A stretch of DNA of 64,000 nucleotides, taken from assembly GCA_026874595.1 (NCBI GenBank), contig CM049315.1, positions 72,275,416 through 72,339,415 of the forward strand, in the 5' to 3' direction. The translations under genes were made by a program, and so were the position numbers. The notes below the pieces were generated by a model. It was not told where the DNA came from. It did no database searches and was given only the letters and a program-made list of their open reading frames with translations. This stretch comes from Sipunculus nudus. Taxonomy: Eukaryota; Annelida; Sipuncula; Golfingiida; Sipunculidae. How positions within the stretch are numbered: position 1 is the stretch's first letter; each line of letters begins with the position of its first letter. Of this stretch, positions 1 to 64,000 are shown piece after piece.

Positions 1-1380
1 GGAGAGCTTTTATATGCAATGATACTTTTAATTACACGTTAAAATCATTTAAAATCTAACACTATATAACTCTTAAGACATTTATTCACTGTTAAATTAC
101 CGAAATAATAACCAGCGCAAACAATGTGGGACTGCCACTAACACCAATCTGGATCACCAGCTAACTATTGACTACCGATCTTACATAAGACGAAAACGCT
201 AAACACTATATATTGTTTCAACAGTTTACTGTGCAAACCGTAACAAAACCATGCAGGATATCAAATTTACAGGTTCTTAAGGAAATATGGTACAAAACAT
301 AAATTGTACCTTTGCTCACATTTAATGATATCATCATGATGAATTCTCCGCGAATTCTCCAGCTTCCCGCGTTATAGATATATATGTATTTATTAATGAC
401 AAAAAGTGACATACAATTTTATGGATACCCGTGTAATTGCGGTTTTCTGGACCGTCCCAGCCCACAGGTAGTGTAATATGGATTCCCGACAATATTCTAA
501 TGACCGTTCCCTGAGCTGGAACGGCCTAAGAAGGCCCCTGTCATTTTTTTTAATTGCCAATTCCAAAGGTTTTTCGGACTAAAAAATGGCCCTACCCTTC
601 ATTCAATCTCCAGCCTCTTCTGGCGTTCCGAGTTTAAAAAAGAGCCCGTCCCATGCCTATTTAAGCTAGGACTGCAAATTCTGGGGTCAAAACAACTCAA
701 CTACGGCTTGGGATTACCACCTTTCCTCTTAAATTTCCATCGCGCCCGTGTCAAGTGTACCGTTTTTATTCACAAACGTGCGGCAGGCGCCAAAAAATTT
801 GACAGCACCCCTTTCGGATGCCAGTAAATAGTTTTATATTTAAAGTCCTAACCCACCACGGAACTAGGGCCTCACAATTTTTTATCGGGTTACTTACCAC
901 TTCAGACTCCTATAAAATCCCTGCTTTCCTTTTTTAACCAAAGATTCCAATTTTTAACAAATATTAAATTTCACATTACACGAAGGGGACATTACAGTTA
1001 ATCCGTGATGGGCAGGACTTCTTGGAATTTTATAATTCCCGGACGCAGGCTGACCGACTGCCTTTTTTCTTCAAGGACAGCCCTAATTTAAGCCATCATC
1101 AGACTTGAAGATGTCCTCAGGCCGACCTATTTGTCCAGGAATGAAAGGTCACGTCTCTGTTACCTAGAGGTCGGGTCTCTGTCTAACACGAACGCGGCTT
1201 CGCTTGCGTTTCGGCATTCTGGACGTTCAACTCTTCAAGTTTCATTTTCAGTGCTTTTTTCTTATTTCCAGCACTCAAGAATAGGAGAACTGCCAAGGAT
1301 TCAGTTGGACTTCCATTATTTTTTATTTCTGTCCAAAAATGGATTATCCTGTATAGGATGGCTACTAATAATAACACTAT
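1..1380. other. AT-rich left flank, apparently single-copy
   Basis: This stretch has none of the boxes that define the rest of the window (no TCTG tract, no AGGTCA cluster, no CCGCTAGGGGGCG). Nothing in it recurs elsewhere in the window that I could see. Open frames are short and unrelated to any family I recognise. The only frame without low-complexity content is a minus-strand stretch at about 1189-1284 (lysine-rich, ending in a stop after ...AKPRSC). It has no convincing start or splice context, so I do not call it a gene. The flank gives the left edge of the repeat array. Confidence 0.7.
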
Positions 1381-1384
1381 TAAT

Positions 1385-1432
1385 GTCTCTCTATCTGTCT
1401 GTCTGTCTGTCTCTCTGTCTGTCTCTCTGTCT
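1385..1432. repeat. TCTG/TCTC microsatellite at the array edge
   Basis: An interrupted tetranucleotide tract mixing TCTG and TCTC. It is the first repetitive sequence when reading from the left and precedes the first full cassette by about 150 bp. Unlike the internal tracts it is not followed by the tgtactctctacag box. Confidence 0.85.
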
Positions 1433-1583
1433 ACTCCTCTTTGACTTTTGAAAATCAGCAAGACCTTATTCATATGTGCTGCTGTTTTCCCCATGATAGA
1501 GGTTTTTCATTTGATCAGATACAAATATTCCCTGTCTGTCTGCCTAGTAACTGTCTATCTATTTCGCTGTCTTATTTCCAGTC

Positions 1584-2084
1584 ACTTTCGGCAAGCGTTC
1601 GACCTCAGGTCGTCTAGTTTGTTTGTCTGTCTGTCTGTCTGTCTGTGTACTTTCTACAGGCCACAATTTTCCAGCAATTGCTTTCAAACTTATACAGCTG
1701 GTAGACAAGCAAAAGTCCTGGAGGCCTATTTTTTTTGGGCATTATAGGTCAAATGATAAGGTCAAGGTCATCAAAAGTATACAAAACGGTTTTTTGTTCA
1801 TATCTGTGTTAATATTGGTCGTATCTACTTCAACAGTAGCTCATTTTAATCGTCATTCCAAGGCCTGTTTTCTGGTGTGTAGCTGACTCAATTTGCGGTA
1901 ACCATGGTAACGCATTTTTGGGGAAAAGTGCTGATATTTTTCTAAATTTGTCAGTTTTAAAGCTACAGAGGTCTAGTTTTTTGCTTCAGGTAGCATTCAC
2001 CTAGTACTACAAGATTCTATTAAGAGTCTCGCAATATCTCGTATAATATCTCGTCAAACGAGATATTTCGAGATTTCAGTAATC
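1584..2084 (+). repeat. TCTG cassette, type 1, first copy
   Basis: In order: a palindrome CGACCTCAGGTCG (1600-1612), a TCTG tract (1621-1646), a gtac-tttctacag box, a degenerate AGGTCA cluster near 1747-1770, an X-box-like GTAACCATGGTAAC (1898-1911), and a perfect 10-bp hairpin AATATCTCGT/ACGAGATATT with CAA loop (2045-2067). The order is the same in every later cassette. Type 1 is recognised by 'ccagcaattgctttcaaac' and 'gcggtaaccatggtaacg'. Confidence 0.8.
1898..1911 (+). promoter_or_regulatory. RFX X-box-like motif in type 1 cassette
   Basis: GTAACC-AT-GGTAAC fits the X-box consensus GTNRCC(0-3N)RGYAAC at all fixed positions with a 2-nt spacer. Seven further copies have the same 14 bases at 7410, 11845, 16293, 23480, 27918, 41856 and 59945. 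The match is seen; RFX binding is not established. Confidence 0.45.
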
Positions 2085-2975
2085 TTGCCCTGGAGGCCAC
2101 AGTTTTGCAGGAATCTTTTTGAAACTGACATATTGAAAGTCCTACACTATTATCTCGAAATCAATTTTTCATTTTTTTTAATTCGGCCGCTAGGGGGCGC
2201 TGGGTGCAAACCTCTCCAACATATCATGTTTTGGCAATATCTCCAAAATTATAAGCCTCAATTACAAAAACTATAGTTTATTTTTTTCATCTAAGTCTTC
2301 TTCATGAACTCGTTTAGTCATCTGGTCTCAATCTTGTGTCACTTTGTCTGTGTGTCCGTCTGTTTCTTAGTTGTCCTCAAATCCGCTTGCTTGCCGGTTC
2401 TTGCGTCTCACATATAGCCTTCTACAGGACACAGTTTTGAAAGAATCTTTTTAAAACTATTACATCTTATGTCTCACACTAATATCTCGAAACCAATTTT
2501 TCATTTTCCAGAATTGGCCGCTAGGGGGCGGTGCACTCAAACTTGCACAACATATCATTTTTTGGCCATATCTCCAAAACTATAAACATCATTTACATAA
2601 ACTATAGCTTATTTTCTTCCTCTGGGTCTTTCCAAAAACCTGGTGTATTCATTTGGTCTCAATCTTGAGTCACTTTGTCTGTGTGTCCGTCTGTTTCTCA
2701 GTTGTCCTCAAATTCGCTTCCTTGTCGGTTCTTGCGTCTCACATGTAGCATTCTACAGGCCACAGTTTTGAAAGAATCCTTTTAAAACTATTACATCTTA
2801 TGTCTTATACTAATATTTCGAAACCAATTTTTCATTTTCCAGAATTGGCCGCCAGGGGGCGGTGCACTCAAACTTGCACAACATATCATTTTTTTGCCAT
2901 ATCTCCAAAACTATTAACCTCATTTACATAAATTATAGCTTATTATCTTCCTCTTAGGTTTTTCCATTACATGAT
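2068..2975 (+). repeat. Three 331-bp monomers in tandem
   Basis: CTCF-like cores at 2187, 2518 and 2849 give an exact 331-bp period. Each monomer runs: tctacaggccacag box, 'taatatctcgaaa', pyrimidine-rich ttttcattttccag, CTCF-like core, 'ggccatatctccaaaact', 'ctatagcttatt', a cactttgtctgtgtgtccg stretch, and 'gcttgccggttcttgcgtctcac'. This trio is the basic building block and is repeated through the window. Confidence 0.85.
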
Positions 2976-3300
2976 TAAGTCATTTGTTCTCAATCTTGGG
3001 TCAGTATGTTTGTCTGTTTGTCAGTTGTCCTCAATTTCGCCTGCTTCCTGGTTCTTGCGTCTCACATGTTGCATTCTACTGGCCACAGTTTTGCAGGAAT
3101 CGTTTTGTAAATTACACTTGTCATATATCGTGATGATATCTGGAAGCCCTATGTTTATTACTCAAATAAGTTAAAGATCAAGGTCAAGGTGATCAAAATA
3201 TATCAAAATCTTATTTTCTTTAGAACTTTGTTAATATTTCTTCTTTCTTCACAAACTATGGATTATTTTCTTTCACTTTGACACTGCTCGTTTATCTGAC

Positions 3301-3890
3301 TAACTTTACATCATTTCCAGCAAGCGCGTGACCTCAGGTCATCTAGTTTGTTGCTTGCCGGAAATCTTCGATTTCTGCAAGCAGGTTGGTCAGTCGCGGA
3401 TGTCTGTTTGTCTGTTTGTCTGTCTGTCTGTCTGTGTACTCTCTACAGGCCACAATTTTCCAGCAATTGCTTTCAAACTTATACAGCTGGTAGAAAAGCA
3501 AAAGTCCTGGAGGCCTTTTGTTTTTGGGCAATATAGGTCAAAGGTCAAGGTCAAGGTCATCAAAAGTATACAAAACGGTTTTTTCTTCATATCTTTGTTA
3601 CTTTTAGGGATATCTTCTTCAAACATAGCTCATTTTAAAGGTCATTCCCAGGCCTTTCTTCTAGTGTGTAGCTCTTTTAAATTGGCCGTTACCATGGTTA
3701 CAAATTTTTGGGAAAAAATCATGATATTCGAAAATCTGGGGTCTTATTTTTCTAACTTTGTCATTTTTAAAGCTAGAGAGGTCTAGTTTTTTGCATCAGG
3801 TAGCATTTAACAAGTACTGCAAGATTTTATTAAAAGTATCGCGATATCTCGTATAATATCTCGTCAAACGAGATATTTCGAGATTTCAGT
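3301..3890 (+). repeat. TCTG cassette with one hairpin module and four AGGTCA half-sites
   Basis: One hairpin module (from 3352) sits directly in the TCTG tract (about 3397-3436). Four perfect AGGTCA half-sites follow at 3535-3559 with spacings 1, 0 and 0 (a DR1 plus two abutting repeats). The CCATGG centre near 3693 reads GTTACCATGGTTAC. Confidence 0.75.
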
Positions 3891-4810
3891 AATCTTGCCC
3901 TGGAGGTTACAGTTTTGCAGGAATCTTTTTGAAACTAACATATCGTAAGTCCTACACTATTATCTCGAAATCAATTTTTCATTTTTTTAATTCGGCCGCT
4001 AGGGGGCGCTGGGTGCAAACCTCTCCAACATATCATGTTTTGGCAATATCTCCAAAACTGTGAGCCTCAATTACATAAACTATAGCTTATTTTCATCCTC
4101 TGAGTCTTTCTGAATCCTGGAGTAGTCATTTCGACTCAATCTTGAGTCACTTTGTCAGTGTGTCCGTCGGTTTCTCAGTTGTCCTCAAATCCGCTTGCTT
4201 GCCGGTTCTTGCGTCTCACATATAGCGTTCTACAGGACACAGTTTTGAAAGAATCCTTTTCAAACTATTACATCTTATGTCTTACACTATTATCTCGAAA
4301 CGGATTTTTCATTTTCCAGATTTGGCCGCTAGGGGGCGGTGCACTCAAACTTGCACAACATATCATTTTTTGGCCATATCTCCAAAACTATAAACCTAAT
4401 TTACATAAACTATAGCTTATTTTCTTCCTCTGGGTCTTTCAAAAAACCTGGTGTATTCATTTGGTCTCAATCTTGAGTCACTTTGTCTGTGTGTCCGTCT
4501 GTTTCTCAGTTGTCCTCAAATCCGCTTGCTTGCCGGTTCTTGCGTCTCACATGTAGCATTCTACAGGCCACAGTTCTGAAAGAATCCTTTTAAAACTATT
4601 ACATCTTATGTCTTACACTAATATCTCGAAACGGATTTTTCATTTTCCAGAATTGGCCGCTAGGGGGCGGTGCACTCAAACTTGCACAACATATCATTTT
4701 TAGGCCATATCTCCAAAACTATAAACCTCATTTACATAAACTACAGCTTATTATCTTCCTCTGAGGTTTCTTCATAACATGATTAAGTCATCTGTTCTCA
4801 ATCTTGGGTC
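3891..4810 (+). repeat. Three 331-bp monomers in tandem
   Basis: Cores at 3996, 4326 and 4657. The first belongs to the monomer form that follows a cassette ('ttcggccgct...gctgggtgcaaac'); the other two are the 'aattggccgct...gcggtgcactcaaac' form. Confidence 0.8.
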
Positions 4811-5743
4811 AGTTTGTCAGTATGTTTGACTGTTTGTCAGTTGTCCTCAATTTCGCCTGGTTCCTGGTTCTTGCGTCTCACATGTAGCATTCTACTGGCC
4901 ACAGTTTTGCAGGAATCGTTTTGTAAATTACACTTGCCATATATAGTGATGATATCTGAAAGTCCTATGTTTATTATTCAAATAAGTCAAAGGTCAAGGT
5001 CAAGGTGACCAAAATATATCAAAATTTTATTATCTTTAGAACTTTCTTAATATTGGTCCTTTCTTCAGAAACTATGTATTATTTTCTTTCACTTTGACAC
5101 TGCTCGTTCATCTGACTAACTTTACATCATTTCCGGCAAGCGCGTGACCTCAGGTCATCTAGTTTGTCTGTTTGTCTGTCTGTGTACTCTCTACAGGCCA
5201 CAATTTTGCAGCAATTGCTTTTAAACTTACACAGCTGATAGACAAGCAAAAGTCCTCGAGGCCTATTGTTATTGGGCGACATAGGTCCAAGGTCAAGGTC
5301 AAGGTCATCAAAACTTCTCAAAACGGTTTTTTCTTCGTATCTTTGTAACTGTTAGTGGTATCTTCTTCAAACATAGCTCATTTTAAACGTCATTCCCAGG
5401 CCATTCGTCTGGTTTGTAGCTCTTTCAAATTTGCCGTAACCATGGTTACGCATTTTGGGGAAAAAGTCATGATATTCTGAAATTAGGGGTCTTATTTTTC
5501 TAACTTTGTCAGTTTTAAAGCTAGAGAGGTCTAGTTTTTTGCATCAGGTAGCATTTAACAAGTACTGCAAGATTTTATTAAAAGTCTCGCGATATCTCGT
5601 ACAATATCTCTTCAAACGAGATATTTCGAGATTTCAGTAATCTTGCCCTGGAGGTCACCGTTTTGCAGGAATCTTTTTGAAACTGACATATCGTAAGTCC
5701 TACACTATTATCTCGAAATCAATTTTCCATTTATTGAATGCAG

Positions 5744-5759
5744 CCGCTAGGTGGCGCTG
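5744..5759 (+). promoter_or_regulatory. CTCF-like core variant with AGGTGGCGCT
   Basis: Here the core reads CCGCTAGGTGGCGCTG rather than CCGCTAGGGGGCGCTG. The G-to-T change lies at the K (G or T) position of the consensus and gives the AGGTGGCGCT form favoured by Drosophila CTCF. The surrounding monomer is also diverged ('ttattgaatgcag' before the core). Confidence 0.4.
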
Positions 5760-6490
5760 TATGCAAACCTCCCCAACATATCATGTTTTGGCCATATCTC
5801 CAAAACTGTGAGCCTCAATTACATAAACTATAGCTTATTTTCATCCTCTGAGTCTTTTCTGAATCCTGGTGTAGTCATTTTGACTCAATCTTGAGTCACT
5901 TAGTCAGTGTGTCCGTGTGTTTCTCAGTTTTCATCAAATTCGCCTGCTTACCGGTTCTGGCGTCTCACATATAGCATTCTACAGGTCTCAGTTTTGAAAG
6001 AATCCTTTTAAACTATTACATCTTATGTCTTACAGTAATATCTCGAAACCCATTTTTCATTTTCCAGAATTGGCCGCTAGGGGGCGATGCACTCAAACTT
6101 GCACAACATATCATTTTTTGGCCATATCTCCAAAACTATAAACTTCATTTACATAAACTATAGCTTATTTTCTTCCTCTGGGTCTTTCAAAAAACCTGGT
6201 GTATTCATTTGGTCTCAATCTTGAGTCACTTTGTCTGTGTGTCCGTCTATTTCTCAGTTGTCCTCAAATCCGCTTGCTTGCCGGTTCTTGCGTCTCACAT
6301 ATAGCATTCTACAGGCCACAGTTTTGCAGGAATCGTTTTGTAAATTACACTTGTCATATATCGTGATGATATCTGGAAGTCCTATGTTTATTATTCAAAT
6401 AAGTCGAAGGTCAAGGTCAAGGTGATCAAAATATATCAAAATCTTATTTTCTTTAGAACTTTATTAATATTGGTTCTTTCTTCACAAACT

Positions 6491-6524
6491 ATAAATTATT
6501 TTAAATAATTATTATTATTAATTA
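6491..6524. repeat. AT-rich junction joining two partial repeats
   Basis: An ataaatt/attattatt stretch joins the end of an 'aactttattaatattggttctttcttcac' segment directly to the middle of a monomer ('agcattctacaggtctcag'). The normal 'attttctttcactttgacactgctcg' continuation is missing. It looks like a deletion or rejoining scar: CTCF-like cores on either side are 551 bp apart instead of 331. Confidence 0.55.
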
Positions 6525-7599
6525 GCATTCTACAGGTCTCAGTTTTGAAAGAATCCTTTTAAACTATTACATCTTATGTCTTACACTAATATCTCGAAAC
6601 GGATTTTTCATTTTCCAGTATTGGCCGCTAGGGGGCGGTGCACTCAAACTTGCACAACATATCATTTTTTGGCCATATCTCCAAAACTATAAACCTCATT
6701 TACATAAACTATAGCTTATTATCTTCCTCGGAGGTTTCTTCATAACATGATTAAGTCATCTGTTCACAATCTTGGGTCAGTTTGTCAGTATGTTGTCTGT
6801 TTGTCAGTTGTCCTCAATTTCGCCTGCTTCCTGGTTCTTGCGTCTAACATGTAGCATTCTACTGGCCACAGTTTTGCAGGAATCGTTTTGTAAATTACAC
6901 TTGTCATATATCGTGATGATATCTGGAAGTCCTATGTTTATTATTCAAATAAGTCAAAGGTCAAGGTCAAGGTGATCAAAATATATCAAAATCTTATTTT
7001 CTTTAGAACTTTTTTAATAGTGGTTCTTTCTTCACAAACTATAAATTATTTTCTTTCACTTTGACACTGCTCGTTCATCTGACTAACTTTACATCATTTC
7101 CGGCAAGCGCGTGACCTCAGGTCATCTAGTTTGTTTGTCTGTCTGTCTGTCTGTCTGTGTACTCTCTACAGGCCACAATTTTCCAGCAATTGCTTTCAAA
7201 CTTATACAGCTGGTAGACAAGCGAAAGTCCTGGAGGCCTATTTTTTTTGGGCATTATAGGTCAAATGTCAAGGTCAAGGTCATCAAAAGTATACAAAACG
7301 GTTTTTTGTTCATATCTGTGTTAATATTGGTCGTATCTACTTCAACAGTAGCTCATTTTAATCGTCATTCCAAGGCCTGTTTTCTGGTATGTAGCTGACT
7401 CAATTTGCGGTAACCATGGTAACGCATTTTTGGGGAAAAGTGCTGATATTTTTCTAAATTTGTCAGTTTTAAAGCTACAGAGGTCTAGTTTTTTGCTTCA
7501 GGTAGCATTCACCTAGTACTACAAGATTCTATTAAGAGTCTCGCAATATCTCGTATAATATCTCGTCAAACGAGATATTTCTAGATTTCAGTAATCTTG

Positions 7600-8506
7600 C
7601 CCTGGAGGCCACAGTTTTGCAGGAATCTTTTTGAAACTGGCATATCTTAAGTCCTACACTATTATCTCGAAATCAATTTTTCATTTTTTTAATTCGGCCG
7701 CTAGGGGGCGCTGGGTGCAAACCTTTCCAACATATCATGTTTTGGCAATATCTCCAAAATTATAAGCCTCAATAACAAAAACTATAGTGTTTTTTTTTCC
7801 TCTAAGTCTTCTTCATGAACTCGTTTAGTCATCTGGTCTCAATCTTGTGTCACTTTGTCTGTGTGTCCGTCTGTTTCTCAGTTGTCCTCAAATCCGCTTG
7901 CTTGCCGGTTCTTGCGTCTCACATATAGCATTCTACAGGACACAGTTTTGAAAGAATCTTTTTAAAACTATTACATCTTATGTCTTACACTAATATCTCG
8001 AAACCAATTTTTCATTTTCCAGAATTGGCCGCTAGGGGGCGGTGGACTCAAACTTGCACAACATATAATTTTTTGGCCATATCTCCAAAACTATAAACCT
8101 CATTTACATAAACTATAGCTTATTTTCTTCCTCTGGGTCTTTCAAAAAACCTGGTGTATTCATTTGGTCTCAATCATGAGTCACTTTGTCTGTGTGTCGG
8201 TCTGTTTCTCAGTTGTCTCCAAATCCGCTTGCTTGCCGGTTCTTGCGTCTCACATATAGCATTCTACAGGCCACAGTTTTGAAAGAATCCTTTTAAAGCT
8301 ATTACATCTTATGTCTTACACTAATATCTCGAAACGGATTTTTCATTTTCCAGAATTGGCCGCTAGGGGGCGGTGCACTCAAACTTGCACAACATATCAT
8401 TTTTTGGCCATATCTCCAAAACTATAAACCTCATTTACATAAACTATAGCTTATTATCTTCCTCTAAGGCTTCTTCATAACATGATTAAGTCATCTGTTC
8501 ACAATC
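7600..8506 (+). repeat. Three 331-bp monomers in tandem
   Basis: Cores at 7698, 8029 and 8360, again at 331-bp intervals. They follow a type 1 cassette (X-box-like at 7410) whose TCTG tract at 7130-7160 has no hairpin module. This tract is therefore an 'empty' comparison for the occupied tract at 8866-8966. Confidence 0.8.
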
Positions 8507-8876
8507 TTGGGTCAGTTTGTCAGTATGTTGTCTGTTTGTCAGTTGTCCTCAATTTCGCCTGCTTCCTGGTTCTTGCGTCTCACATGTAGCATTCTACTGG
8601 CCACACTTTTGCAGGAATCGTTTTGTAAATTACACTTGTCATATATCGTGATGATATCTGGAAGTCCTATGTTTATTATTCAAATAAGTCAAAGGTCAAG
8701 GTCAAGGTGATCAAAATATATCAAAATCTTATTTTCTTTAGAACTTTGTTAATATTGCTTCTTTCTTCACAAACTATGGATTATTTTCTTTCACTTTGAC
8801 ACTGCTCGTTCATCTGACTAACTTTACATCATTTCCGGCAAGCGCGTGACCTCAGGTCATCTAGTCTGTTTGTTTG

Positions 8877-8936
8877 TTGCTTGCCGGAAATCTTCGATTT
8901 CTGCAAGCAGGTTGGTCAGTCGCGGATGTCTGTTTG
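8877..8936 (+). repeat. Single hairpin module within a TCTG tract
   Basis: A 60-bp module starting ttgcttgccgg interrupts the TCTG/TTTG tract of a type 2 cassette. The tract resumes immediately after it. The 5' flank (ctcaggtcatctagt) is the same as at the empty site at 7130. Equivalent single modules lie near 13313, 17760, 20507, 24948, 29386, 41518 and 61412. Confidence 0.75.
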
Positions 8937-9216
8937 TCTGTTTGTTTGTTTGTCTGTCTGTCTGTGTACTCTCTACAGGCCACAATTTTGCAGCAATTGC
9001 TTTTAAACTTACACAGCTGATAGACAAGCAAAAGTCCTCGAGGCCTATTGTTATTGGGCGACATAGGTCCAAGGTCAAGGTCAAGGTCATCAAAACTTCT
9101 CAAAACGGTTTTTTCTTCATATCTTTGTAACTGTTAGTGGTATCTTCTTCAAACATAGCTCATTTTAAACGTCATTCCCAGGTCTTTCTTCTGGTGTGTA
9201 GCTCTTTCAAATTTGC

Positions 9217-9232
9217 CGTAACCATGGTTACG
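9217..9232 (+). promoter_or_regulatory. 16-bp perfect palindrome CGTAACCATGGTTACG
   Basis: Self-complementary over all 16 bases and centred on CCATGG. It is the type 2 and type 3 cassette counterpart of the type 1 X-box-like motif. Other copies include 5435-5450, 13653-13668 and 45256-45271. Several long-unit type 3 cassettes carry CCATTG and lose the symmetry (near 10136, 14583, 19023, 21771 and 26212). Confidence 0.6.
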
Positions 9233-9851
9233 CATTTTGGGGAAAAAGTCATGATATTCTGAAATAAGGGGTCTTATTTTTCTAACTTTGTCAGTTTTAA
9301 AGCTAGAGAGGTCTAGTTTTTTGCATCAGGTAGCATTTGACAAGAACTGCAAGATTTTATTAAAAGTCTCGCGATATCTCGTACAATATCTCGTCAAACC
9401 AGATATTTCGAGATTTCAGTAATCTTGCCCTGGAGGCCACAGTTTTGCAGGAATCTTTTTGAAACTGACATATTGAAAGTCCTACACTATTATCTCGAAA
9501 TCAATTTTTCATTTTTTTAATTCGGCCGCTAGGGGGCGCTGGGTGCAAACCTCTCCAACATATTATGTTTTGGCAATATCTCCAAAATTATAAGCCTCAC
9601 AATTTTGCAGGAGTCGCTTTGTAACTTACACTTGTCGTAACGATATCTGGAAGCCCTATGTTTATTATTCAAATAAGTCAAAGGTCAAGGTCAAGGTGAT
9701 CAAAACATATCAACATTTTTTTTCTTCAGAACTTTGTTAATATTGATCCTATCTTTACAAACTAGGGATTATTTTCTTTCACTTTGACATTGATCGTTTA
9801 TCTGACTAACTTTACGTCATTTCCGGCAAGCGCGTGACCTTTGGTCATCTA

Positions 9852-9885
<34 letters not shown>

Positions 9886-9886
9886 G
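9852..9886 (+). repeat. Type 3 cassette TCTG tract (variable number)
   Basis: Seven uninterrupted TCTG copies (9857-9884). The equivalent tracts have 10 copies (14293-14332), 8 (18740-18771), 8 (21487-21518), 8 (25928-25959), 5 (37137-37156), 7 (39763-39790) and 9 (62392-62427), within otherwise nearly identical flanks. Confidence 0.85.
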
Positions 9887-10943
9887 TACTCTCTACAGGC
9901 CATAATTTTAAGGCAATTGCCTTTTAACTTATACAACTGGTAGACAAGCAAAAGTCCTCGGGGCCTATTGTTTTTGGGCAATACAGGTCAAGGTCAAGGT
10001 CATCAAAACTTCTCAAAACGGTTTTTTCTTCATATCTTTGTCACTATTAGTCGTATCTTCTTCAAACATAGCTCATTTTAAACGTCATTCCAAGGCCAGT
10101 CATCTGGTATGTAGCTGACTCAAATTTGCCGTAACCATTGTTACGAATTTTTGGGAAAAAATCATGATATTCTGAAATAAGGGGTCTTATTTTTCTAACT
10201 TTGTCAGTTTTAAAGCTAGAGAGGTCTAGTTTTTTGCATCAGGTAGCATTTAACAAGTACTGCAAGATTTTATTAAAAGTCTCGCGATATCTCGTACAAT
10301 ATCTCGTCAAACCAGATATTTCGAGATTTCAGTAATCTTGCCCTGGAGGCCACAGTTTTGCAGGAATCTTTTTGAAACTGACTTATTGAAAGTCCTACAC
10401 TATTATCTCGAAATCAATTTTTCATTTTTTTAATTCGGCCGCTAGGGGGCGCTGGGTGCAAACCTCTCCAACATATTATGTTTTGGCAATATCTCCAAAA
10501 TTATAAGCCTCAATTACATAAACCATAGCTTATTTTCTTCCTCTGAGTCTTTTCAAAATCCTGGTGGAGTCATTTCGACTCAATCTTGTCCCACTTTGTC
10601 AGTGTGTCCGTCTGTTTCACAGTTGTCCTCAAATCCGCTTGCTTGCCGGTTCTTGCGTCTCACATATACCATTCTACAGGGGACAGTTTTGAAAGAATCC
10701 TTTTAAAACTATTACATCTTATGTCTTACACTAATATCTCGAAACCCATTTTTTCATTTTCCAGAATTGGCCGCTAGGGGGCGTTGCACATGACCCTCAC
10801 TCACATATCATTATATTGGCCATATCTCTAAAACCCAAAGACTCAATTACATAAACTATAGCTTATGTTCTTCCTTTGAGTCTTCCCCATAACCTGGTTA
10901 AGTCATCTGGTCTCGGTCTTGTGTCACTTTGTCAGTATGTCCA

Positions 10944-10958
10944 TATAAACTTTATAAA
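10944..10958 (+). promoter_or_regulatory. Two TATAAA boxes at the anchor start
   Basis: TATAAA at 10944-10949 and again at 10953-10958, retained in all 17 anchor copies. They resemble a core promoter TATA box, but no initiator or transcript evidence is available. AT-rich chance matches are common in this sequence, so confidence in promoter function is low. Confidence 0.25.
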
Positions 10959-10969
10959 CGGAGGGAAAC

Positions 10970-11128
10970 ATGAATGCACAGAGTCATGCAGGAATGCACG
11001 ATGACACGCGTTTTAGTAAGACAAAGACACGTGTAGGTATGAGCGACAATCAGCGCAGTTTGCTCGTTTTGTGTAGGGTCCATCGGGCCAAATGCCAATT
11101 CAGGCCCGCAGCCTACGGGAGGAATTAA
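10970..11128 (+). other. 52-codon open frame in the anchor block, doubtful
   Basis: ATG at 10970, TAA at 11126-11128; the peptide begins MNAQSHAGMHDDTRF and is rich in Arg, His and Lys. Unlike the other small frames here it contains no TCTG-derived residues. The same frame is intact at 15417, 22603, 27045, 30566, 38242 and 42675. In all ten short-subfamily anchors the ATG is CTG, although the frame stays open to the same stop; among the changes one is synonymous (ACA to ACT at codon 20) and two alter residues 49 and 51. The divergent relative near 32310 has a stop in this frame. I recognise no family. Because copies are homogenised, lack of stops is weak evidence. Confidence 0.12.
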
Positions 11129-11133
11129 TTGGC
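11094..11133 (+). repeat. Nested inverted repeat in the anchor block
   Basis: Outer arms GCCAATT (11094-11100) and AATTGGC (11127-11133) enclose inner arms CCCG and CGGG separated by 7 nt. In the short subfamily the two bases that differ lie in the inner loop and between the two right-hand arms, so both sets of arms are kept. Confidence 0.55.
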
Positions 11134-11172
11134 GTAGCGGGGACCACGGCCACTTCCTGGTAAAAACTTGTG

Positions 11173-11178
11173 AATAAA
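11173..11178 (+). promoter_or_regulatory. AATAAA hexamer in the anchor block
   Basis: Within gtgaataaatatacc, about 230 bp downstream of the TATAAA boxes and present in all anchors. It could act as a polyadenylation signal if the block is transcribed. A chance match is equally plausible. Confidence 0.2.
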
Positions 11179-11205
11179 TATACCGGACGGGCTAACCATT
11201 TTCTC

Positions 11206-11240
11206 AGGGCCATAGGAATGTCACCATTCCAGCGTGCCCT
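11206..11240 (+). repeat. Two-tier stem-loop in the anchor block
   Basis: AGGGC (11206-11210), then GGAATG-TCAC-CATTCC (11215-11230), then GCCCT (11236-11240): an inner 6-bp perfect stem with a 4-nt loop inside a 5-bp outer stem. The one subfamily difference (agcgt to agtgt) is in the unpaired 5-nt spacer. It is immediately followed by the CAGACCTGGT tandem repeat. Confidence 0.6.
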
Positions 11241-11267
11241 CAGACCTGGTCAGACCTGGTCAGACCT
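11241..11267 (+). repeat. 10-bp tandem repeat CAGACCTGGT
   Basis: Two full copies plus CAGACCT. Long units and units starting at 52534, 54148 and 55761 have two copies. Units starting at 44411, 46035, 47660, 49285, 50910 and 57374 have three. This 10-bp step accounts for most of the 1624/1614-bp difference in unit length. Confidence 0.85.
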
Positions 11268-11355
11268 AAAACGCGTGCCTGCACATCTGTGCGCATGCAG
11301 GTGATTGCTGTCCAAAGTTTCAGTCGCTGTGTCCTTCAGGAAAGGACCCGAACCG

Positions 11356-11374
11356 TTTTTTTTTTTTTTTTTTT
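11356..11374 (+). repeat. Poly-T run closing the anchor block
   Basis: 19 T here. The other long-subfamily copies have 20 (15803), 21 (22989), 17 (27431), 21 (30952), 20 (38628) and 21 (43061). Short-subfamily units have 9 to 11. Its length shifts the reading frame of everything that follows, which is why apparent reading frames across this point differ between otherwise identical units. Confidence 0.85.
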
Positions 11375-11376
11375 AA

Positions 11377-11556
11377 TTGCTCGCCGGAAATCTTCGATTT
11401 CTGCAGGCAGGTTGGCCAGTCGCAAATGTCTGTTTGTTGCTTGCCGGAAATCTTCGATTTCTGCAAGCAGGTTGGTCAGTCGCGGATGTCTGTTTGTTGC
11501 TTGCCGGAAATCTTCGATTTCTGCAAGCAGGTTGGTCAGTCGCGGATGTCTGTTTG
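11377..11556 (+). repeat. Three tandem 60-bp hairpin modules
   Basis: Exact 60-bp period, starting at 11377, 11437 and 11497. Copies 2 and 3 hold a 32-nt inverted repeat (11438-11469 in copy 2): outer arms TGCTTGC/GCAAGCA, inner arms GAAATC/GATTTC, loop TTC, 13 base pairs in all. Copy 1 has TGCTCGC/GCAGGCA outer arms, keeping five Watson-Crick pairs plus one T-G pair. The same arrangement occurs at 15825, 23012 and 27450 (three copies), 30975 and 38650 (three, one step of 72 bp) and 43084 (four). Confidence 0.85.
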
Positions 11557-11593
11557 TCTGTTTGTTTGTTTGTCTGTCTGTCTGTCTGTCTGT

Positions 11594-11610
11594 GTACTCT
11601 CTACAGGCCA
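11594..11610 (+). other. Splice-acceptor-like box after the TCTG tract
   Basis: The pyrimidine-rich TCTG tract is followed by gtactctctacag and then gcc, which fits a 3' splice site (pyrimidine tract, CAG, G). The box recurs after essentially every TCTG tract in the window. It is a resemblance only; no donor or exon is supported. Confidence 0.3.
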
Positions 11611-11844
11611 CAATTTTCCAGCAATTGCTTTCAAACTTATACAGCTGGTAGACAAGCAAAAGTCCTGGAGGCCTATTTTTTTGGGGCATTATAGGTCAAA
11701 TGTCAAGGTCAAGGTCATCAAAAGTATACAAAACGGTTTTTTGTTCATATCTGAGTTAATATTGGTCGTATCTACTTCAACAGTAGCTCATTTTAATCGT
11801 CATTCCAAGGCCTGTTTTCTGGTATGTAGCTGACTCAATTTGCG

Positions 11845-11858
11845 GTAACCATGGTAAC
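11845..11858 (+). promoter_or_regulatory. RFX X-box-like motif in H0
   Basis: GTAACC-AT-GGTAAC, the same 14 bases as at 1898. It sits about 290 bp upstream of the CTCF-like core at 12132. Confidence 0.45.
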
Positions 11859-12131
11859 GCATTTTTGGGGAAAGTGCTGATATTTTTCTAAATTTGTCAG
11901 TTTTAAAGCTACAGAGGTCTAGTTTTTTGCTTCAGGTAGCATTCACCTAGTACTACAAGATTCTATTAAGAGTCTCGCAATATCTCGTATAACATCTCGT
12001 CAAACGAGATATTTCGAGATTTCAGTAATCTTGCCCTGGAGGCCACAGTTTTGCAGGAATCTTTTTGAAACTGGCATATCTTAAGTCCTACACTATTATC
12101 TCGAAATCAATTTTTCATTTTTTTAATTCGG

Positions 12132-12147
12132 CCGCTAGGGGGCGCTG
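12132..12147 (+). promoter_or_regulatory. CTCF-like core CCGCTAGGGGGCGCTG
   Basis: With its flanks this site matches 18 of 19 positions of the CTCF consensus YGRCCASYAGRKGGCRSYR as I remember it; the single mismatch is G for A at position 6. Neighbouring sites in H0 are at 12465, 12796, 13962, 14886 and 15218. Invertebrate bilaterians generally have CTCF, but binding here is untested. Confidence 0.5.
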
Positions 12148-13282
12148 GGTGCAAACCTTTCCAACATATCATGTTTTGGCAATATCTCCAAAATTATAAG
12201 CCTCAATTACAAAAACTATAGTGTTTTTTTTTTTCCTCTAAGTCTTCTTCATGAACTCGTTTAGTCATCTGGTCTCAATCTTGTGTCACTTTGTCTGTGT
12301 GTCCGTCTGTTTCTCAGTTGTCCTCAAATCCGCTTGCTTGCCGGTTCTTGCGTTTCACATATAGCATTCTACAGGACACAGTTTTGAAAGAATCTTTTTA
12401 AAACTATTACATCTTATGTCTTACACTAATATCTCGAAACCAATTTTTCATTTTCCAGAATTGGCCGCTAGGGGGCGGTGGACTCAAACTTGCACAACAT
12501 ATAATTTTTTGGCCATATCTCCAAAACTATAAACCTAATTCACATAAACTATAGCTTATTTTCTTCCTCTGGGTCTTTCAAAAAACCTGGTGTATTCATT
12601 TGGTCTCAATCATGAGTCACTTTGTCTGTGTGTCCGTCTGTTTCTCAGTTGTCTCCAAATCCGCTTGCTTGCCGGTTCTTGCGTCTCACATATAGCATTC
12701 TACAGGCCACAGCTTTGAAAGAATCCTTTTAAAGCTATTACATCTTATGTCTTACACTAATATCTCGAAACGGATTTTTCATTTTTCAGAATTGGCCGCT
12801 AGGGGGCGGTGCACTCAAACTTGCACAACATATCATTTTTTGGCCATATCTCCAAAACTATAAACCTCATTTACATAAACTATAGCTTATTATCTTCCTC
12901 TAAGGTTTCTTCATAACATGATTAAGTCATCTGTTCACAATCTTGGGTCAGTTTGTCAGTATGTTGTCTGTTTGTCAGTTGTCCTCAATTTCGCCTGCTT
13001 CCTGGTTCTTGCGTCTCACATGTAGCATTCTACTGGCCACAGTTTTGCAGGAATCGTTTTGTAAATTACACTTGTCATATATCGTGATGATATCTGGAAG
13101 TCCTATGTTTATTATTCAAATAAGTCAAAGGTCAAGGTCAAGGTGATCAAAATATATCAAAATCTTATTTTCTTTAGAACTTTGTTAATATTGCTTCTTT
13201 CTTCACAAACTATGGATTATTTTCTTTCACTTTGACACTGCTCGTTCATCTGACTAACTTTACATCATTTCCGGCAAGCGCG

Positions 13283-13295
13283 TGACCTCAGGTCA
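13283..13295 (+). promoter_or_regulatory. Everted AGGTCA pair (TGACCT-C-AGGTCA)
   Basis: A 13-bp palindrome made of two AGGTCA half-sites facing outward with one base between, just before the TCTG tract. Type 1 and 2 cassettes mostly keep it. Type 3 cassettes carry TGACCTTTGGTCA instead, which breaks both half-sites at the centre. Confidence 0.45.
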
Positions 13296-14287
13296 TCTAG
13301 TCTGTTTGTTTGTTGCTTGCCGGAAATCTTCGATTTCTGCAAGCAGGTTGGTCAGTCGCGGATGTCTGTTTGTCTGTTTGTTTGTTTGTCTGTCTGTCTG
13401 TGTACTCTCTACAGGCCACAATTTTGCAGCAATTGCTTTTAAACTTACACAGCTGATAGACAAGCAAAAGTCCTCGAGGCATATTGTTATTGGGCGACAT
13501 AGGTCCAAGGTCAAGGTCAAGGTCATCAAAACTTCTCAAAACGGTTTTTTCTTCATGTCTTTGTAACTGTTAGTGGTATCTTCTTCAAACATAGCTCATT
13601 TTAAACGTCATTCCCAGGCCTTTCTTCTGGTGTGTAGCTCTTTCAAATTTGCCGTAACCATGGTTACGCATTTTGGGGAAAAAGTCATGATATTCTGAAA
13701 TAAGGGGTCTTATTTTTCTAACTTTGTCAGTTTTAAAGCTAGAGAGGTCTAGTTTTTTGCATCAGGTAGCATTTGACAAGAACTGCAAGATTTTATTAAA
13801 AGTCTCGCGATATCTCGTACAATATCTCGTCAAACCAGATATTTCGAGATTTCAGTAATCTTGCCCTGGAGGCCACAGTTTTGCAGGAATCTTTTTGAAA
13901 CTGACATATTGAAAGTCCTACACTATTATCTCGAAATCAATTTTTCATTTTTTTAATTCGGCCGCTAGGGGGCGCTGGGTGCAAACCTCTCCAACATATT
14001 ATGTTTTGGCAATATCTCCAAAATTATAAGCCTCACAATTTTGCAGGAGTCGCTTTGTAACTTACACTTGTCGTAACGATATCTGGAAGCCCTATGTTTA
14101 TTATTCAAATAAGTCAAAGGTCAAGGTCAAGGTGATCAAAACATATCAACATTTTTTTTCTTCAGAACTTTGTTAATATTGATCCTATCTTTACAAACTA
14201 GGGATTATTTTCTTTCACTTTGACATTGATCGTTTATCTGACTAACTTTACGTCATTTCCGGCAAGCGCGTGACCTTTGGTCATCTA

Positions 14288-14333
<46 letters not shown>

Positions 14334-15387
14334 GTACTCTCTACAGGCCATAATTTTAAGGCAATTGCCTTTTAACTTATACAGCTGGTAGACAAGCAAA
14401 AGTCCTCGGGGCCTATTGTTTTTGGGCAATACAGGTCAAGGTCAAGGTCATCAAAACTTCTCAAAACGGTTTTTTCTTCATATCTTTGTCACTATTAGTC
14501 GTATCTTCTTCAAACATAGCTCATTTTAAACGTCATTCCAAGGCCAGTCATCTGGTGTGTAGCTGACTCAAATTTGCCGTAACCATTGTTACGAATTTTT
14601 GGGAAAAAATCATGATATTCTGAAATAAGGGGTCTTATTTTTCTAACTTTGTCAGTTTTAAAGCTAGAGAGGTCTAGTTTTTTGCATCAGGTAGCATTTA
14701 ACAAGTACTGCAGATTTTATTAAAAGTCTCGCGATATCTCGTACAATATCTCGTCAAACCAGATATTTCGAGATTTCAGTAATCTTGCCCTGGAGGCCAC
14801 AGTTTTGCAGGAATCTTTTTGAAACTGACATATTGAAAGTCCTACACTATTATCTCGAAATCAATTTTTCATTTTTTTAATTCGGCCGCTAGGGGGCGCT
14901 GGGTGCAAACCTCTCCAACATATTATGTTTTGGCAATATCTCCAAAATTATAAGCCTCAATTACATAAACCATAGCTTATTTTCTTCCTCTGAGTCTTTT
15001 CAAAATCCTGGTGGAGTCATTTCGACTCAATCTTGTCTCACTTTGTCAGTGTGTCCGTCTGTTTCACAGTTGTCCTCAAATCCGCTTGCTTGCCGGTTCT
15101 TGCGTCTCACATATACCATTCTACAGGGGACAGTTTTGAAAGAATCCTTTTTAAACTATTACATCTTATGTCTTACACTAATATCTCGAAACCCATTTTT
15201 TCATTTTCCAGAATTGGCCGCTAGGGGGCGTTGCACATGACCCTCACTCACATATCATTATTTTGGCCATATCTCTAAAACCCAAAGACTCAATTACATA
15301 AACTATAGCTTATGTTCTTCCTTTGAGTCCTCCCCATAACCTGGTTAAGTCATCTGGTCTCGGTCTTGTGTCACTTTGTCAGTATGT

Positions 15388-18300
15388 CCATATAAACTTT
15401 ATAAACGGAGGGAAACATGAATGCACAGAGTCATGCAGGAATGCACGATGACACGCGTTTTAGTAAGACAAAGACACGTGTAGGTATGAGCGACAATCAG
15501 CGCAGTTTGCTCGTTTTGTGTAGGGTCCATCGGGCCAAATGCCAATTCAGGCCCGCAGCCTACGGGAGGAATTAATTGGCGTAGCGGGGACCACGGCCAC
15601 TTCCTGGTAAAAACTTGTGAATAAATATACCGGACGGGCTAACCATTTTCTCAGGGCCATAGGAATGTCACCATTCCAGCGTGCCCTCAGACCTGGTCAG
15701 ACCTGGTCAGACCTAAAACGCGTGCCTGCACATCTGTGCGCATGCAGGTGATTGCTGTCCAAAGTTTCAGTCGCTGTGTCCTTCAGGAAAGGACCCGAAC
15801 CGTTTTTTTTTTTTTTTTTTTTAATTGCTCGCCGGAAATCTTCGATTTCTGCAGGCAGGTTGGCCAGTCGCAAATGTCTGTTTGTTGCTTGCCGGAAATC
15901 TTCGATTTCTGCAAGCAGGTTGGTCAGTCGCGGATGTCTGTTTGTTGCTTGCCGGAAATCTTCGATTTCTGCAAGCAGGTTGGTCAGTCGCGGATGTCTG
16001 TTTGTCTGTTTGTTTGTTTGTCTGTCTGTCTGTCTGTCTGTGTACTCTCTACAGGCCACAATTTTCCAGCAATTGCTTTCAAACTTATACAGCTGGTAGA
16101 CAAGCAAAAGTCCTGGAGGCCTATTTTTTTTGGGCATTATAGGTCAAATGTCAAGGTCAAGGTCATCAAAAGTATACAAAACGGTTTTTTGTTCATATCT
16201 GAGTTAATATTGGTCGTATCTACTTCAACAGTAGCTCATTTTAATCGTCATTCCAAGGCCTGTTTTCTGGTATGTAGCTGACTCAATTTGCGGTAACCAT
16301 GGTAACGCATTTTTGGGGAAAGTGCTGATATTTTTCTAAATTTGTCAGTTTTAAAGCTACAGAGGTCTAGTTTTTTGCTTCAGGTAGCATTCACCTAGTA
16401 CTACAAGATTCTATTAAGAGTCTCGCAATATCTCGTATAACATCTCGTCAAACGAGATATTTCGAGATTTCAGTAATCTTGCCCTGGAGGCCACAGTTTT
16501 GCAGGAATCTTTTTGAAACTGGCATATCTTAAGTCCTACACTATTATCTCGAAATCAATTTTTCATTTTTTTAATTCGGCCGCTAGGGGGCACTGGGTGC
16601 AAACCTTTCCAACATATCATGTTTTGGCAATTTCTCCAAAATTATAAGCCTCAATTACAAAAACTATAGTGTTTTTTTTTTCCTCTAAGTCTTCTTCATG
16701 AACTCGTTTAGTCATCTGGTCTCAATCTTGTGTCACTTTGTCTGTGTGTCCGTCTGTTTCTCAGTTGTCCTCAAATCCGCTTGCTTGCCGGTTCTTGCGT
16801 TTCACATATAGCATTCTACAGGACACAGTTTTGAAAGAATCTTTTTAAAACTATTACATCTTATGTCTTACACTAATATCTCGAAACCAATTTTTCATTT
16901 TCCAGAATTGGCCGCTAGGGGGCGGTGGACTCAAACTTGCACAACATATAATTTTTTGGCCATATCTCCAAAACTATAAACCTCATTCACATAAACTATA
17001 GCTTATTTTCTTCCTCTGGGTCTTTCAAAAAACCTGGTGTATTCATTTGGTCTCAATCATGAGTCACTTTGTCTGTGTGTCCGTCTGTTTCTCAGTTGTC
17101 TCCAAATCCGCTTGCTTGCCGGTTCTTGCGTCTCACATATAGCATTCTACAGGCCACAGCTTTGAAAGAATCCTTTTAAAGCTATTACATCTTATGTCTT
17201 ACACTAATATCTCGAAACGGATTTTTCATTTTCCAGAATTGGCCGCTAGGGGGCGGTGCACTCAAACTTGCACAACATATCATTTTTTGGCCATATCTCC
17301 AAAACTATAAACCTCATTTACATAAACTATAGCTTATTATCTTCCTCTAAGGTTTCTTCATAACATGATTAAGTCATCTGTTCACAATCTTGGGTCAGTT
17401 TGTCAGTATGTTGTCTGTTTGTCAGTTGTCCTCAATTTCGCCTGCTTCCTGGTTCTTGCGTCTCACATGTAGCATTCTACTGGCCACAGTTTTGCAGGAA
17501 TCGTTTTGTAAATTACACTTGTCATATATCGTGATGATATCTGGAAGTCCTATGTTTATTATTCAAATAAGTCAAAGGTCAAGGTCAAGGTGATCAAAAT
17601 ATATCAAAATCTTATTTTCTTTAGAACTTTGTTAATATTGCTTCTTTCTTCACAAACTATGGATTATTTTCTTTCACTTTGACACTGCTCGTTCATCTGA
17701 CTAACTTTACATCATTTCCGGCAAGCGCGTGACCTCAGGTCATCTAGTCTGTTTGTTTGTTGCTTGCCGGAAATCTTCGATTTCTGCAAGCAGGTTGGTC
17801 AGTCGCGGATGTCTGTTTGTCTGTTTGTTTGTTTGTCTGTCTGTCTGTGTACTCTCTACAGGCCACAATTTTGCAGCAATTGCTTTTAAACTTACACAGC
17901 TGATAGACAAGCAAAAGTCCTCGAGGCCTATTGTTATTGGGCGACATAGGTCCAAGGTCAAGGTCAAGGTCATCAAAACTTCTCAAAACGGTTTTTTCTT
18001 CATATCTTTGTAACTGTTAGTGGTATTTTCTTCAAACATAGCTCATTTTAAACGTCATTCCCAGGCCTTTCTTCTGGTGTGTAGCTCTTTCAAATTTGCC
18101 GTAACCATGGTTACGCATTTTGGGGAAAAAGTCATGATATTCTGAAATAAGGGGTCTTATTTTTCTAACTTTGTCAGTTTTAAAGCTAGAGAGGTCTAGT
18201 TTTTTGCATCAGGTAGCATTTGACAAGAACTGCAAGATTTTATTAAAAGTCTCGCGATATCTCGTACAATATCTCGTCAAACCAGATATTTCGAGATTTC

Positions 18301-18734
18301 AGTAATCTTGCCCTGGAGGCCACAGTTTTGCAGGAATCTTTTTGAAACTGACATATTGAAAGTCCTACACTATTATCTCGAAATCAATTTTTCATTTTTT
18401 TAATTCGGCCGCTAGGGGGCGCTGGGTGCAAACCTCTCCAACATATTATGTTTTGGCAATATCTCCAAAATTATAAGCCTCACAATTTTGCAGGAGTCGC
18501 TTTGTAACTTACACTTGTCGTAACGATATCTGGAAGCCCTATGTTTATTATTCAAATAAGTCAAAGGTCAAGGTCAAGGTGATCAAAACATATCAACATT
18601 TTTTTTCTTCAGAACTTTGTTAATATTGATCCTATCTTTACAAACTAGGGATTATTTTCTTTCACTTTGACATTGATCGTTTATCTGACTAACTTTACGT
18701 CATTTCCGGCAAGCGCGTGACCTTTGGTCATCTA

Positions 18735-18772
<38 letters not shown>

Positions 18773-21481
18773 GTACTCTCTACAGGCCATAATTTTAAGG
18801 CAATTGCCTTTTAACTTATACAGCTGGTAGACAAGCAAAAGTCCTCGGGGCCTATTGTTTTTGGGCAATACAGGTCAAGGTCAAGGTCATCAAAACTTCT
18901 CAAAACGGTTTTTTCTTCATATCTTTGTCACTATTAGTCGTATCTTCTTCAAACATAGCTCATTTTAAACGTCATTCCAAGGCCAGTCATCTGGTGTGTA
19001 GCTGACTCAAATTTGCCGTAACCATTGTTACGAATTTTTGGGAAAAAATCATGATATTCTGAAATAAGGGGTCTTATTTTTCTAACTTTGTCAGTTTTAA
19101 AGCTAGAGAGGTCTAGTTTTTTGCATCAGGTAGCATTTAACAAGTACTGCAAGATTTTATTAAAAGTCTCGCGATATCTCGTACAATATCTCGTCAAACC
19201 AGATATTTCGAGATTTCAGTAATCTTGCCCTGGAGGCCACAGTTTTGCAGGAATCTTTTTGAAACTGACATATTGAAAGTCCTACACTATTATCTCGAAA
19301 TCAATTTTTCATTTTTTTAATTCGGCCGCTAGGGGGCGCTGGGTGCAAACCTTTCCAACATATCATGTTTTGGCAATATCTCCAAAATTATAAGCCTCAA
19401 TTACAAAAACTATAGTGTTTTTTTTTTTCCTCTAAGTCTTCTTCATGAACTCGTTTAGTCATCTGGTCTCAATCTTGTGTCACTTTGTCTGTGTGTCCGT
19501 CTGTTTCTCAGTTGTCCTCAAATCCGCTTGCTTGCCGGTTCTTGCGTTTCACATATAGCATTCTACAGGACACAGTTTTGAAAGAATCTTTTTAAAACTA
19601 TTACATCTTATGTCTTACACTAATATCTCGAAACCAATTTTTCATTTTCCAGAATTGGCCGCTAGGGGGCGGTGGACTCAAACTTGCACAACATATAATT
19701 TTTTGGCCATATCTCCAAAACTATAAACCTAATTCACATAAACTATAGCTTATTTTCTTCCTCTGGGTCTTTCAAAAAACCTGGTGTATTCATTTGGTCT
19801 CAATCATGAGTCACTTTGTCTGTGTGTCCGTCTGTTTCTCAGTTGTCTCCAAATCCGCTTGCTTGCCGGTTCTTGCGTCTCACATATAGCATTCTACAGG
19901 CCACAGCTTTGAAAGAATCCTTTTAAAGCTATTACATCTTATGTCTTACACTAATATCTCGAAACGGATTTTTCATTTTCCAGAATTGGCCGCTAGGGGG
20001 CGGTGCACTCAAACTTGCACAACATATCATTTTTTGGCCATATCTCCAAAACTATAAACCTCATTTACATAAACTATAGCTTATTATCTTCCTCTAAGGT
20101 TTCTTCATAACATGATTAAGTCATCTGTTCACAATCTTGGGTCAGTTTGTCAGTATGTTGTCTGTTTGTCAGTTGTCCTCAATTTCGCCTGCTTCCTGGT
20201 TCTTGCGTCTCACATGTAGCATTCTACTGGCCACAGTTTTGCAGGAATCGTTTTGTAAATTACACTTGTCATATATCGTGATGATATCTGGAAGTCCTAT
20301 GTTTATTATTCAAATAAGTCAAAGGTCAAGGTCAAGGTGATCAAAATATATCAAAATCTTATTTTCTTTAGAACTTTGTTAATATTGCTTCTTTCTTCAC
20401 AAACTATGGATTATTTTCTTTCACTTTGACACTGCTCGTTCATCTGACTAACTTTACATCATTTCCGGCAAGCGCGTGACCTCAGGTCATCTAGTCTGTT
20501 TGTTTGTTGCTTGCCGGAAATCTTCGATTTCTGCAAGCAGGTTGGTCAGTCGCGGATGTCTGTTTGTCTGTTTGTTTGTTTGTCTGTCTGTCTGTGTACT
20601 CTCTACAGGCCACAATTTTGCAGCAATTGCTTTTAAACTTACACAGCTGATAGACAAGCAAAAGTCCTCGAGGCCTATTGTTATTGGGCGACATAGGTCC
20701 AAGGTCAAGGTCAAGGTCATCAAAACTTCTCAAAACGGTTTTTTCTTCATGTCTTTGTAACTGTTAGTGGTATCTTCTTCAAACATAGCTCATTTTAAAC
20801 GTCATTCCCAGGCCTTTCTTCTGGTGTGTAGCTCTTTCAAATTTGCCGTAACCATGGTTACGCATTTTGGGGAAAAAGTCATGATATTCTGAAATAAGGG
20901 GTCTTATTTTTCTAACTTTGTCAGTTTTAAAGCTAGAGAGGTCTAGTTTTTTGCATCAGGTAGCATTTGACAAGAACTGCAAGATTTTATTAAAAGTCTC
21001 GCGATATCTCGTACAATATCTCGTCAAACCAGATATTTCGAGATTTCAGTAATCTTGCCCTGGAGGCCACAGTTTTGCAGGAATCTTTTTGAAACTGACA
21101 TATTGAAAGTCCTACACTATTATCTCGAAATCAATTTTTCATTTTTTTAATTCGGCCGCTAGGGGGCGCTGGGTGCAAACCTCTCCAACATATTATGTTT
21201 TGGCAATATCTCCAAAATTATAAGCCTCACAATTTTGCAGGAGTCGCTTTGTAACTTACACTTGTCGTAACGATATCTGGAAGCCCTATGTTTATTATTC
21301 AAATAAGTCAAAGGTCAAGGTCAAGGTGATCAAAACATATCAACATTTTTTTTCTTCAGAACTTTGTTAATATTGATCCTATCTTTACAAACTAGGGATT
21401 ATTTTCTTTCACTTTGACATTGATCGTTTATCTGACTAACTTTACGTCATTTCCGGCAAGCGCGTGACCTTTGGTCATCTA

Positions 21482-21519
<38 letters not shown>

Positions 21520-22573
21520 GTACTCTCTACAGGCCATAATTTTAAGGCAATTGCCTTTTAACTTATACAGCTGGTAGACAAGCAAAAGTCCTCGGGGCCT
21601 ATTGTTTTTGGGCAATACAGGTCAAGGTCAAGGTCATCAAAACTTCTCAAAACGGTTTTTTCTTCATATCTTTGTCACTATTAGTCGTATCTTCTTCAAA
21701 CATAGCTCATTTTAAACGTCATTCCAAGGCCAGTCATCTGGTGTGTAGCTGACTCAAATTTGCCGTAACCATTGTTACGAATTTTTGGGAAAAAATCATG
21801 ATATTCTGAAATAAGGGGTCTTATTTTTCTAACTTTGTCAGTTTTAAAGCTAGAGAGGTCTAGTTTTTTGCATCAGGTAGCATTTAACAAGTACTGCAGA
21901 TTTTATTAAAAGTCTCGCGATATCTCGTACAATATCTCGTCAAACCAGATATTTCGAGATTTCAGTAATCTTGCCCTGGAGGCCACAGTTTTGCAGGAAT
22001 CTTTTTGAAACTGACATATTGAAAGTCCTACACTATTATCTCGAAATCAATTTTTCATTTTTTTAATTCGGCCGCTAGGGGGCGCTGGGTGCAAACCTCT
22101 CCAACATATTATGTTTTGGCAATATCTCCAAAATTATAAGCCTCAATTACATAAACCATAGCTTATTTTCTTCCTCTGAGTCTTTTCAAAATCCTGGTGG
22201 AGTCATTTCGACTCAATCTTGTCTCACTTTGTCAGTGTGTCCGTCTGTTTCACAGTTGTCCTCAAATCCGCTTGCTTGCCGGTTCTTGCGTCTCACATAT
22301 ACCATTCTACAGGGGACAGTTTTGAAAGAATCCTTTTTAAACTATTACATCTTATGTCTTACACTAATATCTCGAAACCCATTTTTTCATTTTCCAGAAT
22401 TGGCCGCTAGGGGGCGTTGCACATGACCCTCACTCACATATCATTATTTTGGCCATATCTCTAAAACCCAAAGACTCAATTACATAAACTATAGCTTATG
22501 TTCTTCCTTTGAGTCCTCCCCATAACCTGGTTAAGTCATCTGGTCTCGGTCTTGTGTCACTTTGTCAGTATGT
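15388..22573 (+). repeat. HOR unit H1 with an extra partial unit (7186 bp)
   Basis: Anchor 15388-15822, modules 15825-16004, X-box-like 16293, cores at 16580 (degenerate, GGCACTG), 16912, 17243 and 18409. A second monomer/cassette series follows that lacks an anchor and a type 1 cassette (cores 19326, 19659, 19990, 21156, 22072, 22404). The extra 2.75 kb arises from a join at about 19278-19352, where type 3 sequence on the left passes into type 1 sequence on the right. Confidence 0.8.
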
Positions 22574-25500
22574 CCATATAAACTTTATAAACGGAGGGAA
22601 ACATGAATGCACAGAGTCATGCAGGAATGCACGATGACACGCGTTTTAGTAAGACAAAGACACGTGTAGGTATGAGCGACAATCAGCGCAGTTTGCTCGT
22701 TTTGTGTAGGGTCCATCGGGCCAAATGCCAATTCAGGCCCGCAGCCTACGGGAGGAATTAATTGGCGTAGCGGGGACCACGGCCACTTCCTGGTAAAAAC
22801 TTGTGAATAAATATACCGGACGGGCTAACCATTTTCTCAGGGCCATAGGAATGTCACCATTCCAGCGTGCCCTCAGACCTGGTCAGACCTGGTCAGACCT
22901 AAAACGCGTGCCTGCACATCTGTGCGCATGCAGGTGATTGCTGTCCAAAGTTTCAGTCGCTGTGTCCTTCAGGAAAGGACCCGAACCGTTTTTTTTTTTT
23001 TTTTTTTTTAATTGCTCGCCGGAAATCTTCGATTTCTGCAGGCAGGTTGGCCAGTCGCAAATGTCTGTTTGTTGCTTGCCGGAAATCTTCGATTTCTGCA
23101 AGCAGGTTGGTCAGTCGCGGATGTCTGTTTGTTGCTTGCCGGAAATCTTCGATTTCTGCAAGCAGGTTGGTCAGTCGCGGATGTCTGTTTGTCTGTTTGT
23201 TTGTTTGTCTGTCTGTCTGTCTGTCTGTGTACTCTCTACAGGCCACAATTTTCCAGCAATTGCTTTCAAACTTATACAGCTGGTAGACAAGCAAAAGTCC
23301 TGGAGGCCTATTTTTTTTGGGCATTATAGGTCAAATGTCAAGGTCAAGGTCATCAAAAGTATACAAAACGGTTTTTTGTTCATATCTGAGTTAATATTGG
23401 TCGTATCTACTTCAACAGTAGCTCATTTTAATCGTCATTCCAAGGCCTGTTTTCTGGTATGTAGCTGACTCAATTTGCGGTAACCATGGTAACGCATTTT
23501 TGGGGAAAGTGCTGATATTTTTCTAAATTTGTCAGTTTTAAAGCTACAGAGGTCTAGTTTTTTGCTTCAGGTAGCATTCACCTAGTACTACAAGATTCTA
23601 TTAAGAGTCTCGCAATATCTCGTATAACATCTCGTCAAACGAGATATTTCGAGATTTCAGTAATCTTGCCCTGGAGGCCACAGTTTTGCAGGAATCTTTT
23701 TGAAACTGGCATATCTTAAGTCCTACACTATTATCTCGAAATCAATTTTTCATTTTTTTAATTCGGCCGCTAGGGGGCACTGGGTGCAAACCTTTCCAAC
23801 ATATCATGTTTTGGCAATTTCTCCAAAATTATAAGCCTCAATTACAAAAACTATAGTGTTTTTTTTTTTCCTCTAAGTCTTCTTCATGAACTCGTTTAGT
23901 CATCTGGTCTCAATCTTGTGTCACTTTGTCTGTGTGTCCGTCTGTTTCTCAGTTGTCCTCAAATCCGCTTGCTTGCCGGTTCTTGCGTTTCACATATAGC
24001 ATTCTACAGGACACAGTTTTGAAAGAATCTTTTTAAAACTATTACATCTTATGTCTTACACTAATATCTCGAAACCAATTTTTCATTTTCCAGAATTGGC
24101 CGCTAGGGGGCGGTGGACTCAAACTTGCACAACATATAATTTTTTGGCCATATCTCCAAAACTATAAACCTCATTCACATAAACTATAGCTTATTTTCTT
24201 CCTCTGGGTCTTTCAAAAAACCTGGTGTATTCATTTGGTCTCAATCATGAGTCACTTTGTCTGTGTGTCCGTCTGTTTCTCAGTTGTCTCCAAATCCGCT
24301 TGCTTGCCGGTTCTTGCGTCTCACATATAGCATTCTACAGGCCACAGCTTTGAAAGAATCCTTTTAAAGCTATTACATCTTATGTCTTACACTAATATCT
24401 CGAAACGGATTTTTCATTTTCCAGAATTGGCCGCTAGGGGGCGGTGCACTCAAACTTGCACAACATATCATTTTTTGGCCATATCTCCAAAACTATAAAC
24501 CTCATTTACATAAACTATAGCTTATTATCTTCCTCTAAGGTTTCTTCATAACATAATTAAGTCATCTGTTCACAATCTTGGGTCAGTTTGTCAGTATGTT
24601 GTCTGTTTGTCAGTTGTCCTCAATTTCGCCTGCTTCCTGGTTCTTGCGTCTCACATGTAGCATTCTACTGGCCACAGTTTTGCAGGAATCGTTTTGTAAA
24701 TTACACTTGTCATATATCGTGATGATATCTGGAAGTCCTATGTTTATTATTCAAATAAGTCAAAGGTCAAGGTCAAGGTGATCAAAATATATCAAAATCT
24801 TATTTTCTTTAGAACTTTGTTAATATTGCTTCTTTCTTCACAAACTATGGATTATTTTCTTTCACTTTGACACTGCTCGTTCATCTGACTAACTTTACAT
24901 CATTTCCGGCAAGCGCGTGACCTCAGGTCATCTAGTCTGTTTGTTTGTTGCTTGCCGGAAATCTTCGATTTCTGCAAGCAGGTTGGTCAGTCGCGGATGT
25001 CTGTTTGTCTGTTTGTTTGTTTGTCTGTCTGTCTGTGTACTCTCTACAGGCCACAATTTTGCAGCAATTGCTTTTAAACTTACACAGCTGATAGACAAGC
25101 AAAAGTCCTCGAGGCCTATTGTTATTGGGCGACATAGGTCCAAGGTCAAGGTCAAGGTCATCAAAACTTCTCAAAACGGTCTTTTCTTCATATCTTTGTA
25201 ACTGTTAGTGGTATTTTCTTCAAACATAGCTCATTTTAAACGTCATTCCCAGGCCTTTCTTCTGGTGTGTAGCTCTTTCAAATTTGCCGTAACCATGGTT
25301 ACGCATTTTGGGGAAAAAGTCATGATATTCTGAAATAAGGGGTCTTATTTTTCTAACTTTGTCAGTTTTAAAGCTAGAGAGGTCTAGTTTTTTGCATCAG
25401 GTAGCATTTGACAAGAACTGCAAGATTTTATTAAAAGTCTCGCGATATCTCGTACAATATCTCGTCAAACCAGATATTTCGAGATTTCAGTAATCTTGCC

Positions 25501-25922
25501 CTGGAGGCCACAGTTTTGCAGGAATCTTTTTGAAACTGACATATTGAAAGTCCTACACTATTATCTCGAAATCAATTTTTCATTTTTTTAATTCGGCCGC
25601 TAGGGGGCGCTGGGTGCAAACCTCTCCAACATATTATGTTTTGGCAATATCTCCAAAATTATAAGCCTCACAATTTTGCAGGAGTCGCTTTGTAACTTAC
25701 ACTTGTCGTAACGATATCTGGAAGCCCTATGTTTATTATTCAAATAAGTCAAAGGTCAAGGTCAAGGTGATCAAAACATATCAACATTTTTTTTCTTCAG
25801 AACTTTGTTAATATTGATCCTATCTTTACAAACTAGGGATTATTTTCTTTCACTTTGACATTGATCGTTTATCTGACTAACTTTACGTCATTTCCGGCAA
25901 GCGCGTGACCTTTGGTCATCTA

Positions 25923-25960
<38 letters not shown>

Positions 25961-26519
25961 GTACTCTCTACAGGCCATAATTTTAAGGCAATTGCCTTTT
26001 AACTTATACAGCTGGTAGACAAGCAAAAGTCCTCGGGGCCTATTGTTTTTGGGCAATACAGGTCAAGGTCAAGGTCATCAAAACTTCTCAAAACGGTTTT
26101 TTCTTCATATCTTTGTCACTATTAGTCGTATCTTCTTCAAACATAGCTCATTTTAAACGTCATTCCAAGGCCAGTCATCTGGTGTGTAGCTGACTCAAAT
26201 TTGCCGTAACCATTGTTACGAATTTTTGGGAAAAAATCATGATATTCTGAAATAAGGGGTCTTATTTTTCTAACTTTGTCAGTTTTAAAGCTAGAGAGGT
26301 CTAGTTTTTTGCATCAGGTAGCATTTAACAAGTACTGCAAGATTTTATTAAAAGTCTCGCGATATCTCGTACAATATCTCGTCAAACCAGATATTTCGAG
26401 ATTTCAGTAATCTTGCCCTGGAGGCCACAGTTTTGCAGGAATCTTTTTGAAACTGACATATTGAAAGTCCTACACTATTATCTCGAAATCAATTTTTCAT
26501 TTTTTTAATTCGGCCGCTA
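19326..26519 (+). repeat. 7.19-kb direct duplication, copy 2
   Basis: The left edge coincides with the CTCF-like core at 19326; the right edge is uncertain because both sides are satellite. See copy 1 for the shared variants. The duplication carries one whole 4.4-kb unit plus a 2.75-kb partial one. Confidence 0.75.
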
Positions 26520-27015
26520 GGGGGCGCTGGGTGCAAACCTCTCCAACATATTATGTTTTGGCAATATCTCCAAAATTATAAGCCTCAATTACATAAACCA
26601 TAGCTTATTTTCTTCCTCTGAGTCTTTTCAAAATCCTGGTGGAGTCATTTCGACTCAATCTTGTCTCACTTTGTCAGTGTGTCCGTCTGTTTCACAGTTG
26701 TCCTCAAATCCGCTTGCTTGCCGGTTCTTGCGTCTCACATATACCATTCTACAGGGGACAGTTTTGAAAGAATCCTTTTAAAACTATTACATCTTATGTC
26801 TTACACTAATATCTCGAAACCCATTTTTTCATTTTCCAGAATTGGCCGCTAGGGGGCGTTGCACATGACCCTCACTCACATATCATTATATTGGCCATAT
26901 CTCTAAAACCCAAAGACTCAATTACATAAACTATAACTTATGTTCTTCCTTTGAGTCTTCCCCATAACCTGGTTAAGTCATCTGGTCTCGGTCTTGTGTC
27001 ACTTTGTCAGTATGT
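22574..27015 (+). repeat. 4.4-kb HOR unit H2 (4442 bp)
   Basis: Anchor 22574-23009 with 21 T, modules 23012-23191, X-box-like 23480, cores at 23767 (degenerate), 24100, 24431, 25597, 26514 and 26846. Its anchor-proximal part is the partner of H1; from about 26.5 kb onward it matches H0 and H3 variants again. Confidence 0.85.
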
Positions 27016-30000
27016 CCATATAAACTTTATAAACGGAGGGAAACATGAATGCACAGAGTCATGCAGGAATGCACGATGACACGCGTTTTAGTAAGACAAA
27101 GACACGTGTAGGTATGAGCGACAATCAGCGCAGTTTGCTCGTTTTGTGTAGGGTCCATCGGGCCAAATGCCAATTCAGGCCCGCAGCCTACGGGAGGAAT
27201 TAATTGGCGTAGCGGGGACCACGGCCACTTCCTGGTAAAAACTTGTGAATAAATATACCGGACGGGCTAACCATTTTCTCAGGGCCATAGGAATGTCACC
27301 ATTCCAGCGTGCCCTCAGACCTGGTCAGACCTGGTCAGACCTAAAACGCGTGCCTGCACATCTGTGCGCATGCAGGTGATTGCTGTCCAAAGTTTCAGTC
27401 GCTGTGTCCTTCAGGAAAGGACCCGAACCGTTTTTTTTTTTTTTTTTAATTGCTCGCCGGAAATCTTCGATTTCTGCAGGCAGGTTGGCCAGTCGCAAAT
27501 GTCTGTTTGTTGCTTGCCGGAAATCTTCGATTTCTGCAAGCAGGTTGGTCAGTCGCGGATGTCTGTTTGTTGCTTGCCGGAAATCTTCGATTTCTGCAAG
27601 CAGGTTGGTCAGTCACGGATGTCTGTTTGTCTGTTTGTTTGTTTGTCTGTCTGTCTGTCTGTCTGTGTACTCTCTACAGGCCACAATTTTCCAGCAATTG
27701 CTTTCAAACTTATACAGCTGGTAGACAAGCAAAAGTCCTGGAGGCCTATTTTTTTTGGGCATTATAGGTCAAATGTCAAGGTCAAGGTCATCAAAAGTAT
27801 ACAAAACGGTTTTTTGTTCATATCTGAGTTAATATTGGTCGTATCTACTTCAACAGTAGCTCATTTTAATCGTCATTCCAAGGCCTGTTTTCTGGTATGT
27901 AGCTGACTCAATTTACGGTAACCATGGTAACGCATTTTTGGGGAAAGTGCTGATATTTTTCTAAATTTGTCAGTTTTAAAGCTACAGAGGTCTAGTTTTT
28001 TGCTTCAGGTAGCATTCACCTAGTACTACAAGATTCTATTAAGAGTCTCGCAATATCTCGTATAACATCTCGTCAAACGAGATATTTCGAGATTTCAGTA
28101 ATCTTGCCCTGGAGGCCACAGTTTTGCAGGAATCTTTTTGAAACTGGCATATCTTAAGTCCTACACTATTATCTCGAAATCAATTTTTCAATTTTTTAAT
28201 TCGGCCGCTAGGGGGCGCTGGGTGCAAACCTTTCCAACATATCATGTTTTGGCAATATCTCCAAAATTATAAGCCTCAATTACAAAAACTATAGTGTTTT
28301 TTTTTTTCCTCTAAGTCTTCTTCATGAACTCGTTTAGTCATCTGGTCTCAATCTTGTGTCACTTTGTCTGTGTGTCCGTCTGTTTCTCAGTTGTCCTCAA
28401 ATCCGCTTGCTTGCCGGTTCTTGCGTTTCACATATAGCATTCTACAGGACACAGTTTTGAAAGAATCTTTTTAAAACTATTACATCTTATGTCTTACACT
28501 AATATCTCGAAACCAATTTTTCATTTTCCAGAATTGGCCGCTAGGGGGCGGTGGACTCAAACTTGCACAACATATAATTTTTTGGCCATATCTCCAAAAC
28601 TATAAACCTCATTCACATAAACTATAGCTTATTTTCTTCCTCTGGGTCTTTCAAAAAACCTGGTGTATTCATTTGGTCTCAATCATGAGTCACTTTGTCT
28701 GTGTGTCCGTCTGTTTCTCAGTTGTCTCCAAATCCGCTTGCTTGCCGGTTCTTGCGTCTCACATATAGCATTCTACAGGCCACAGCTTTGAAAGAATCCT
28801 TTTAAAGCTATTACATCTTATGTCTTACACTAATATCTCGAAACGGATTTTTCATTTTCCAGAATTGGCCGCTAGGGGGCGGTGCACTCAAACTTGCACA
28901 ACATATCATTTTTTGGCCATATCTCCAAAACTATAAACCTCATTTACATAAACTATAGCTTATTATCTTCCTCTAAGGTTTCTTCATAACATGATTAAGT
29001 CATCTGTTCACAATCTTGGGTCAGTTTGTCAGTATGTTGTCTGTTTGTCAGTTGTCCTCAATTTCGCCTGCTTCCTGGTTCTTGCGTCTCACATGTAGCA
29101 TTCTACTGGCCACAGTTTTGCAGGAATCGTTTTGTAAATTACACTTGTCATATATCGTGATGATATCTGGAAGTCCTATGTTTATTATTCAAATAAGTCA
29201 AAGGTCAAGGTCAAGGTGATCAAAATATATCAAAATCTTATTTTCTTTAGAACTTTGTTAATATTGCTTCTTTCTTCACAAACTATGGATTATTTTCTTT
29301 CACTTTGACACTGCTCGTTCATCTGACTAACTTTACATCATTTCCGGCAAGCGCGTGACCTCAGGTCATCTAGTCTGTTTGTTTGTTGCTTGCCGGAAAT
29401 CTTCGATTTCTGCAAGCAGGTTGGTCAGTCGCGGATGTCTGTTTGTCTGTTTGTTTGTTTGTCTGTCTGTCTGTGTACTCTCTACAGGCCACAATTTTGC
29501 AGCAATTGCTTTTAAACTTACACAGCTGATAGACAAGCAAAAGTCCTCGAGGCCTATTGTTATTGGGCGACATAGGTCCAAGGTCAAGGTCAAGGTCATC
29601 AAAACTTCTCAAAACGGTTTTTTCTTCATATCTTTGTCACTATTTGTCGTATCTTCTTCAAACATAGCTCATTTTAAACGTCATTCCAAGGCCAGTCATC
29701 TGGTGTGTAGCTGACTCAAATTTGCCGTAACCATGGTTACGAATTTTTGGGAAAAAATCATGATATTCTGAAATAAGGGGTCTTATTTTTCTAACTTTGT
29801 CAGTTTTAAAGCTAGAGAGGTCTAGTTTTTTGCATCAGGTAGCATTTAACAAGTACTGCAAGATTTTATTAAAATTCTCGCGATATCTCGTACAATATCT
29901 CGTCAAACCAGATATTTCGAGATTTCAGTAATCTTGCCCTGGAGGCCACAGTTTTGCAGGAATCTTTTTGAAACTGACATATTGAAAGTCCTACACTATT

Positions 30001-30536
30001 ATCTCGAAATCAATTTTTCATTTTTTTAATCCGGCCGCTAGGGGGCGCTGGGTGCAAACCTCTCCAACATATTATGTTTTGGCAATATCTCCAAAATTAT
30101 AAGCCTCAATTACATAAACCATAGCTTATTTTCTTCCTCTGAGTCTTTTCAAAATCCTGGTGGAGTCATTTCGACTCAATCTTGTCTCACTTTGTCAGTG
30201 TGTCCGTCTGTTTCTCAGTTGTCCTCAAATCCGCTTGCTTGCCGGTTCTTGCGTCTCACATATACCATTCTACAGGGGACAGTTTTGAAAGAATCCTTTT
30301 AAAACTATTACATCTTATGTCTTACACTAATATCTCGAAACCCATTTTTTCATTTTCCAGAATTGGCCGCTAGGGGGCGTTGCACATGACCCTCACTCAC
30401 ATATCATTATATTGGCCATATCTCTAAAACCCAAAGACTCAATTACATAAACTATAGCTTATGTTCTTCCTTTGAGTCTTCCCCATAACCTGGTTAAGTC
30501 ATCTGGTCTCGGTCTTGTGTCACTTTGTCAGTATGT
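27016..30536 (+). repeat. 4.4-kb HOR unit H3 with a 0.92-kb deletion (3521 bp)
   Basis: Anchor 27016-27447 (17 T), modules 27450-27629, X-box-like 27918, cores at 28205, 28538, 28869, 30035 and 30367. One cassette is missing: the type 2 cassette at about 29355 changes to type 3 sequence between 29583 and 29634, as expected from exchange between cassettes that lie 917 bp apart in H2. Confidence 0.85.
29565..29660 (+). repeat. Chimeric type 2/type 3 cassette junction
   Basis: Left part has the type 2 mark 'gggcgacataggtccaagg'; right part has the type 3 mark 'tttgtcactatttgtcg' and 'ccaaggccagtcatctgg'. The exchange lies within the shared AGGTCA and 'tcatcaaaacttctcaaaacgg' sequence. Confidence 0.8.
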
Positions 30537-31174
30537 CCATATAAACTTTATAAACGGAGGGAAACATGAATGCACAGAGTCATGCAGGAATGCACGATGA
30601 CACGCGTTTTAGTAAGACAAAGACACGTGTAGGTATGAGCGACAATCAGCGCAGTTTGCTCGTTTTGTGTAGGGTCCATCGGGCCAAATGCCAATTCAGG
30701 CCCGCAGCCTACGGGAGGAATTAATTGGCGTAGCGGGGACCACGGCCACTTCCTGGTAAAAACTTGTGAATAAATATACCGGACGGGCTGACCATTTTCT
30801 CAGGGCCATAGGAATGTCACCATTCCAGCGTGCCCTCAGACCTGGTCAGACCTGGTCAGACCTAAAACGCGTGCCTGCACATCTGTGCGCATGCAGGTGA
30901 TTGCTGTCCAAAGTTTCAGTCGCTGTGTCCTTCAGGAAAGGACCCGAACCGTTTTTTTTTTTTTTTTTTTTTAATTGCTCGCCGGAAATCTTCGATTTCT
31001 GCAGGCAGGTTGGCCAGTCGCAAATGTCTGTTTGTTGCTTGCCGGAAATCTTCGATTTCTGCAAGCAGGTTGGTCAGTCGCGGATGTCTGTTTGTCTGTT
31101 TGTTTGTTGCTTGCCGGAAATCTTCGATTTCTGCAAGCAGGTTGGTCAGTCGCGGATGTCTGTTTGTCTGTTTG
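30537..31174 (+). repeat. Unit H4: anchor and modules before the divergent zone
   Basis: Anchor 30537-30972 with 21 T, then hairpin modules at 30975, 31035 and 31107, followed at 31175 by a diverged module that starts the older sequence. Long-type sequence resumes only near 36.2 kb; counted anchor to anchor, H4 is 7676 bp (30537-38212). Confidence 0.8.
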
Positions 31175-32035
31175 TTGCTTGCCGGAATCAGAGATTTCGA
31201 CAAGTATGTTGATCAGTTCCGTTTGTTTGTTTGTCTGTATGTCCCCGCTCTACAGGCCACAATTTTGCACCAATCGTCCTGATACTTATAGATAGAGGGT
31301 ATAATCGGTTCTTCTCGGAGCCTATTGTTTTTGGTCATGATCGGTCAAGGGTCAAGGTCAGGGTCACCAAAAAGCTCAAAAACGGTTTTTTCTTCATACC
31401 TTCGTCAAAAATAGCCGTAGGCACCTAATCTGTAGCCCGTTTTATTTGCCACTGCATGGCCACTTCCAACACTGCAAAATTGCCTCATTTCGCTGTTACC
31501 ATGGTTACGCAATTTTGGGGAGAAATCATGGAATTTCGTGATATTTTTCAAATTTGCAGCAATTTTACTGATTCTGAGAAATTTTATGTAACATAAGAAT
31601 ATCTCGAAACGGGTTTTTCAGATTTTGGAAATGGCCGCCAGGGGGCGTTGCAGATGAAAAAACATGAAAATTTGTTTTGGTGCTATACCTCCAGAACTAT
31701 TAAACATTGGGCCATTTCCATCACAGCACCTTAAACTAGGGTCCATGGGCTTATTTTTGCGCATAGGTGCCAAAGTGCGCTATTGCCAGATTTCTCTATT
31801 TTTGGGGTAAAACCTTTGAATTTTGAAAATATGCAGTTTTCAGCTTCTAACTCTGTCAGTTTTTATGCTAGAGAGGTCAAAATTTTTGCATCTTGTAGCC
31901 CTTGGTGAGTTCTCGGTGATCCAACCAAAAATCTTGCAAAATCTCGCACCGTTTCTCGTCGAATGAGATTTCGCGATTTCACGGTGACATGCCCTATAGG
32001 CCACAGATATGCAGGCATCCTTTTGAAACTGATAC
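31175..32035 (+). repeat. Divergent satellite unit, copy 1
   Basis: Almost identical to 32449-33310 (offset 1274 bp) but clearly diverged from every unit elsewhere. It keeps the standard order: hairpin module, short TCTG-like tract, ctctacaggccac, AGGTCA-like cluster (near 31338), GTTACCATGGTTAC (31495-31508), CTCF-like core CCGCCAGGGGGCGTTG (31635), and a hairpin region with arms CACCGT/ACGGTG (31947-31986). It looks like an early branch of the same family. Confidence 0.8.
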
Positions 32036-32197
32036 ATGTTACGTCATACACTAATATCTCGAAAGCAATTGTTCAGTTTTTGGAAAATTACCGCTAGGGG
32101 GCGCTGCACTGCAACCCCGTACCTACTATCATTGTTTAACCATATCTCCAAAACTACACATTTTAGGTACATAAACTGTACACCATATGAATTGGCG
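32036..32197 (+). repeat. Diverged monomer with CTCF-like core
   Basis: Monomer boxes 'actaatatctcgaaa' and 'ccatatctccaaaact' flank CCGCTAGGGGGCGCTG at 32091, which is identical to the common core although the sequence just outside differs (aaaatta before it, cactgcaaccc after). Confidence 0.7.
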
Positions 32198-32448
32198 TTT
32201 CATGGCCTTTCTGCCCATGACCTCTTTTGTTTAATCATACACAGTCCCCGCAAATTTTAGCAACTTTGTAAAAATTAAAACCCGCATGCACAAATACATA
32301 TGCCATCACGCATGCATGCACGCGTTTTAGTATGAAAGACAGACACGCTTTCCCGTGACTGCAAAAATTATAGCGTTCGCCGTATAAAATAAGTGACCAC
32401 AGGCACTCTTTGCGGGCCGGTTTGCCATTTCTGTCGCGTTATAGTTTA
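32198..32448 (+). repeat. Diverged relative of the anchor block
   Basis: Contains 'gcatgcacgcgttttagtat' and 'agacagacacg', matching 'gcacgatgacacgcgttttagtaag' and 'agacaaagacacg' of the anchor, in the same relative position before a hairpin module. There is no poly-T run and the 52-codon frame is interrupted. This suggests the anchor is an old component of the family. Confidence 0.55.
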
Positions 32449-33310
32449 TTGCTTGCCGGAATCAGAGATTTCGACAAGTATGTTGATCAGTTCCGTTTGT
32501 TTGTTTGTCTGTATGTCCCCGCTCTACAGGCCACAAGTTTGCACCAATCGTCCTGATACTTATAGATAGAGTGTATAATCGGTTCTTCTCGGAGCCTATT
32601 GTTTTTGGTCATGATCGGTCAAGGGTCATGGTCAGGGTCACCAAAAAGCTCAAAAACGGTTTTTTCTTCATACCTTCGTCAAAAATAGCCGTAGGCACCT
32701 AATCTGTAGCCCGTTTTATTTGCCACTGCATGGCCACTTCCAACACTGCAAAATTGCCTCATTTCGCTGTTACCATGGTTACGCAATTTTGGGGAGAAAT
32801 CATGGAATTTCGTGATATTTTTCAAATTTGCAGCAATTTTACTGATTCTGAGATATTTTATGTAACATAAGAATATCTCGAAACGGGTTTTTCAGATTTT
32901 GGAAATGGCCGCCAGGGGGCGTTGCAGATGAAAAAACATGAAAATTTGTTTTGGTGCTATACCTCCAGAACTATTAAACATTGGGCCATTTCCATCACAG
33001 CACCTTAAACTAGGGTCCATGGGCTTATTTTTGCGCATAGGTGCCAAAGTGCGCTATTGCCAGATTTCTCTATTTTTGGGGTAAAACCTTTGAATTTTGA
33101 AAATATGCAGTTTTCAGCTTCTAACTCTGTCAGTTTTTATGCTAGAGAGGTCAAAATTTTTGCATCTTGTAGCCCTTGGTGAGTTCTCGGTGATCCAACC
33201 AAAATTCTTGCAAAATCTCGCACCGTTTCTCGTCGAATGAGATTTCGCGATTTCACGGTGACATGCCCTATAGGCCACAGATATGCAGGCATCCTTTTGA
33301 AACTGATACA
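32449..33310 (+). repeat. Divergent satellite unit, copy 2
   Basis: Near-identical repeat of 31175-32035 with single-base changes (for example 'acaagtttgc' for 'acaattttgc' and 'agagtgtataatc' for 'agagggtataatc'). CTCF-like core CCGCCAGGGGGCGTTG at 32909. Similarity stops at 33310 after 'gaaactgataca'. Confidence 0.8.
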
Positions 33311-33465
33311 TACCACGAAGACACGTGCAATTGCCGCTAGTGGCGACAGGGTCCTTACGGTGGGCAGCCGGCGTGTGCAGCGGTGCTTGTCGGCCTTTCC
33401 GGGCCCTATCTATTATCATACATGTTGGAGGCGGAGGCACAGTCCAGACTTTATTACTTGTATTA
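33311..33465. other. 155-bp GC-richer insert with no repeat partner
   Basis: Sequence from 'accacgaagacacgtg' to 'gactttattactt' has no counterpart in the window. It replaces the expected monomer start after the copy 2 unit. I see no recognisable structure in it. Confidence 0.5.
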
Positions 33466-34174
33466 CTTGCCGGAAATCTTCGATTTTCGAAAGCATGTTG
33501 GTCACCCGTGTATGTTTGTTCTTTCATCTTATGTATTATACTAATATCTCAAAAATTATTTTTCATTTTCCCGATATGGTTGCTAGGGGGCGCTGCACTT
33601 GACCCTTCCAAAAAAATCAGTTTTTGAACATATTTCCGTAAGAGTAAACCTATATTACACAAACTATAGCTTATTTTCTTTCTCTTGGTCTTCTTCAAAA
33701 CATGGTCAAGTCACCTGGTCTCCATCTAGTGTCACTTTGTCAGTATGTCTGTCTGTTTGTCATTTATCCTCATATTCGCCTGCTTGCTAGTTTTTGCACT
33801 TTAGATATAGCAATCAACAAGTCAGATATGTGGACGAATCCTTTTGAAACTATTACATCTTATGTCATACACTAATATCACGAAACGCATTTGTCGTCTT
33901 CAGGATATGTCCACTAGAGGGCGCTGCAGTCGAACATATCCAGTATATCATTATTTGGCCATATCTCCAAAATTATAAGCCTCAATTACATAAACTATAG
34001 CTTATTTTCTTCCTCTGAGTCTTCTCCATAACCTGATTAAGTCATCTTGTCTCCATCTTGTGTCCCTTTGTAAGTTTGTCTGTTTGTTTGTCAGTTGTCC
34101 TCAAATTCGCCGGCTTTTTGGTTCTTGAGTCTCACTGATAGCATTCTACAGGCCACTGTTTTGAAAGGATCATT
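33466..34174 (+). repeat. Diverged hairpin module and old monomers
   Basis: A module-like stretch (33466-33510, 'cttgccggaaatcttcgatt') precedes two monomers whose cores are TTGCTAGGGGGCGCTG (about 33578) and CCACTAGAGGGCGCTG (33911). The second has A at the position where the array copies have G, which is the CTCF consensus base. The last monomer is interrupted at 34174 by an inserted element. Confidence 0.7.
33911..33926 (+). promoter_or_regulatory. CTCF-like core CCACTAGAGGGCGCTG
   Basis: The core itself matches the CTCF consensus at all 16 positions; with flanks it is 18 of 19 (T for R at position 3). It lies in an old, strongly diverged monomer. Confidence 0.5.
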
Positions 34175-35410
34175 TTTAGCTCAGCTGACTTTCAGTCATG
34201 CTGGGCTATAGCGATGGGTCTTTGTCCGTCGTCCTTCCATCTGTCCATCCTGCTGACCGGCCGTCCGTCTGTTAGCAGGGCACAAATCGTAACTGTACGG
34301 GCTAGGGTCATGAACCCTATGTAGTCTTAGAGGTTCTAAAATGATCTCCTTGCAAACCTGAAATTAGGTCACTGACCTATATTCTCGAAGTTACAGGGTG
34401 TGTATGCACCCCCCAGAAATAATTCTTTTAGCTAAAATTTTCATCCAAAAACTTCCATCTTTCACATACAGCTCATCTACCAACAGGGGAAGAACCATAA
34501 TTATTTTGAAGTCAACAGGTCAAAGGTCAAGGTCACAGGAGTCCCTTTATTTAATGCCTGTGGATGCATTTTAAGCCAAATCTTTCATCCCAATTCTTTG
34601 AATTTTTACATATATTTCACCTTCTAAGAGGGAGAAGAATCCTATAGATTTTTAGGTCACAAGATCAAAGATCAGGGTCCCAGGATCCAATTTTTTTAAA
34701 AGGTTGTGAAAACATTTCAAGCTAGACATTTCATTCCAAACTTCCCAGCACTGATATCGCTTCTCTGCCAACAGGGGAACAGACCTGTTGAATTTGAGGT
34801 CAAAGGTGAAGTTCACTGCACCCACTTTTTGTGTGGAGTCATTTTCAGGAAACTTTTCAATCTATACCTTCCATTTGTCATATATGGCTGACCTACCAAT
34901 AGGGGAAGAAGCCTATCGATGTCGAGTTCAAAAGGTCAAAGGTCAAGGACACATTACTTAATTATTCTAAATGGTTGTGAACATTTTGCAAGTGAAACTG
35001 TTCAACCCAAACCTTCAGTCTTTCACATATGCCATATCTATGCATCACTCAATTTGGTTCAAACTTCATATTTATAAGCACCCGTTTCTCAATAATTCTT
35101 GCATGGATTTCCTTGATTTTTGCTATATATTTTGATCTTATATTTGCCCTTTTTGTTGTTTCTTTTGAGACTGACAGGTATCAAGCAAGCTATGGGAATA
35201 GTTACCGATAGCTTAACAATCATTCATTTTTCCTAAGACCATCAAGTCACTGTGTTTTAACCAGACATAGGTGATGTATATTTCTGTTGTCGTAGAAAAT
35301 TTCAAATATTGGCAAATTGGTTCTTCAAAATGTGACTGGAAGTTGTGAATCTCAGCCCATGATGTGGCAGGTCATGCTTGGCAGCTGAGCGTCATGACCC
35401 ATGGGTCACT
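34175..35410. mobile_element. 1.24-kb inserted element, non-autonomous
   Basis: Splits a 331-bp monomer: 'ccactgttttgaaaggatcat' stops on the left and 'ttaaactattacatctta' resumes on the right. Ends are marked by a short inverted repeat, GCTCAGCTG (34179-34187) and CAGCTGAGC (35382-35390). The right end also has the palindrome TGACCCATGGGTCA (35395-35408). No transposase or reverse transcriptase frame is present. From memory it resembles dispersed repeats of bivalve genomes that begin TTTAGCTCACCTGAGC and end in a CCCATGGG palindrome; this needs a library search. Confidence 0.65.
34471..34960 (+). repeat. Four-copy repeat of about 140 bp inside the inserted element
   Basis: Copies recognised by 'accaacaggggaagaa' or close variants at about 34475, 34618, 34765 and 34891, each followed by 'cctat/cct', then 'ggtcaaaggtcaaggtcac' in variable condition. 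Period 126-147 bp. The AGGTCA-rich string is shared with the satellite cassette. Confidence 0.65.
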
Positions 35411-36200
35411 TGTTAAACTATTACATCTTACATCTTACAGTAATATCTCGAAACAGATTATTCATTTTCTGGATATTGCCAATAGGGGGCGTTGCACACG
35501 CCTCTCCCCTATATATATTTCTTAGCCATATCTACAAAACTATAAACTTCAATTACAAACACTATGACTTATTGTCTTCCTTTGAATCTTCTCCATAATC
35601 TGAGTTAGTCTTCTGGTCTTATTCTTGTGTCACTTTTTCAGTATGTCTGTCTGTTTGTCAGTGATCCTCTATTTCACCTGCTTGCTGGATCTTGCGTCTT
35701 ACAGTTAGCAATCTTCAGGCCACAGTTTTTCAGTATGTCTGTTTGTTTGTCAGTGATCCTCATTTTCGCCTGATTGCTGGATCTTGCGTCTTACAGTTAG
35801 CAAACTTCAGGCCACAGTTTTGAAGGAATCCTTTTGGAATTGGAACATCTCTTACAATAATATATACATTTTGGAACATTTCTCACAATAATATCTCAAA
35901 AGAAATTTTTTAATTTTGGGGATATGGCCGCTAGAGGATGCTGCGGTAGAGCCTCCACACCATATCATTTTTTGGCCATATCTCCGACATTATAAACTCT
36001 ACCTTCACTTGTAGTCTGTTTTCTCAGGTGTGTCAGTATATTTGTCTGTTTTGAGCTATGTCTGATTTCATGTTCTTTTGTGTGATATATGTCGTTCAAC
36101 AAACATTCCAAACGTTCCAGCAATCGCTTTAAAAGTCATTCAATTGATAGAAAACCGTCAGTTTGTCCTGTTTCTCCATTTGTCTGTCATTTAAGTCCGG
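35411..36200 (+). repeat. Old diverged monomers
   Basis: Cores CCAATAGGGGGCGTTG (35479) and CCGCTAGAGGATGCTG (35928, damaged). Includes a 92-bp direct duplication (35639-35730 and 35731-35821). The zone ends with 'aagtccggcaagctctcgacctatggtcgtctagt', the start of a cassette. Confidence 0.7.
35639..35821 (+). repeat. 92-bp tandem duplication
   Basis: Both copies run from 'cagtatgtctgt' through 'gatcttgcgtcttacagttagca' to 'ttcaggccacagttt', with several differences. It is local to this old zone. Confidence 0.8.
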
Positions 36201-38212
36201 CAAGCTCTCGACCTATGGTCGTCTAGTTTGTTTGTCTGTCTGTCTGTGTACTCTCTACAGGCCACAATTTTGCAGCAATTGCTTTTAAACTTACACAGCT
36301 GATAGACAAGCAAAAGTCCTCGAGGCCTATTGTTATTGGGCGACATAGGTCCAAGGTCAAGGTCAAGGTCATCAAAACTTCTCAAAACGGTTTTTTCTTC
36401 ATATCTTTGTAACTGTTAGTGGTATCTTCTTCAAACATAGCTCATTTTAAACGTCATTCCCAGGCCTTTCTTCTGGTGTGTAGCTCTTTCAAATTTGCCG
36501 AAACCATGGTTACGCATTTTGGGGAAAAAGTCATGATATTCTGAAATAAGGGGTCTTATTTTTCTAACTTTGTCAGTTTTAAAGCTAGAGAGGTCTAGTT
36601 TTTTGCATCAGGTAGCATTTGACAAGTACTGCAAGATTTTATTAAAAGTCTCGCGATATCTCGTACAATATCTCGTCAAACCAGATATTTCGAGATATCA
36701 GTAATCTTGCCCTGGAGGCCACAGTTTTGCAGGAATCTTTTTGAAACTGACATATTGAAAGTCCTACACTATTATCTCGAAATCAATTTTTCATTTTTTT
36801 AATTCGGCCGCTAGGGGGCGCTGGGTGCAAACCTCTCCAACATATTATGTTTTGGCAATATCTCCAAAATTATAAGCCTCTCAATTTTGCAGGAGTCGCT
36901 TTGTAACTTACACTTGTCGTAACGATCTGGAAGCCCTATGTTTATTATTCAAATAAGTCAAAGGTCAAGGTCAAGGTGATCAAAACATATCAACATTTTT
37001 TTTCTTCAGAACTTTGTTAATATTGATCCTATCTTTACAAACTAGGGATTATTTTCTTTCACTTTGACATTGATCGTTTATCTGACTAACTTTACGTCAT
37101 TTCCGGCAAGCGCGTGACCTTTGGTCATCTAGTTTGTCTGTCTGTCTGTCTGTCTGTGTACTCTCTACAGGCCATAATTTTAAGGCAATTGCCTTTTAAC
37201 TTATACAGCTGGTAGACAAGCAAAAGTCCTCGGGGCCTATTGTTTTTGGGCAATACAGGTCAAGGTCAAGGTCATCAAAACTTCTCAAAACGGTTTTTTC
37301 TTCATATCTTTGTCACTATTAGTCGTATCTTCTTCAAACATAGCTCATTTTAAACGTCATTCCAAGGCCAGTCATCTGGTGTGTAGCTGACTCAAATTTG
37401 CCGTAACCATGGTTACGAATTTTTGGGAAAAAGTCATGATATTCTGAAATAAGGGGTCTTATTTTTCTAACTTTGTCAGTTTTAAAGCTAGAGAGGTCTA
37501 GTTTTTTGCATCAGGTAGCATTTAACAAGTACTGCAAGATTTTATTAAAATTCTCGCGATATCTCGTACAATATCTCGTCAAACCAGATATTTCGAGATT
37601 TCAGTAATCTTGCCCTGGAGGCCACAGTTTTGCAGGAATCTTTTTGAAACTGACATATTGAAAGTCCTACACTATTATCTCGAAATCAATTTTTCATTTT
37701 TTTAATTCGGCCGCTAGGGGGCGCTGGGTGCAAACCTCTCCAACATATTATGTTTTGGCAATATCTCCAAAATTATAAGCCTCAATTACATAAACCATAG
37801 CTTATTTTCTTCCTCTGAGTCTTTTCAAAATCCTGGTGGAGTCATTTCGACTCAATCTTGTCTCACTTTGTCAGTGTGTCCGTCTGTTTCTCAGTTGTCC
37901 TCAAATCCGCTTGCTTGCCGGTTCTTGCGTCTCACATATACCATTCTACAGGGGACAGTTTTGAAAGAATCCTTTTAAAACTATTACATCTTATGTCTTA
38001 CACTAATATCTCGAAACCCATTTTTTCATTTTCCAGAATTGGCCGCTAGGGGGCGTTGCACATGACCCTCAATCACATATCATTATATTGGCCATATCTC
38101 TAAAACCCAAAGACTCAATTACATAAACTATAGCTTATGTTCTTCCTTTGAGTCTTCCCCATAACCTGGTTAAGTCATCTGGTCTCGGTCTTGTGTCACT
38201 TTGTCAGTATGT
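36201..38212 (+). repeat. 4.4-kb-type sequence completing unit H4
   Basis: Type 2 cassette (TCTG 36226-36249, no hairpin module), core 36808, type 3 cassette with only five TCTG (37137-37156), then cores 37711 and 38043. This is the right half of a long unit, joined to older sequence at about 36.2 kb. Confidence 0.8.
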
Positions 38213-39757
38213 CCATATAAACTTTATAAACGGAGGGAAACATGAATGCACAGAGTCATGCAGGAATGCACGATGACACGCGTTTTAGTAAGACAAAGAC
38301 ACGTGTAGGTATGAGCGACAATCAGCGCAGTTTGCTCGTTTTGTGTAGGGTCCATCGGGCCAAATGCCAATTCAGGCCCGCAGCCTACGGGAGGAATTAA
38401 TTGGCGTAGCGGGGACCACGGCCACTTCCTGGTAAAAACTTGTGAATAAATATACCGGACGGGCTGACCATTTTCTCAGGGCCATAGGAATGTCACCATT
38501 CCAGCGTGCCCTCAGACCTGGTCAGACCTGGTCAGACCTAAAACGCGTGCCTGCACATCTGTGCGCATGCAGGTGATTGCTGTCCAAAGTTTCAGTCGCT
38601 GTGTCCTTCAGGAAAGGACCCGAACCGTTTTTTTTTTTTTTTTTTTTAATTGCTCGCCGGAAATCTTCGATTTCTGCAGGCAGGTTGGCCAGTCGCAAAT
38701 GTCTGTTTGTTGCTTGCCGGAAATCTTCGATTTCTGCAAGCAGGTTGGTCAGTCGCGGATGTCTGTTTGTCTGTTTGTTTGTTGCTTGCCGGAAATCTTC
38801 GATTTCTGCAAGCAGGTTGGTCAGTCGCGGATGTCTGTTTGTCTGTTTGTTTGTTTGTCTGTCTGTCTGTGTACTCTCTACAGGCCACAATTTTGCAGCA
38901 ATTGCTTTTAAACTTACACAGCTGATAGACAAGCAAAAGTCCTCGAGGCCTATTGTTATTGGGCGCCATAGGTCCAAGGTCAAGGTCAAGGTCATCAAAA
39001 CTTCTCAAAACGGTTTTTTCTTCATATCTTTGTAACTGTTAGTGGTATCTTCTTCAAACATAGCTCATTTTAAACGTCATTCCCAGGCCTTTCTTCTGGT
39101 GTGTAGCTCTTTCAAATTTGCCGTAACCATGGTTACGCATTTTGGGGAAAAAGTCATGATATTCTGAAATAAGGGGTCTTATTTTTCTAACTTTGTCAGT
39201 TTTAAAGCTAGAGAGGTCTAGTTTTTTGCATCAGGTAGCATTTGACAAGTACTGCAAGATTTTATTAAAAGTCTCGCGATATCTCGTACAATATCTCGTC
39301 AAACCAGATATTTCGAGATTTCAGTAATCTTGCCCTGGAGGCCACAGTTTTGCAGGAATCTTTTTGAAACTGACATATTGAAAGTCCTACACTATTATCT
39401 CGAAATCAATTTTTCATTTTTTTAATTCGGCCGCTAGGGGGCGCTGGGTGCAAACCTCTCCAACATATTATGTTTTGGCAATATCTCCAAAAATTATAAG
39501 CCTCACAATTTTGCAGGAGTCGCTTTGTAACTTACACTTGTCGTAACGATATCTGGAAGCCCTATGTTTATTATTCAAATAAGTCAAAGGTCAAGGTCAA
39601 GGTGATCAAAACATATCAACATTTTTTTTCTTCAGAACTTTGTTAATATTGATCCTATCTTTACAAACTAGGGATTATTTTCTTTCACTTTGACATTGAT
39701 CGTTTATTTGACTAACTTTACGTCATTTCCGGCAAGCGCGTGACCTTTGGTCATCTA

Positions 39758-39791
<34 letters not shown>

Positions 39792-41573
39792 GTACTCTCT
39801 ACAGGCCATAATTTTAAGGCAATTGCCTTTTAACTTATACAGCTGGTAGACAAGTAAAAGTCCTCGGGGCCTATTGTTTTTGGGCAATACAGGTCAAGGT
39901 CAAGGTCATCAAAACTTCTCAAAACGGTTTTTTCTTCATATCTTTGTCACTATTAGTCGTATCTTCTTCAAACATAGCTCATTTTAAACGTCATTCCAAG
40001 GCCAGTCATCTGGTGTGTAGCTGACTCAAATTTGCCGTAACCATGGTTACGAATTTTTGGGAAAAAAATCATGATATTCTGAAATAAGGGGTCTTATTTT
40101 TCTAACTTTGTCAGTTTTAAAGCTAGAGAGGTCTAGTTTTTTGCATCAGGTAGCATTTAACAAGTACTGCAAGATTTTATTAAAATTCTCGCGATATCTC
40201 GTACAATATCTCGTCAAACCAGATATTTCGAGATTTCAGTAATCTTGCCCTGGAGGCCACAGTTTTGCAGGAATCTTTTTGAAACTGACATATTGAAAGT
40301 CCTACACTATTATCTCGAAATCAATTTTTCATTTTTTTAATTCGGCCGCTAGGAGGCGCTGGGTGCAAACCTCTCCAACATATTATGTTTTGGCAATATC
40401 TCCAAAATTATAAGCCTCAATTACATAAACCATAGCTTATTTTCTTCCTCTGAGTCTTTTCAAAATCCTGGTGGAGTCATTTCGACTCAATCTTGTCTCA
40501 CTTTGTCAGTGTGTCCGTCTGTTTCTCAGTTGTCCTCAAATCCGCTTGCTTGCCGGTTCTTGCGTCTCACATATACCATTCTACAGGGGACAGTTTTGAA
40601 AGAATCCTTTTAAAACTATTACATCTTATGTCTTACACTAATATCTCGAAACCCATTTTTTCATTTTCCAGAATTGGCCGCTTGGGGGCGGTGCACATGA
40701 CCCTCACACACATATCATTATATTGGCCATATCTCTAAAACCTCTAAACCTCATTTACATAAACTATAGCTTATTTTCTTCCCCTGCGTCTTTCCAAAAA
40801 CCTGGTGTATTCATTTGATCTCAATCTTGAGTCACTTTGTCTGTGTGTCCGTCTGTTTCTCAGTTGTCCTCAAATTTGCTTGCTTGCCGGTTCTTGGGTC
40901 TCACATATAGCATTCTACAGGCCACAGTTTTGAAAGAATCCTTTTAAAACTATTACATCTTATGTCTAACACTAATATCTCGAAACCGATTTTTCATTTT
41001 CCAGAATTGGCCGCTAGGGGGCGGTGCACTCAAACTTGCACAACATATCATTTTTTGGCCATATCTCCAAAACTGTTAACCTCATTTACATAAACTATAG
41101 CTTATTATCTTCCTCTGAGGTTTCTCCATAACATGATTAAGTCATCTGTTCTCAATCTTGGGTCAGTTTGTCAGTATGTTGTGTGTTTGTCAGTTGTCCT
41201 CAATTTCGCCTGCTTCCTGGTTCTTGCGTCTCACATGTAGCATTCTACTGGCCACAGTTTTGCAGGAATCGTTTTGTAAATTACACTTGTCATATATCGT
41301 GATGATATCTGGAAGCCCTATGTTTATTATTCAAATGAGTTAAAGATCACGGTCAAGGTGATCAAAATATATCAAAATCTGATTTTCTTTTGAACTTTGT
41401 TAATATTGCTTCTTTCTTCACAAACTATGGATTATTTTCTTTCACTTTGACACTGCTCATTCATCTGACTAACTTTACATCATTTCCGGCAAGCGCGTGA
41501 CCTCAGGTCATCTAGTTGCTTGCCGGAAATCTTCGATTTCTGCAAGCAGGTTGGTCAGTCGCGGATGTCTGTT

Positions 41574-41604
<31 letters not shown>

Positions 41605-42645
41605 GTACTCTCTACAGGCCACAATTTTCCAGCAATTGCTTTCAAACTTATACAGCTGGTAGACAAGCAAAAGTCCTGGAGGCCTATTGTTTTTGGGCAT
41701 TATAGGTCAAATGTCAAGGTCAAGGTCGTCAAAAGTATACAAAACGTTTTTTTGTTCATATCTGTGTTAATATTGGTCGTATCTACTTCAACAGTAGCTC
41801 ATTTTAATCGTCATTCCAAGGCCTGTTTTCTGGTGTGTAGCTGACTCAATTTGCGGTAACCATGGTAACGCATTTTTGGGTAAAAGTGCTGATATTTTTC
41901 TAAATTTGTCAGTTTTAAAGCTTCAGAGGTTTAGTTTTTTCCTTCAGGTAGCATTCAACTAGTACTACAAGATTCTATTAAGAGTCTTGCAATATCTCGT
42001 ATAATATCTCGTCAAACAAGATATTTCGAGATTTCAGTAATCTTGCCCTGGAGGCCACAGTTTTGCAGGAATCTTTTTGAAACTGGCATATCTTAAGTCC
42101 TACATTATTATCTCGAAATCAATTTTTCATTTTTTTTAATTCGGCCGCTAGGGGGCGCTGGGTGCAAACCTCTCCAACATATCATGTTTTGGCAATATCT
42201 CCAAAATTATAAGCCTCAATTACAAAAACTATAGTTTATTTTTTTCCTCTAAGTCTTCTTCATGAACTCGTTTAGTCATCTGGTCTCAATCTTGTGTCAC
42301 TTTGTCTGTGTGTCCGTCTGTTTCTCAGTTGTGCTCAAATCCGCTTGCTTGCCGGTTCTTTCGTCTCACATATAGCATTCTACAGGACACAGTTTTGAAA
42401 GAATCTTTTTAAAACTATTACATCTTATGTCTTACACTAATATCTCGAAACCGATTTTTCATTTTCCAGAATTGGCCGCTAGGGGGCGTTGCACATGACC
42501 CTCACTCACATATCATTATATTGGCCATATCTCTAAAACCCAAAGACTCAATTACATAAACTATAGCTTATGTTCTTCCTTTGAGTCTTCCCCATAACCT
42601 GGTTAAGTCATCTGGTCTCGGTCTTGTGTCACTTTGTCAGTATGT
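38213..42645 (+). repeat. 4.4-kb HOR unit H5, rearranged (4433 bp)
   Basis: Anchor 38213-38647 (20 T), modules at 38650, 38710 and 38782, then directly a type 2 cassette instead of type 1, core 39431, type 3 cassette, cores 40346 (AGGAGGCG), 40678 (CTTGGGGGCG, damaged) and 41011, a type 1 cassette with a module (X-box-like 41856), and cores 42145 and 42476. The cassette order is 2-3-1 rather than 1-2-3, although the unit length is nearly normal. Confidence 0.8.
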
Positions 42646-44410
42646 CCATATAAACTTTATAAACGGAGGGAAACATGAATGCACAGAGTCATGCAGGAAT
42701 GCACGATGACACGCGTTTTAGTAAGACAAAGACACGTGTAGGTATGAGCGACAATCAGCGCAGTTTGCTCGTTTTGTGTAGGGTCCATCGGGCCAAATGC
42801 CAATTCAGGCCCGCAGCCTACGGGAGGAATTAATTGGCGTAGCGGGGACCACGGCCACTTCCTGGTAAAAACTTGTGAATAAATATACCGGACGGGCTGA
42901 CCATTTTCTCAGGGCCATAGGAATGTCACCATTCCAGCGTGCCCTCAGACCTGGTCAGACCTGGTCAGACCTAAAACGCGTGCCTGCACATCTGTGCGCA
43001 TGCAGGTGATTGCTGTCCAAAGTTTCAGTCGCTGTGTCCTTCAGGAAAGGACCCGAACCGTTTTTTTTTTTTTTTTTTTTTAATTGCTCGCCGGAAATCT
43101 TCGATTTCTGCAGGCAGGTTGGCCAGTCGCAAATGTCTGTTTGTTGCTTGCCGGAAATCTTCGATTTCTGCAAGCAGGTTGGTCAGTCGCGGATGTCTGT
43201 TTGTCTGTTTGTTTGTTGCTTGCCGGAAATCTTCGATTTCTGCAAGCAGGTTGGTCAGTCGCGGATGTCTGTTTGTCTGTTTGTTGCTTGCCGGAAATCT
43301 TCGATTTCTGCAAGCAGGTTGGTCAGTCGCGGATGTCTGTTTGTCTGTTTGTTTGTTTGTTTGTCTGTCTGTCTGTCTGTGTACTCTCTACAGGCCATAA
43401 TTTTAAGGCAATTGCCTTATAACTTATACAGCTGGTAGACAAGCAAAAGTCCTCGGGGCCTATTGTTTTTGGGCAGTACAGGTCAAAGGTCAAGGTCAAG
43501 GTCATCAAAAGTTCTCAAAACGGTTTTTTCTTCATATCTTTGTCACTATTAGTCGTATCTTCTTCAAACATAGCTCATTTTAAACGTCATTCCAAGGCCA
43601 GTCATCTGGTGTGTAGCTGACTCAAATTTGCCGTAACCATGGTTACGAATTTTTGGGAAAAAGTCATGATATTCTGAAATAAGGGGTCTTATTTTTCTAA
43701 CTTTGTCAGTTTTAAAGCTAGAGAGGTCTAGTTTTTTGCATCAGGTAGCATTTAACAAGTACTGCAAGATTTTATTAAAATTCTCGCGATATCTCGTACA
43801 ATATCTCGTCAAACGAGATATTTCGAGATTTCAGTAATCTTGCCCTGAAGGCCACAGTTTTGCAGGAATCTTTTTCAAACTGACATATTGAAAATCCGAC
43901 ACTATTATCTCGAAATCAATTTTTCATTTTTTTAATTCGGCCGCTAGGGGGCGCTGGGTGCAAACCACTCCAACATATCATGTTTTGGTAATATCTCCAA
44001 AATTATAAGCCTCAATTACATAAACCATAGCTTTTTTTCTTCCTCTGAGTCTTTTCAAAATCCTGGTGTAGTCATTTTGACTCAATCTTGAGTCACTTTG
44101 TCAGTGTGTCCGTCTGTTTCTCAGTTGTCCTCAAATCCGCTTGCTTGCCGGTTCTTGCGTCTCACATATAGCATTCTACAGGACACATCTTATGTCTTAC
44201 ACTAATATCTCGAAACCGATTTTTCATTTTCCAGAATTGGCCGCTAGGGGGCGCTGCACATGACCCTCACACACATACCATCATATTGGCCATATCTCTA
44301 AAACCCAAAGACTCAATTACATAAACCATAGCTTATGTTCTTCGTCTGAGTCTTCTCCATAACCTGGTTAAGTCATCTGGTCTCGGTCTTGTGTCACTTT
44401 GTCAGTATGT
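42646..44410 (+). repeat. Transitional unit U0 (1765 bp)
   Basis: Anchor with long-subfamily bases and intact 52-codon frame (42675-42833), 21 T, four hairpin modules (43084, 43144, 43216, 43284), one type 3-like cassette, perfect AATATCTCGT hairpin, and cores 43941 and 44241. It has the plan of the 1.62-kb units but a long-type anchor; two extra modules account for about 140 bp. It looks like the founder form of the short array. Confidence 0.8.
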
Positions 44411-44847
44411 CCATATAAACTTTATAAACGGAGGGAAACCTGAATGCACAGAGTCATGCAGGAATGCACGATGACACGCGTTTTAGTAAGACAAAGACTC
44501 GTGTAGGTATGAGCGACAATCAGCGCAGTTTGCTCGTTTTGTGTAGGGTCCATCGGGCCAAATGCCAATTCAGGCCCGCAGCCGACGGGATGAATTAATT
44601 GGCGTAGCGGGGACCACGGCCATTTCCTGGTAAAAACTTGTGAATAAATATACCGGACGGGCTGACCATTTTCTCAGGGCCATAGGAATGTCACCATTCC
44701 AGTGTGCCCTCAGACCTGGTCAGACCTGGTCAGACCTGGTCAGACCTAAAACGCGTGCCTGCACATCTGTGCGCATGCAGGTGATTGCTGTCCAAAGTTT
44801 CGGTCGGTGAGTCCTTCAGGAAAGTACCCGAACCGTTTTTTTTTTAA

Positions 44848-44967
44848 TTGCTTGCCGGAAATCTTCCATTTCTGCAGGCAGGTTGGCCAGTCGCAAATGT
44901 CTGTTTATTGCTTGCCGGAAATCTTCGATTTCTGCAAGCAGGTTGGTCAGTCGCGGATGTCTGTTTG
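44848..44967 (+). repeat. Two 60-bp hairpin modules, short subfamily
   Basis: Module 1 has outer arms TGCTTGC/GCAGGCA (six pairs plus one T-G) and inner GAAAT/ATTTC; module 2 has the perfect TGCTTGC/GCAAGCA and GAAATC/GATTTC arms. Repeated in every unit of the short array. Confidence 0.85.
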
Positions 44968-45103
44968 TCTGTTTGTTTGTTTGTTTGTCTGTCTGTCTGT
45001 CTGTGTACTCTCTACAGGCCATAATTTTAAGGCAATTGCCTTATAACTTATACAGCTGGTAGACAAGCAAAAGTCCTCGGGGCCTATTGTTTTTGGGCAG
45101 TAC

Positions 45104-45128
45104 AGGTCAAAGGTCAAGGTCAAGGTCA
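45104..45128 (+). promoter_or_regulatory. Four perfect AGGTCA half-sites (spacings 1, 0, 0)
   Basis: The first two half-sites form a textbook DR1 (AGGTCA-A-AGGTCA), the arrangement used by HNF4, COUP-TF and RXR partners. The last two are each preceded by TCA, giving TCAAGGTCA, the extended half-site of FTZ-F1/SF-1 and ERR receptors. Present in all ten units U0-U9 and at 3535. Binding is not shown. Confidence 0.5.
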
Positions 45129-45255
45129 TCAAAAGTTCTCAAAACGGTTTTTTCTTCATATCTTTGTCACTATTAGTCGTATCTTCTTCAAACATAGCTC
45201 ATTTTAAACGTCATTCCAAGGCCAGTCATCTGGTGTGTAGCTGACTCAAATTTGC

Positions 45256-45271
45256 CGTAACCATGGTTACG
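45256..45271 (+). promoter_or_regulatory. 16-bp palindrome CGTAACCATGGTTACG
   Basis: Perfect two-fold symmetry, invariant in the short array. The left half GTAACC fits an X-box half-site; the right half GGTTAC does not. Confidence 0.5.
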
Positions 45272-45423
45272 AATTTTTGGGAAAAAGTCATGATATTCTG
45301 AAATAAGGGGTCTTATTTTTCTAACTTTGTCAGTTTTAAAGCTAGAGAGGTCTAGTTTTTTGCATCAGGTAGCATTTAACAAGTACTGCAAGATTTTATT
45401 AAAATTCTCGCAATATCTCGTAC

Positions 45424-45446
45424 AATATCTCGTCAAACGAGATATT
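45424..45446 (+). repeat. 10-bp perfect stem with CAA loop
   Basis: AATATCTCGT and ACGAGATATT flank CAA. It is perfect in all short units, at 2045 and in most early cassettes. In type 2 and 3 cassettes of the long units the right arm reads ACCAGATATT, and in type 1 cassettes of H0-H3 the left arm reads AACATCTCGT; either change removes one pair. Confidence 0.75.
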
Positions 45447-45564
45447 TCGAGATTTCAGTAATCTTGCCCTGAAGGCCACAGTTTTGCAGGAATCTTTTTC
45501 AAACTGACATATTGAAAATCCTACACTATTATCTCGAAATCAATTTTTCATTTTTTTAATTCGG

Positions 45565-45580
45565 CCGCTAGGGGGCGCTG
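45565..45580 (+). promoter_or_regulatory. CTCF-like core, first of a pair
   Basis: CCGCTAGGGGGCGCTG followed by ggtgcaaac. Its partner lies exactly 300 bp to the right, the shortest spacing in the window, because one monomer has lost about 30 bp ('acaggacacatcttatg' without 'gttttgaaagaatc...'). Confidence 0.5.
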
Positions 45581-45864
45581 GGTGCAAACCACTCCAACAT
45601 ATCATGTTTTGGTAATATCTCCAAAATTATAAGCCTCAATTACATAAACCATAGCTTATTTTCTTCCTCTGAGTCTTTTCAAAATCCTGGTGTAGTCATT
45701 TTGACTCAATCTTGAGTCACTTTGTCAGTGTGTCCGTCTGTTTCTCAGTTGTCCTCAAATCCGCTTGCTTGCCGGTTCTTGCGTCTCACATATAGCATTC
45801 TACAGGACACATCTTATGTCTTACACTAATATCTCGAAACCGATTTTTCATTTTCCAGAATTGG

Positions 45865-45880
45865 CCGCTAGGGGGCGCTG
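45865..45880 (+). promoter_or_regulatory. CTCF-like core, second of a pair
   Basis: TTGG-CCGCTAGGGGGCGCTG-CAC, 18 of 19 to the remembered consensus. Other pairs: 47190/47490, 48815/49115, 50440/50740, 52064/52364, 53678/53978, 55291/55591, 56904/57204, 58528/58827 (the last one altered). Confidence 0.5.
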
Positions 45881-46034
45881 CACATGACCCTCACACACAT
45901 ACCATCATATTGGCCATATCTCTAAAACCCAAAGACTCAATTACATAAACCATAGCTTATGTTCTTCGTCTGAGTCTTCTCCATAACCTGGTTAAGTCAT
46001 CTGGTCTCGGTCTTGTGTCACTTTGTCAGTATGT

Positions 46035-47659
46035 CCATATAAACTTTATAAACGGAGGGAAACCTGAATGCACAGAGTCATGCAGGAATGCACGATGACA
46101 CGCGTTTTAGTAAGACAAAGACTCGTGTAGGTATGAGCGACAATCAGCGCAGTTTGCTCGTTTTGTGTAGGGTCCATCGGGCCAAATGCCAATTCAGGCC
46201 CGCAGCCGACGGGATGAATTAATTGGTGTAGCGGGGACCACGGCCATTTCCTGGTAAAAACTTGTGAATAAATATACCGGACGGGCTGACCATTTTCTCA
46301 GGGCCATAGGAATGTCACCATTCCAGTGTGCCCTCAGACCTGGTCAGACCTGGTCAGACCTGGTCAGACCTAAAACGCGTGCCTGCACATCTGTGCGCAT
46401 GCAGGTGATTGCTGTCCAAAGTTTCGGTCGGTGAGTCCTTCAGGAAAGGACCCGAACCGTTTTTTTTTTTAATTGCTTGCCGGAAATCTTCCATTTCTGC
46501 AGGCAGGTTGGCCAGTCGCAAATGTCTGTTTATTGCTTGCCGGAAATCTTCGATTTCTGCAAGCAGGTTGGTCAGTCGCGGATGTCTGTTTGTCTGTTTG
46601 TTTGTTTGTTTGTCTGTCTGTCTGTCTGTGTACTCTCTACAGGCCATAATTTTAAGGCAATTGCCTTATAACTTATACAGCTGGTAGACAAGCAAAAGTC
46701 CTCGGGGCCTATTGTTTTTGGGCAGTACAGGTCAAAGGTCAAGGTCAAGGTCATCAAAAGTTCTCAAAACGGTTTTTTCTTCATATCTTTGTCACTATTA
46801 GTCGTATCTTCTTCAAACATAGCTCATTTTAAACGTCATTCCAAGGCCAGTCATCTGGTGTGTAGCTGACTCAAATTTGCCGTAACCATGGTTACGAATT
46901 TTTGGGAAAAAGTCATGATATTCTGAAATAAGGGGTCTTATTTTTCTAACTTTGTCAGTTTTAAAGCTAGAGAGGTCTAGTTTTTTGCATCAGGTAGCAT
47001 TTAACAAGTACTGCAAGATTTTATTAAAATTCTCGCGATATCTCGTACAATATCTCGTCAAACGAGATATTTCGAGATTTCAGTAATCTTGCCCTGAAGG
47101 CCACAGTTTTGCAGGAATCTTTTTCAAACTGACATATTGAAAATCCTACACTATTATCTCGAAATCAATTTTTCATTTTTTTAATTCGGCCGCTAGGGGG
47201 CGCTGGGTGCAAACCACTCCAACATATCATGTTTTGGTAATATCTCCAAAATTATAAGCCTCAATTACATAAACCATAGCTTTTTTTCTTCCTCTGAGTC
47301 TTTTCAAAATCCTGGTGTAGTCATTTTGACTCAATCTTGAGTCACTTTGTCAGTGTGTCCGTCTGTTTCTCAGTTGTCCTCAAATCCGCTTGCTTGCCGG
47401 TTCTTGCGTCTCACATATAGCATTCTACAGGACACATCTTATGTCTTACACTAATATCTCGAAACCGATTTTTCATTTTCCAGAATTGGCCGCTAGGGGG
47501 CGCTGCACATGACCCTCACACACATACCATCATATTGGCCATATCTCTAAAACCCAAAGACTCAATTACATAAACCATAGCTTATGTTCTTCGTCTGAGT
47601 CTTCTCCATAACCTGGTTAAGTCATCTGGTCTCGGTCTTGTGTCACTTTGTCAGTATGT
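46035..47659 (+). repeat. Unit U2 (1625 bp), variant B
   Basis: Variant B marks: 'aaaggacccg', 'ggtgtagcgg', 11 T, 'ctcgcgatatctcg', 'agctttttttc'. Cores 47190 and 47490. Confidence 0.9.
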
Positions 47660-49284
47660 CCATATAAACTTTATAAACGGAGGGAAACCTGAATGCACAG
47701 AGTCATGCAGGAATGCACGATGACACGCGTTTTAGTAAGACAAAGACTCGTGTAGGTATGAGCGACAATCAGCGCAGTTTGCTCGTTTTGTGTAGGGTCC
47801 ATCGGGCCAAATGCCAATTCAGGCCCGCAGCCGACGGGATGAATTAATTGGCGTAGCGGGGACCACGGCCATTTCCTGGTAAAAACTTGTGAATAAATAT
47901 ACCGGACGGGCTGACCATTTTCTCAGGGCCATAGGAATGTCACCATTCCAGTGTGCCCTCAGACCTGGTCAGACCTGGTCAGACCTGGTCAGACCTAAAA
48001 CGCGTGCCTGCACATCTGTGCGCATGCAGGTGATTGCTGTCCAAAGTTTCGGTCGGTGAGTCCTTCAGGAAAGTACCCGAACCGTTTTTTTTTTAATTGC
48101 TTGCCGGAAATCTTCCATTTCTGCAGGCAGGTTGGCCAGTCGCAAATGTCTGTTTATTGCTTGCCGGAAATCTTCGATTTCTGCAAGCAGGTTGGTCAGT
48201 CGCGGATGTCTGTTTGTCTGTTTGTTTGTTTGTTTGTCTGTCTGTCTGTCTGTGTACTCTCTACAGGCCATAATTTTAAGGCAATTGCCTTATAACTTAT
48301 ACAGCTGGTAGACAAGCAAAAGTCCTCGGGGCCTATTGTTTTTGGGCAGTACAGGTCAAAGGTCAAGGTCAAGGTCATCAAAAGTTCTCAAAACGGTTTT
48401 TTCTTCATATCTTTGTCACTATTAGTCGTATCTTCTTCAAACATAGCTCATTTTAAACGTCATTCCAAGGCCAGTCATCTGGTGTGTAGCTGACTCAAAT
48501 TTGCCGTAACCATGGTTACGAATTTTTGGGAAAAAGTCATGATATTCTGAAATAAGGGGTCTTATTTTTCTAACTTTGTCAGTTTTAAAGCTAGAGAGGT
48601 CTAGTTTTTTTGCATCAGGTAGCATTTAACAAGTACTGCAAGATTTTATTAAAATTCTCGCAATATCTCGTACAATATCTCGTCAAACGAGATATTTCGA
48701 GATTTCAGTAATCTTGCCCTGAAGGCCACAGTTTTGCAGGAATCTTTTTCAAACTGACATATTGAAAATCCTACACTATTATCTCGAAATCAATTTTTCA
48801 TTTTTTTAATTCGGCCGCTAGGGGGCGCTGGGTGCAAACCACTCCAACATATCATGTTTTGGTAATATCTCCAAAATTATAAGCCTCAATTACATAAACC
48901 ATAGCTTATTTTCTTCCTCTGAGTCTTTTCAAAATCCTGGTGTAGTCATTTTGACTCAATCTTGAGTCACTTTGTCAGTGTGTCCGTCTGTTTCTCAGTT
49001 GTCCTCAAATCCGCTTGCTTGCCGGTTCTTGCGTCTCACATATAGCATTCTACAGGACACATCTTATGTCTTACACTAATATCTCGAAACCGATTTTTCA
49101 TTTTCCAGAATTGGCCGCTAGGGGGCGCTGCACATGACCCTCACACACATACCATCATATTGGCCATATCTCTAAAACCCAAAGACTCAATTACATAAAC
49201 CATAGCTTATGTTCTTCGTCTGAGTCTTCTCCATAACCTGGTTAAGTCATCTGGTCTCGGTCTTGTGTCACTTTGTCAGTATGT
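47660..49284 (+). repeat. Unit U3 (1625 bp), variant A
   Basis: Carries all variant A marks of U1 plus one private extra T at about 48610. With U4 it forms the second copy of a 3.25-kb dimer. Confidence 0.9.
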
Positions 49285-50909
49285 CCATATAAACTTTATA
49301 AACGGAGGGAAACCTGAATGCACAGAGTCATGCAGGAATGCACGATGACACGCGTTTTAGTAAGACAAAGACTCGTGTAGGTATGAGCGACAATCAGCGC
49401 AGTTTGCTCGTTTTGTGTAGGGTCCATCGGGCCAAATGCCAATTCAGGCCCGCAGCCGACGGGATGAATTAATTGGTGTAGCGGGGACCACGGCCATTTC
49501 CTGGTAAAAACTTGTGAATAAATATACCGGACGGGCTGACCATTTTCTCAGGGCCATAGGAATGTCACCATTCCAGTGTGCCCTCAGACCTGGTCAGACC
49601 TGGTCAGACCTGGTCAGACCTAAAACGCGTGCCTGCACATCTGTGCGCATGCAGGTGATTGCTGTCCAAAGTTTCGGTCGGTGAGTCCTTCAGGAAAGGA
49701 CCCGAACCGTTTTTTTTTTTAATTGCTTGCCGGAAATCTTCCATTTCTGCAGGCAGGTTGGCCAGTCGCAAATGTCTGTTTATTGCTTGCCGGAAATCTT
49801 CGATTTCTGCAAGCAGGTTGGTCAGTCGCGGATGTCTGTTTGTCTGTTTGTTTGTTTGTTTGTCTGTCTGTCTGTCTGTGTACTCTCTACAGGCCATAAT
49901 TTTAAGGCAATTGCCTTATAACTTATACAGCTGGTAGACAAGCAAAAGTCCTCGGGGCCTATTGTTTTTGGGCAGTACAGGTCAAAGGTCAAGGTCAAGG
50001 TCATCAAAAGTTCTCAAAACGGTTTTTTCTTCATATCTTTGTCACTATTAGTCGTATCTTCTTCAAACATAGCTCATTTTAAACGTCATTCCAAGGCCAG
50101 TCATCTGGTGTGTAGCTGACTCAAATTTGCCGTAACCATGGTTACGAATTTTTGGGAAAAAGTCATGATATTCTGAAATAAGGGGTCTTATTTTTCTAAC
50201 TTTGTCAGTTTTAAAGCTAGAGAGGTCTAGTTTTTTGCATCAGGTAGCATTTAACAAGTACTGCAAGATTTTATTAAAATTCTCGCGATATCTCGTACAA
50301 TATCTCGTCAAACGAGATATTTCGAGATTTCAGTAATCTTGCCCTGAAGGCCACAGTTTTGCAGGAATCTTTTTCAAACTGACATATTGAAAATCCTACA
50401 CTATTATCTCGAAATCAATTTTTCATTTTTTTAATTCGGCCGCTAGGGGGCGCTGGGTGCAAACCACTCCAACATATCATGTTTTGGTAATATCTCCAAA
50501 ATTATAAGCCTCAATTACATAAACCATAGCTTTTTTTCTTCCTCTGAGTCTTTTCAAAATCCTGGTGTAGTCATTTTGACTCAATCTTGAGTCACTTTGT
50601 CAGTGTGTCCGTCTGTTTCTCAGTTGTCCTCAAATCCGCTTGCTTGCCGGTTCTTGCGTCTCACATATAGCATTCTACAGGACACATCTTATGTCTTACA
50701 CTAATATCTCGAAACCGATTTTTCATTTTCCAGAATTGGCCGCTAGGGGGCGCTGCACATGACCCTCACACACATACCATCATATTGGCCATATCTCTAA
50801 AACCCAAAGACTCAATTACATAAACCATAGCTTATGTTCTTCGTCTGAGTCTTCTCCATAACCTGGTTAAGTCATCTGGTCTCGGTCTTGTGTCACTTTG
50901 TCAGTATGT
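49285..50909 (+). repeat. Unit U4 (1625 bp), variant B
   Basis: Carries all variant B marks of U2, including the rare 'ggtgtagcgg' and 11 T. Cores 50440 and 50740. Confidence 0.9.
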
Positions 50910-52533
50910 CCATATAAACTTTATAAACGGAGGGAAACCTGAATGCACAGAGTCATGCAGGAATGCACGATGACACGCGTTTTAGTAAGACAAAGACTCG
51001 TGTAGGTATGAGCGACAATCAGCGCAGTTTGCTCGTTTTGTGTAGGGTCCATCGGGCCAAATGCCAATTCAGGCCCGCAGCCGACGGGATGAATTAATTG
51101 GCGTAGCGGGGACCACGGCCATTTCCTGGTAAAAACTTGTGAATAAATATACCGGACGGGCTGACCATTTTCTCAGGGCCATAGGAATGTCACCATTCCA
51201 GTGTGCCCTCAGACCTGGTCAGACCTGGTCAGACCTGGTCAGACCTAAAACGCGTGCCTGCACATCTGTGCGCATGCAGGTGATTGCTGTCCAAAGTTTC
51301 GGTCGGTGAGTCCTTCAGGAAAGTACCCGAACCGTTTTTTTTTTAATTGCTTGCCGGAAATCTTCCATTTCTGCAGGCAGGTTGGCCAGTCGCAAATGTC
51401 TGTTTATTGCTTGCCGGAAATCTTCGATTTCTGCAAGCAGGTTGGTCAGTCGCGGATGTCTGTTTGTCTGTTTGTTTGTTTGTTTGTCTGTCTGTCTGTC
51501 TGTGTACTCTCTACAGGCCATAATTTTAAGGCAATTGCCTTATAACTTATACAGCTGGTAGACAAGCAAAAGTCCTCGGGGCCTATTGTTTTTGGGCAGT
51601 AAAGGTCAAAGGTCAAGGTCAAGGTCATCAAAAGTTCTCAAAACGGTTTTTTCTTCATATCTTTGTCACTATTAGTCGTATCTTCTTCAAACATAGCTCA
51701 TTTTAAACGTCATTCCAAGGCCAGTCATCTGGTGTGTAGCTGACTCAAATTTGCCGTAACCATGGTTACGAATTTTTGGGAAAAAGTCATGATATTCTGA
51801 AATAAGGGGTCTTATTTTTCTAACTTTGTCAGTTTTAAAGCTAGAGAGGTCTAGTTTTTTGCATCAGGTAGCATTTAACAAGTACTGCAAGATTTTATTA
51901 AAATTCTCGCGATATCTCGTACAATATCTCGTCAAACGAGATATTTCGAGATTTCAGTAATCTTGCCCTGAAGGCCACAGTTTTGCAGGAATCTTTTTCA
52001 AACTGACATATTGAAAATCCTACACTATTATCTCGAAATCAATTTTTCATTTTTTTAATTCGGCCGCTAGGGGGCGCTGGGTGCAAACCACTCCAACATA
52101 TCATGTTTTGGTAATATCTCCAAAATTATAAGCCTCAATTACATAAACCATAGCTTATTTTCTTCCTCTGAGTCTTTTCAAAATCCTGGTGTAGTCATTT
52201 TGTCTCAATCTTGAGTCACTTTGTCAGTGTGTCCGTCTGTTTCTCAGTTGTCCTCAAATCCGCTTGCTTGCCGGTTCTTGCGTCTCACATATAGCATTCT
52301 ACAGGACACATCTTATGTCTTACACTAATATCTCGAAACCGATTTTTCATTTTCCAGAATTGGCCGCTAGGGGGCGCTGCACATGACCCTCACACACATA
52401 CCATCATATTGGCCATATCTCTAAAACCCAAAGACTCAATTACATAAACCATAGCTTATGTTCTTCGTCTGAGTCTTCTCCATAACCTGGTTAAGTCATC
52501 TGGTCTCGGTCTTGTGTCACTTTGTCAGTATGT
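50910..52533 (+). repeat. Unit U5 (1624 bp), mixed A/B
   Basis: Begins as variant A ('ggcgtagcgg', 'aaagtacccg', 10 T), then has the new 'gcagtaaaggtc' shared with U6, then the B-type 'ctcgcgatat' and A-type 'agcttattttc', and a private 'cattttgtctcaatc'. The mosaic suggests gene conversion or crossover. Confidence 0.8.
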
Positions 52534-54147
52534 CCATATAAACTTTATAAACGGAGGGAAACCTGAATGCACAGAGTCATGCAGGAATGCACGATGACAC
52601 GCGTTTTAGTAAGACAAAGATTCGTGTAGGTATGAGCGACAATCAGCGCAGTTTGCTCGTTTTGTGTAGGGTCCATCGGGCCAAATGCCAATTCAGGCCC
52701 GCAGCCGACGGGATGAATTAATTGGCGTAGCGGGGACCACGGCCATTTCCTGGTAAAAACTTGTGAATAAATATACCGGACGGGCTGACCATTTTCTCAG
52801 GGCCATAGGAATGTCACCATTCCAGTGTGCCCTCAGACCTGGTCAGACCTGGTCAGACCTAAAACGCGTGCCTGCACATCTGTGCGCATGCAGGTGATTG
52901 CTGTCCAAAGTTTCGGTCGGTGAGTCCTTCAGGAAAGGACCCGAACCGTTTTTTTTTTAATTGCTTGCCGGAAATCTTCCATTTCTGCAGGCAGGTTGGC
53001 CAGTCGCAAATGTCTGTTTATTGCTTGCCGGAAATCTTCGATTTCTGCAAGCAGGTTGGTCAGTCGCGGATGTCTGTTTGTCTGTTTGTTTGTTTGTTTG
53101 TCTGTGTGTCTGTCTGTGTACTCTCTACAGGCCATAATTTTAAGGCAATTGCCTTATAACTTATACAGCTGGTAGACAAGCAAAAGTCCTCGGGGCCTAT
53201 TGTTTTTGGGCAGTAAAGGTCAAAGGTCAAGGTCAAGGTCATCAAAAGTTCTCAAAACGGTTTTTTCTTCATATCTTTGTCAGTTTTAGTCGTATCTTCT
53301 TCAAACATAGCTCATTTTAAACGTCATCCCAAGGCCAGTCATCTGGTGTGTAGCTGACTCAAATTTGCCGTAACCATGGTTACGAATTTTTGGGAAAAAG
53401 TCATGATATTCTGAAATAAGGGGTCTTATTTTTCTAACTTTGTCAGTTTTAAAGCTAGAGAGGTCTAGTTTTTTGCATCAGGTAGCATTTAACAAGTACT
53501 GCAAGATTTTATTAAAATTCTCGCGATATCTCGTACAATATCTCGTCAAACGAGATATTTCGAGATTTCAGTAATCTTGCCCTGAAGGCCACAGTTTTGC
53601 AGGAATCTTTTTCAAACTGACATATTGAAAATCCTACACTATTATCTCGAAATCAATTTTTCATTTTTTTAATTCGGCCGCTAGGGGGCGCTGGGTGCAA
53701 ACCACTCCAACATATCATGTTTTGGTAATATCTCCAAAATTATAAGCCTCAATTACATAAACCATAGCTTATTTTCTTCCTCTGAGTCTTTTCAAAATCC
53801 TGGTGTAGTCATTTTGACTCAATCTTGAGTCACTTTGTCAGTGTGTCCGTCTGTTTCTCAGTTGTCCTCAAATCCGCTTGCTTGCCGGTTCTTGCGTCTC
53901 ACATATAGCATTCTACAGGACACATCTTATGTCTTACACTAATATCTCGAAACCGATTTTTCATTTTCCAGAATTGGCCGCTAGGGGGCGCTGCACATGA
54001 CCCTCACACACATACCATCATATTGGCCATATCTCTAAAACCCAAAGACTCAATTACATAAACCATAGCTTATGTTCTTCGTCTGAGTCTTCTCCATAAC
54101 CTGGTTAAGTCATCTGGTCTCGGTCTTGTGTCACTTTGTCAGTATGT
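52534..54147 (+). repeat. Unit U6 (1614 bp)
   Basis: One CAGACCTGGT fewer than U1-U5. Private changes include 'aaagattcgtg', a GTGTG interruption in the TCTG tract (near 53105), 'gtcagttttagtcg' and 'cgtcatcccaagg'. Shares 'gcagtaaaggtc' with U5. Confidence 0.85.
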
Positions 54148-55760
54148 CCATATAAACTTTATAAACGGAGGGAAACCTGAATGCACAGAGTCATGCAGGA
54201 ATGCACGATGACACGCGTTTTAGTAAGACAAAGACTCGTGTAGGTATGAGCGACAATCAGCGCAGTTTGCTCGTTTTGTGTAGGGTCCATCGGGCCAAAT
54301 GCCAATTCAGGCCCGCAGCCGACGGGATGAATTAATTGGCGTAGCGGGGACCACGGCCATTTCCTGGTAAAAACTTGTGAATAAATATACCGGACGGGCT
54401 GACCATTTTCTCAGGGCCATAGGAATGTCACCATTCCAGTGTGCCCTCAGACCTGGTCAGACCTGGTCAGACCTAAAGCGCGTGCCTGCACATCTGTGCG
54501 CATGCAGGTGATTGCTGTCCAAAGTTTCGGTCGGTGAGTCCTTCAGGAAAGGACCCGAACCGTTTTTTTTTAATTGCTTGCCGGAAATCTTCCATTTCTG
54601 CAGGCAGGTTGGCCAGTCGCAAATGTCTGTTTATTGCTTGCCGGAAATCTTCGATTTCTGCAAGCAGGTTGGTCAGTCGCGGATGTCTGTTTGTCTGTTT
54701 GTTTGTTTGTTTGTCTGTCTGTCTGTCTGTGTACTCTCTACAGGCCATAATTTTAAGGCAATTGCCTTATAACTTATACAGCTGGTAGACAAGCAAAAGT
54801 CCTCGGGGCCTATTGTTTTTGGGCAGTACAGGTCAAAGGTCAAGGTCAAGGTCATCAAAAGTTCTCAAAACGGTTTTTTCTTCATATCTTTGTCACTATT
54901 AGTCGTATCTTCTTCAAACATAGCTCATTTTAAACGTCATTCCAAGGCCAGTCATCTGGTGTGTAGCTGACTCAAATTTGCCGTAACCATGGTTACGAAT
55001 TTTTGGGAAAAAGTCATGATATTCTGAAATAAGGGGTCTTATTTTTCTAACTTTGTCAGTTTTAAAGCTAGAGAGGTCTAGTTTTTTGCATCAGGTAGCA
55101 TTTAACAAGTACTGCAAGATTTTATTAAAATTCTCGCGATATCTCGTACAATATCTCGTCAAACGAGATATTTCGAGATTTCAGTAATCTTGCCCTGAAG
55201 GCCACAGTTTTGCAGGAATCTTTTTCAAACTGACATATTGAAAATCCTACACTATTATCTCGAAATCAATTTTTCATTTTTTTAATTCGGCCGCTAGGGG
55301 GCGCTGGGTGCAAACCACTCCAACATATCATGTTTTGGTAATATCTCCAAAATTATAAGCCTCAATTACATAAACCATAGCTTATTTTCTTCCTCTGAGT
55401 CTTTTCAAAATCCTGGTGTAGTCATTTTGACTCAATCTTGAGTCACTTTGTCAGTGTGTCCGTCTGTTTCTCAGTTGTCCTCAAATCCGCTTGCTTGCCG
55501 GTTCTTGCGTCTCACATATAGCATTCTACAGGACACATCTTATGTCTTACACTAATATCTCGAAACCGATTTTTCATTTTCCAGAATTGGCCGCTAGGGG
55601 GCGCTGCACATGACCCTCACACACATACCATCATATTGGCCATATCTCTAAAACCCAAAGACTCAATTACATAAACCATAGCTTATGTTCTTCGTCTGAG
55701 TCTTCTCCATAACCTGGTTAAGTCATCTGGTCTCGGTCTTGTGTCACTTTGTCAGTATGT
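54148..55760 (+). repeat. Unit U7 (1613 bp)
   Basis: Two CAGACCTGGT, 'cctaaagcgcgtg' where others have 'cctaaaacgcgtg', and only 9 T. Identical to U8 at every mark I checked. Confidence 0.85.
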
Positions 55761-57373
55761 CCATATAAACTTTATAAACGGAGGGAAACCTGAATGCACA
55801 GAGTCATGCAGGAATGCACGATGACACGCGTTTTAGTAAGACAAAGACTCGTGTAGGTATGAGCGACAATCAGCGCAGTTTGCTCGTTTTGTGTAGGGTC
55901 CATCGGGCCAAATGCCAATTCAGGCCCGCAGCCGACGGGATGAATTAATTGGCGTAGCGGGGACCACGGCCATTTCCTGGTAAAAACTTGTGAATAAATA
56001 TACCGGACGGGCTGACCATTTTCTCAGGGCCATAGGAATGTCACCATTCCAGTGTGCCCTCAGACCTGGTCAGACCTGGTCAGACCTAAAGCGCGTGCCT
56101 GCACATCTGTGCGCATGCAGGTGATTGCTGTCCAAAGTTTCGGTCGGTGAGTCCTTCAGGAAAGGACCCGAACCGTTTTTTTTTAATTGCTTGCCGGAAA
56201 TCTTCCATTTCTGCAGGCAGGTTGGCCAGTCGCAAATGTCTGTTTATTGCTTGCCGGAAATCTTCGATTTCTGCAAGCAGGTTGGTCAGTCGCGGATGTC
56301 TGTTTGTCTGTTTGTTTGTTTGTTTGTCTGTCTGTCTGTCTGTGTACTCTCTACAGGCCATAATTTTAAGGCAATTGCCTTATAACTTATACAGCTGGTA
56401 GACAAGCAAAAGTCCTCGGGGCCTATTGTTTTTGGGCAGTACAGGTCAAAGGTCAAGGTCAAGGTCATCAAAAGTTCTCAAAACGGTTTTTTCTTCATAT
56501 CTTTGTCACTATTAGTCGTATCTTCTTCAAACATAGCTCATTTTAAACGTCATTCCAAGGCCAGTCATCTGGTGTGTAGCTGACTCAAATTTGCCGTAAC
56601 CATGGTTACGAATTTTTGGGAAAAAGTCATGATATTCTGAAATAAGGGGTCTTATTTTTCTAACTTTGTCAGTTTTAAAGCTAGAGAGGTCTAGTTTTTT
56701 GCATCAGGTAGCATTTAACAAGTACTGCAAGATTTTATTAAAATTCTCGCGATATCTCGTACAATATCTCGTCAAACGAGATATTTCGAGATTTCAGTAA
56801 TCTTGCCCTGAAGGCCACAGTTTTGCAGGAATCTTTTTCAAACTGACATATTGAAAATCCTACACTATTATCTCGAAATCAATTTTTCATTTTTTTAATT
56901 CGGCCGCTAGGGGGCGCTGGGTGCAAACCACTCCAACATATCATGTTTTGGTAATATCTCCAAAATTATAAGCCTCAATTACATAAACCATAGCTTATTT
57001 TCTTCCTCTGAGTCTTTTCAAAATCCTGGTGTAGTCATTTTGACTCAATCTTGAGTCACTTTGTCAGTGTGTCCGTCTGTTTCTCAGTTGTCCTCAAATC
57101 CGCTTGCTTGCCGGTTCTTGCGTCTCACATATAGCATTCTACAGGACACATCTTATGTCTTACACTAATATCTCGAAACCGATTTTTCATTTTCCAGAAT
57201 TGGCCGCTAGGGGGCGCTGCACATGACCCTCACACACATACCATCATATTGGCCATATCTCTAAAACCCAAAGACTCAATTACATAAACCATAGCTTATG
57301 TTCTTCGTCTGAGTCTTCTCCATAACCTGGTTAAGTCATCTGGTCTCGGTCTTGTGTCACTTTGTCAGTATGT
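55761..57373 (+). repeat. Unit U8 (1613 bp)
   Basis: Same length and same marks as U7 (aaagcgcg, 9 T, two CAGACCTGGT). U7 and U8 are probably the most recent single-unit duplication. Confidence 0.85.
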
Positions 57374-58825
57374 CCATATAAACTTTATAAACGGAGGGAA
57401 ACCTGAATGCACAGAGTCATGCAGGAATGCACGATGACACGCGTTTTAGTAAGACAAAGACTCGTGTAGGTATGAGCGACAATCAGCGCAGTTTGCTCGT
57501 TTTGTGTAGGGTCCATCGGGCCAAATGCCAATTCAGGCCCGCAGCCGACGGGATGAATTAATTGGCGTAGCGGGGACCACGGCCATTTCCTGGTAAAAAC
57601 TTGGGAATAAATATACCGGACGGGCTGACCATTTTCTCAGGGCCATAGGAATGTCACCATTCCAGTGTGCCCTCAGACCTGGTCAGACCTGGTCAGACCT
57701 GGTCAGACCTAAAACGCGTGCCTGCACATCTGTGCGCATGCAGGTGATTGCTGTCCAAAGTTTCGGTCGGTGAGTCCTTCAGGAAAGGACCCGAACCGTT
57801 TTTTTTTTAATTGCTTGCCGGAAATCTTCCATTTCTGCAGGCAGGTTGGCCAGTCGCAAATGTCTGTTTATTGCTTGCCGGAAATCTTCGATTTCTGCAA
57901 GCAGGTTGGTCAGTCGCGGATGTCTGTTTGTCTGTTTGTTTGTTTGTTTGTCTGTCTGTCTGTCTGTGTACTCTCTACAGGCCATAATTTTAAGGCAATT
58001 GCCTTATAACTTATACAGCTGGTAGACAAGCAAAAGTCCTCGGGGCCTATTGTTTTTGGGCAGTACAGGTCAAAGGTCAAGGTCAAGGTCATCAAAAGTT
58101 CTCAAAACGGTTTTTTCTTCATATCTTTGTCACTATTAGTCGTATCTTCTTCAAACATAGCTCATTTTAAACGTCATTCCAAGGCCAGTCATCTGGTGTG
58201 TAGTTGACTCAAATTTGCCGTAACCATGGTTACGAATTTTTGGGAAAAAGTCATGATATTCTGAAATAAGGGGTCTTATTTTTCTAACTTTGTCAGTTTT
58301 AAAGCTAGAGAGGTCTAGTTTTTTGCATCAGGTAGCATTTAACAAGTACTGCAAGATTTTATTAAAATTCTCGCGATATCTCGTACAATATCTCGTCAAA
58401 CGAGATATTTCGAGATTTCAGTAATCTTGCCCTGAAGGCCACAGTTTTGCAGGAATCTTTTTCAAACTGACATATTGAAAATCCTACACTATTATCTCGA
58501 AATCAATTTTTCATTTTTTTAATTCGGCCGCTAGGGGGCGCTGGGTGCAAACCACTCCAACATATCATGTTTTGGTAATATCTCCAAAATTATAAGCCTC
58601 AATTACATAAACCATAGCTTATTTTCTTCCTCTGAGTCTTTTCAAAATCCTGGTGTAGTCATTTTGACTCAATCTTGAGTCACTTTGTCAGTGTGTCCGT
58701 CTGTTTCTCAGTTGTCCTCAAATCCGCTTGCTTGCCGGTTCTTGCGTCTCACATATAGCATTCTACAGGACACATCTTATGTCTTACACTAATATCTCGA
58801 AACCGATTTTTCATTTTCCAGAATT
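57374..58825 (+). repeat. Unit U9, truncated end of the short array
   Basis: Three CAGACCTGGT and 10 T, private 'cttgggaataaa' and 'gtagttgactc'. The second monomer passes at about 58826 into a different form ('gaattgcccgctagagggcggtgcactcaaac'), where the short array stops. Confidence 0.85.
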
Positions 58826-61800
58826 GCCCGCTAGAGGGCGGTGCACTCAAACTTTCAGAACATATCATTTTTGGGCCATATCTCCAAAACTATAAACCTC
58901 ATTTACATAAACTATAGCTTATTTTCTTCCTCTGGGTCTTTCCAAAAATCTGATGTATTCAGTTGGTCTCAATCTTGAGTCACTTTGTCTGTGTGTCCGT
59001 CTGTTTCTCAGTTGTCCTCAAATTCGCTTGATTGCCGGTTCTTGCGTCTCACATATAGCATTCTACAGGCCACAGTTTTGAAAAAATCCTTTTAAAACTA
59101 TTACATCTTATGTCTTACACTAATATCTCGAAACCGATATTTCATTTTCCAGAATTGGCCGCTAGGGGGCGGTGCACTCAAACTTGCACAACATATCATT
59201 TTTTGGCCATATCTCCAAAACTATTAACCTCATTTACATAAACTATAGCTTATTATCTTCCTCTGAGGTTTCTCCATAATATGATTAAGTCATCTGTTCT
59301 CAATCTTGGGTCAGTTTGTCAGTATGTTTGCCTGTTTGTCAGCTGTCCTCAATTTCGCCAGCTTCCTGGTTCTTGCGTCTCACATGTAGCATTCTACTGG
59401 CCACAGTTTTGCAGGAATCGTTTTGTAAATTACACTTGTCATATATCGTGATGATATCTGGAAGTCCTATGTTTATTATTCAAATAAGTCAAAGGTCAAG
59501 GTCAAGGTGATCAAAATATATCAAAATCTTATTTTCTTTAGAACTTTGTTAATATTGGTTCTTTCTTCACAAACTATGGATTATTTTCTTTCACTTTGAC
59601 ACTGCTCGTTCATCTGACTAACTTTACATCATTTCCGGCAAGCGCGTGACCTCTGGTCATCTAGTTTGTTTGTCTGTCTGTCTGTCTGTCTGTGTACTCT
59701 CTACAGGCCACAATTTTCCAGCAATTGCTTTCAAACTTATACAGCTGGTAGACAAGCAAAAGTCCTGGAGGCCTATTTTTTTTGGGCATTATAGGTCAAA
59801 TGTCAAGGTCAAGGTCATCAAAAGTATACAAAACGGTTTTTTGTTCATATCTGTGTTAATATTGGTCGTATCTACTTCAACAGTAGCTCATTTTAATCGT
59901 CATTCCAAGGCCTGTTTTCTGGTATGTAGCTGACTCAATTTGCGGTAACCATGGTAACGCATTTTTGGGGAAAAGTGCTGATATTTTTCTAAATTTGTCA
60001 GTTTTAAAGCTACAGAGGTCTAGTTTTTTGCTTCAGGTAGCATTCACCTAGTACTACAAGATTCTATTAAGAGTCTCGCAATATCTCGTATAATATCTCG
60101 TCAAACGAGATATTTCGAGATTTCAGTAATCTTGCCCTGGAGGCCACAGTTTTGCAGGAATCTTTTTGAAACTGGCATATCGTAAGTCCTACACTATTAT
60201 CTCGAAATCAATTTTTCATTTTTTTAATTCGGCCGCTAGGGGGCGCTGGGTGCAAACCTCTCCAACATATCATGTTTTGGCAATATCTCCAAAATTATAA
60301 GCCTCAATTACAAAAACTATAGTGTTTTTTTTTCCTCTAAGTCTTCTTCATGAACTCGTTTAGTCATCTGGTCTCAATCTTGTGTCACTTTGTCTGTGTG
60401 TCCGTCTGTTTCTCAGTTGTCCTCAAATCCGCTTGCTTGCCGGTTCTTGCGTCTCACATATAGCATTCTACAGGACACAGTTTTGAAAGAATCTTTTTAA
60501 AACTATTACATCTTATGTCTTACACTAATATCTCGAAACCAATTTTTCATTTTCCAGAATTGGCCGCTAGGGGGCGGTGCACTCAAACTTGCACAACATA
60601 TAATTTTTTGGCCATATCTCCAAAACTATAAACCTCATTTACATAAACTATAGCTTATTTTCTTCCTCTGGGTCTTTCAAAAAACCTGGTGTATTCATTT
60701 GGTCTCAATCATGAGTCACTTTGTCTGTGTGTCCGTCTGTTTCTCAGTTGTCTCCAAATCCGCTTGCTTGCCGGTTCTTGCGTCTCACATATAGCATTCT
60801 ACAGGCCACAGTTTTGAAAGAATCCTTTTAAAGCTATTACATCTTATGTCTTACACTAATATCTCGAAACGGATTTTTCATTTTCCAGAATTGGCCGCTA
60901 GGGGGCGGTGCACTCAAACTTGCACAACATATCATTTTTTGGCCATATCTCCAAAACTATAAACCTCATTTACATAAACTATAGCTTATTATCTTCCTCT
61001 AAGGTTTCTTCATAACATGATTAAGTCATCTGTTCACAATCTTGGGTCAGTTTGTCAGTATGTTGTCTGTTTGTCAGTTGTCCTCAATTTCGCCTGCTTC
61101 CTGGTTCTTGCGTCTCACATGTAGCATTCTACTGGCCACAGTTTTGCAGGAATCGTTTTGTAAATTACACTTGTCATATATCGTGATGATATCTGGAAGT
61201 CCTATGTTTATTATTCAAATAAGTCAAAGGTCAAGGTCAAGGTGATCAAAATATATCAAAATCTTATTTTCTTTAGAACTTTGTTAATATTGCTTCTTTC
61301 TTCACAAACTATGGATTATTTTCTTTCACTTTGACACTGCTCGTTCATCTGACTAACTTTACATCATTTCCGGCAAGCGCGTGACCTCAGGTCATCTAGT
61401 CTGTTTGTTTGTTGCTTGCCGGAAATCTTCGATTTCTGCAAGCAGGTTGGTCAGTCGCGGATGTCTGTTTGTCTGTTTGTTTGTTTGTCTGTCTGTCTGT
61501 GTACTCTCTACAGGCCACAATTTTGCAGCAATTGCTTTTAAACTTACACAGCTGATAGACAAGCAAAAGTCCTCGAGGCCTGTTGTTATTGGGCGACATA
61601 GGTCCAAGGTCAAGGTCAAGGTCATCAAAACTTCTCAAAACGGTTTTTTCTTCATATCTTTGTAACTGTTAGTGGTATCTTCTTCAAACATAGCTCATTT
61701 TAAACGTCATTCCCAGGCCTTTCTTCTGGTGTGTAGCTCTTTCAAATTTGCCGTAACCATGGTTACGCATTTTGGGGAAAAAGTCATGATATTCTGAAAT

Positions 61801-62386
61801 AAGGGGTCTTATTTTTCTAACTTTGTCAGTTTTAAAGCTAGAGAGGTCTAGTTTTTTGCATCAGGTAGCATTTGACAAGAACTGCAAGATTTTATTAAAA
61901 GTCTCGCGATATCTCGTACAATATCTCGTCAAACCAGATATTTCGAGATTTCAGTAATCTTGCCCTGGAGGCCACAGTTTTGCAGGAATCTTTTTGAAAC
62001 TGACATATTGAAAGTCCTACACTATTATCTCGAAATCAATTTTTCATTTTTTTAATTCGGCCGCTAGGGGGCGCTGGGTGCAAACCTCTCCAACATATTA
62101 TGTTTTGGCAATATCTCCAAAATTATAAGCCTCACAATTTTGCAGGAGTCGCTTTGTAACTTACACTTGTCGTAACGATATCTGGAAGCCCTATGTTTAT
62201 TATTCAAATAAGTCAAAGGTCAAGGTCAAGGTGATCAAAACATATCAACATTTTTTTTCTTCAGAACTTTGTTAATATTGATCCTATCTTTACAAACTAG
62301 GGATTATTTTCTTTCACTTTGACATTGATCGTTTATCTGACTAACTTTACGTCATTTCCGGCAAGCGCGTGACCTTTGGTCATCTA

Positions 62387-62428
<42 letters not shown>

Positions 62429-63483
62429 GTACTCTCTACAGGCCATAATTTTAAGGCAATTGCCTTTTAACTTATACAGCTGGTAGACAAGCAAAAGTCC
62501 TCGGGGCCTATTGTTTTTGGGCAATACAGGTCAAGGTCAAGGTCATCAAAACTTCTCAAAACGGTTTTTTCTTCATATCTTTGTCACTATTTGTCGTATC
62601 TTCTTCAAACATAGCTCATTTTAAACGTCATTCCAAGGCCAGTCATCTGGTGTGTAGCTGACTCAAATTTGCCGTAACCATGGTTACGAATTTTTGGGAA
62701 AAAATCATGATATTCTGAAATAAGGGGTCTTATTTTTCTAACTTTGTCAGTTTTAAAGCTAGAGAGGTCTAGTTTTTTGCATCAGGTAGCATTTAACAAG
62801 TACTGCAAGATTTTATTAAAATTCTCGCGATATCTCGTACAATATCTCGTCAAACCAGATATTTCGAGATTTCAGTAATCTTGCCCTGGAGGCCACAGTT
62901 TTGCAGGAATCTTTTTGAAACTGACATATTGAAAGTCCTACACTATTATCTCAAAATCAATTTTTCATTTTTTTAATCCGGCCGCTAGGGGGCGCTGGGT
63001 GCAAACCTCTCCAACATATTATGTTTTGGCAATATCTCCAAAATTATAAGCCTCAATTACATAAACCATAGCTTATTTTCTTCCTCTGAGTCTTTTCAAA
63101 ATCCTGGTGGAGTCATTTCGACTCAATCTTGTCTCACTTTGTCAGTGTGTCCGTCTGTTTCTCAGTTGTCCTCAAATCCGCTTGCTTGCCGGTTCTTGCG
63201 TCTCACATATACCATTCTACAGGGGACAGTTTTGAAAGAATCCTTTTAAAACTATTACATCTTATGTCTTACACTAATATCTCGAAACCCATTTTTTCAT
63301 TTTCCAGAATTGGCCGCTAGGGGGCGTTGCACATGACCCTCACTCACATATCATTATATTGGCCATATCTCTAAAACCCAAAGACTCAATTACATAAACT
63401 ATAGCTTATGTTCTTCCTTTGAGTCTTCCCCATAACCTGGTTAAGTCATCTGGTCTCGGTCTTGTGTCACTTTGTCAGTATGT
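58826..63483 (+). repeat. 4.4-kb-type sequence without anchor
   Basis: Cores 58827 (CCGCTAGAGGGCGG) and 59159, type 1 cassette (about 59640-60140, X-box-like 59945, TCTG without module), cores 60233, 60564 and 60895, type 2 cassette with one module (61412), core 62061, type 3 cassette (nine TCTG, 62392-62427), cores 62982 and 63314. The order matches H0 minus its anchor and modules. Confidence 0.85.
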
Positions 63484-64000
63484 CCATATAAACTTTATAA
63501 ACGGAGGGAAACCTGACTGCACAGAGTCATGCAGGAATGCACGATGACACGCGTTTTAGTAAGACAAAGACTCGTGTAGGTATGAGCGACAATCAGCGCA
63601 GTTTGCTCGTTTTGTGTAGGGTCCATCGGGCCAAATGCCAATTCAGGCCCGCAGCCGACGGGATGAATTAATTGGCGTAGCGGGGACCACGGCCATTTCC
63701 TGGTAAAAACTTGTGAATAAATATACCGGACGGGCTGACCATTTTCTCAGGGCCATAGGAATGTCACCATTCCAGTGTGCCCTCAGACCTGGTCAGACCT
63801 GGTCAGACCTAAAACGCGTGCCTGCACATCTGTGCGCATGCAGGTGATTGCTGTCCAAAGTTTCGGTCGGTGAGTCCTTCAGGAAAGGACCCGAACGGTT
63901 TTTTTTTTTAATTGCTCGCCGGAAATCTTCCATTTCTGCAGGCAGGTTGGCCAGTCGCAAATATCTGTTTATTGCTTGCCGGAAATCTTCGATTTCTGCA
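63484..64000 (+). repeat. Start of another short-subfamily unit, cut by the window edge
   Basis: Anchor with short-subfamily bases ('aaacctga', 'aaagactcgtg', 'gccgacgggatg', 'ttcggtcggtgagtcc') and a short poly-T, followed by a hairpin module pair. A private change 'cctgactgcac' is present. A second short array may begin here. Confidence 0.8.

Follow-up and report, generated by a model that had tools for sequence, protein, structure and literature searches.

A macrosatellite with CTCF-type sites in one orientation is one array of a dispersed repeat family and is probably bound by CTCF

The window, i.e., the whole 64-kb stretch of DNA that was analysed, is occupied from position 1578 to its right end by a tandem macrosatellite, whose modules and parts are as follows.

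1..1577, no strand: sequence without window copies (tested to position 1500) and without any site reaching 13 bits
1578..64000, + strand: tandem macrosatellite, extending 4.2 kb beyond the right window end
1656..2075, + strand: X module, without a site, with the marker words GTNACCATGGTNAC and AAGGTCAAGGTCAAGGTCA
2095..3106, + strand: three successive monomers of about 331 bp (m1, m2, m2) with one site apiece
2184..2202, + strand: first CTCF-like site, CGGCCGCTAGGGGGCGCTG, 20.9 bits
3120..3345, + strand: T module, which ends the unit; ATTTCC(A/G)GCAAGC lies close to its end
3352..3410, + strand: K module (unit start), with the inverse complement GCTTGCCGGAAAT at its beginning
11378..31166, + strand: higher-order part with a period of about 4.44 kb, variable (K3-X-m-m-m-T, K-X-m-T, X-m-p-B)
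31177..36250, + strand: oldest part, monomers 71–82% identical to the m2 probe
42645..43060, + strand: B module (17 copies exist), containing TCAGACCTGG repeats; a T run follows directly
43390..57976, + strand: youngest part, nine units of 1.61–1.63 kb (X-m1-p-B-K)

When the window was compared with itself, bins from 1 to 1500 had no other copies of at least 120 bp and the bin 1501–1750 had 37, and the first unit end lies at 1584–1596. The original prediction had placed the array at 1578..64000; this start of the repeats was confirmed, but it is not the true edge of the array, as sites continue on both sides. The 10-kb flanks outside the window hold 8 sites on the left and 5 on the right, all on the + strand and none on the − strand. 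Because the repeats with the 8 further sites stand 3.2–9.9 kb to the left, positions 1–1577 are an interruption and not the array edge. Across 84 kb the array carries 97 sites in one direction, with none opposed.

The words typical of the X module occur 33 times (GTNACCATGGTNAC) and 21 times (AAGGTCAAGGTCAAGGTCA) in the window, and units end in inverted 13-bp sequences, GCTTGCCGGAAAT / ATTTCCGGCAAGC, at the K and T modules. In the oldest part, sites start at 31632, 32088, 32906, 33908, 35476, and 35925, and a decayed copy of 8.8 bits lies at 33577. This part contains a duplication with an offset of 1274 bp (861 bp in common at 99.4%), and a site-bearing monomer splits the X halves; inverted repeats of at least 14 bp were not found around the insertion at 34.2–35.4 kb. 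The units of the youngest part are 99.7% identical on average in pairwise comparison (minimum 99.5%, gaps ignored). The family was locally amplified into long head-to-tail arrays, latest as 1.6-kb units that are 99.7% identical.

In order to count CTCF-type sites, we scanned the window with a CTCF matrix compiled by ourselves (maximum 26.1 bits) and a site threshold of 13 bits. This resulted in 84 matches on the + strand and none on the − strand, where the top score was 11.07 bits. With this matrix the sites score 13.6–22.6 bits and the main forms 20.9 bits; a score of 20.85 corresponds to a p of about 6e-9 per position. First-order shuffles (50, with both strands pooled) yielded a mean of 1.2 matches when the threshold was 12 bits and of 0.06 when it was 16 bits, and the best single match had 18.6 bits. 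The pattern CCGCTAGGGGGCG, allowing up to one mismatch, has 81 matches in the window, every one on the + strand, compared to 0.01 expected. The hand count of about 85 sites in a single orientation, from which this analysis started, is therefore borne out by the 84 sites and the decayed copy. The prediction that most copies match 17–18 of 19 CTCF consensus positions also held: when the 84 sites are compared to a majority consensus of the matrix over its 19 positions, 66 sites agree at 18 positions, 16 sites at 17, and two sites at 16. The human CTCF consensus CCASYAGRKGGCRS is matched at 13 of 14 positions by 68 of the 84.

These values bear on the view that the array arose by chance or as an assembly artefact. 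Assemblers can miscount units that are 99.7% identical, but expectations of 0.01 pattern matches and 0.06 matrix matches, as well as divergent copies, which occur within the window and also elsewhere in the genome, make this explanation highly improbable.

Including the decayed copy, the macrosatellite has a site density of 1.36/kb, and the longest step between sites is 1568 bp. The 83 steps fall into classes of 330–333 bp (30 steps), 300 bp (10), 1313–1325 bp (9), 903–924 bp (8), 1166 bp (7), and 1359–1363 bp (4), with 15 others; the steps noticed earlier by eye (331–333, about 916, 1166, and 300 + 1325 bp) are all among them. The site has a fixed place within the monomer of about 331 bp, and each mapped X-to-X unit holds at least one site in the common orientation. 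The block TATCTCGAAA, about 36 bp upstream of the core start, is present in 80 of 85 window monomers, ATATCTC(C/T)AAAA, about 50 bp downstream of the core, is present in 78 of 85, and all 85 window monomers with both flanks hold the motif or its decayed form. The uniform direction of the sites is due to head-to-tail repetition. Orientation as a sign of function was rejected, since tandem duplication alone yields it.

A coding role of the repeat was considered as well. Stop-to-stop frames of 110 aa or more number 29; one lies at 1092–1451, and the others extend into the array. A Pfam search with eight of the 29 gave no match for six; for the other two, matches were confined to 12–22 residues (PF23251, 1.5e-5, above its cut-off; PF05465, 7e-4, below its cut-off) and were taken as spurious, and a protein-coding repeat was rejected. 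In the window no RNA gene was matched in Rfam and no tRNA was found by ARAGORN in the bacterial setting. Four patterns, two per collection, had no match in viral and prokaryote contigs, which is uninformative for an animal repeat.

In the 1.43-Gb host genome the exact core occurs 6126 times, on both strands and in many clusters, while the reversed control does not occur. The window array is therefore one of many, and the idea of a unique locus, a singular CTCF platform as first proposed, was abandoned. Adjoining clusters may be opposed in direction, as are C1:7643750-7656197 (− strand) and 7657158-7657824 (+ strand), and a separate array at C1:283-307 kb has a different, also CTCF-like core, CCACCAGGGGGCG, of 18.1 bits.

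Absence of a CTCF gene from the host would have spoken against the original prediction. Judged by sequence, the host has a CTCF-type gene (C11:67037578-67038510) with eleven fingers and an open frame of 989 aa without a stop. It is 56% identical to human CTCF over residues 2–309 of the 314-residue finger region, while the next best match in the genome reaches 41%, and the best PDB match of the protein is CTCF. Fingers 3–7 of CTCF read the core. The DNA-contacting helix residues of fingers 3, 4, and 5 are identical in the host and human proteins; fingers 1, 2, and 6–11 differ at one or more contacts (e.g., QNSA for QGTM in finger 6 and RTDI for RSDV in finger 7). As fingers 3–5 share the contact residues of human CTCF, the host protein is very likely able to bind many sites of the family.

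We favour the view, at a probability of roughly two in three, that an old repeat family with a strong CTCF-type site in each monomer of about 331 bp was amplified into arrays that are probably bound by CTCF. The family is old, dispersed, and non-coding. If bound, the array would serve as a dense CTCF platform of a single direction, at which nucleosomes would be phased and cohesin might be stalled; the family may act as a spreader of CTCF sites genome-wide.

It is also quite conceivable that the site is a passenger: an ancient repeat or a mobile element, holding a CTCF-type word by chance, would have given rise to the monomer, which spreads by itself, its sites having no role, bound or not. The many dispersed clusters of exact cores on both strands, the inverted unit ends, and the lack of detected coding capacity are in agreement with this. 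In the window, blocks beside the core are equally conserved (TAATATCTCGAAA above the core, CATATCTCCAAAA almost equal to it). To look at copies independently of the motif, we chose 100 genome copies via the upstream block alone. In this sample the site scores 13 bits or more in 85 copies; 15 fall below 13 bits, and 7 below 10 bits. Scores below 10 bits were found in 6 of 25 isolated copies versus 1 of 66 clustered copies, as is expected if exchange, and not selection, holds array copies alike. On the other hand, among 27 genome types the core 13-mer (conservation 0.857) ranks first of 133 windows outside the selecting block, the next non-overlapping window reaching 0.742, and distinct subfamilies carry different yet CTCF-compatible cores, both of which argue against a mere passenger. 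Close to the selecting block, conservation of the core may partly reflect proximity to that block.

A reading of selection on the site from matrix costs was suggestive in the window but failed in the larger genome sample: costly matrix positions are avoided by the substitutions of the window sample (p 0.048, 0.011), whereas those of the genome sample show no such agreement with the CTCF matrix (p 0.22, 0.38, 0.52). Conservation tracks matrix information weakly (rank 28/238 in the window; 5/127, 32/126, and 37/126 in genome samples). For six old window copies, site retention fits drift if divergence is halved (p 0.08).

The failure of genome-sample substitutions to follow the matrix would also fit a composite of TATCTCGAAA, core, and ATATCTCCAAAA that targets another protein or complex, e.g., a transposase or another zinc-finger protein, with the CTCF resemblance being secondary. 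The composite has a fixed order and nearly fixed spacing in the window monomers, and the genome has many zinc-finger proteins and at least 325 protein matches to the CTCF fingers. Common descent would equally give fixed spacing, however, and the main forms reach 20.9 of at most 26.1 bits. Among 21 distinct changes in the window, two raise the CTCF score (G>A at matrix position 6, T>C at position 8), although nine cost at least 3 bits. We consider a target of another protein unlikely.

According to one article, the way in which loops form is unknown for most invertebrates, and CTCF-dependent loop extrusion is so far vertebrate-only (PMC12221973). Another reports no relation of motif orientation to domain boundaries in the two echinoderms it studied and calls the relevance of orientation outside vertebrates unresolved (PMC13317027). 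Should the host be an invertebrate of the Bilateria, this array and its many sister arrays facing either way are a natural experiment on CTCF direction, and Hi-C would be expected to give either stripes on one side, the side changing with the direction of the array, or no signal. A further reading, which seems doubtful, is that in the genome of a non-vertebrate the family has planted CTCF sites by the thousand, with arrays as strong one-directional cohesin barriers; orientation-dependent CTCF function would then be pre-vertebrate or have arisen twice. The family also allows site retention in arrays and loss in isolated copies to be watched.

Like DXZ4/Dxz4, FIRRE, and ICCE on the mammalian X, the window array is a large non-coding head-to-tail tandem repeat with CTCF-type sites. 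DXZ4 has a GC-rich unit of about 3 kb at a single locus. The DXZ4 parallel drawn in the original prediction stands for the CTCF-type sites in tandem units and is otherwise an analogy only, as the window family has units of 0.3–4.4 kb at many loci and, unlike the GC-rich and CpG-rich DXZ4, a G+C content of 0.40 and a CpG o/e of 0.72. The orientation of Dxz4 is described as shaping contacts (PMC5899087; PMC6985041). A variable human tRNA tandem repeat at 1q23.3 is reported to bind CTCF at each unit (PMC4041453). Its unit is 7.3 kb long, GC-rich, and tRNA-bearing, unlike the window array. A mammalian retrotransposon family reportedly spreads CTCF sites, in work attributed to Schmidt et al. 2012; such retroelements are dispersed, whereas the window family forms tandem arrays. 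A placozoan Mutator repeat is described as carrying an architectural loop-anchor motif (PMC12221973). That motif is not CTCF and the elements are dispersed, unlike the tandem family of the window. CTCF is not known from non-bilaterians. The FII core of chicken beta-globin HS4 is given as CCGCTAGGGGGCAG (PMC6746451). FII is a single site in a vertebrate insulator, unlike the multi-site array, and the window core is nearly the same: 22 of the 84 sites match it at 13 of 14 positions and 55 at 12.

Scanning of the window with a CTCF matrix (a version of JASPAR MA0139.1, on which all bit scores rest) revealed 84 sites of 13.6–22.6 bits on the + strand, and no site above 11.1 bits on the − strand. 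At 16 bits or more, 82 sites were found in the window versus 0.06 per 64 kb in shuffled sequence (both strands, n = 50). The top single score among the fifty shuffles was 18.6 bits, and the per-position probability of a score of 20.85 bits is about 6e-9. Likewise, CCGCTAGGGGGCG with at most one mismatch matched 81 times in the window, always on the + strand (0.01 expected). Together with one decayed copy, these sites bear out the original prediction of a macrosatellite with about 85 CTCF-like sites in one direction, as does the comparison with shuffled sequence that it had proposed.

CTCF-like sites in the window (19 bases, start positions, + strand, matrix as above)
Sites 1–12: 2184, 2515, 2846, 3993, 4323, 4654, 5741, 6071, 6622, 7695, 8026, 8357
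Sites 13–24: 9523, 10436, 10768, 12129, 12462, 12793, 13959, 14883, 15215, 16577, 16909, 17240
Sites 25–36: 18406, 19323, 19656, 19987, 21153, 22069, 22401, 23764, 24097, 24428, 25594, 26511
Sites 37–48: 26843, 28202, 28535, 28866, 30032, 30364, 31632, 32088, 32906, 33908, 35476, 35925
Sites 49–60: 36805, 37708, 38040, 39428, 40343, 40675, 41008, 42142, 42473, 43938, 44238, 45562
Sites 61–72: 45862, 47187, 47487, 48812, 49112, 50437, 50737, 52061, 52361, 53675, 53975, 55288
Sites 73–84: 55588, 56901, 57201, 58525, 58825, 59156, 60230, 60561, 60892, 62058, 62979, 63311
Decayed copy: 33577, + strand, 8.8 bits

Independently of the matrix, the sites were compared with the human CTCF consensus as given in PMC6746451 (CCASYAGRKGGCRS), which was matched at 14 of 14 positions by one of the 84 sites, at 13 by 68, at 12 by 14 and at 11 by one. 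For the chicken beta-globin HS4 FII core (CCGCTAGGGGGCAG, same source) the match was 13/14 in 22 sites, 12/14 in 55, 11/14 in four, 10/14 in two and 9/14 in one. The usual mismatch of the window sites, a G instead of A as third base of the core, is shared by FII.

The genome searched comprises 1,426,538,692 bases in 153 contigs, the window being C10:72275416-72339415. The exact core occurred 3461 times on the + strand and 2665 times on the − strand, while the pattern read backwards as a control occurred 0 times. The 100 core matches listed, which all lie on contig C1, form clusters with steps of, e.g., 327, 331, 1122, 1185 and 1274 bp, and include single copies. Among these listed matches direction is mostly uniform inside a cluster and differs between clusters; adjacent ones at 7643750-7656197 (−) and 7657158-7657824 (+) are opposed. 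The 10 kb to the left of the window hold 8 + and 0 − sites and the 10 kb to the right 5 and 0, which gives 97 + versus 0 − sites for the window with both flanks (84 kb). Our data demonstrate that strong CTCF-type words are carried by a repeat family. A literature search (titles and abstract starts of open-licence papers; the core string was also sought) found no such family described. A sister array at C1:283-307 kb (L038-L051), with steps of mostly 1.26–1.34 kb, has a different core, CCACCAGGGGGCG; thirteen of its 14 copies score 18.1 bits and the remaining one 12.9.

Conservation of the core was compared with that of its surroundings. Flank models without the motif, made from 15 types originally picked through the motif, mapped one-to-one onto all 85 copies, with 52 extra matches for the left and 10 for the right model, none reaching the junction. 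Over the 15 types (less than 90% alike) mean identity was 0.884 for the 13-base core versus 0.634 for the flanks; 5 of 244 windows did better, all part of TAATATCTCGAAA, and CATATCTCCAAAA followed close behind. Six old copies, a set without the seventh at 32906 (a near-duplicate of 31632), show flank divergence of 21–43%, and five of them kept at least 13 bits (neutral simulation: p 0.0001 at full divergence, 0.08 at half). Compared with random changes, distinct substitutions were cheaper in bits (p 0.048 with 15 types and 0.011 with 85), and the fit of conservation to matrix information reached only rank 28 of 238 in this sample.

A sample blind to the motif was drawn through the neighbouring block TATCTCGAAANNNATTTTTCATTTT, which has 4127 occurrences in the genome (reversed control 0); the 100 listed, all on C1 (L035-L134), were inspected. 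Within 25–60 bases from the block start, 85 of the 100 copies reached at least 13 bits, 8 scored 10–13 and 7 less. In the first 50, the best match lay 31–33 bases past the block start; scored on its reverse strand, that stretch gave 0/50 at 10 bits. Clustered copies (at least two listed neighbours within 5 kb, counting only exact matches to the block) reached 13 bits in 60/66 cases and fell below 10 in 1/66, those with one listed neighbour reached 13 bits in 7/9, and isolated copies in 18/25, with 6/25 below 10 (clustered versus isolated: p 0.0015 for the 10-bit limit and 0.039 for the 13-bit limit, array copies being non-independent). Among the seven copies below 10 bits, the core lacks one base in three, and in two the match gives way to different sequence. 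The core ranked first of 133 windows outside the selecting block over 27 types (0.857 versus a mean of 0.632; next non-overlapping window 0.742), in part perhaps because it lies near that block. It was first of 132 over 18 types (0.843) and seventh of 132 over 14 isolated types, where non-overlapping windows were all at or below 0.69. Distinct substitutions in the genome sample did not fit the CTCF matrix (p 0.22, 0.38, 0.52), and the ranks for matrix information were 5 of 127, 32 of 126 and 37 of 126. Most frequent among the changes were G>A at position 6 (8/27 types) and C>G at position 17 (six types), both tolerated or preferred by CTCF, as was noted after the fact. From these comparisons the core is likely under constraint, and this constraint may be for CTCF.

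The original prediction had also turned on a CTCF gene in the species and its zinc fingers. With the human CTCF fingers as query (identical to PDB 7w1m_H), a candidate gene was located at C11:67037578-67038510 (L009), with 56% identity over residues 2–309 of 314 (E 4e-109); the next genome match had 41%. Its open frame of 989 aa without stop includes all eleven fingers. Read as 906 aa (start cut by the locus), the product had CTCF as best PDB match, and Pfam returned general C2H2 families only. The product contains 11 C2H2-like matches. By sequence similarity, the host carries a CTCF-type gene. Eleven fingers in a CTCF would suggest that the host is a bilaterian, judging from PMC12221973 and PMC13317027. 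CTCF fingers 3–7 read the core. At helix positions −1, 2, 3 and 6, host and human contacts are the same in fingers 3 (TGER), 4 (ESKR) and 5 (DYKR), finger 6 has QNSA versus human QGTM, and finger 7 RTDI versus RSDV; each of the remaining six differs in at least one contact.

CTCF would be expected to bind many sites of the family, where it could phase nucleosomes and possibly act as a barrier to cohesin. Molluscs, annelids and rotifers are reported to have CTCF orthologues, and none was found in flatworms in that account (PMC10658182). In the annelid Dimorphilus the CTCF motif is described as the commonest in open chromatin, mostly single and of no clear direction (PMC7854359). Domain boundaries of squid are enriched in a CCCTC-like motif (PMC9023564), and in three coleoids the loop anchors showed CTCF-like motifs (PMC12407938). 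The CTCFs of the sea star and the sea urchin are reported to have lost two fingers, and boundaries there are enriched with no orientation bias (PMC13317027). Given these reports from spiralians and echinoderms, a directional effect in the host, if it is such an animal, would be new; its absence is as plausible as its presence.

From about 1578 to its end the window is repeated almost throughout (BLAST of 250-base bins), and all copies of at least 120 bp lie on the + strand. No further copy of this length was present in the window for bins 1-1500 and for a few bins within the old part (31-36 kb). A module map was made with probes cut from the window itself.

Modules of the array
Site-bearing monomers m1, m2 and variant p: about 331 bp, + strand
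K module: about 60 bp, + strand, start is the inverse complement of a motif near the T end
X module: about 440 bp, + strand, probe match
T module: + strand, carries the K start as inverse complement close to its end
B module: about 416 bp, 17 copies, + strand, probe match

At 11–31 kb the period is about 4.44 kb, with variations, and K-X-m-m-m-T, K-X-m-T and X-m-p-B are combined, while 43.4–58.0 kb holds nine X-m-p-B-K units of 1.61–1.63 kb (mean identity 99.7%). The material at 31.2–36.2 kb is old and diverged. It contains a duplication at an offset of 1274 bp (861 bp shared, 99.4% identity) in which X is split in two by a site-bearing monomer, so that such a piece was either lost from the main X or gained by the old one. 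T and X both open with a stretch akin to the left portion of the monomer (weak to moderate scores). The B probe had no match in the old part, where a more sensitive search gave short matches only (best 25 bp at 88%).

ATTTCC(A/G)GCAAGC near the T end and GCTTGCCGGAAAT at the K start are inverse complements, 23–35 bp apart at 3313-3365, 8831-8891, 13267-13327 and 41482-41530, as might result from tandem joining of an element's inverted termini. A mostly unrelated stretch of about 1.2 kb (34186-35400) breaks into the old monomers; it starts with AGCTCAGCTGACTTTCAGTC and has no inverted repeats of at least 14 bp. AAGGTCA and TGTCCGTC runs, of a kind found in spiralian genomes, give the impression of an invertebrate host. 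The X module is marked by TCAAGGTCA (94 on the + strand, 0 on the − strand, 1 expected on +), which resembles a nuclear-receptor half-site, and by GTAACCATGGT(A/T)AC, similar to an RFX X-box (e.g., X at 43390-43830, 31495 and 32769); both are largely retained in the old diverged X copy. Counted across the entire array, ATATCTC(G/C) has 173 occurrences on the + strand and 20 on the − strand (1.8 expected on +), and its forms lie on either side of the core at nearly fixed distances.
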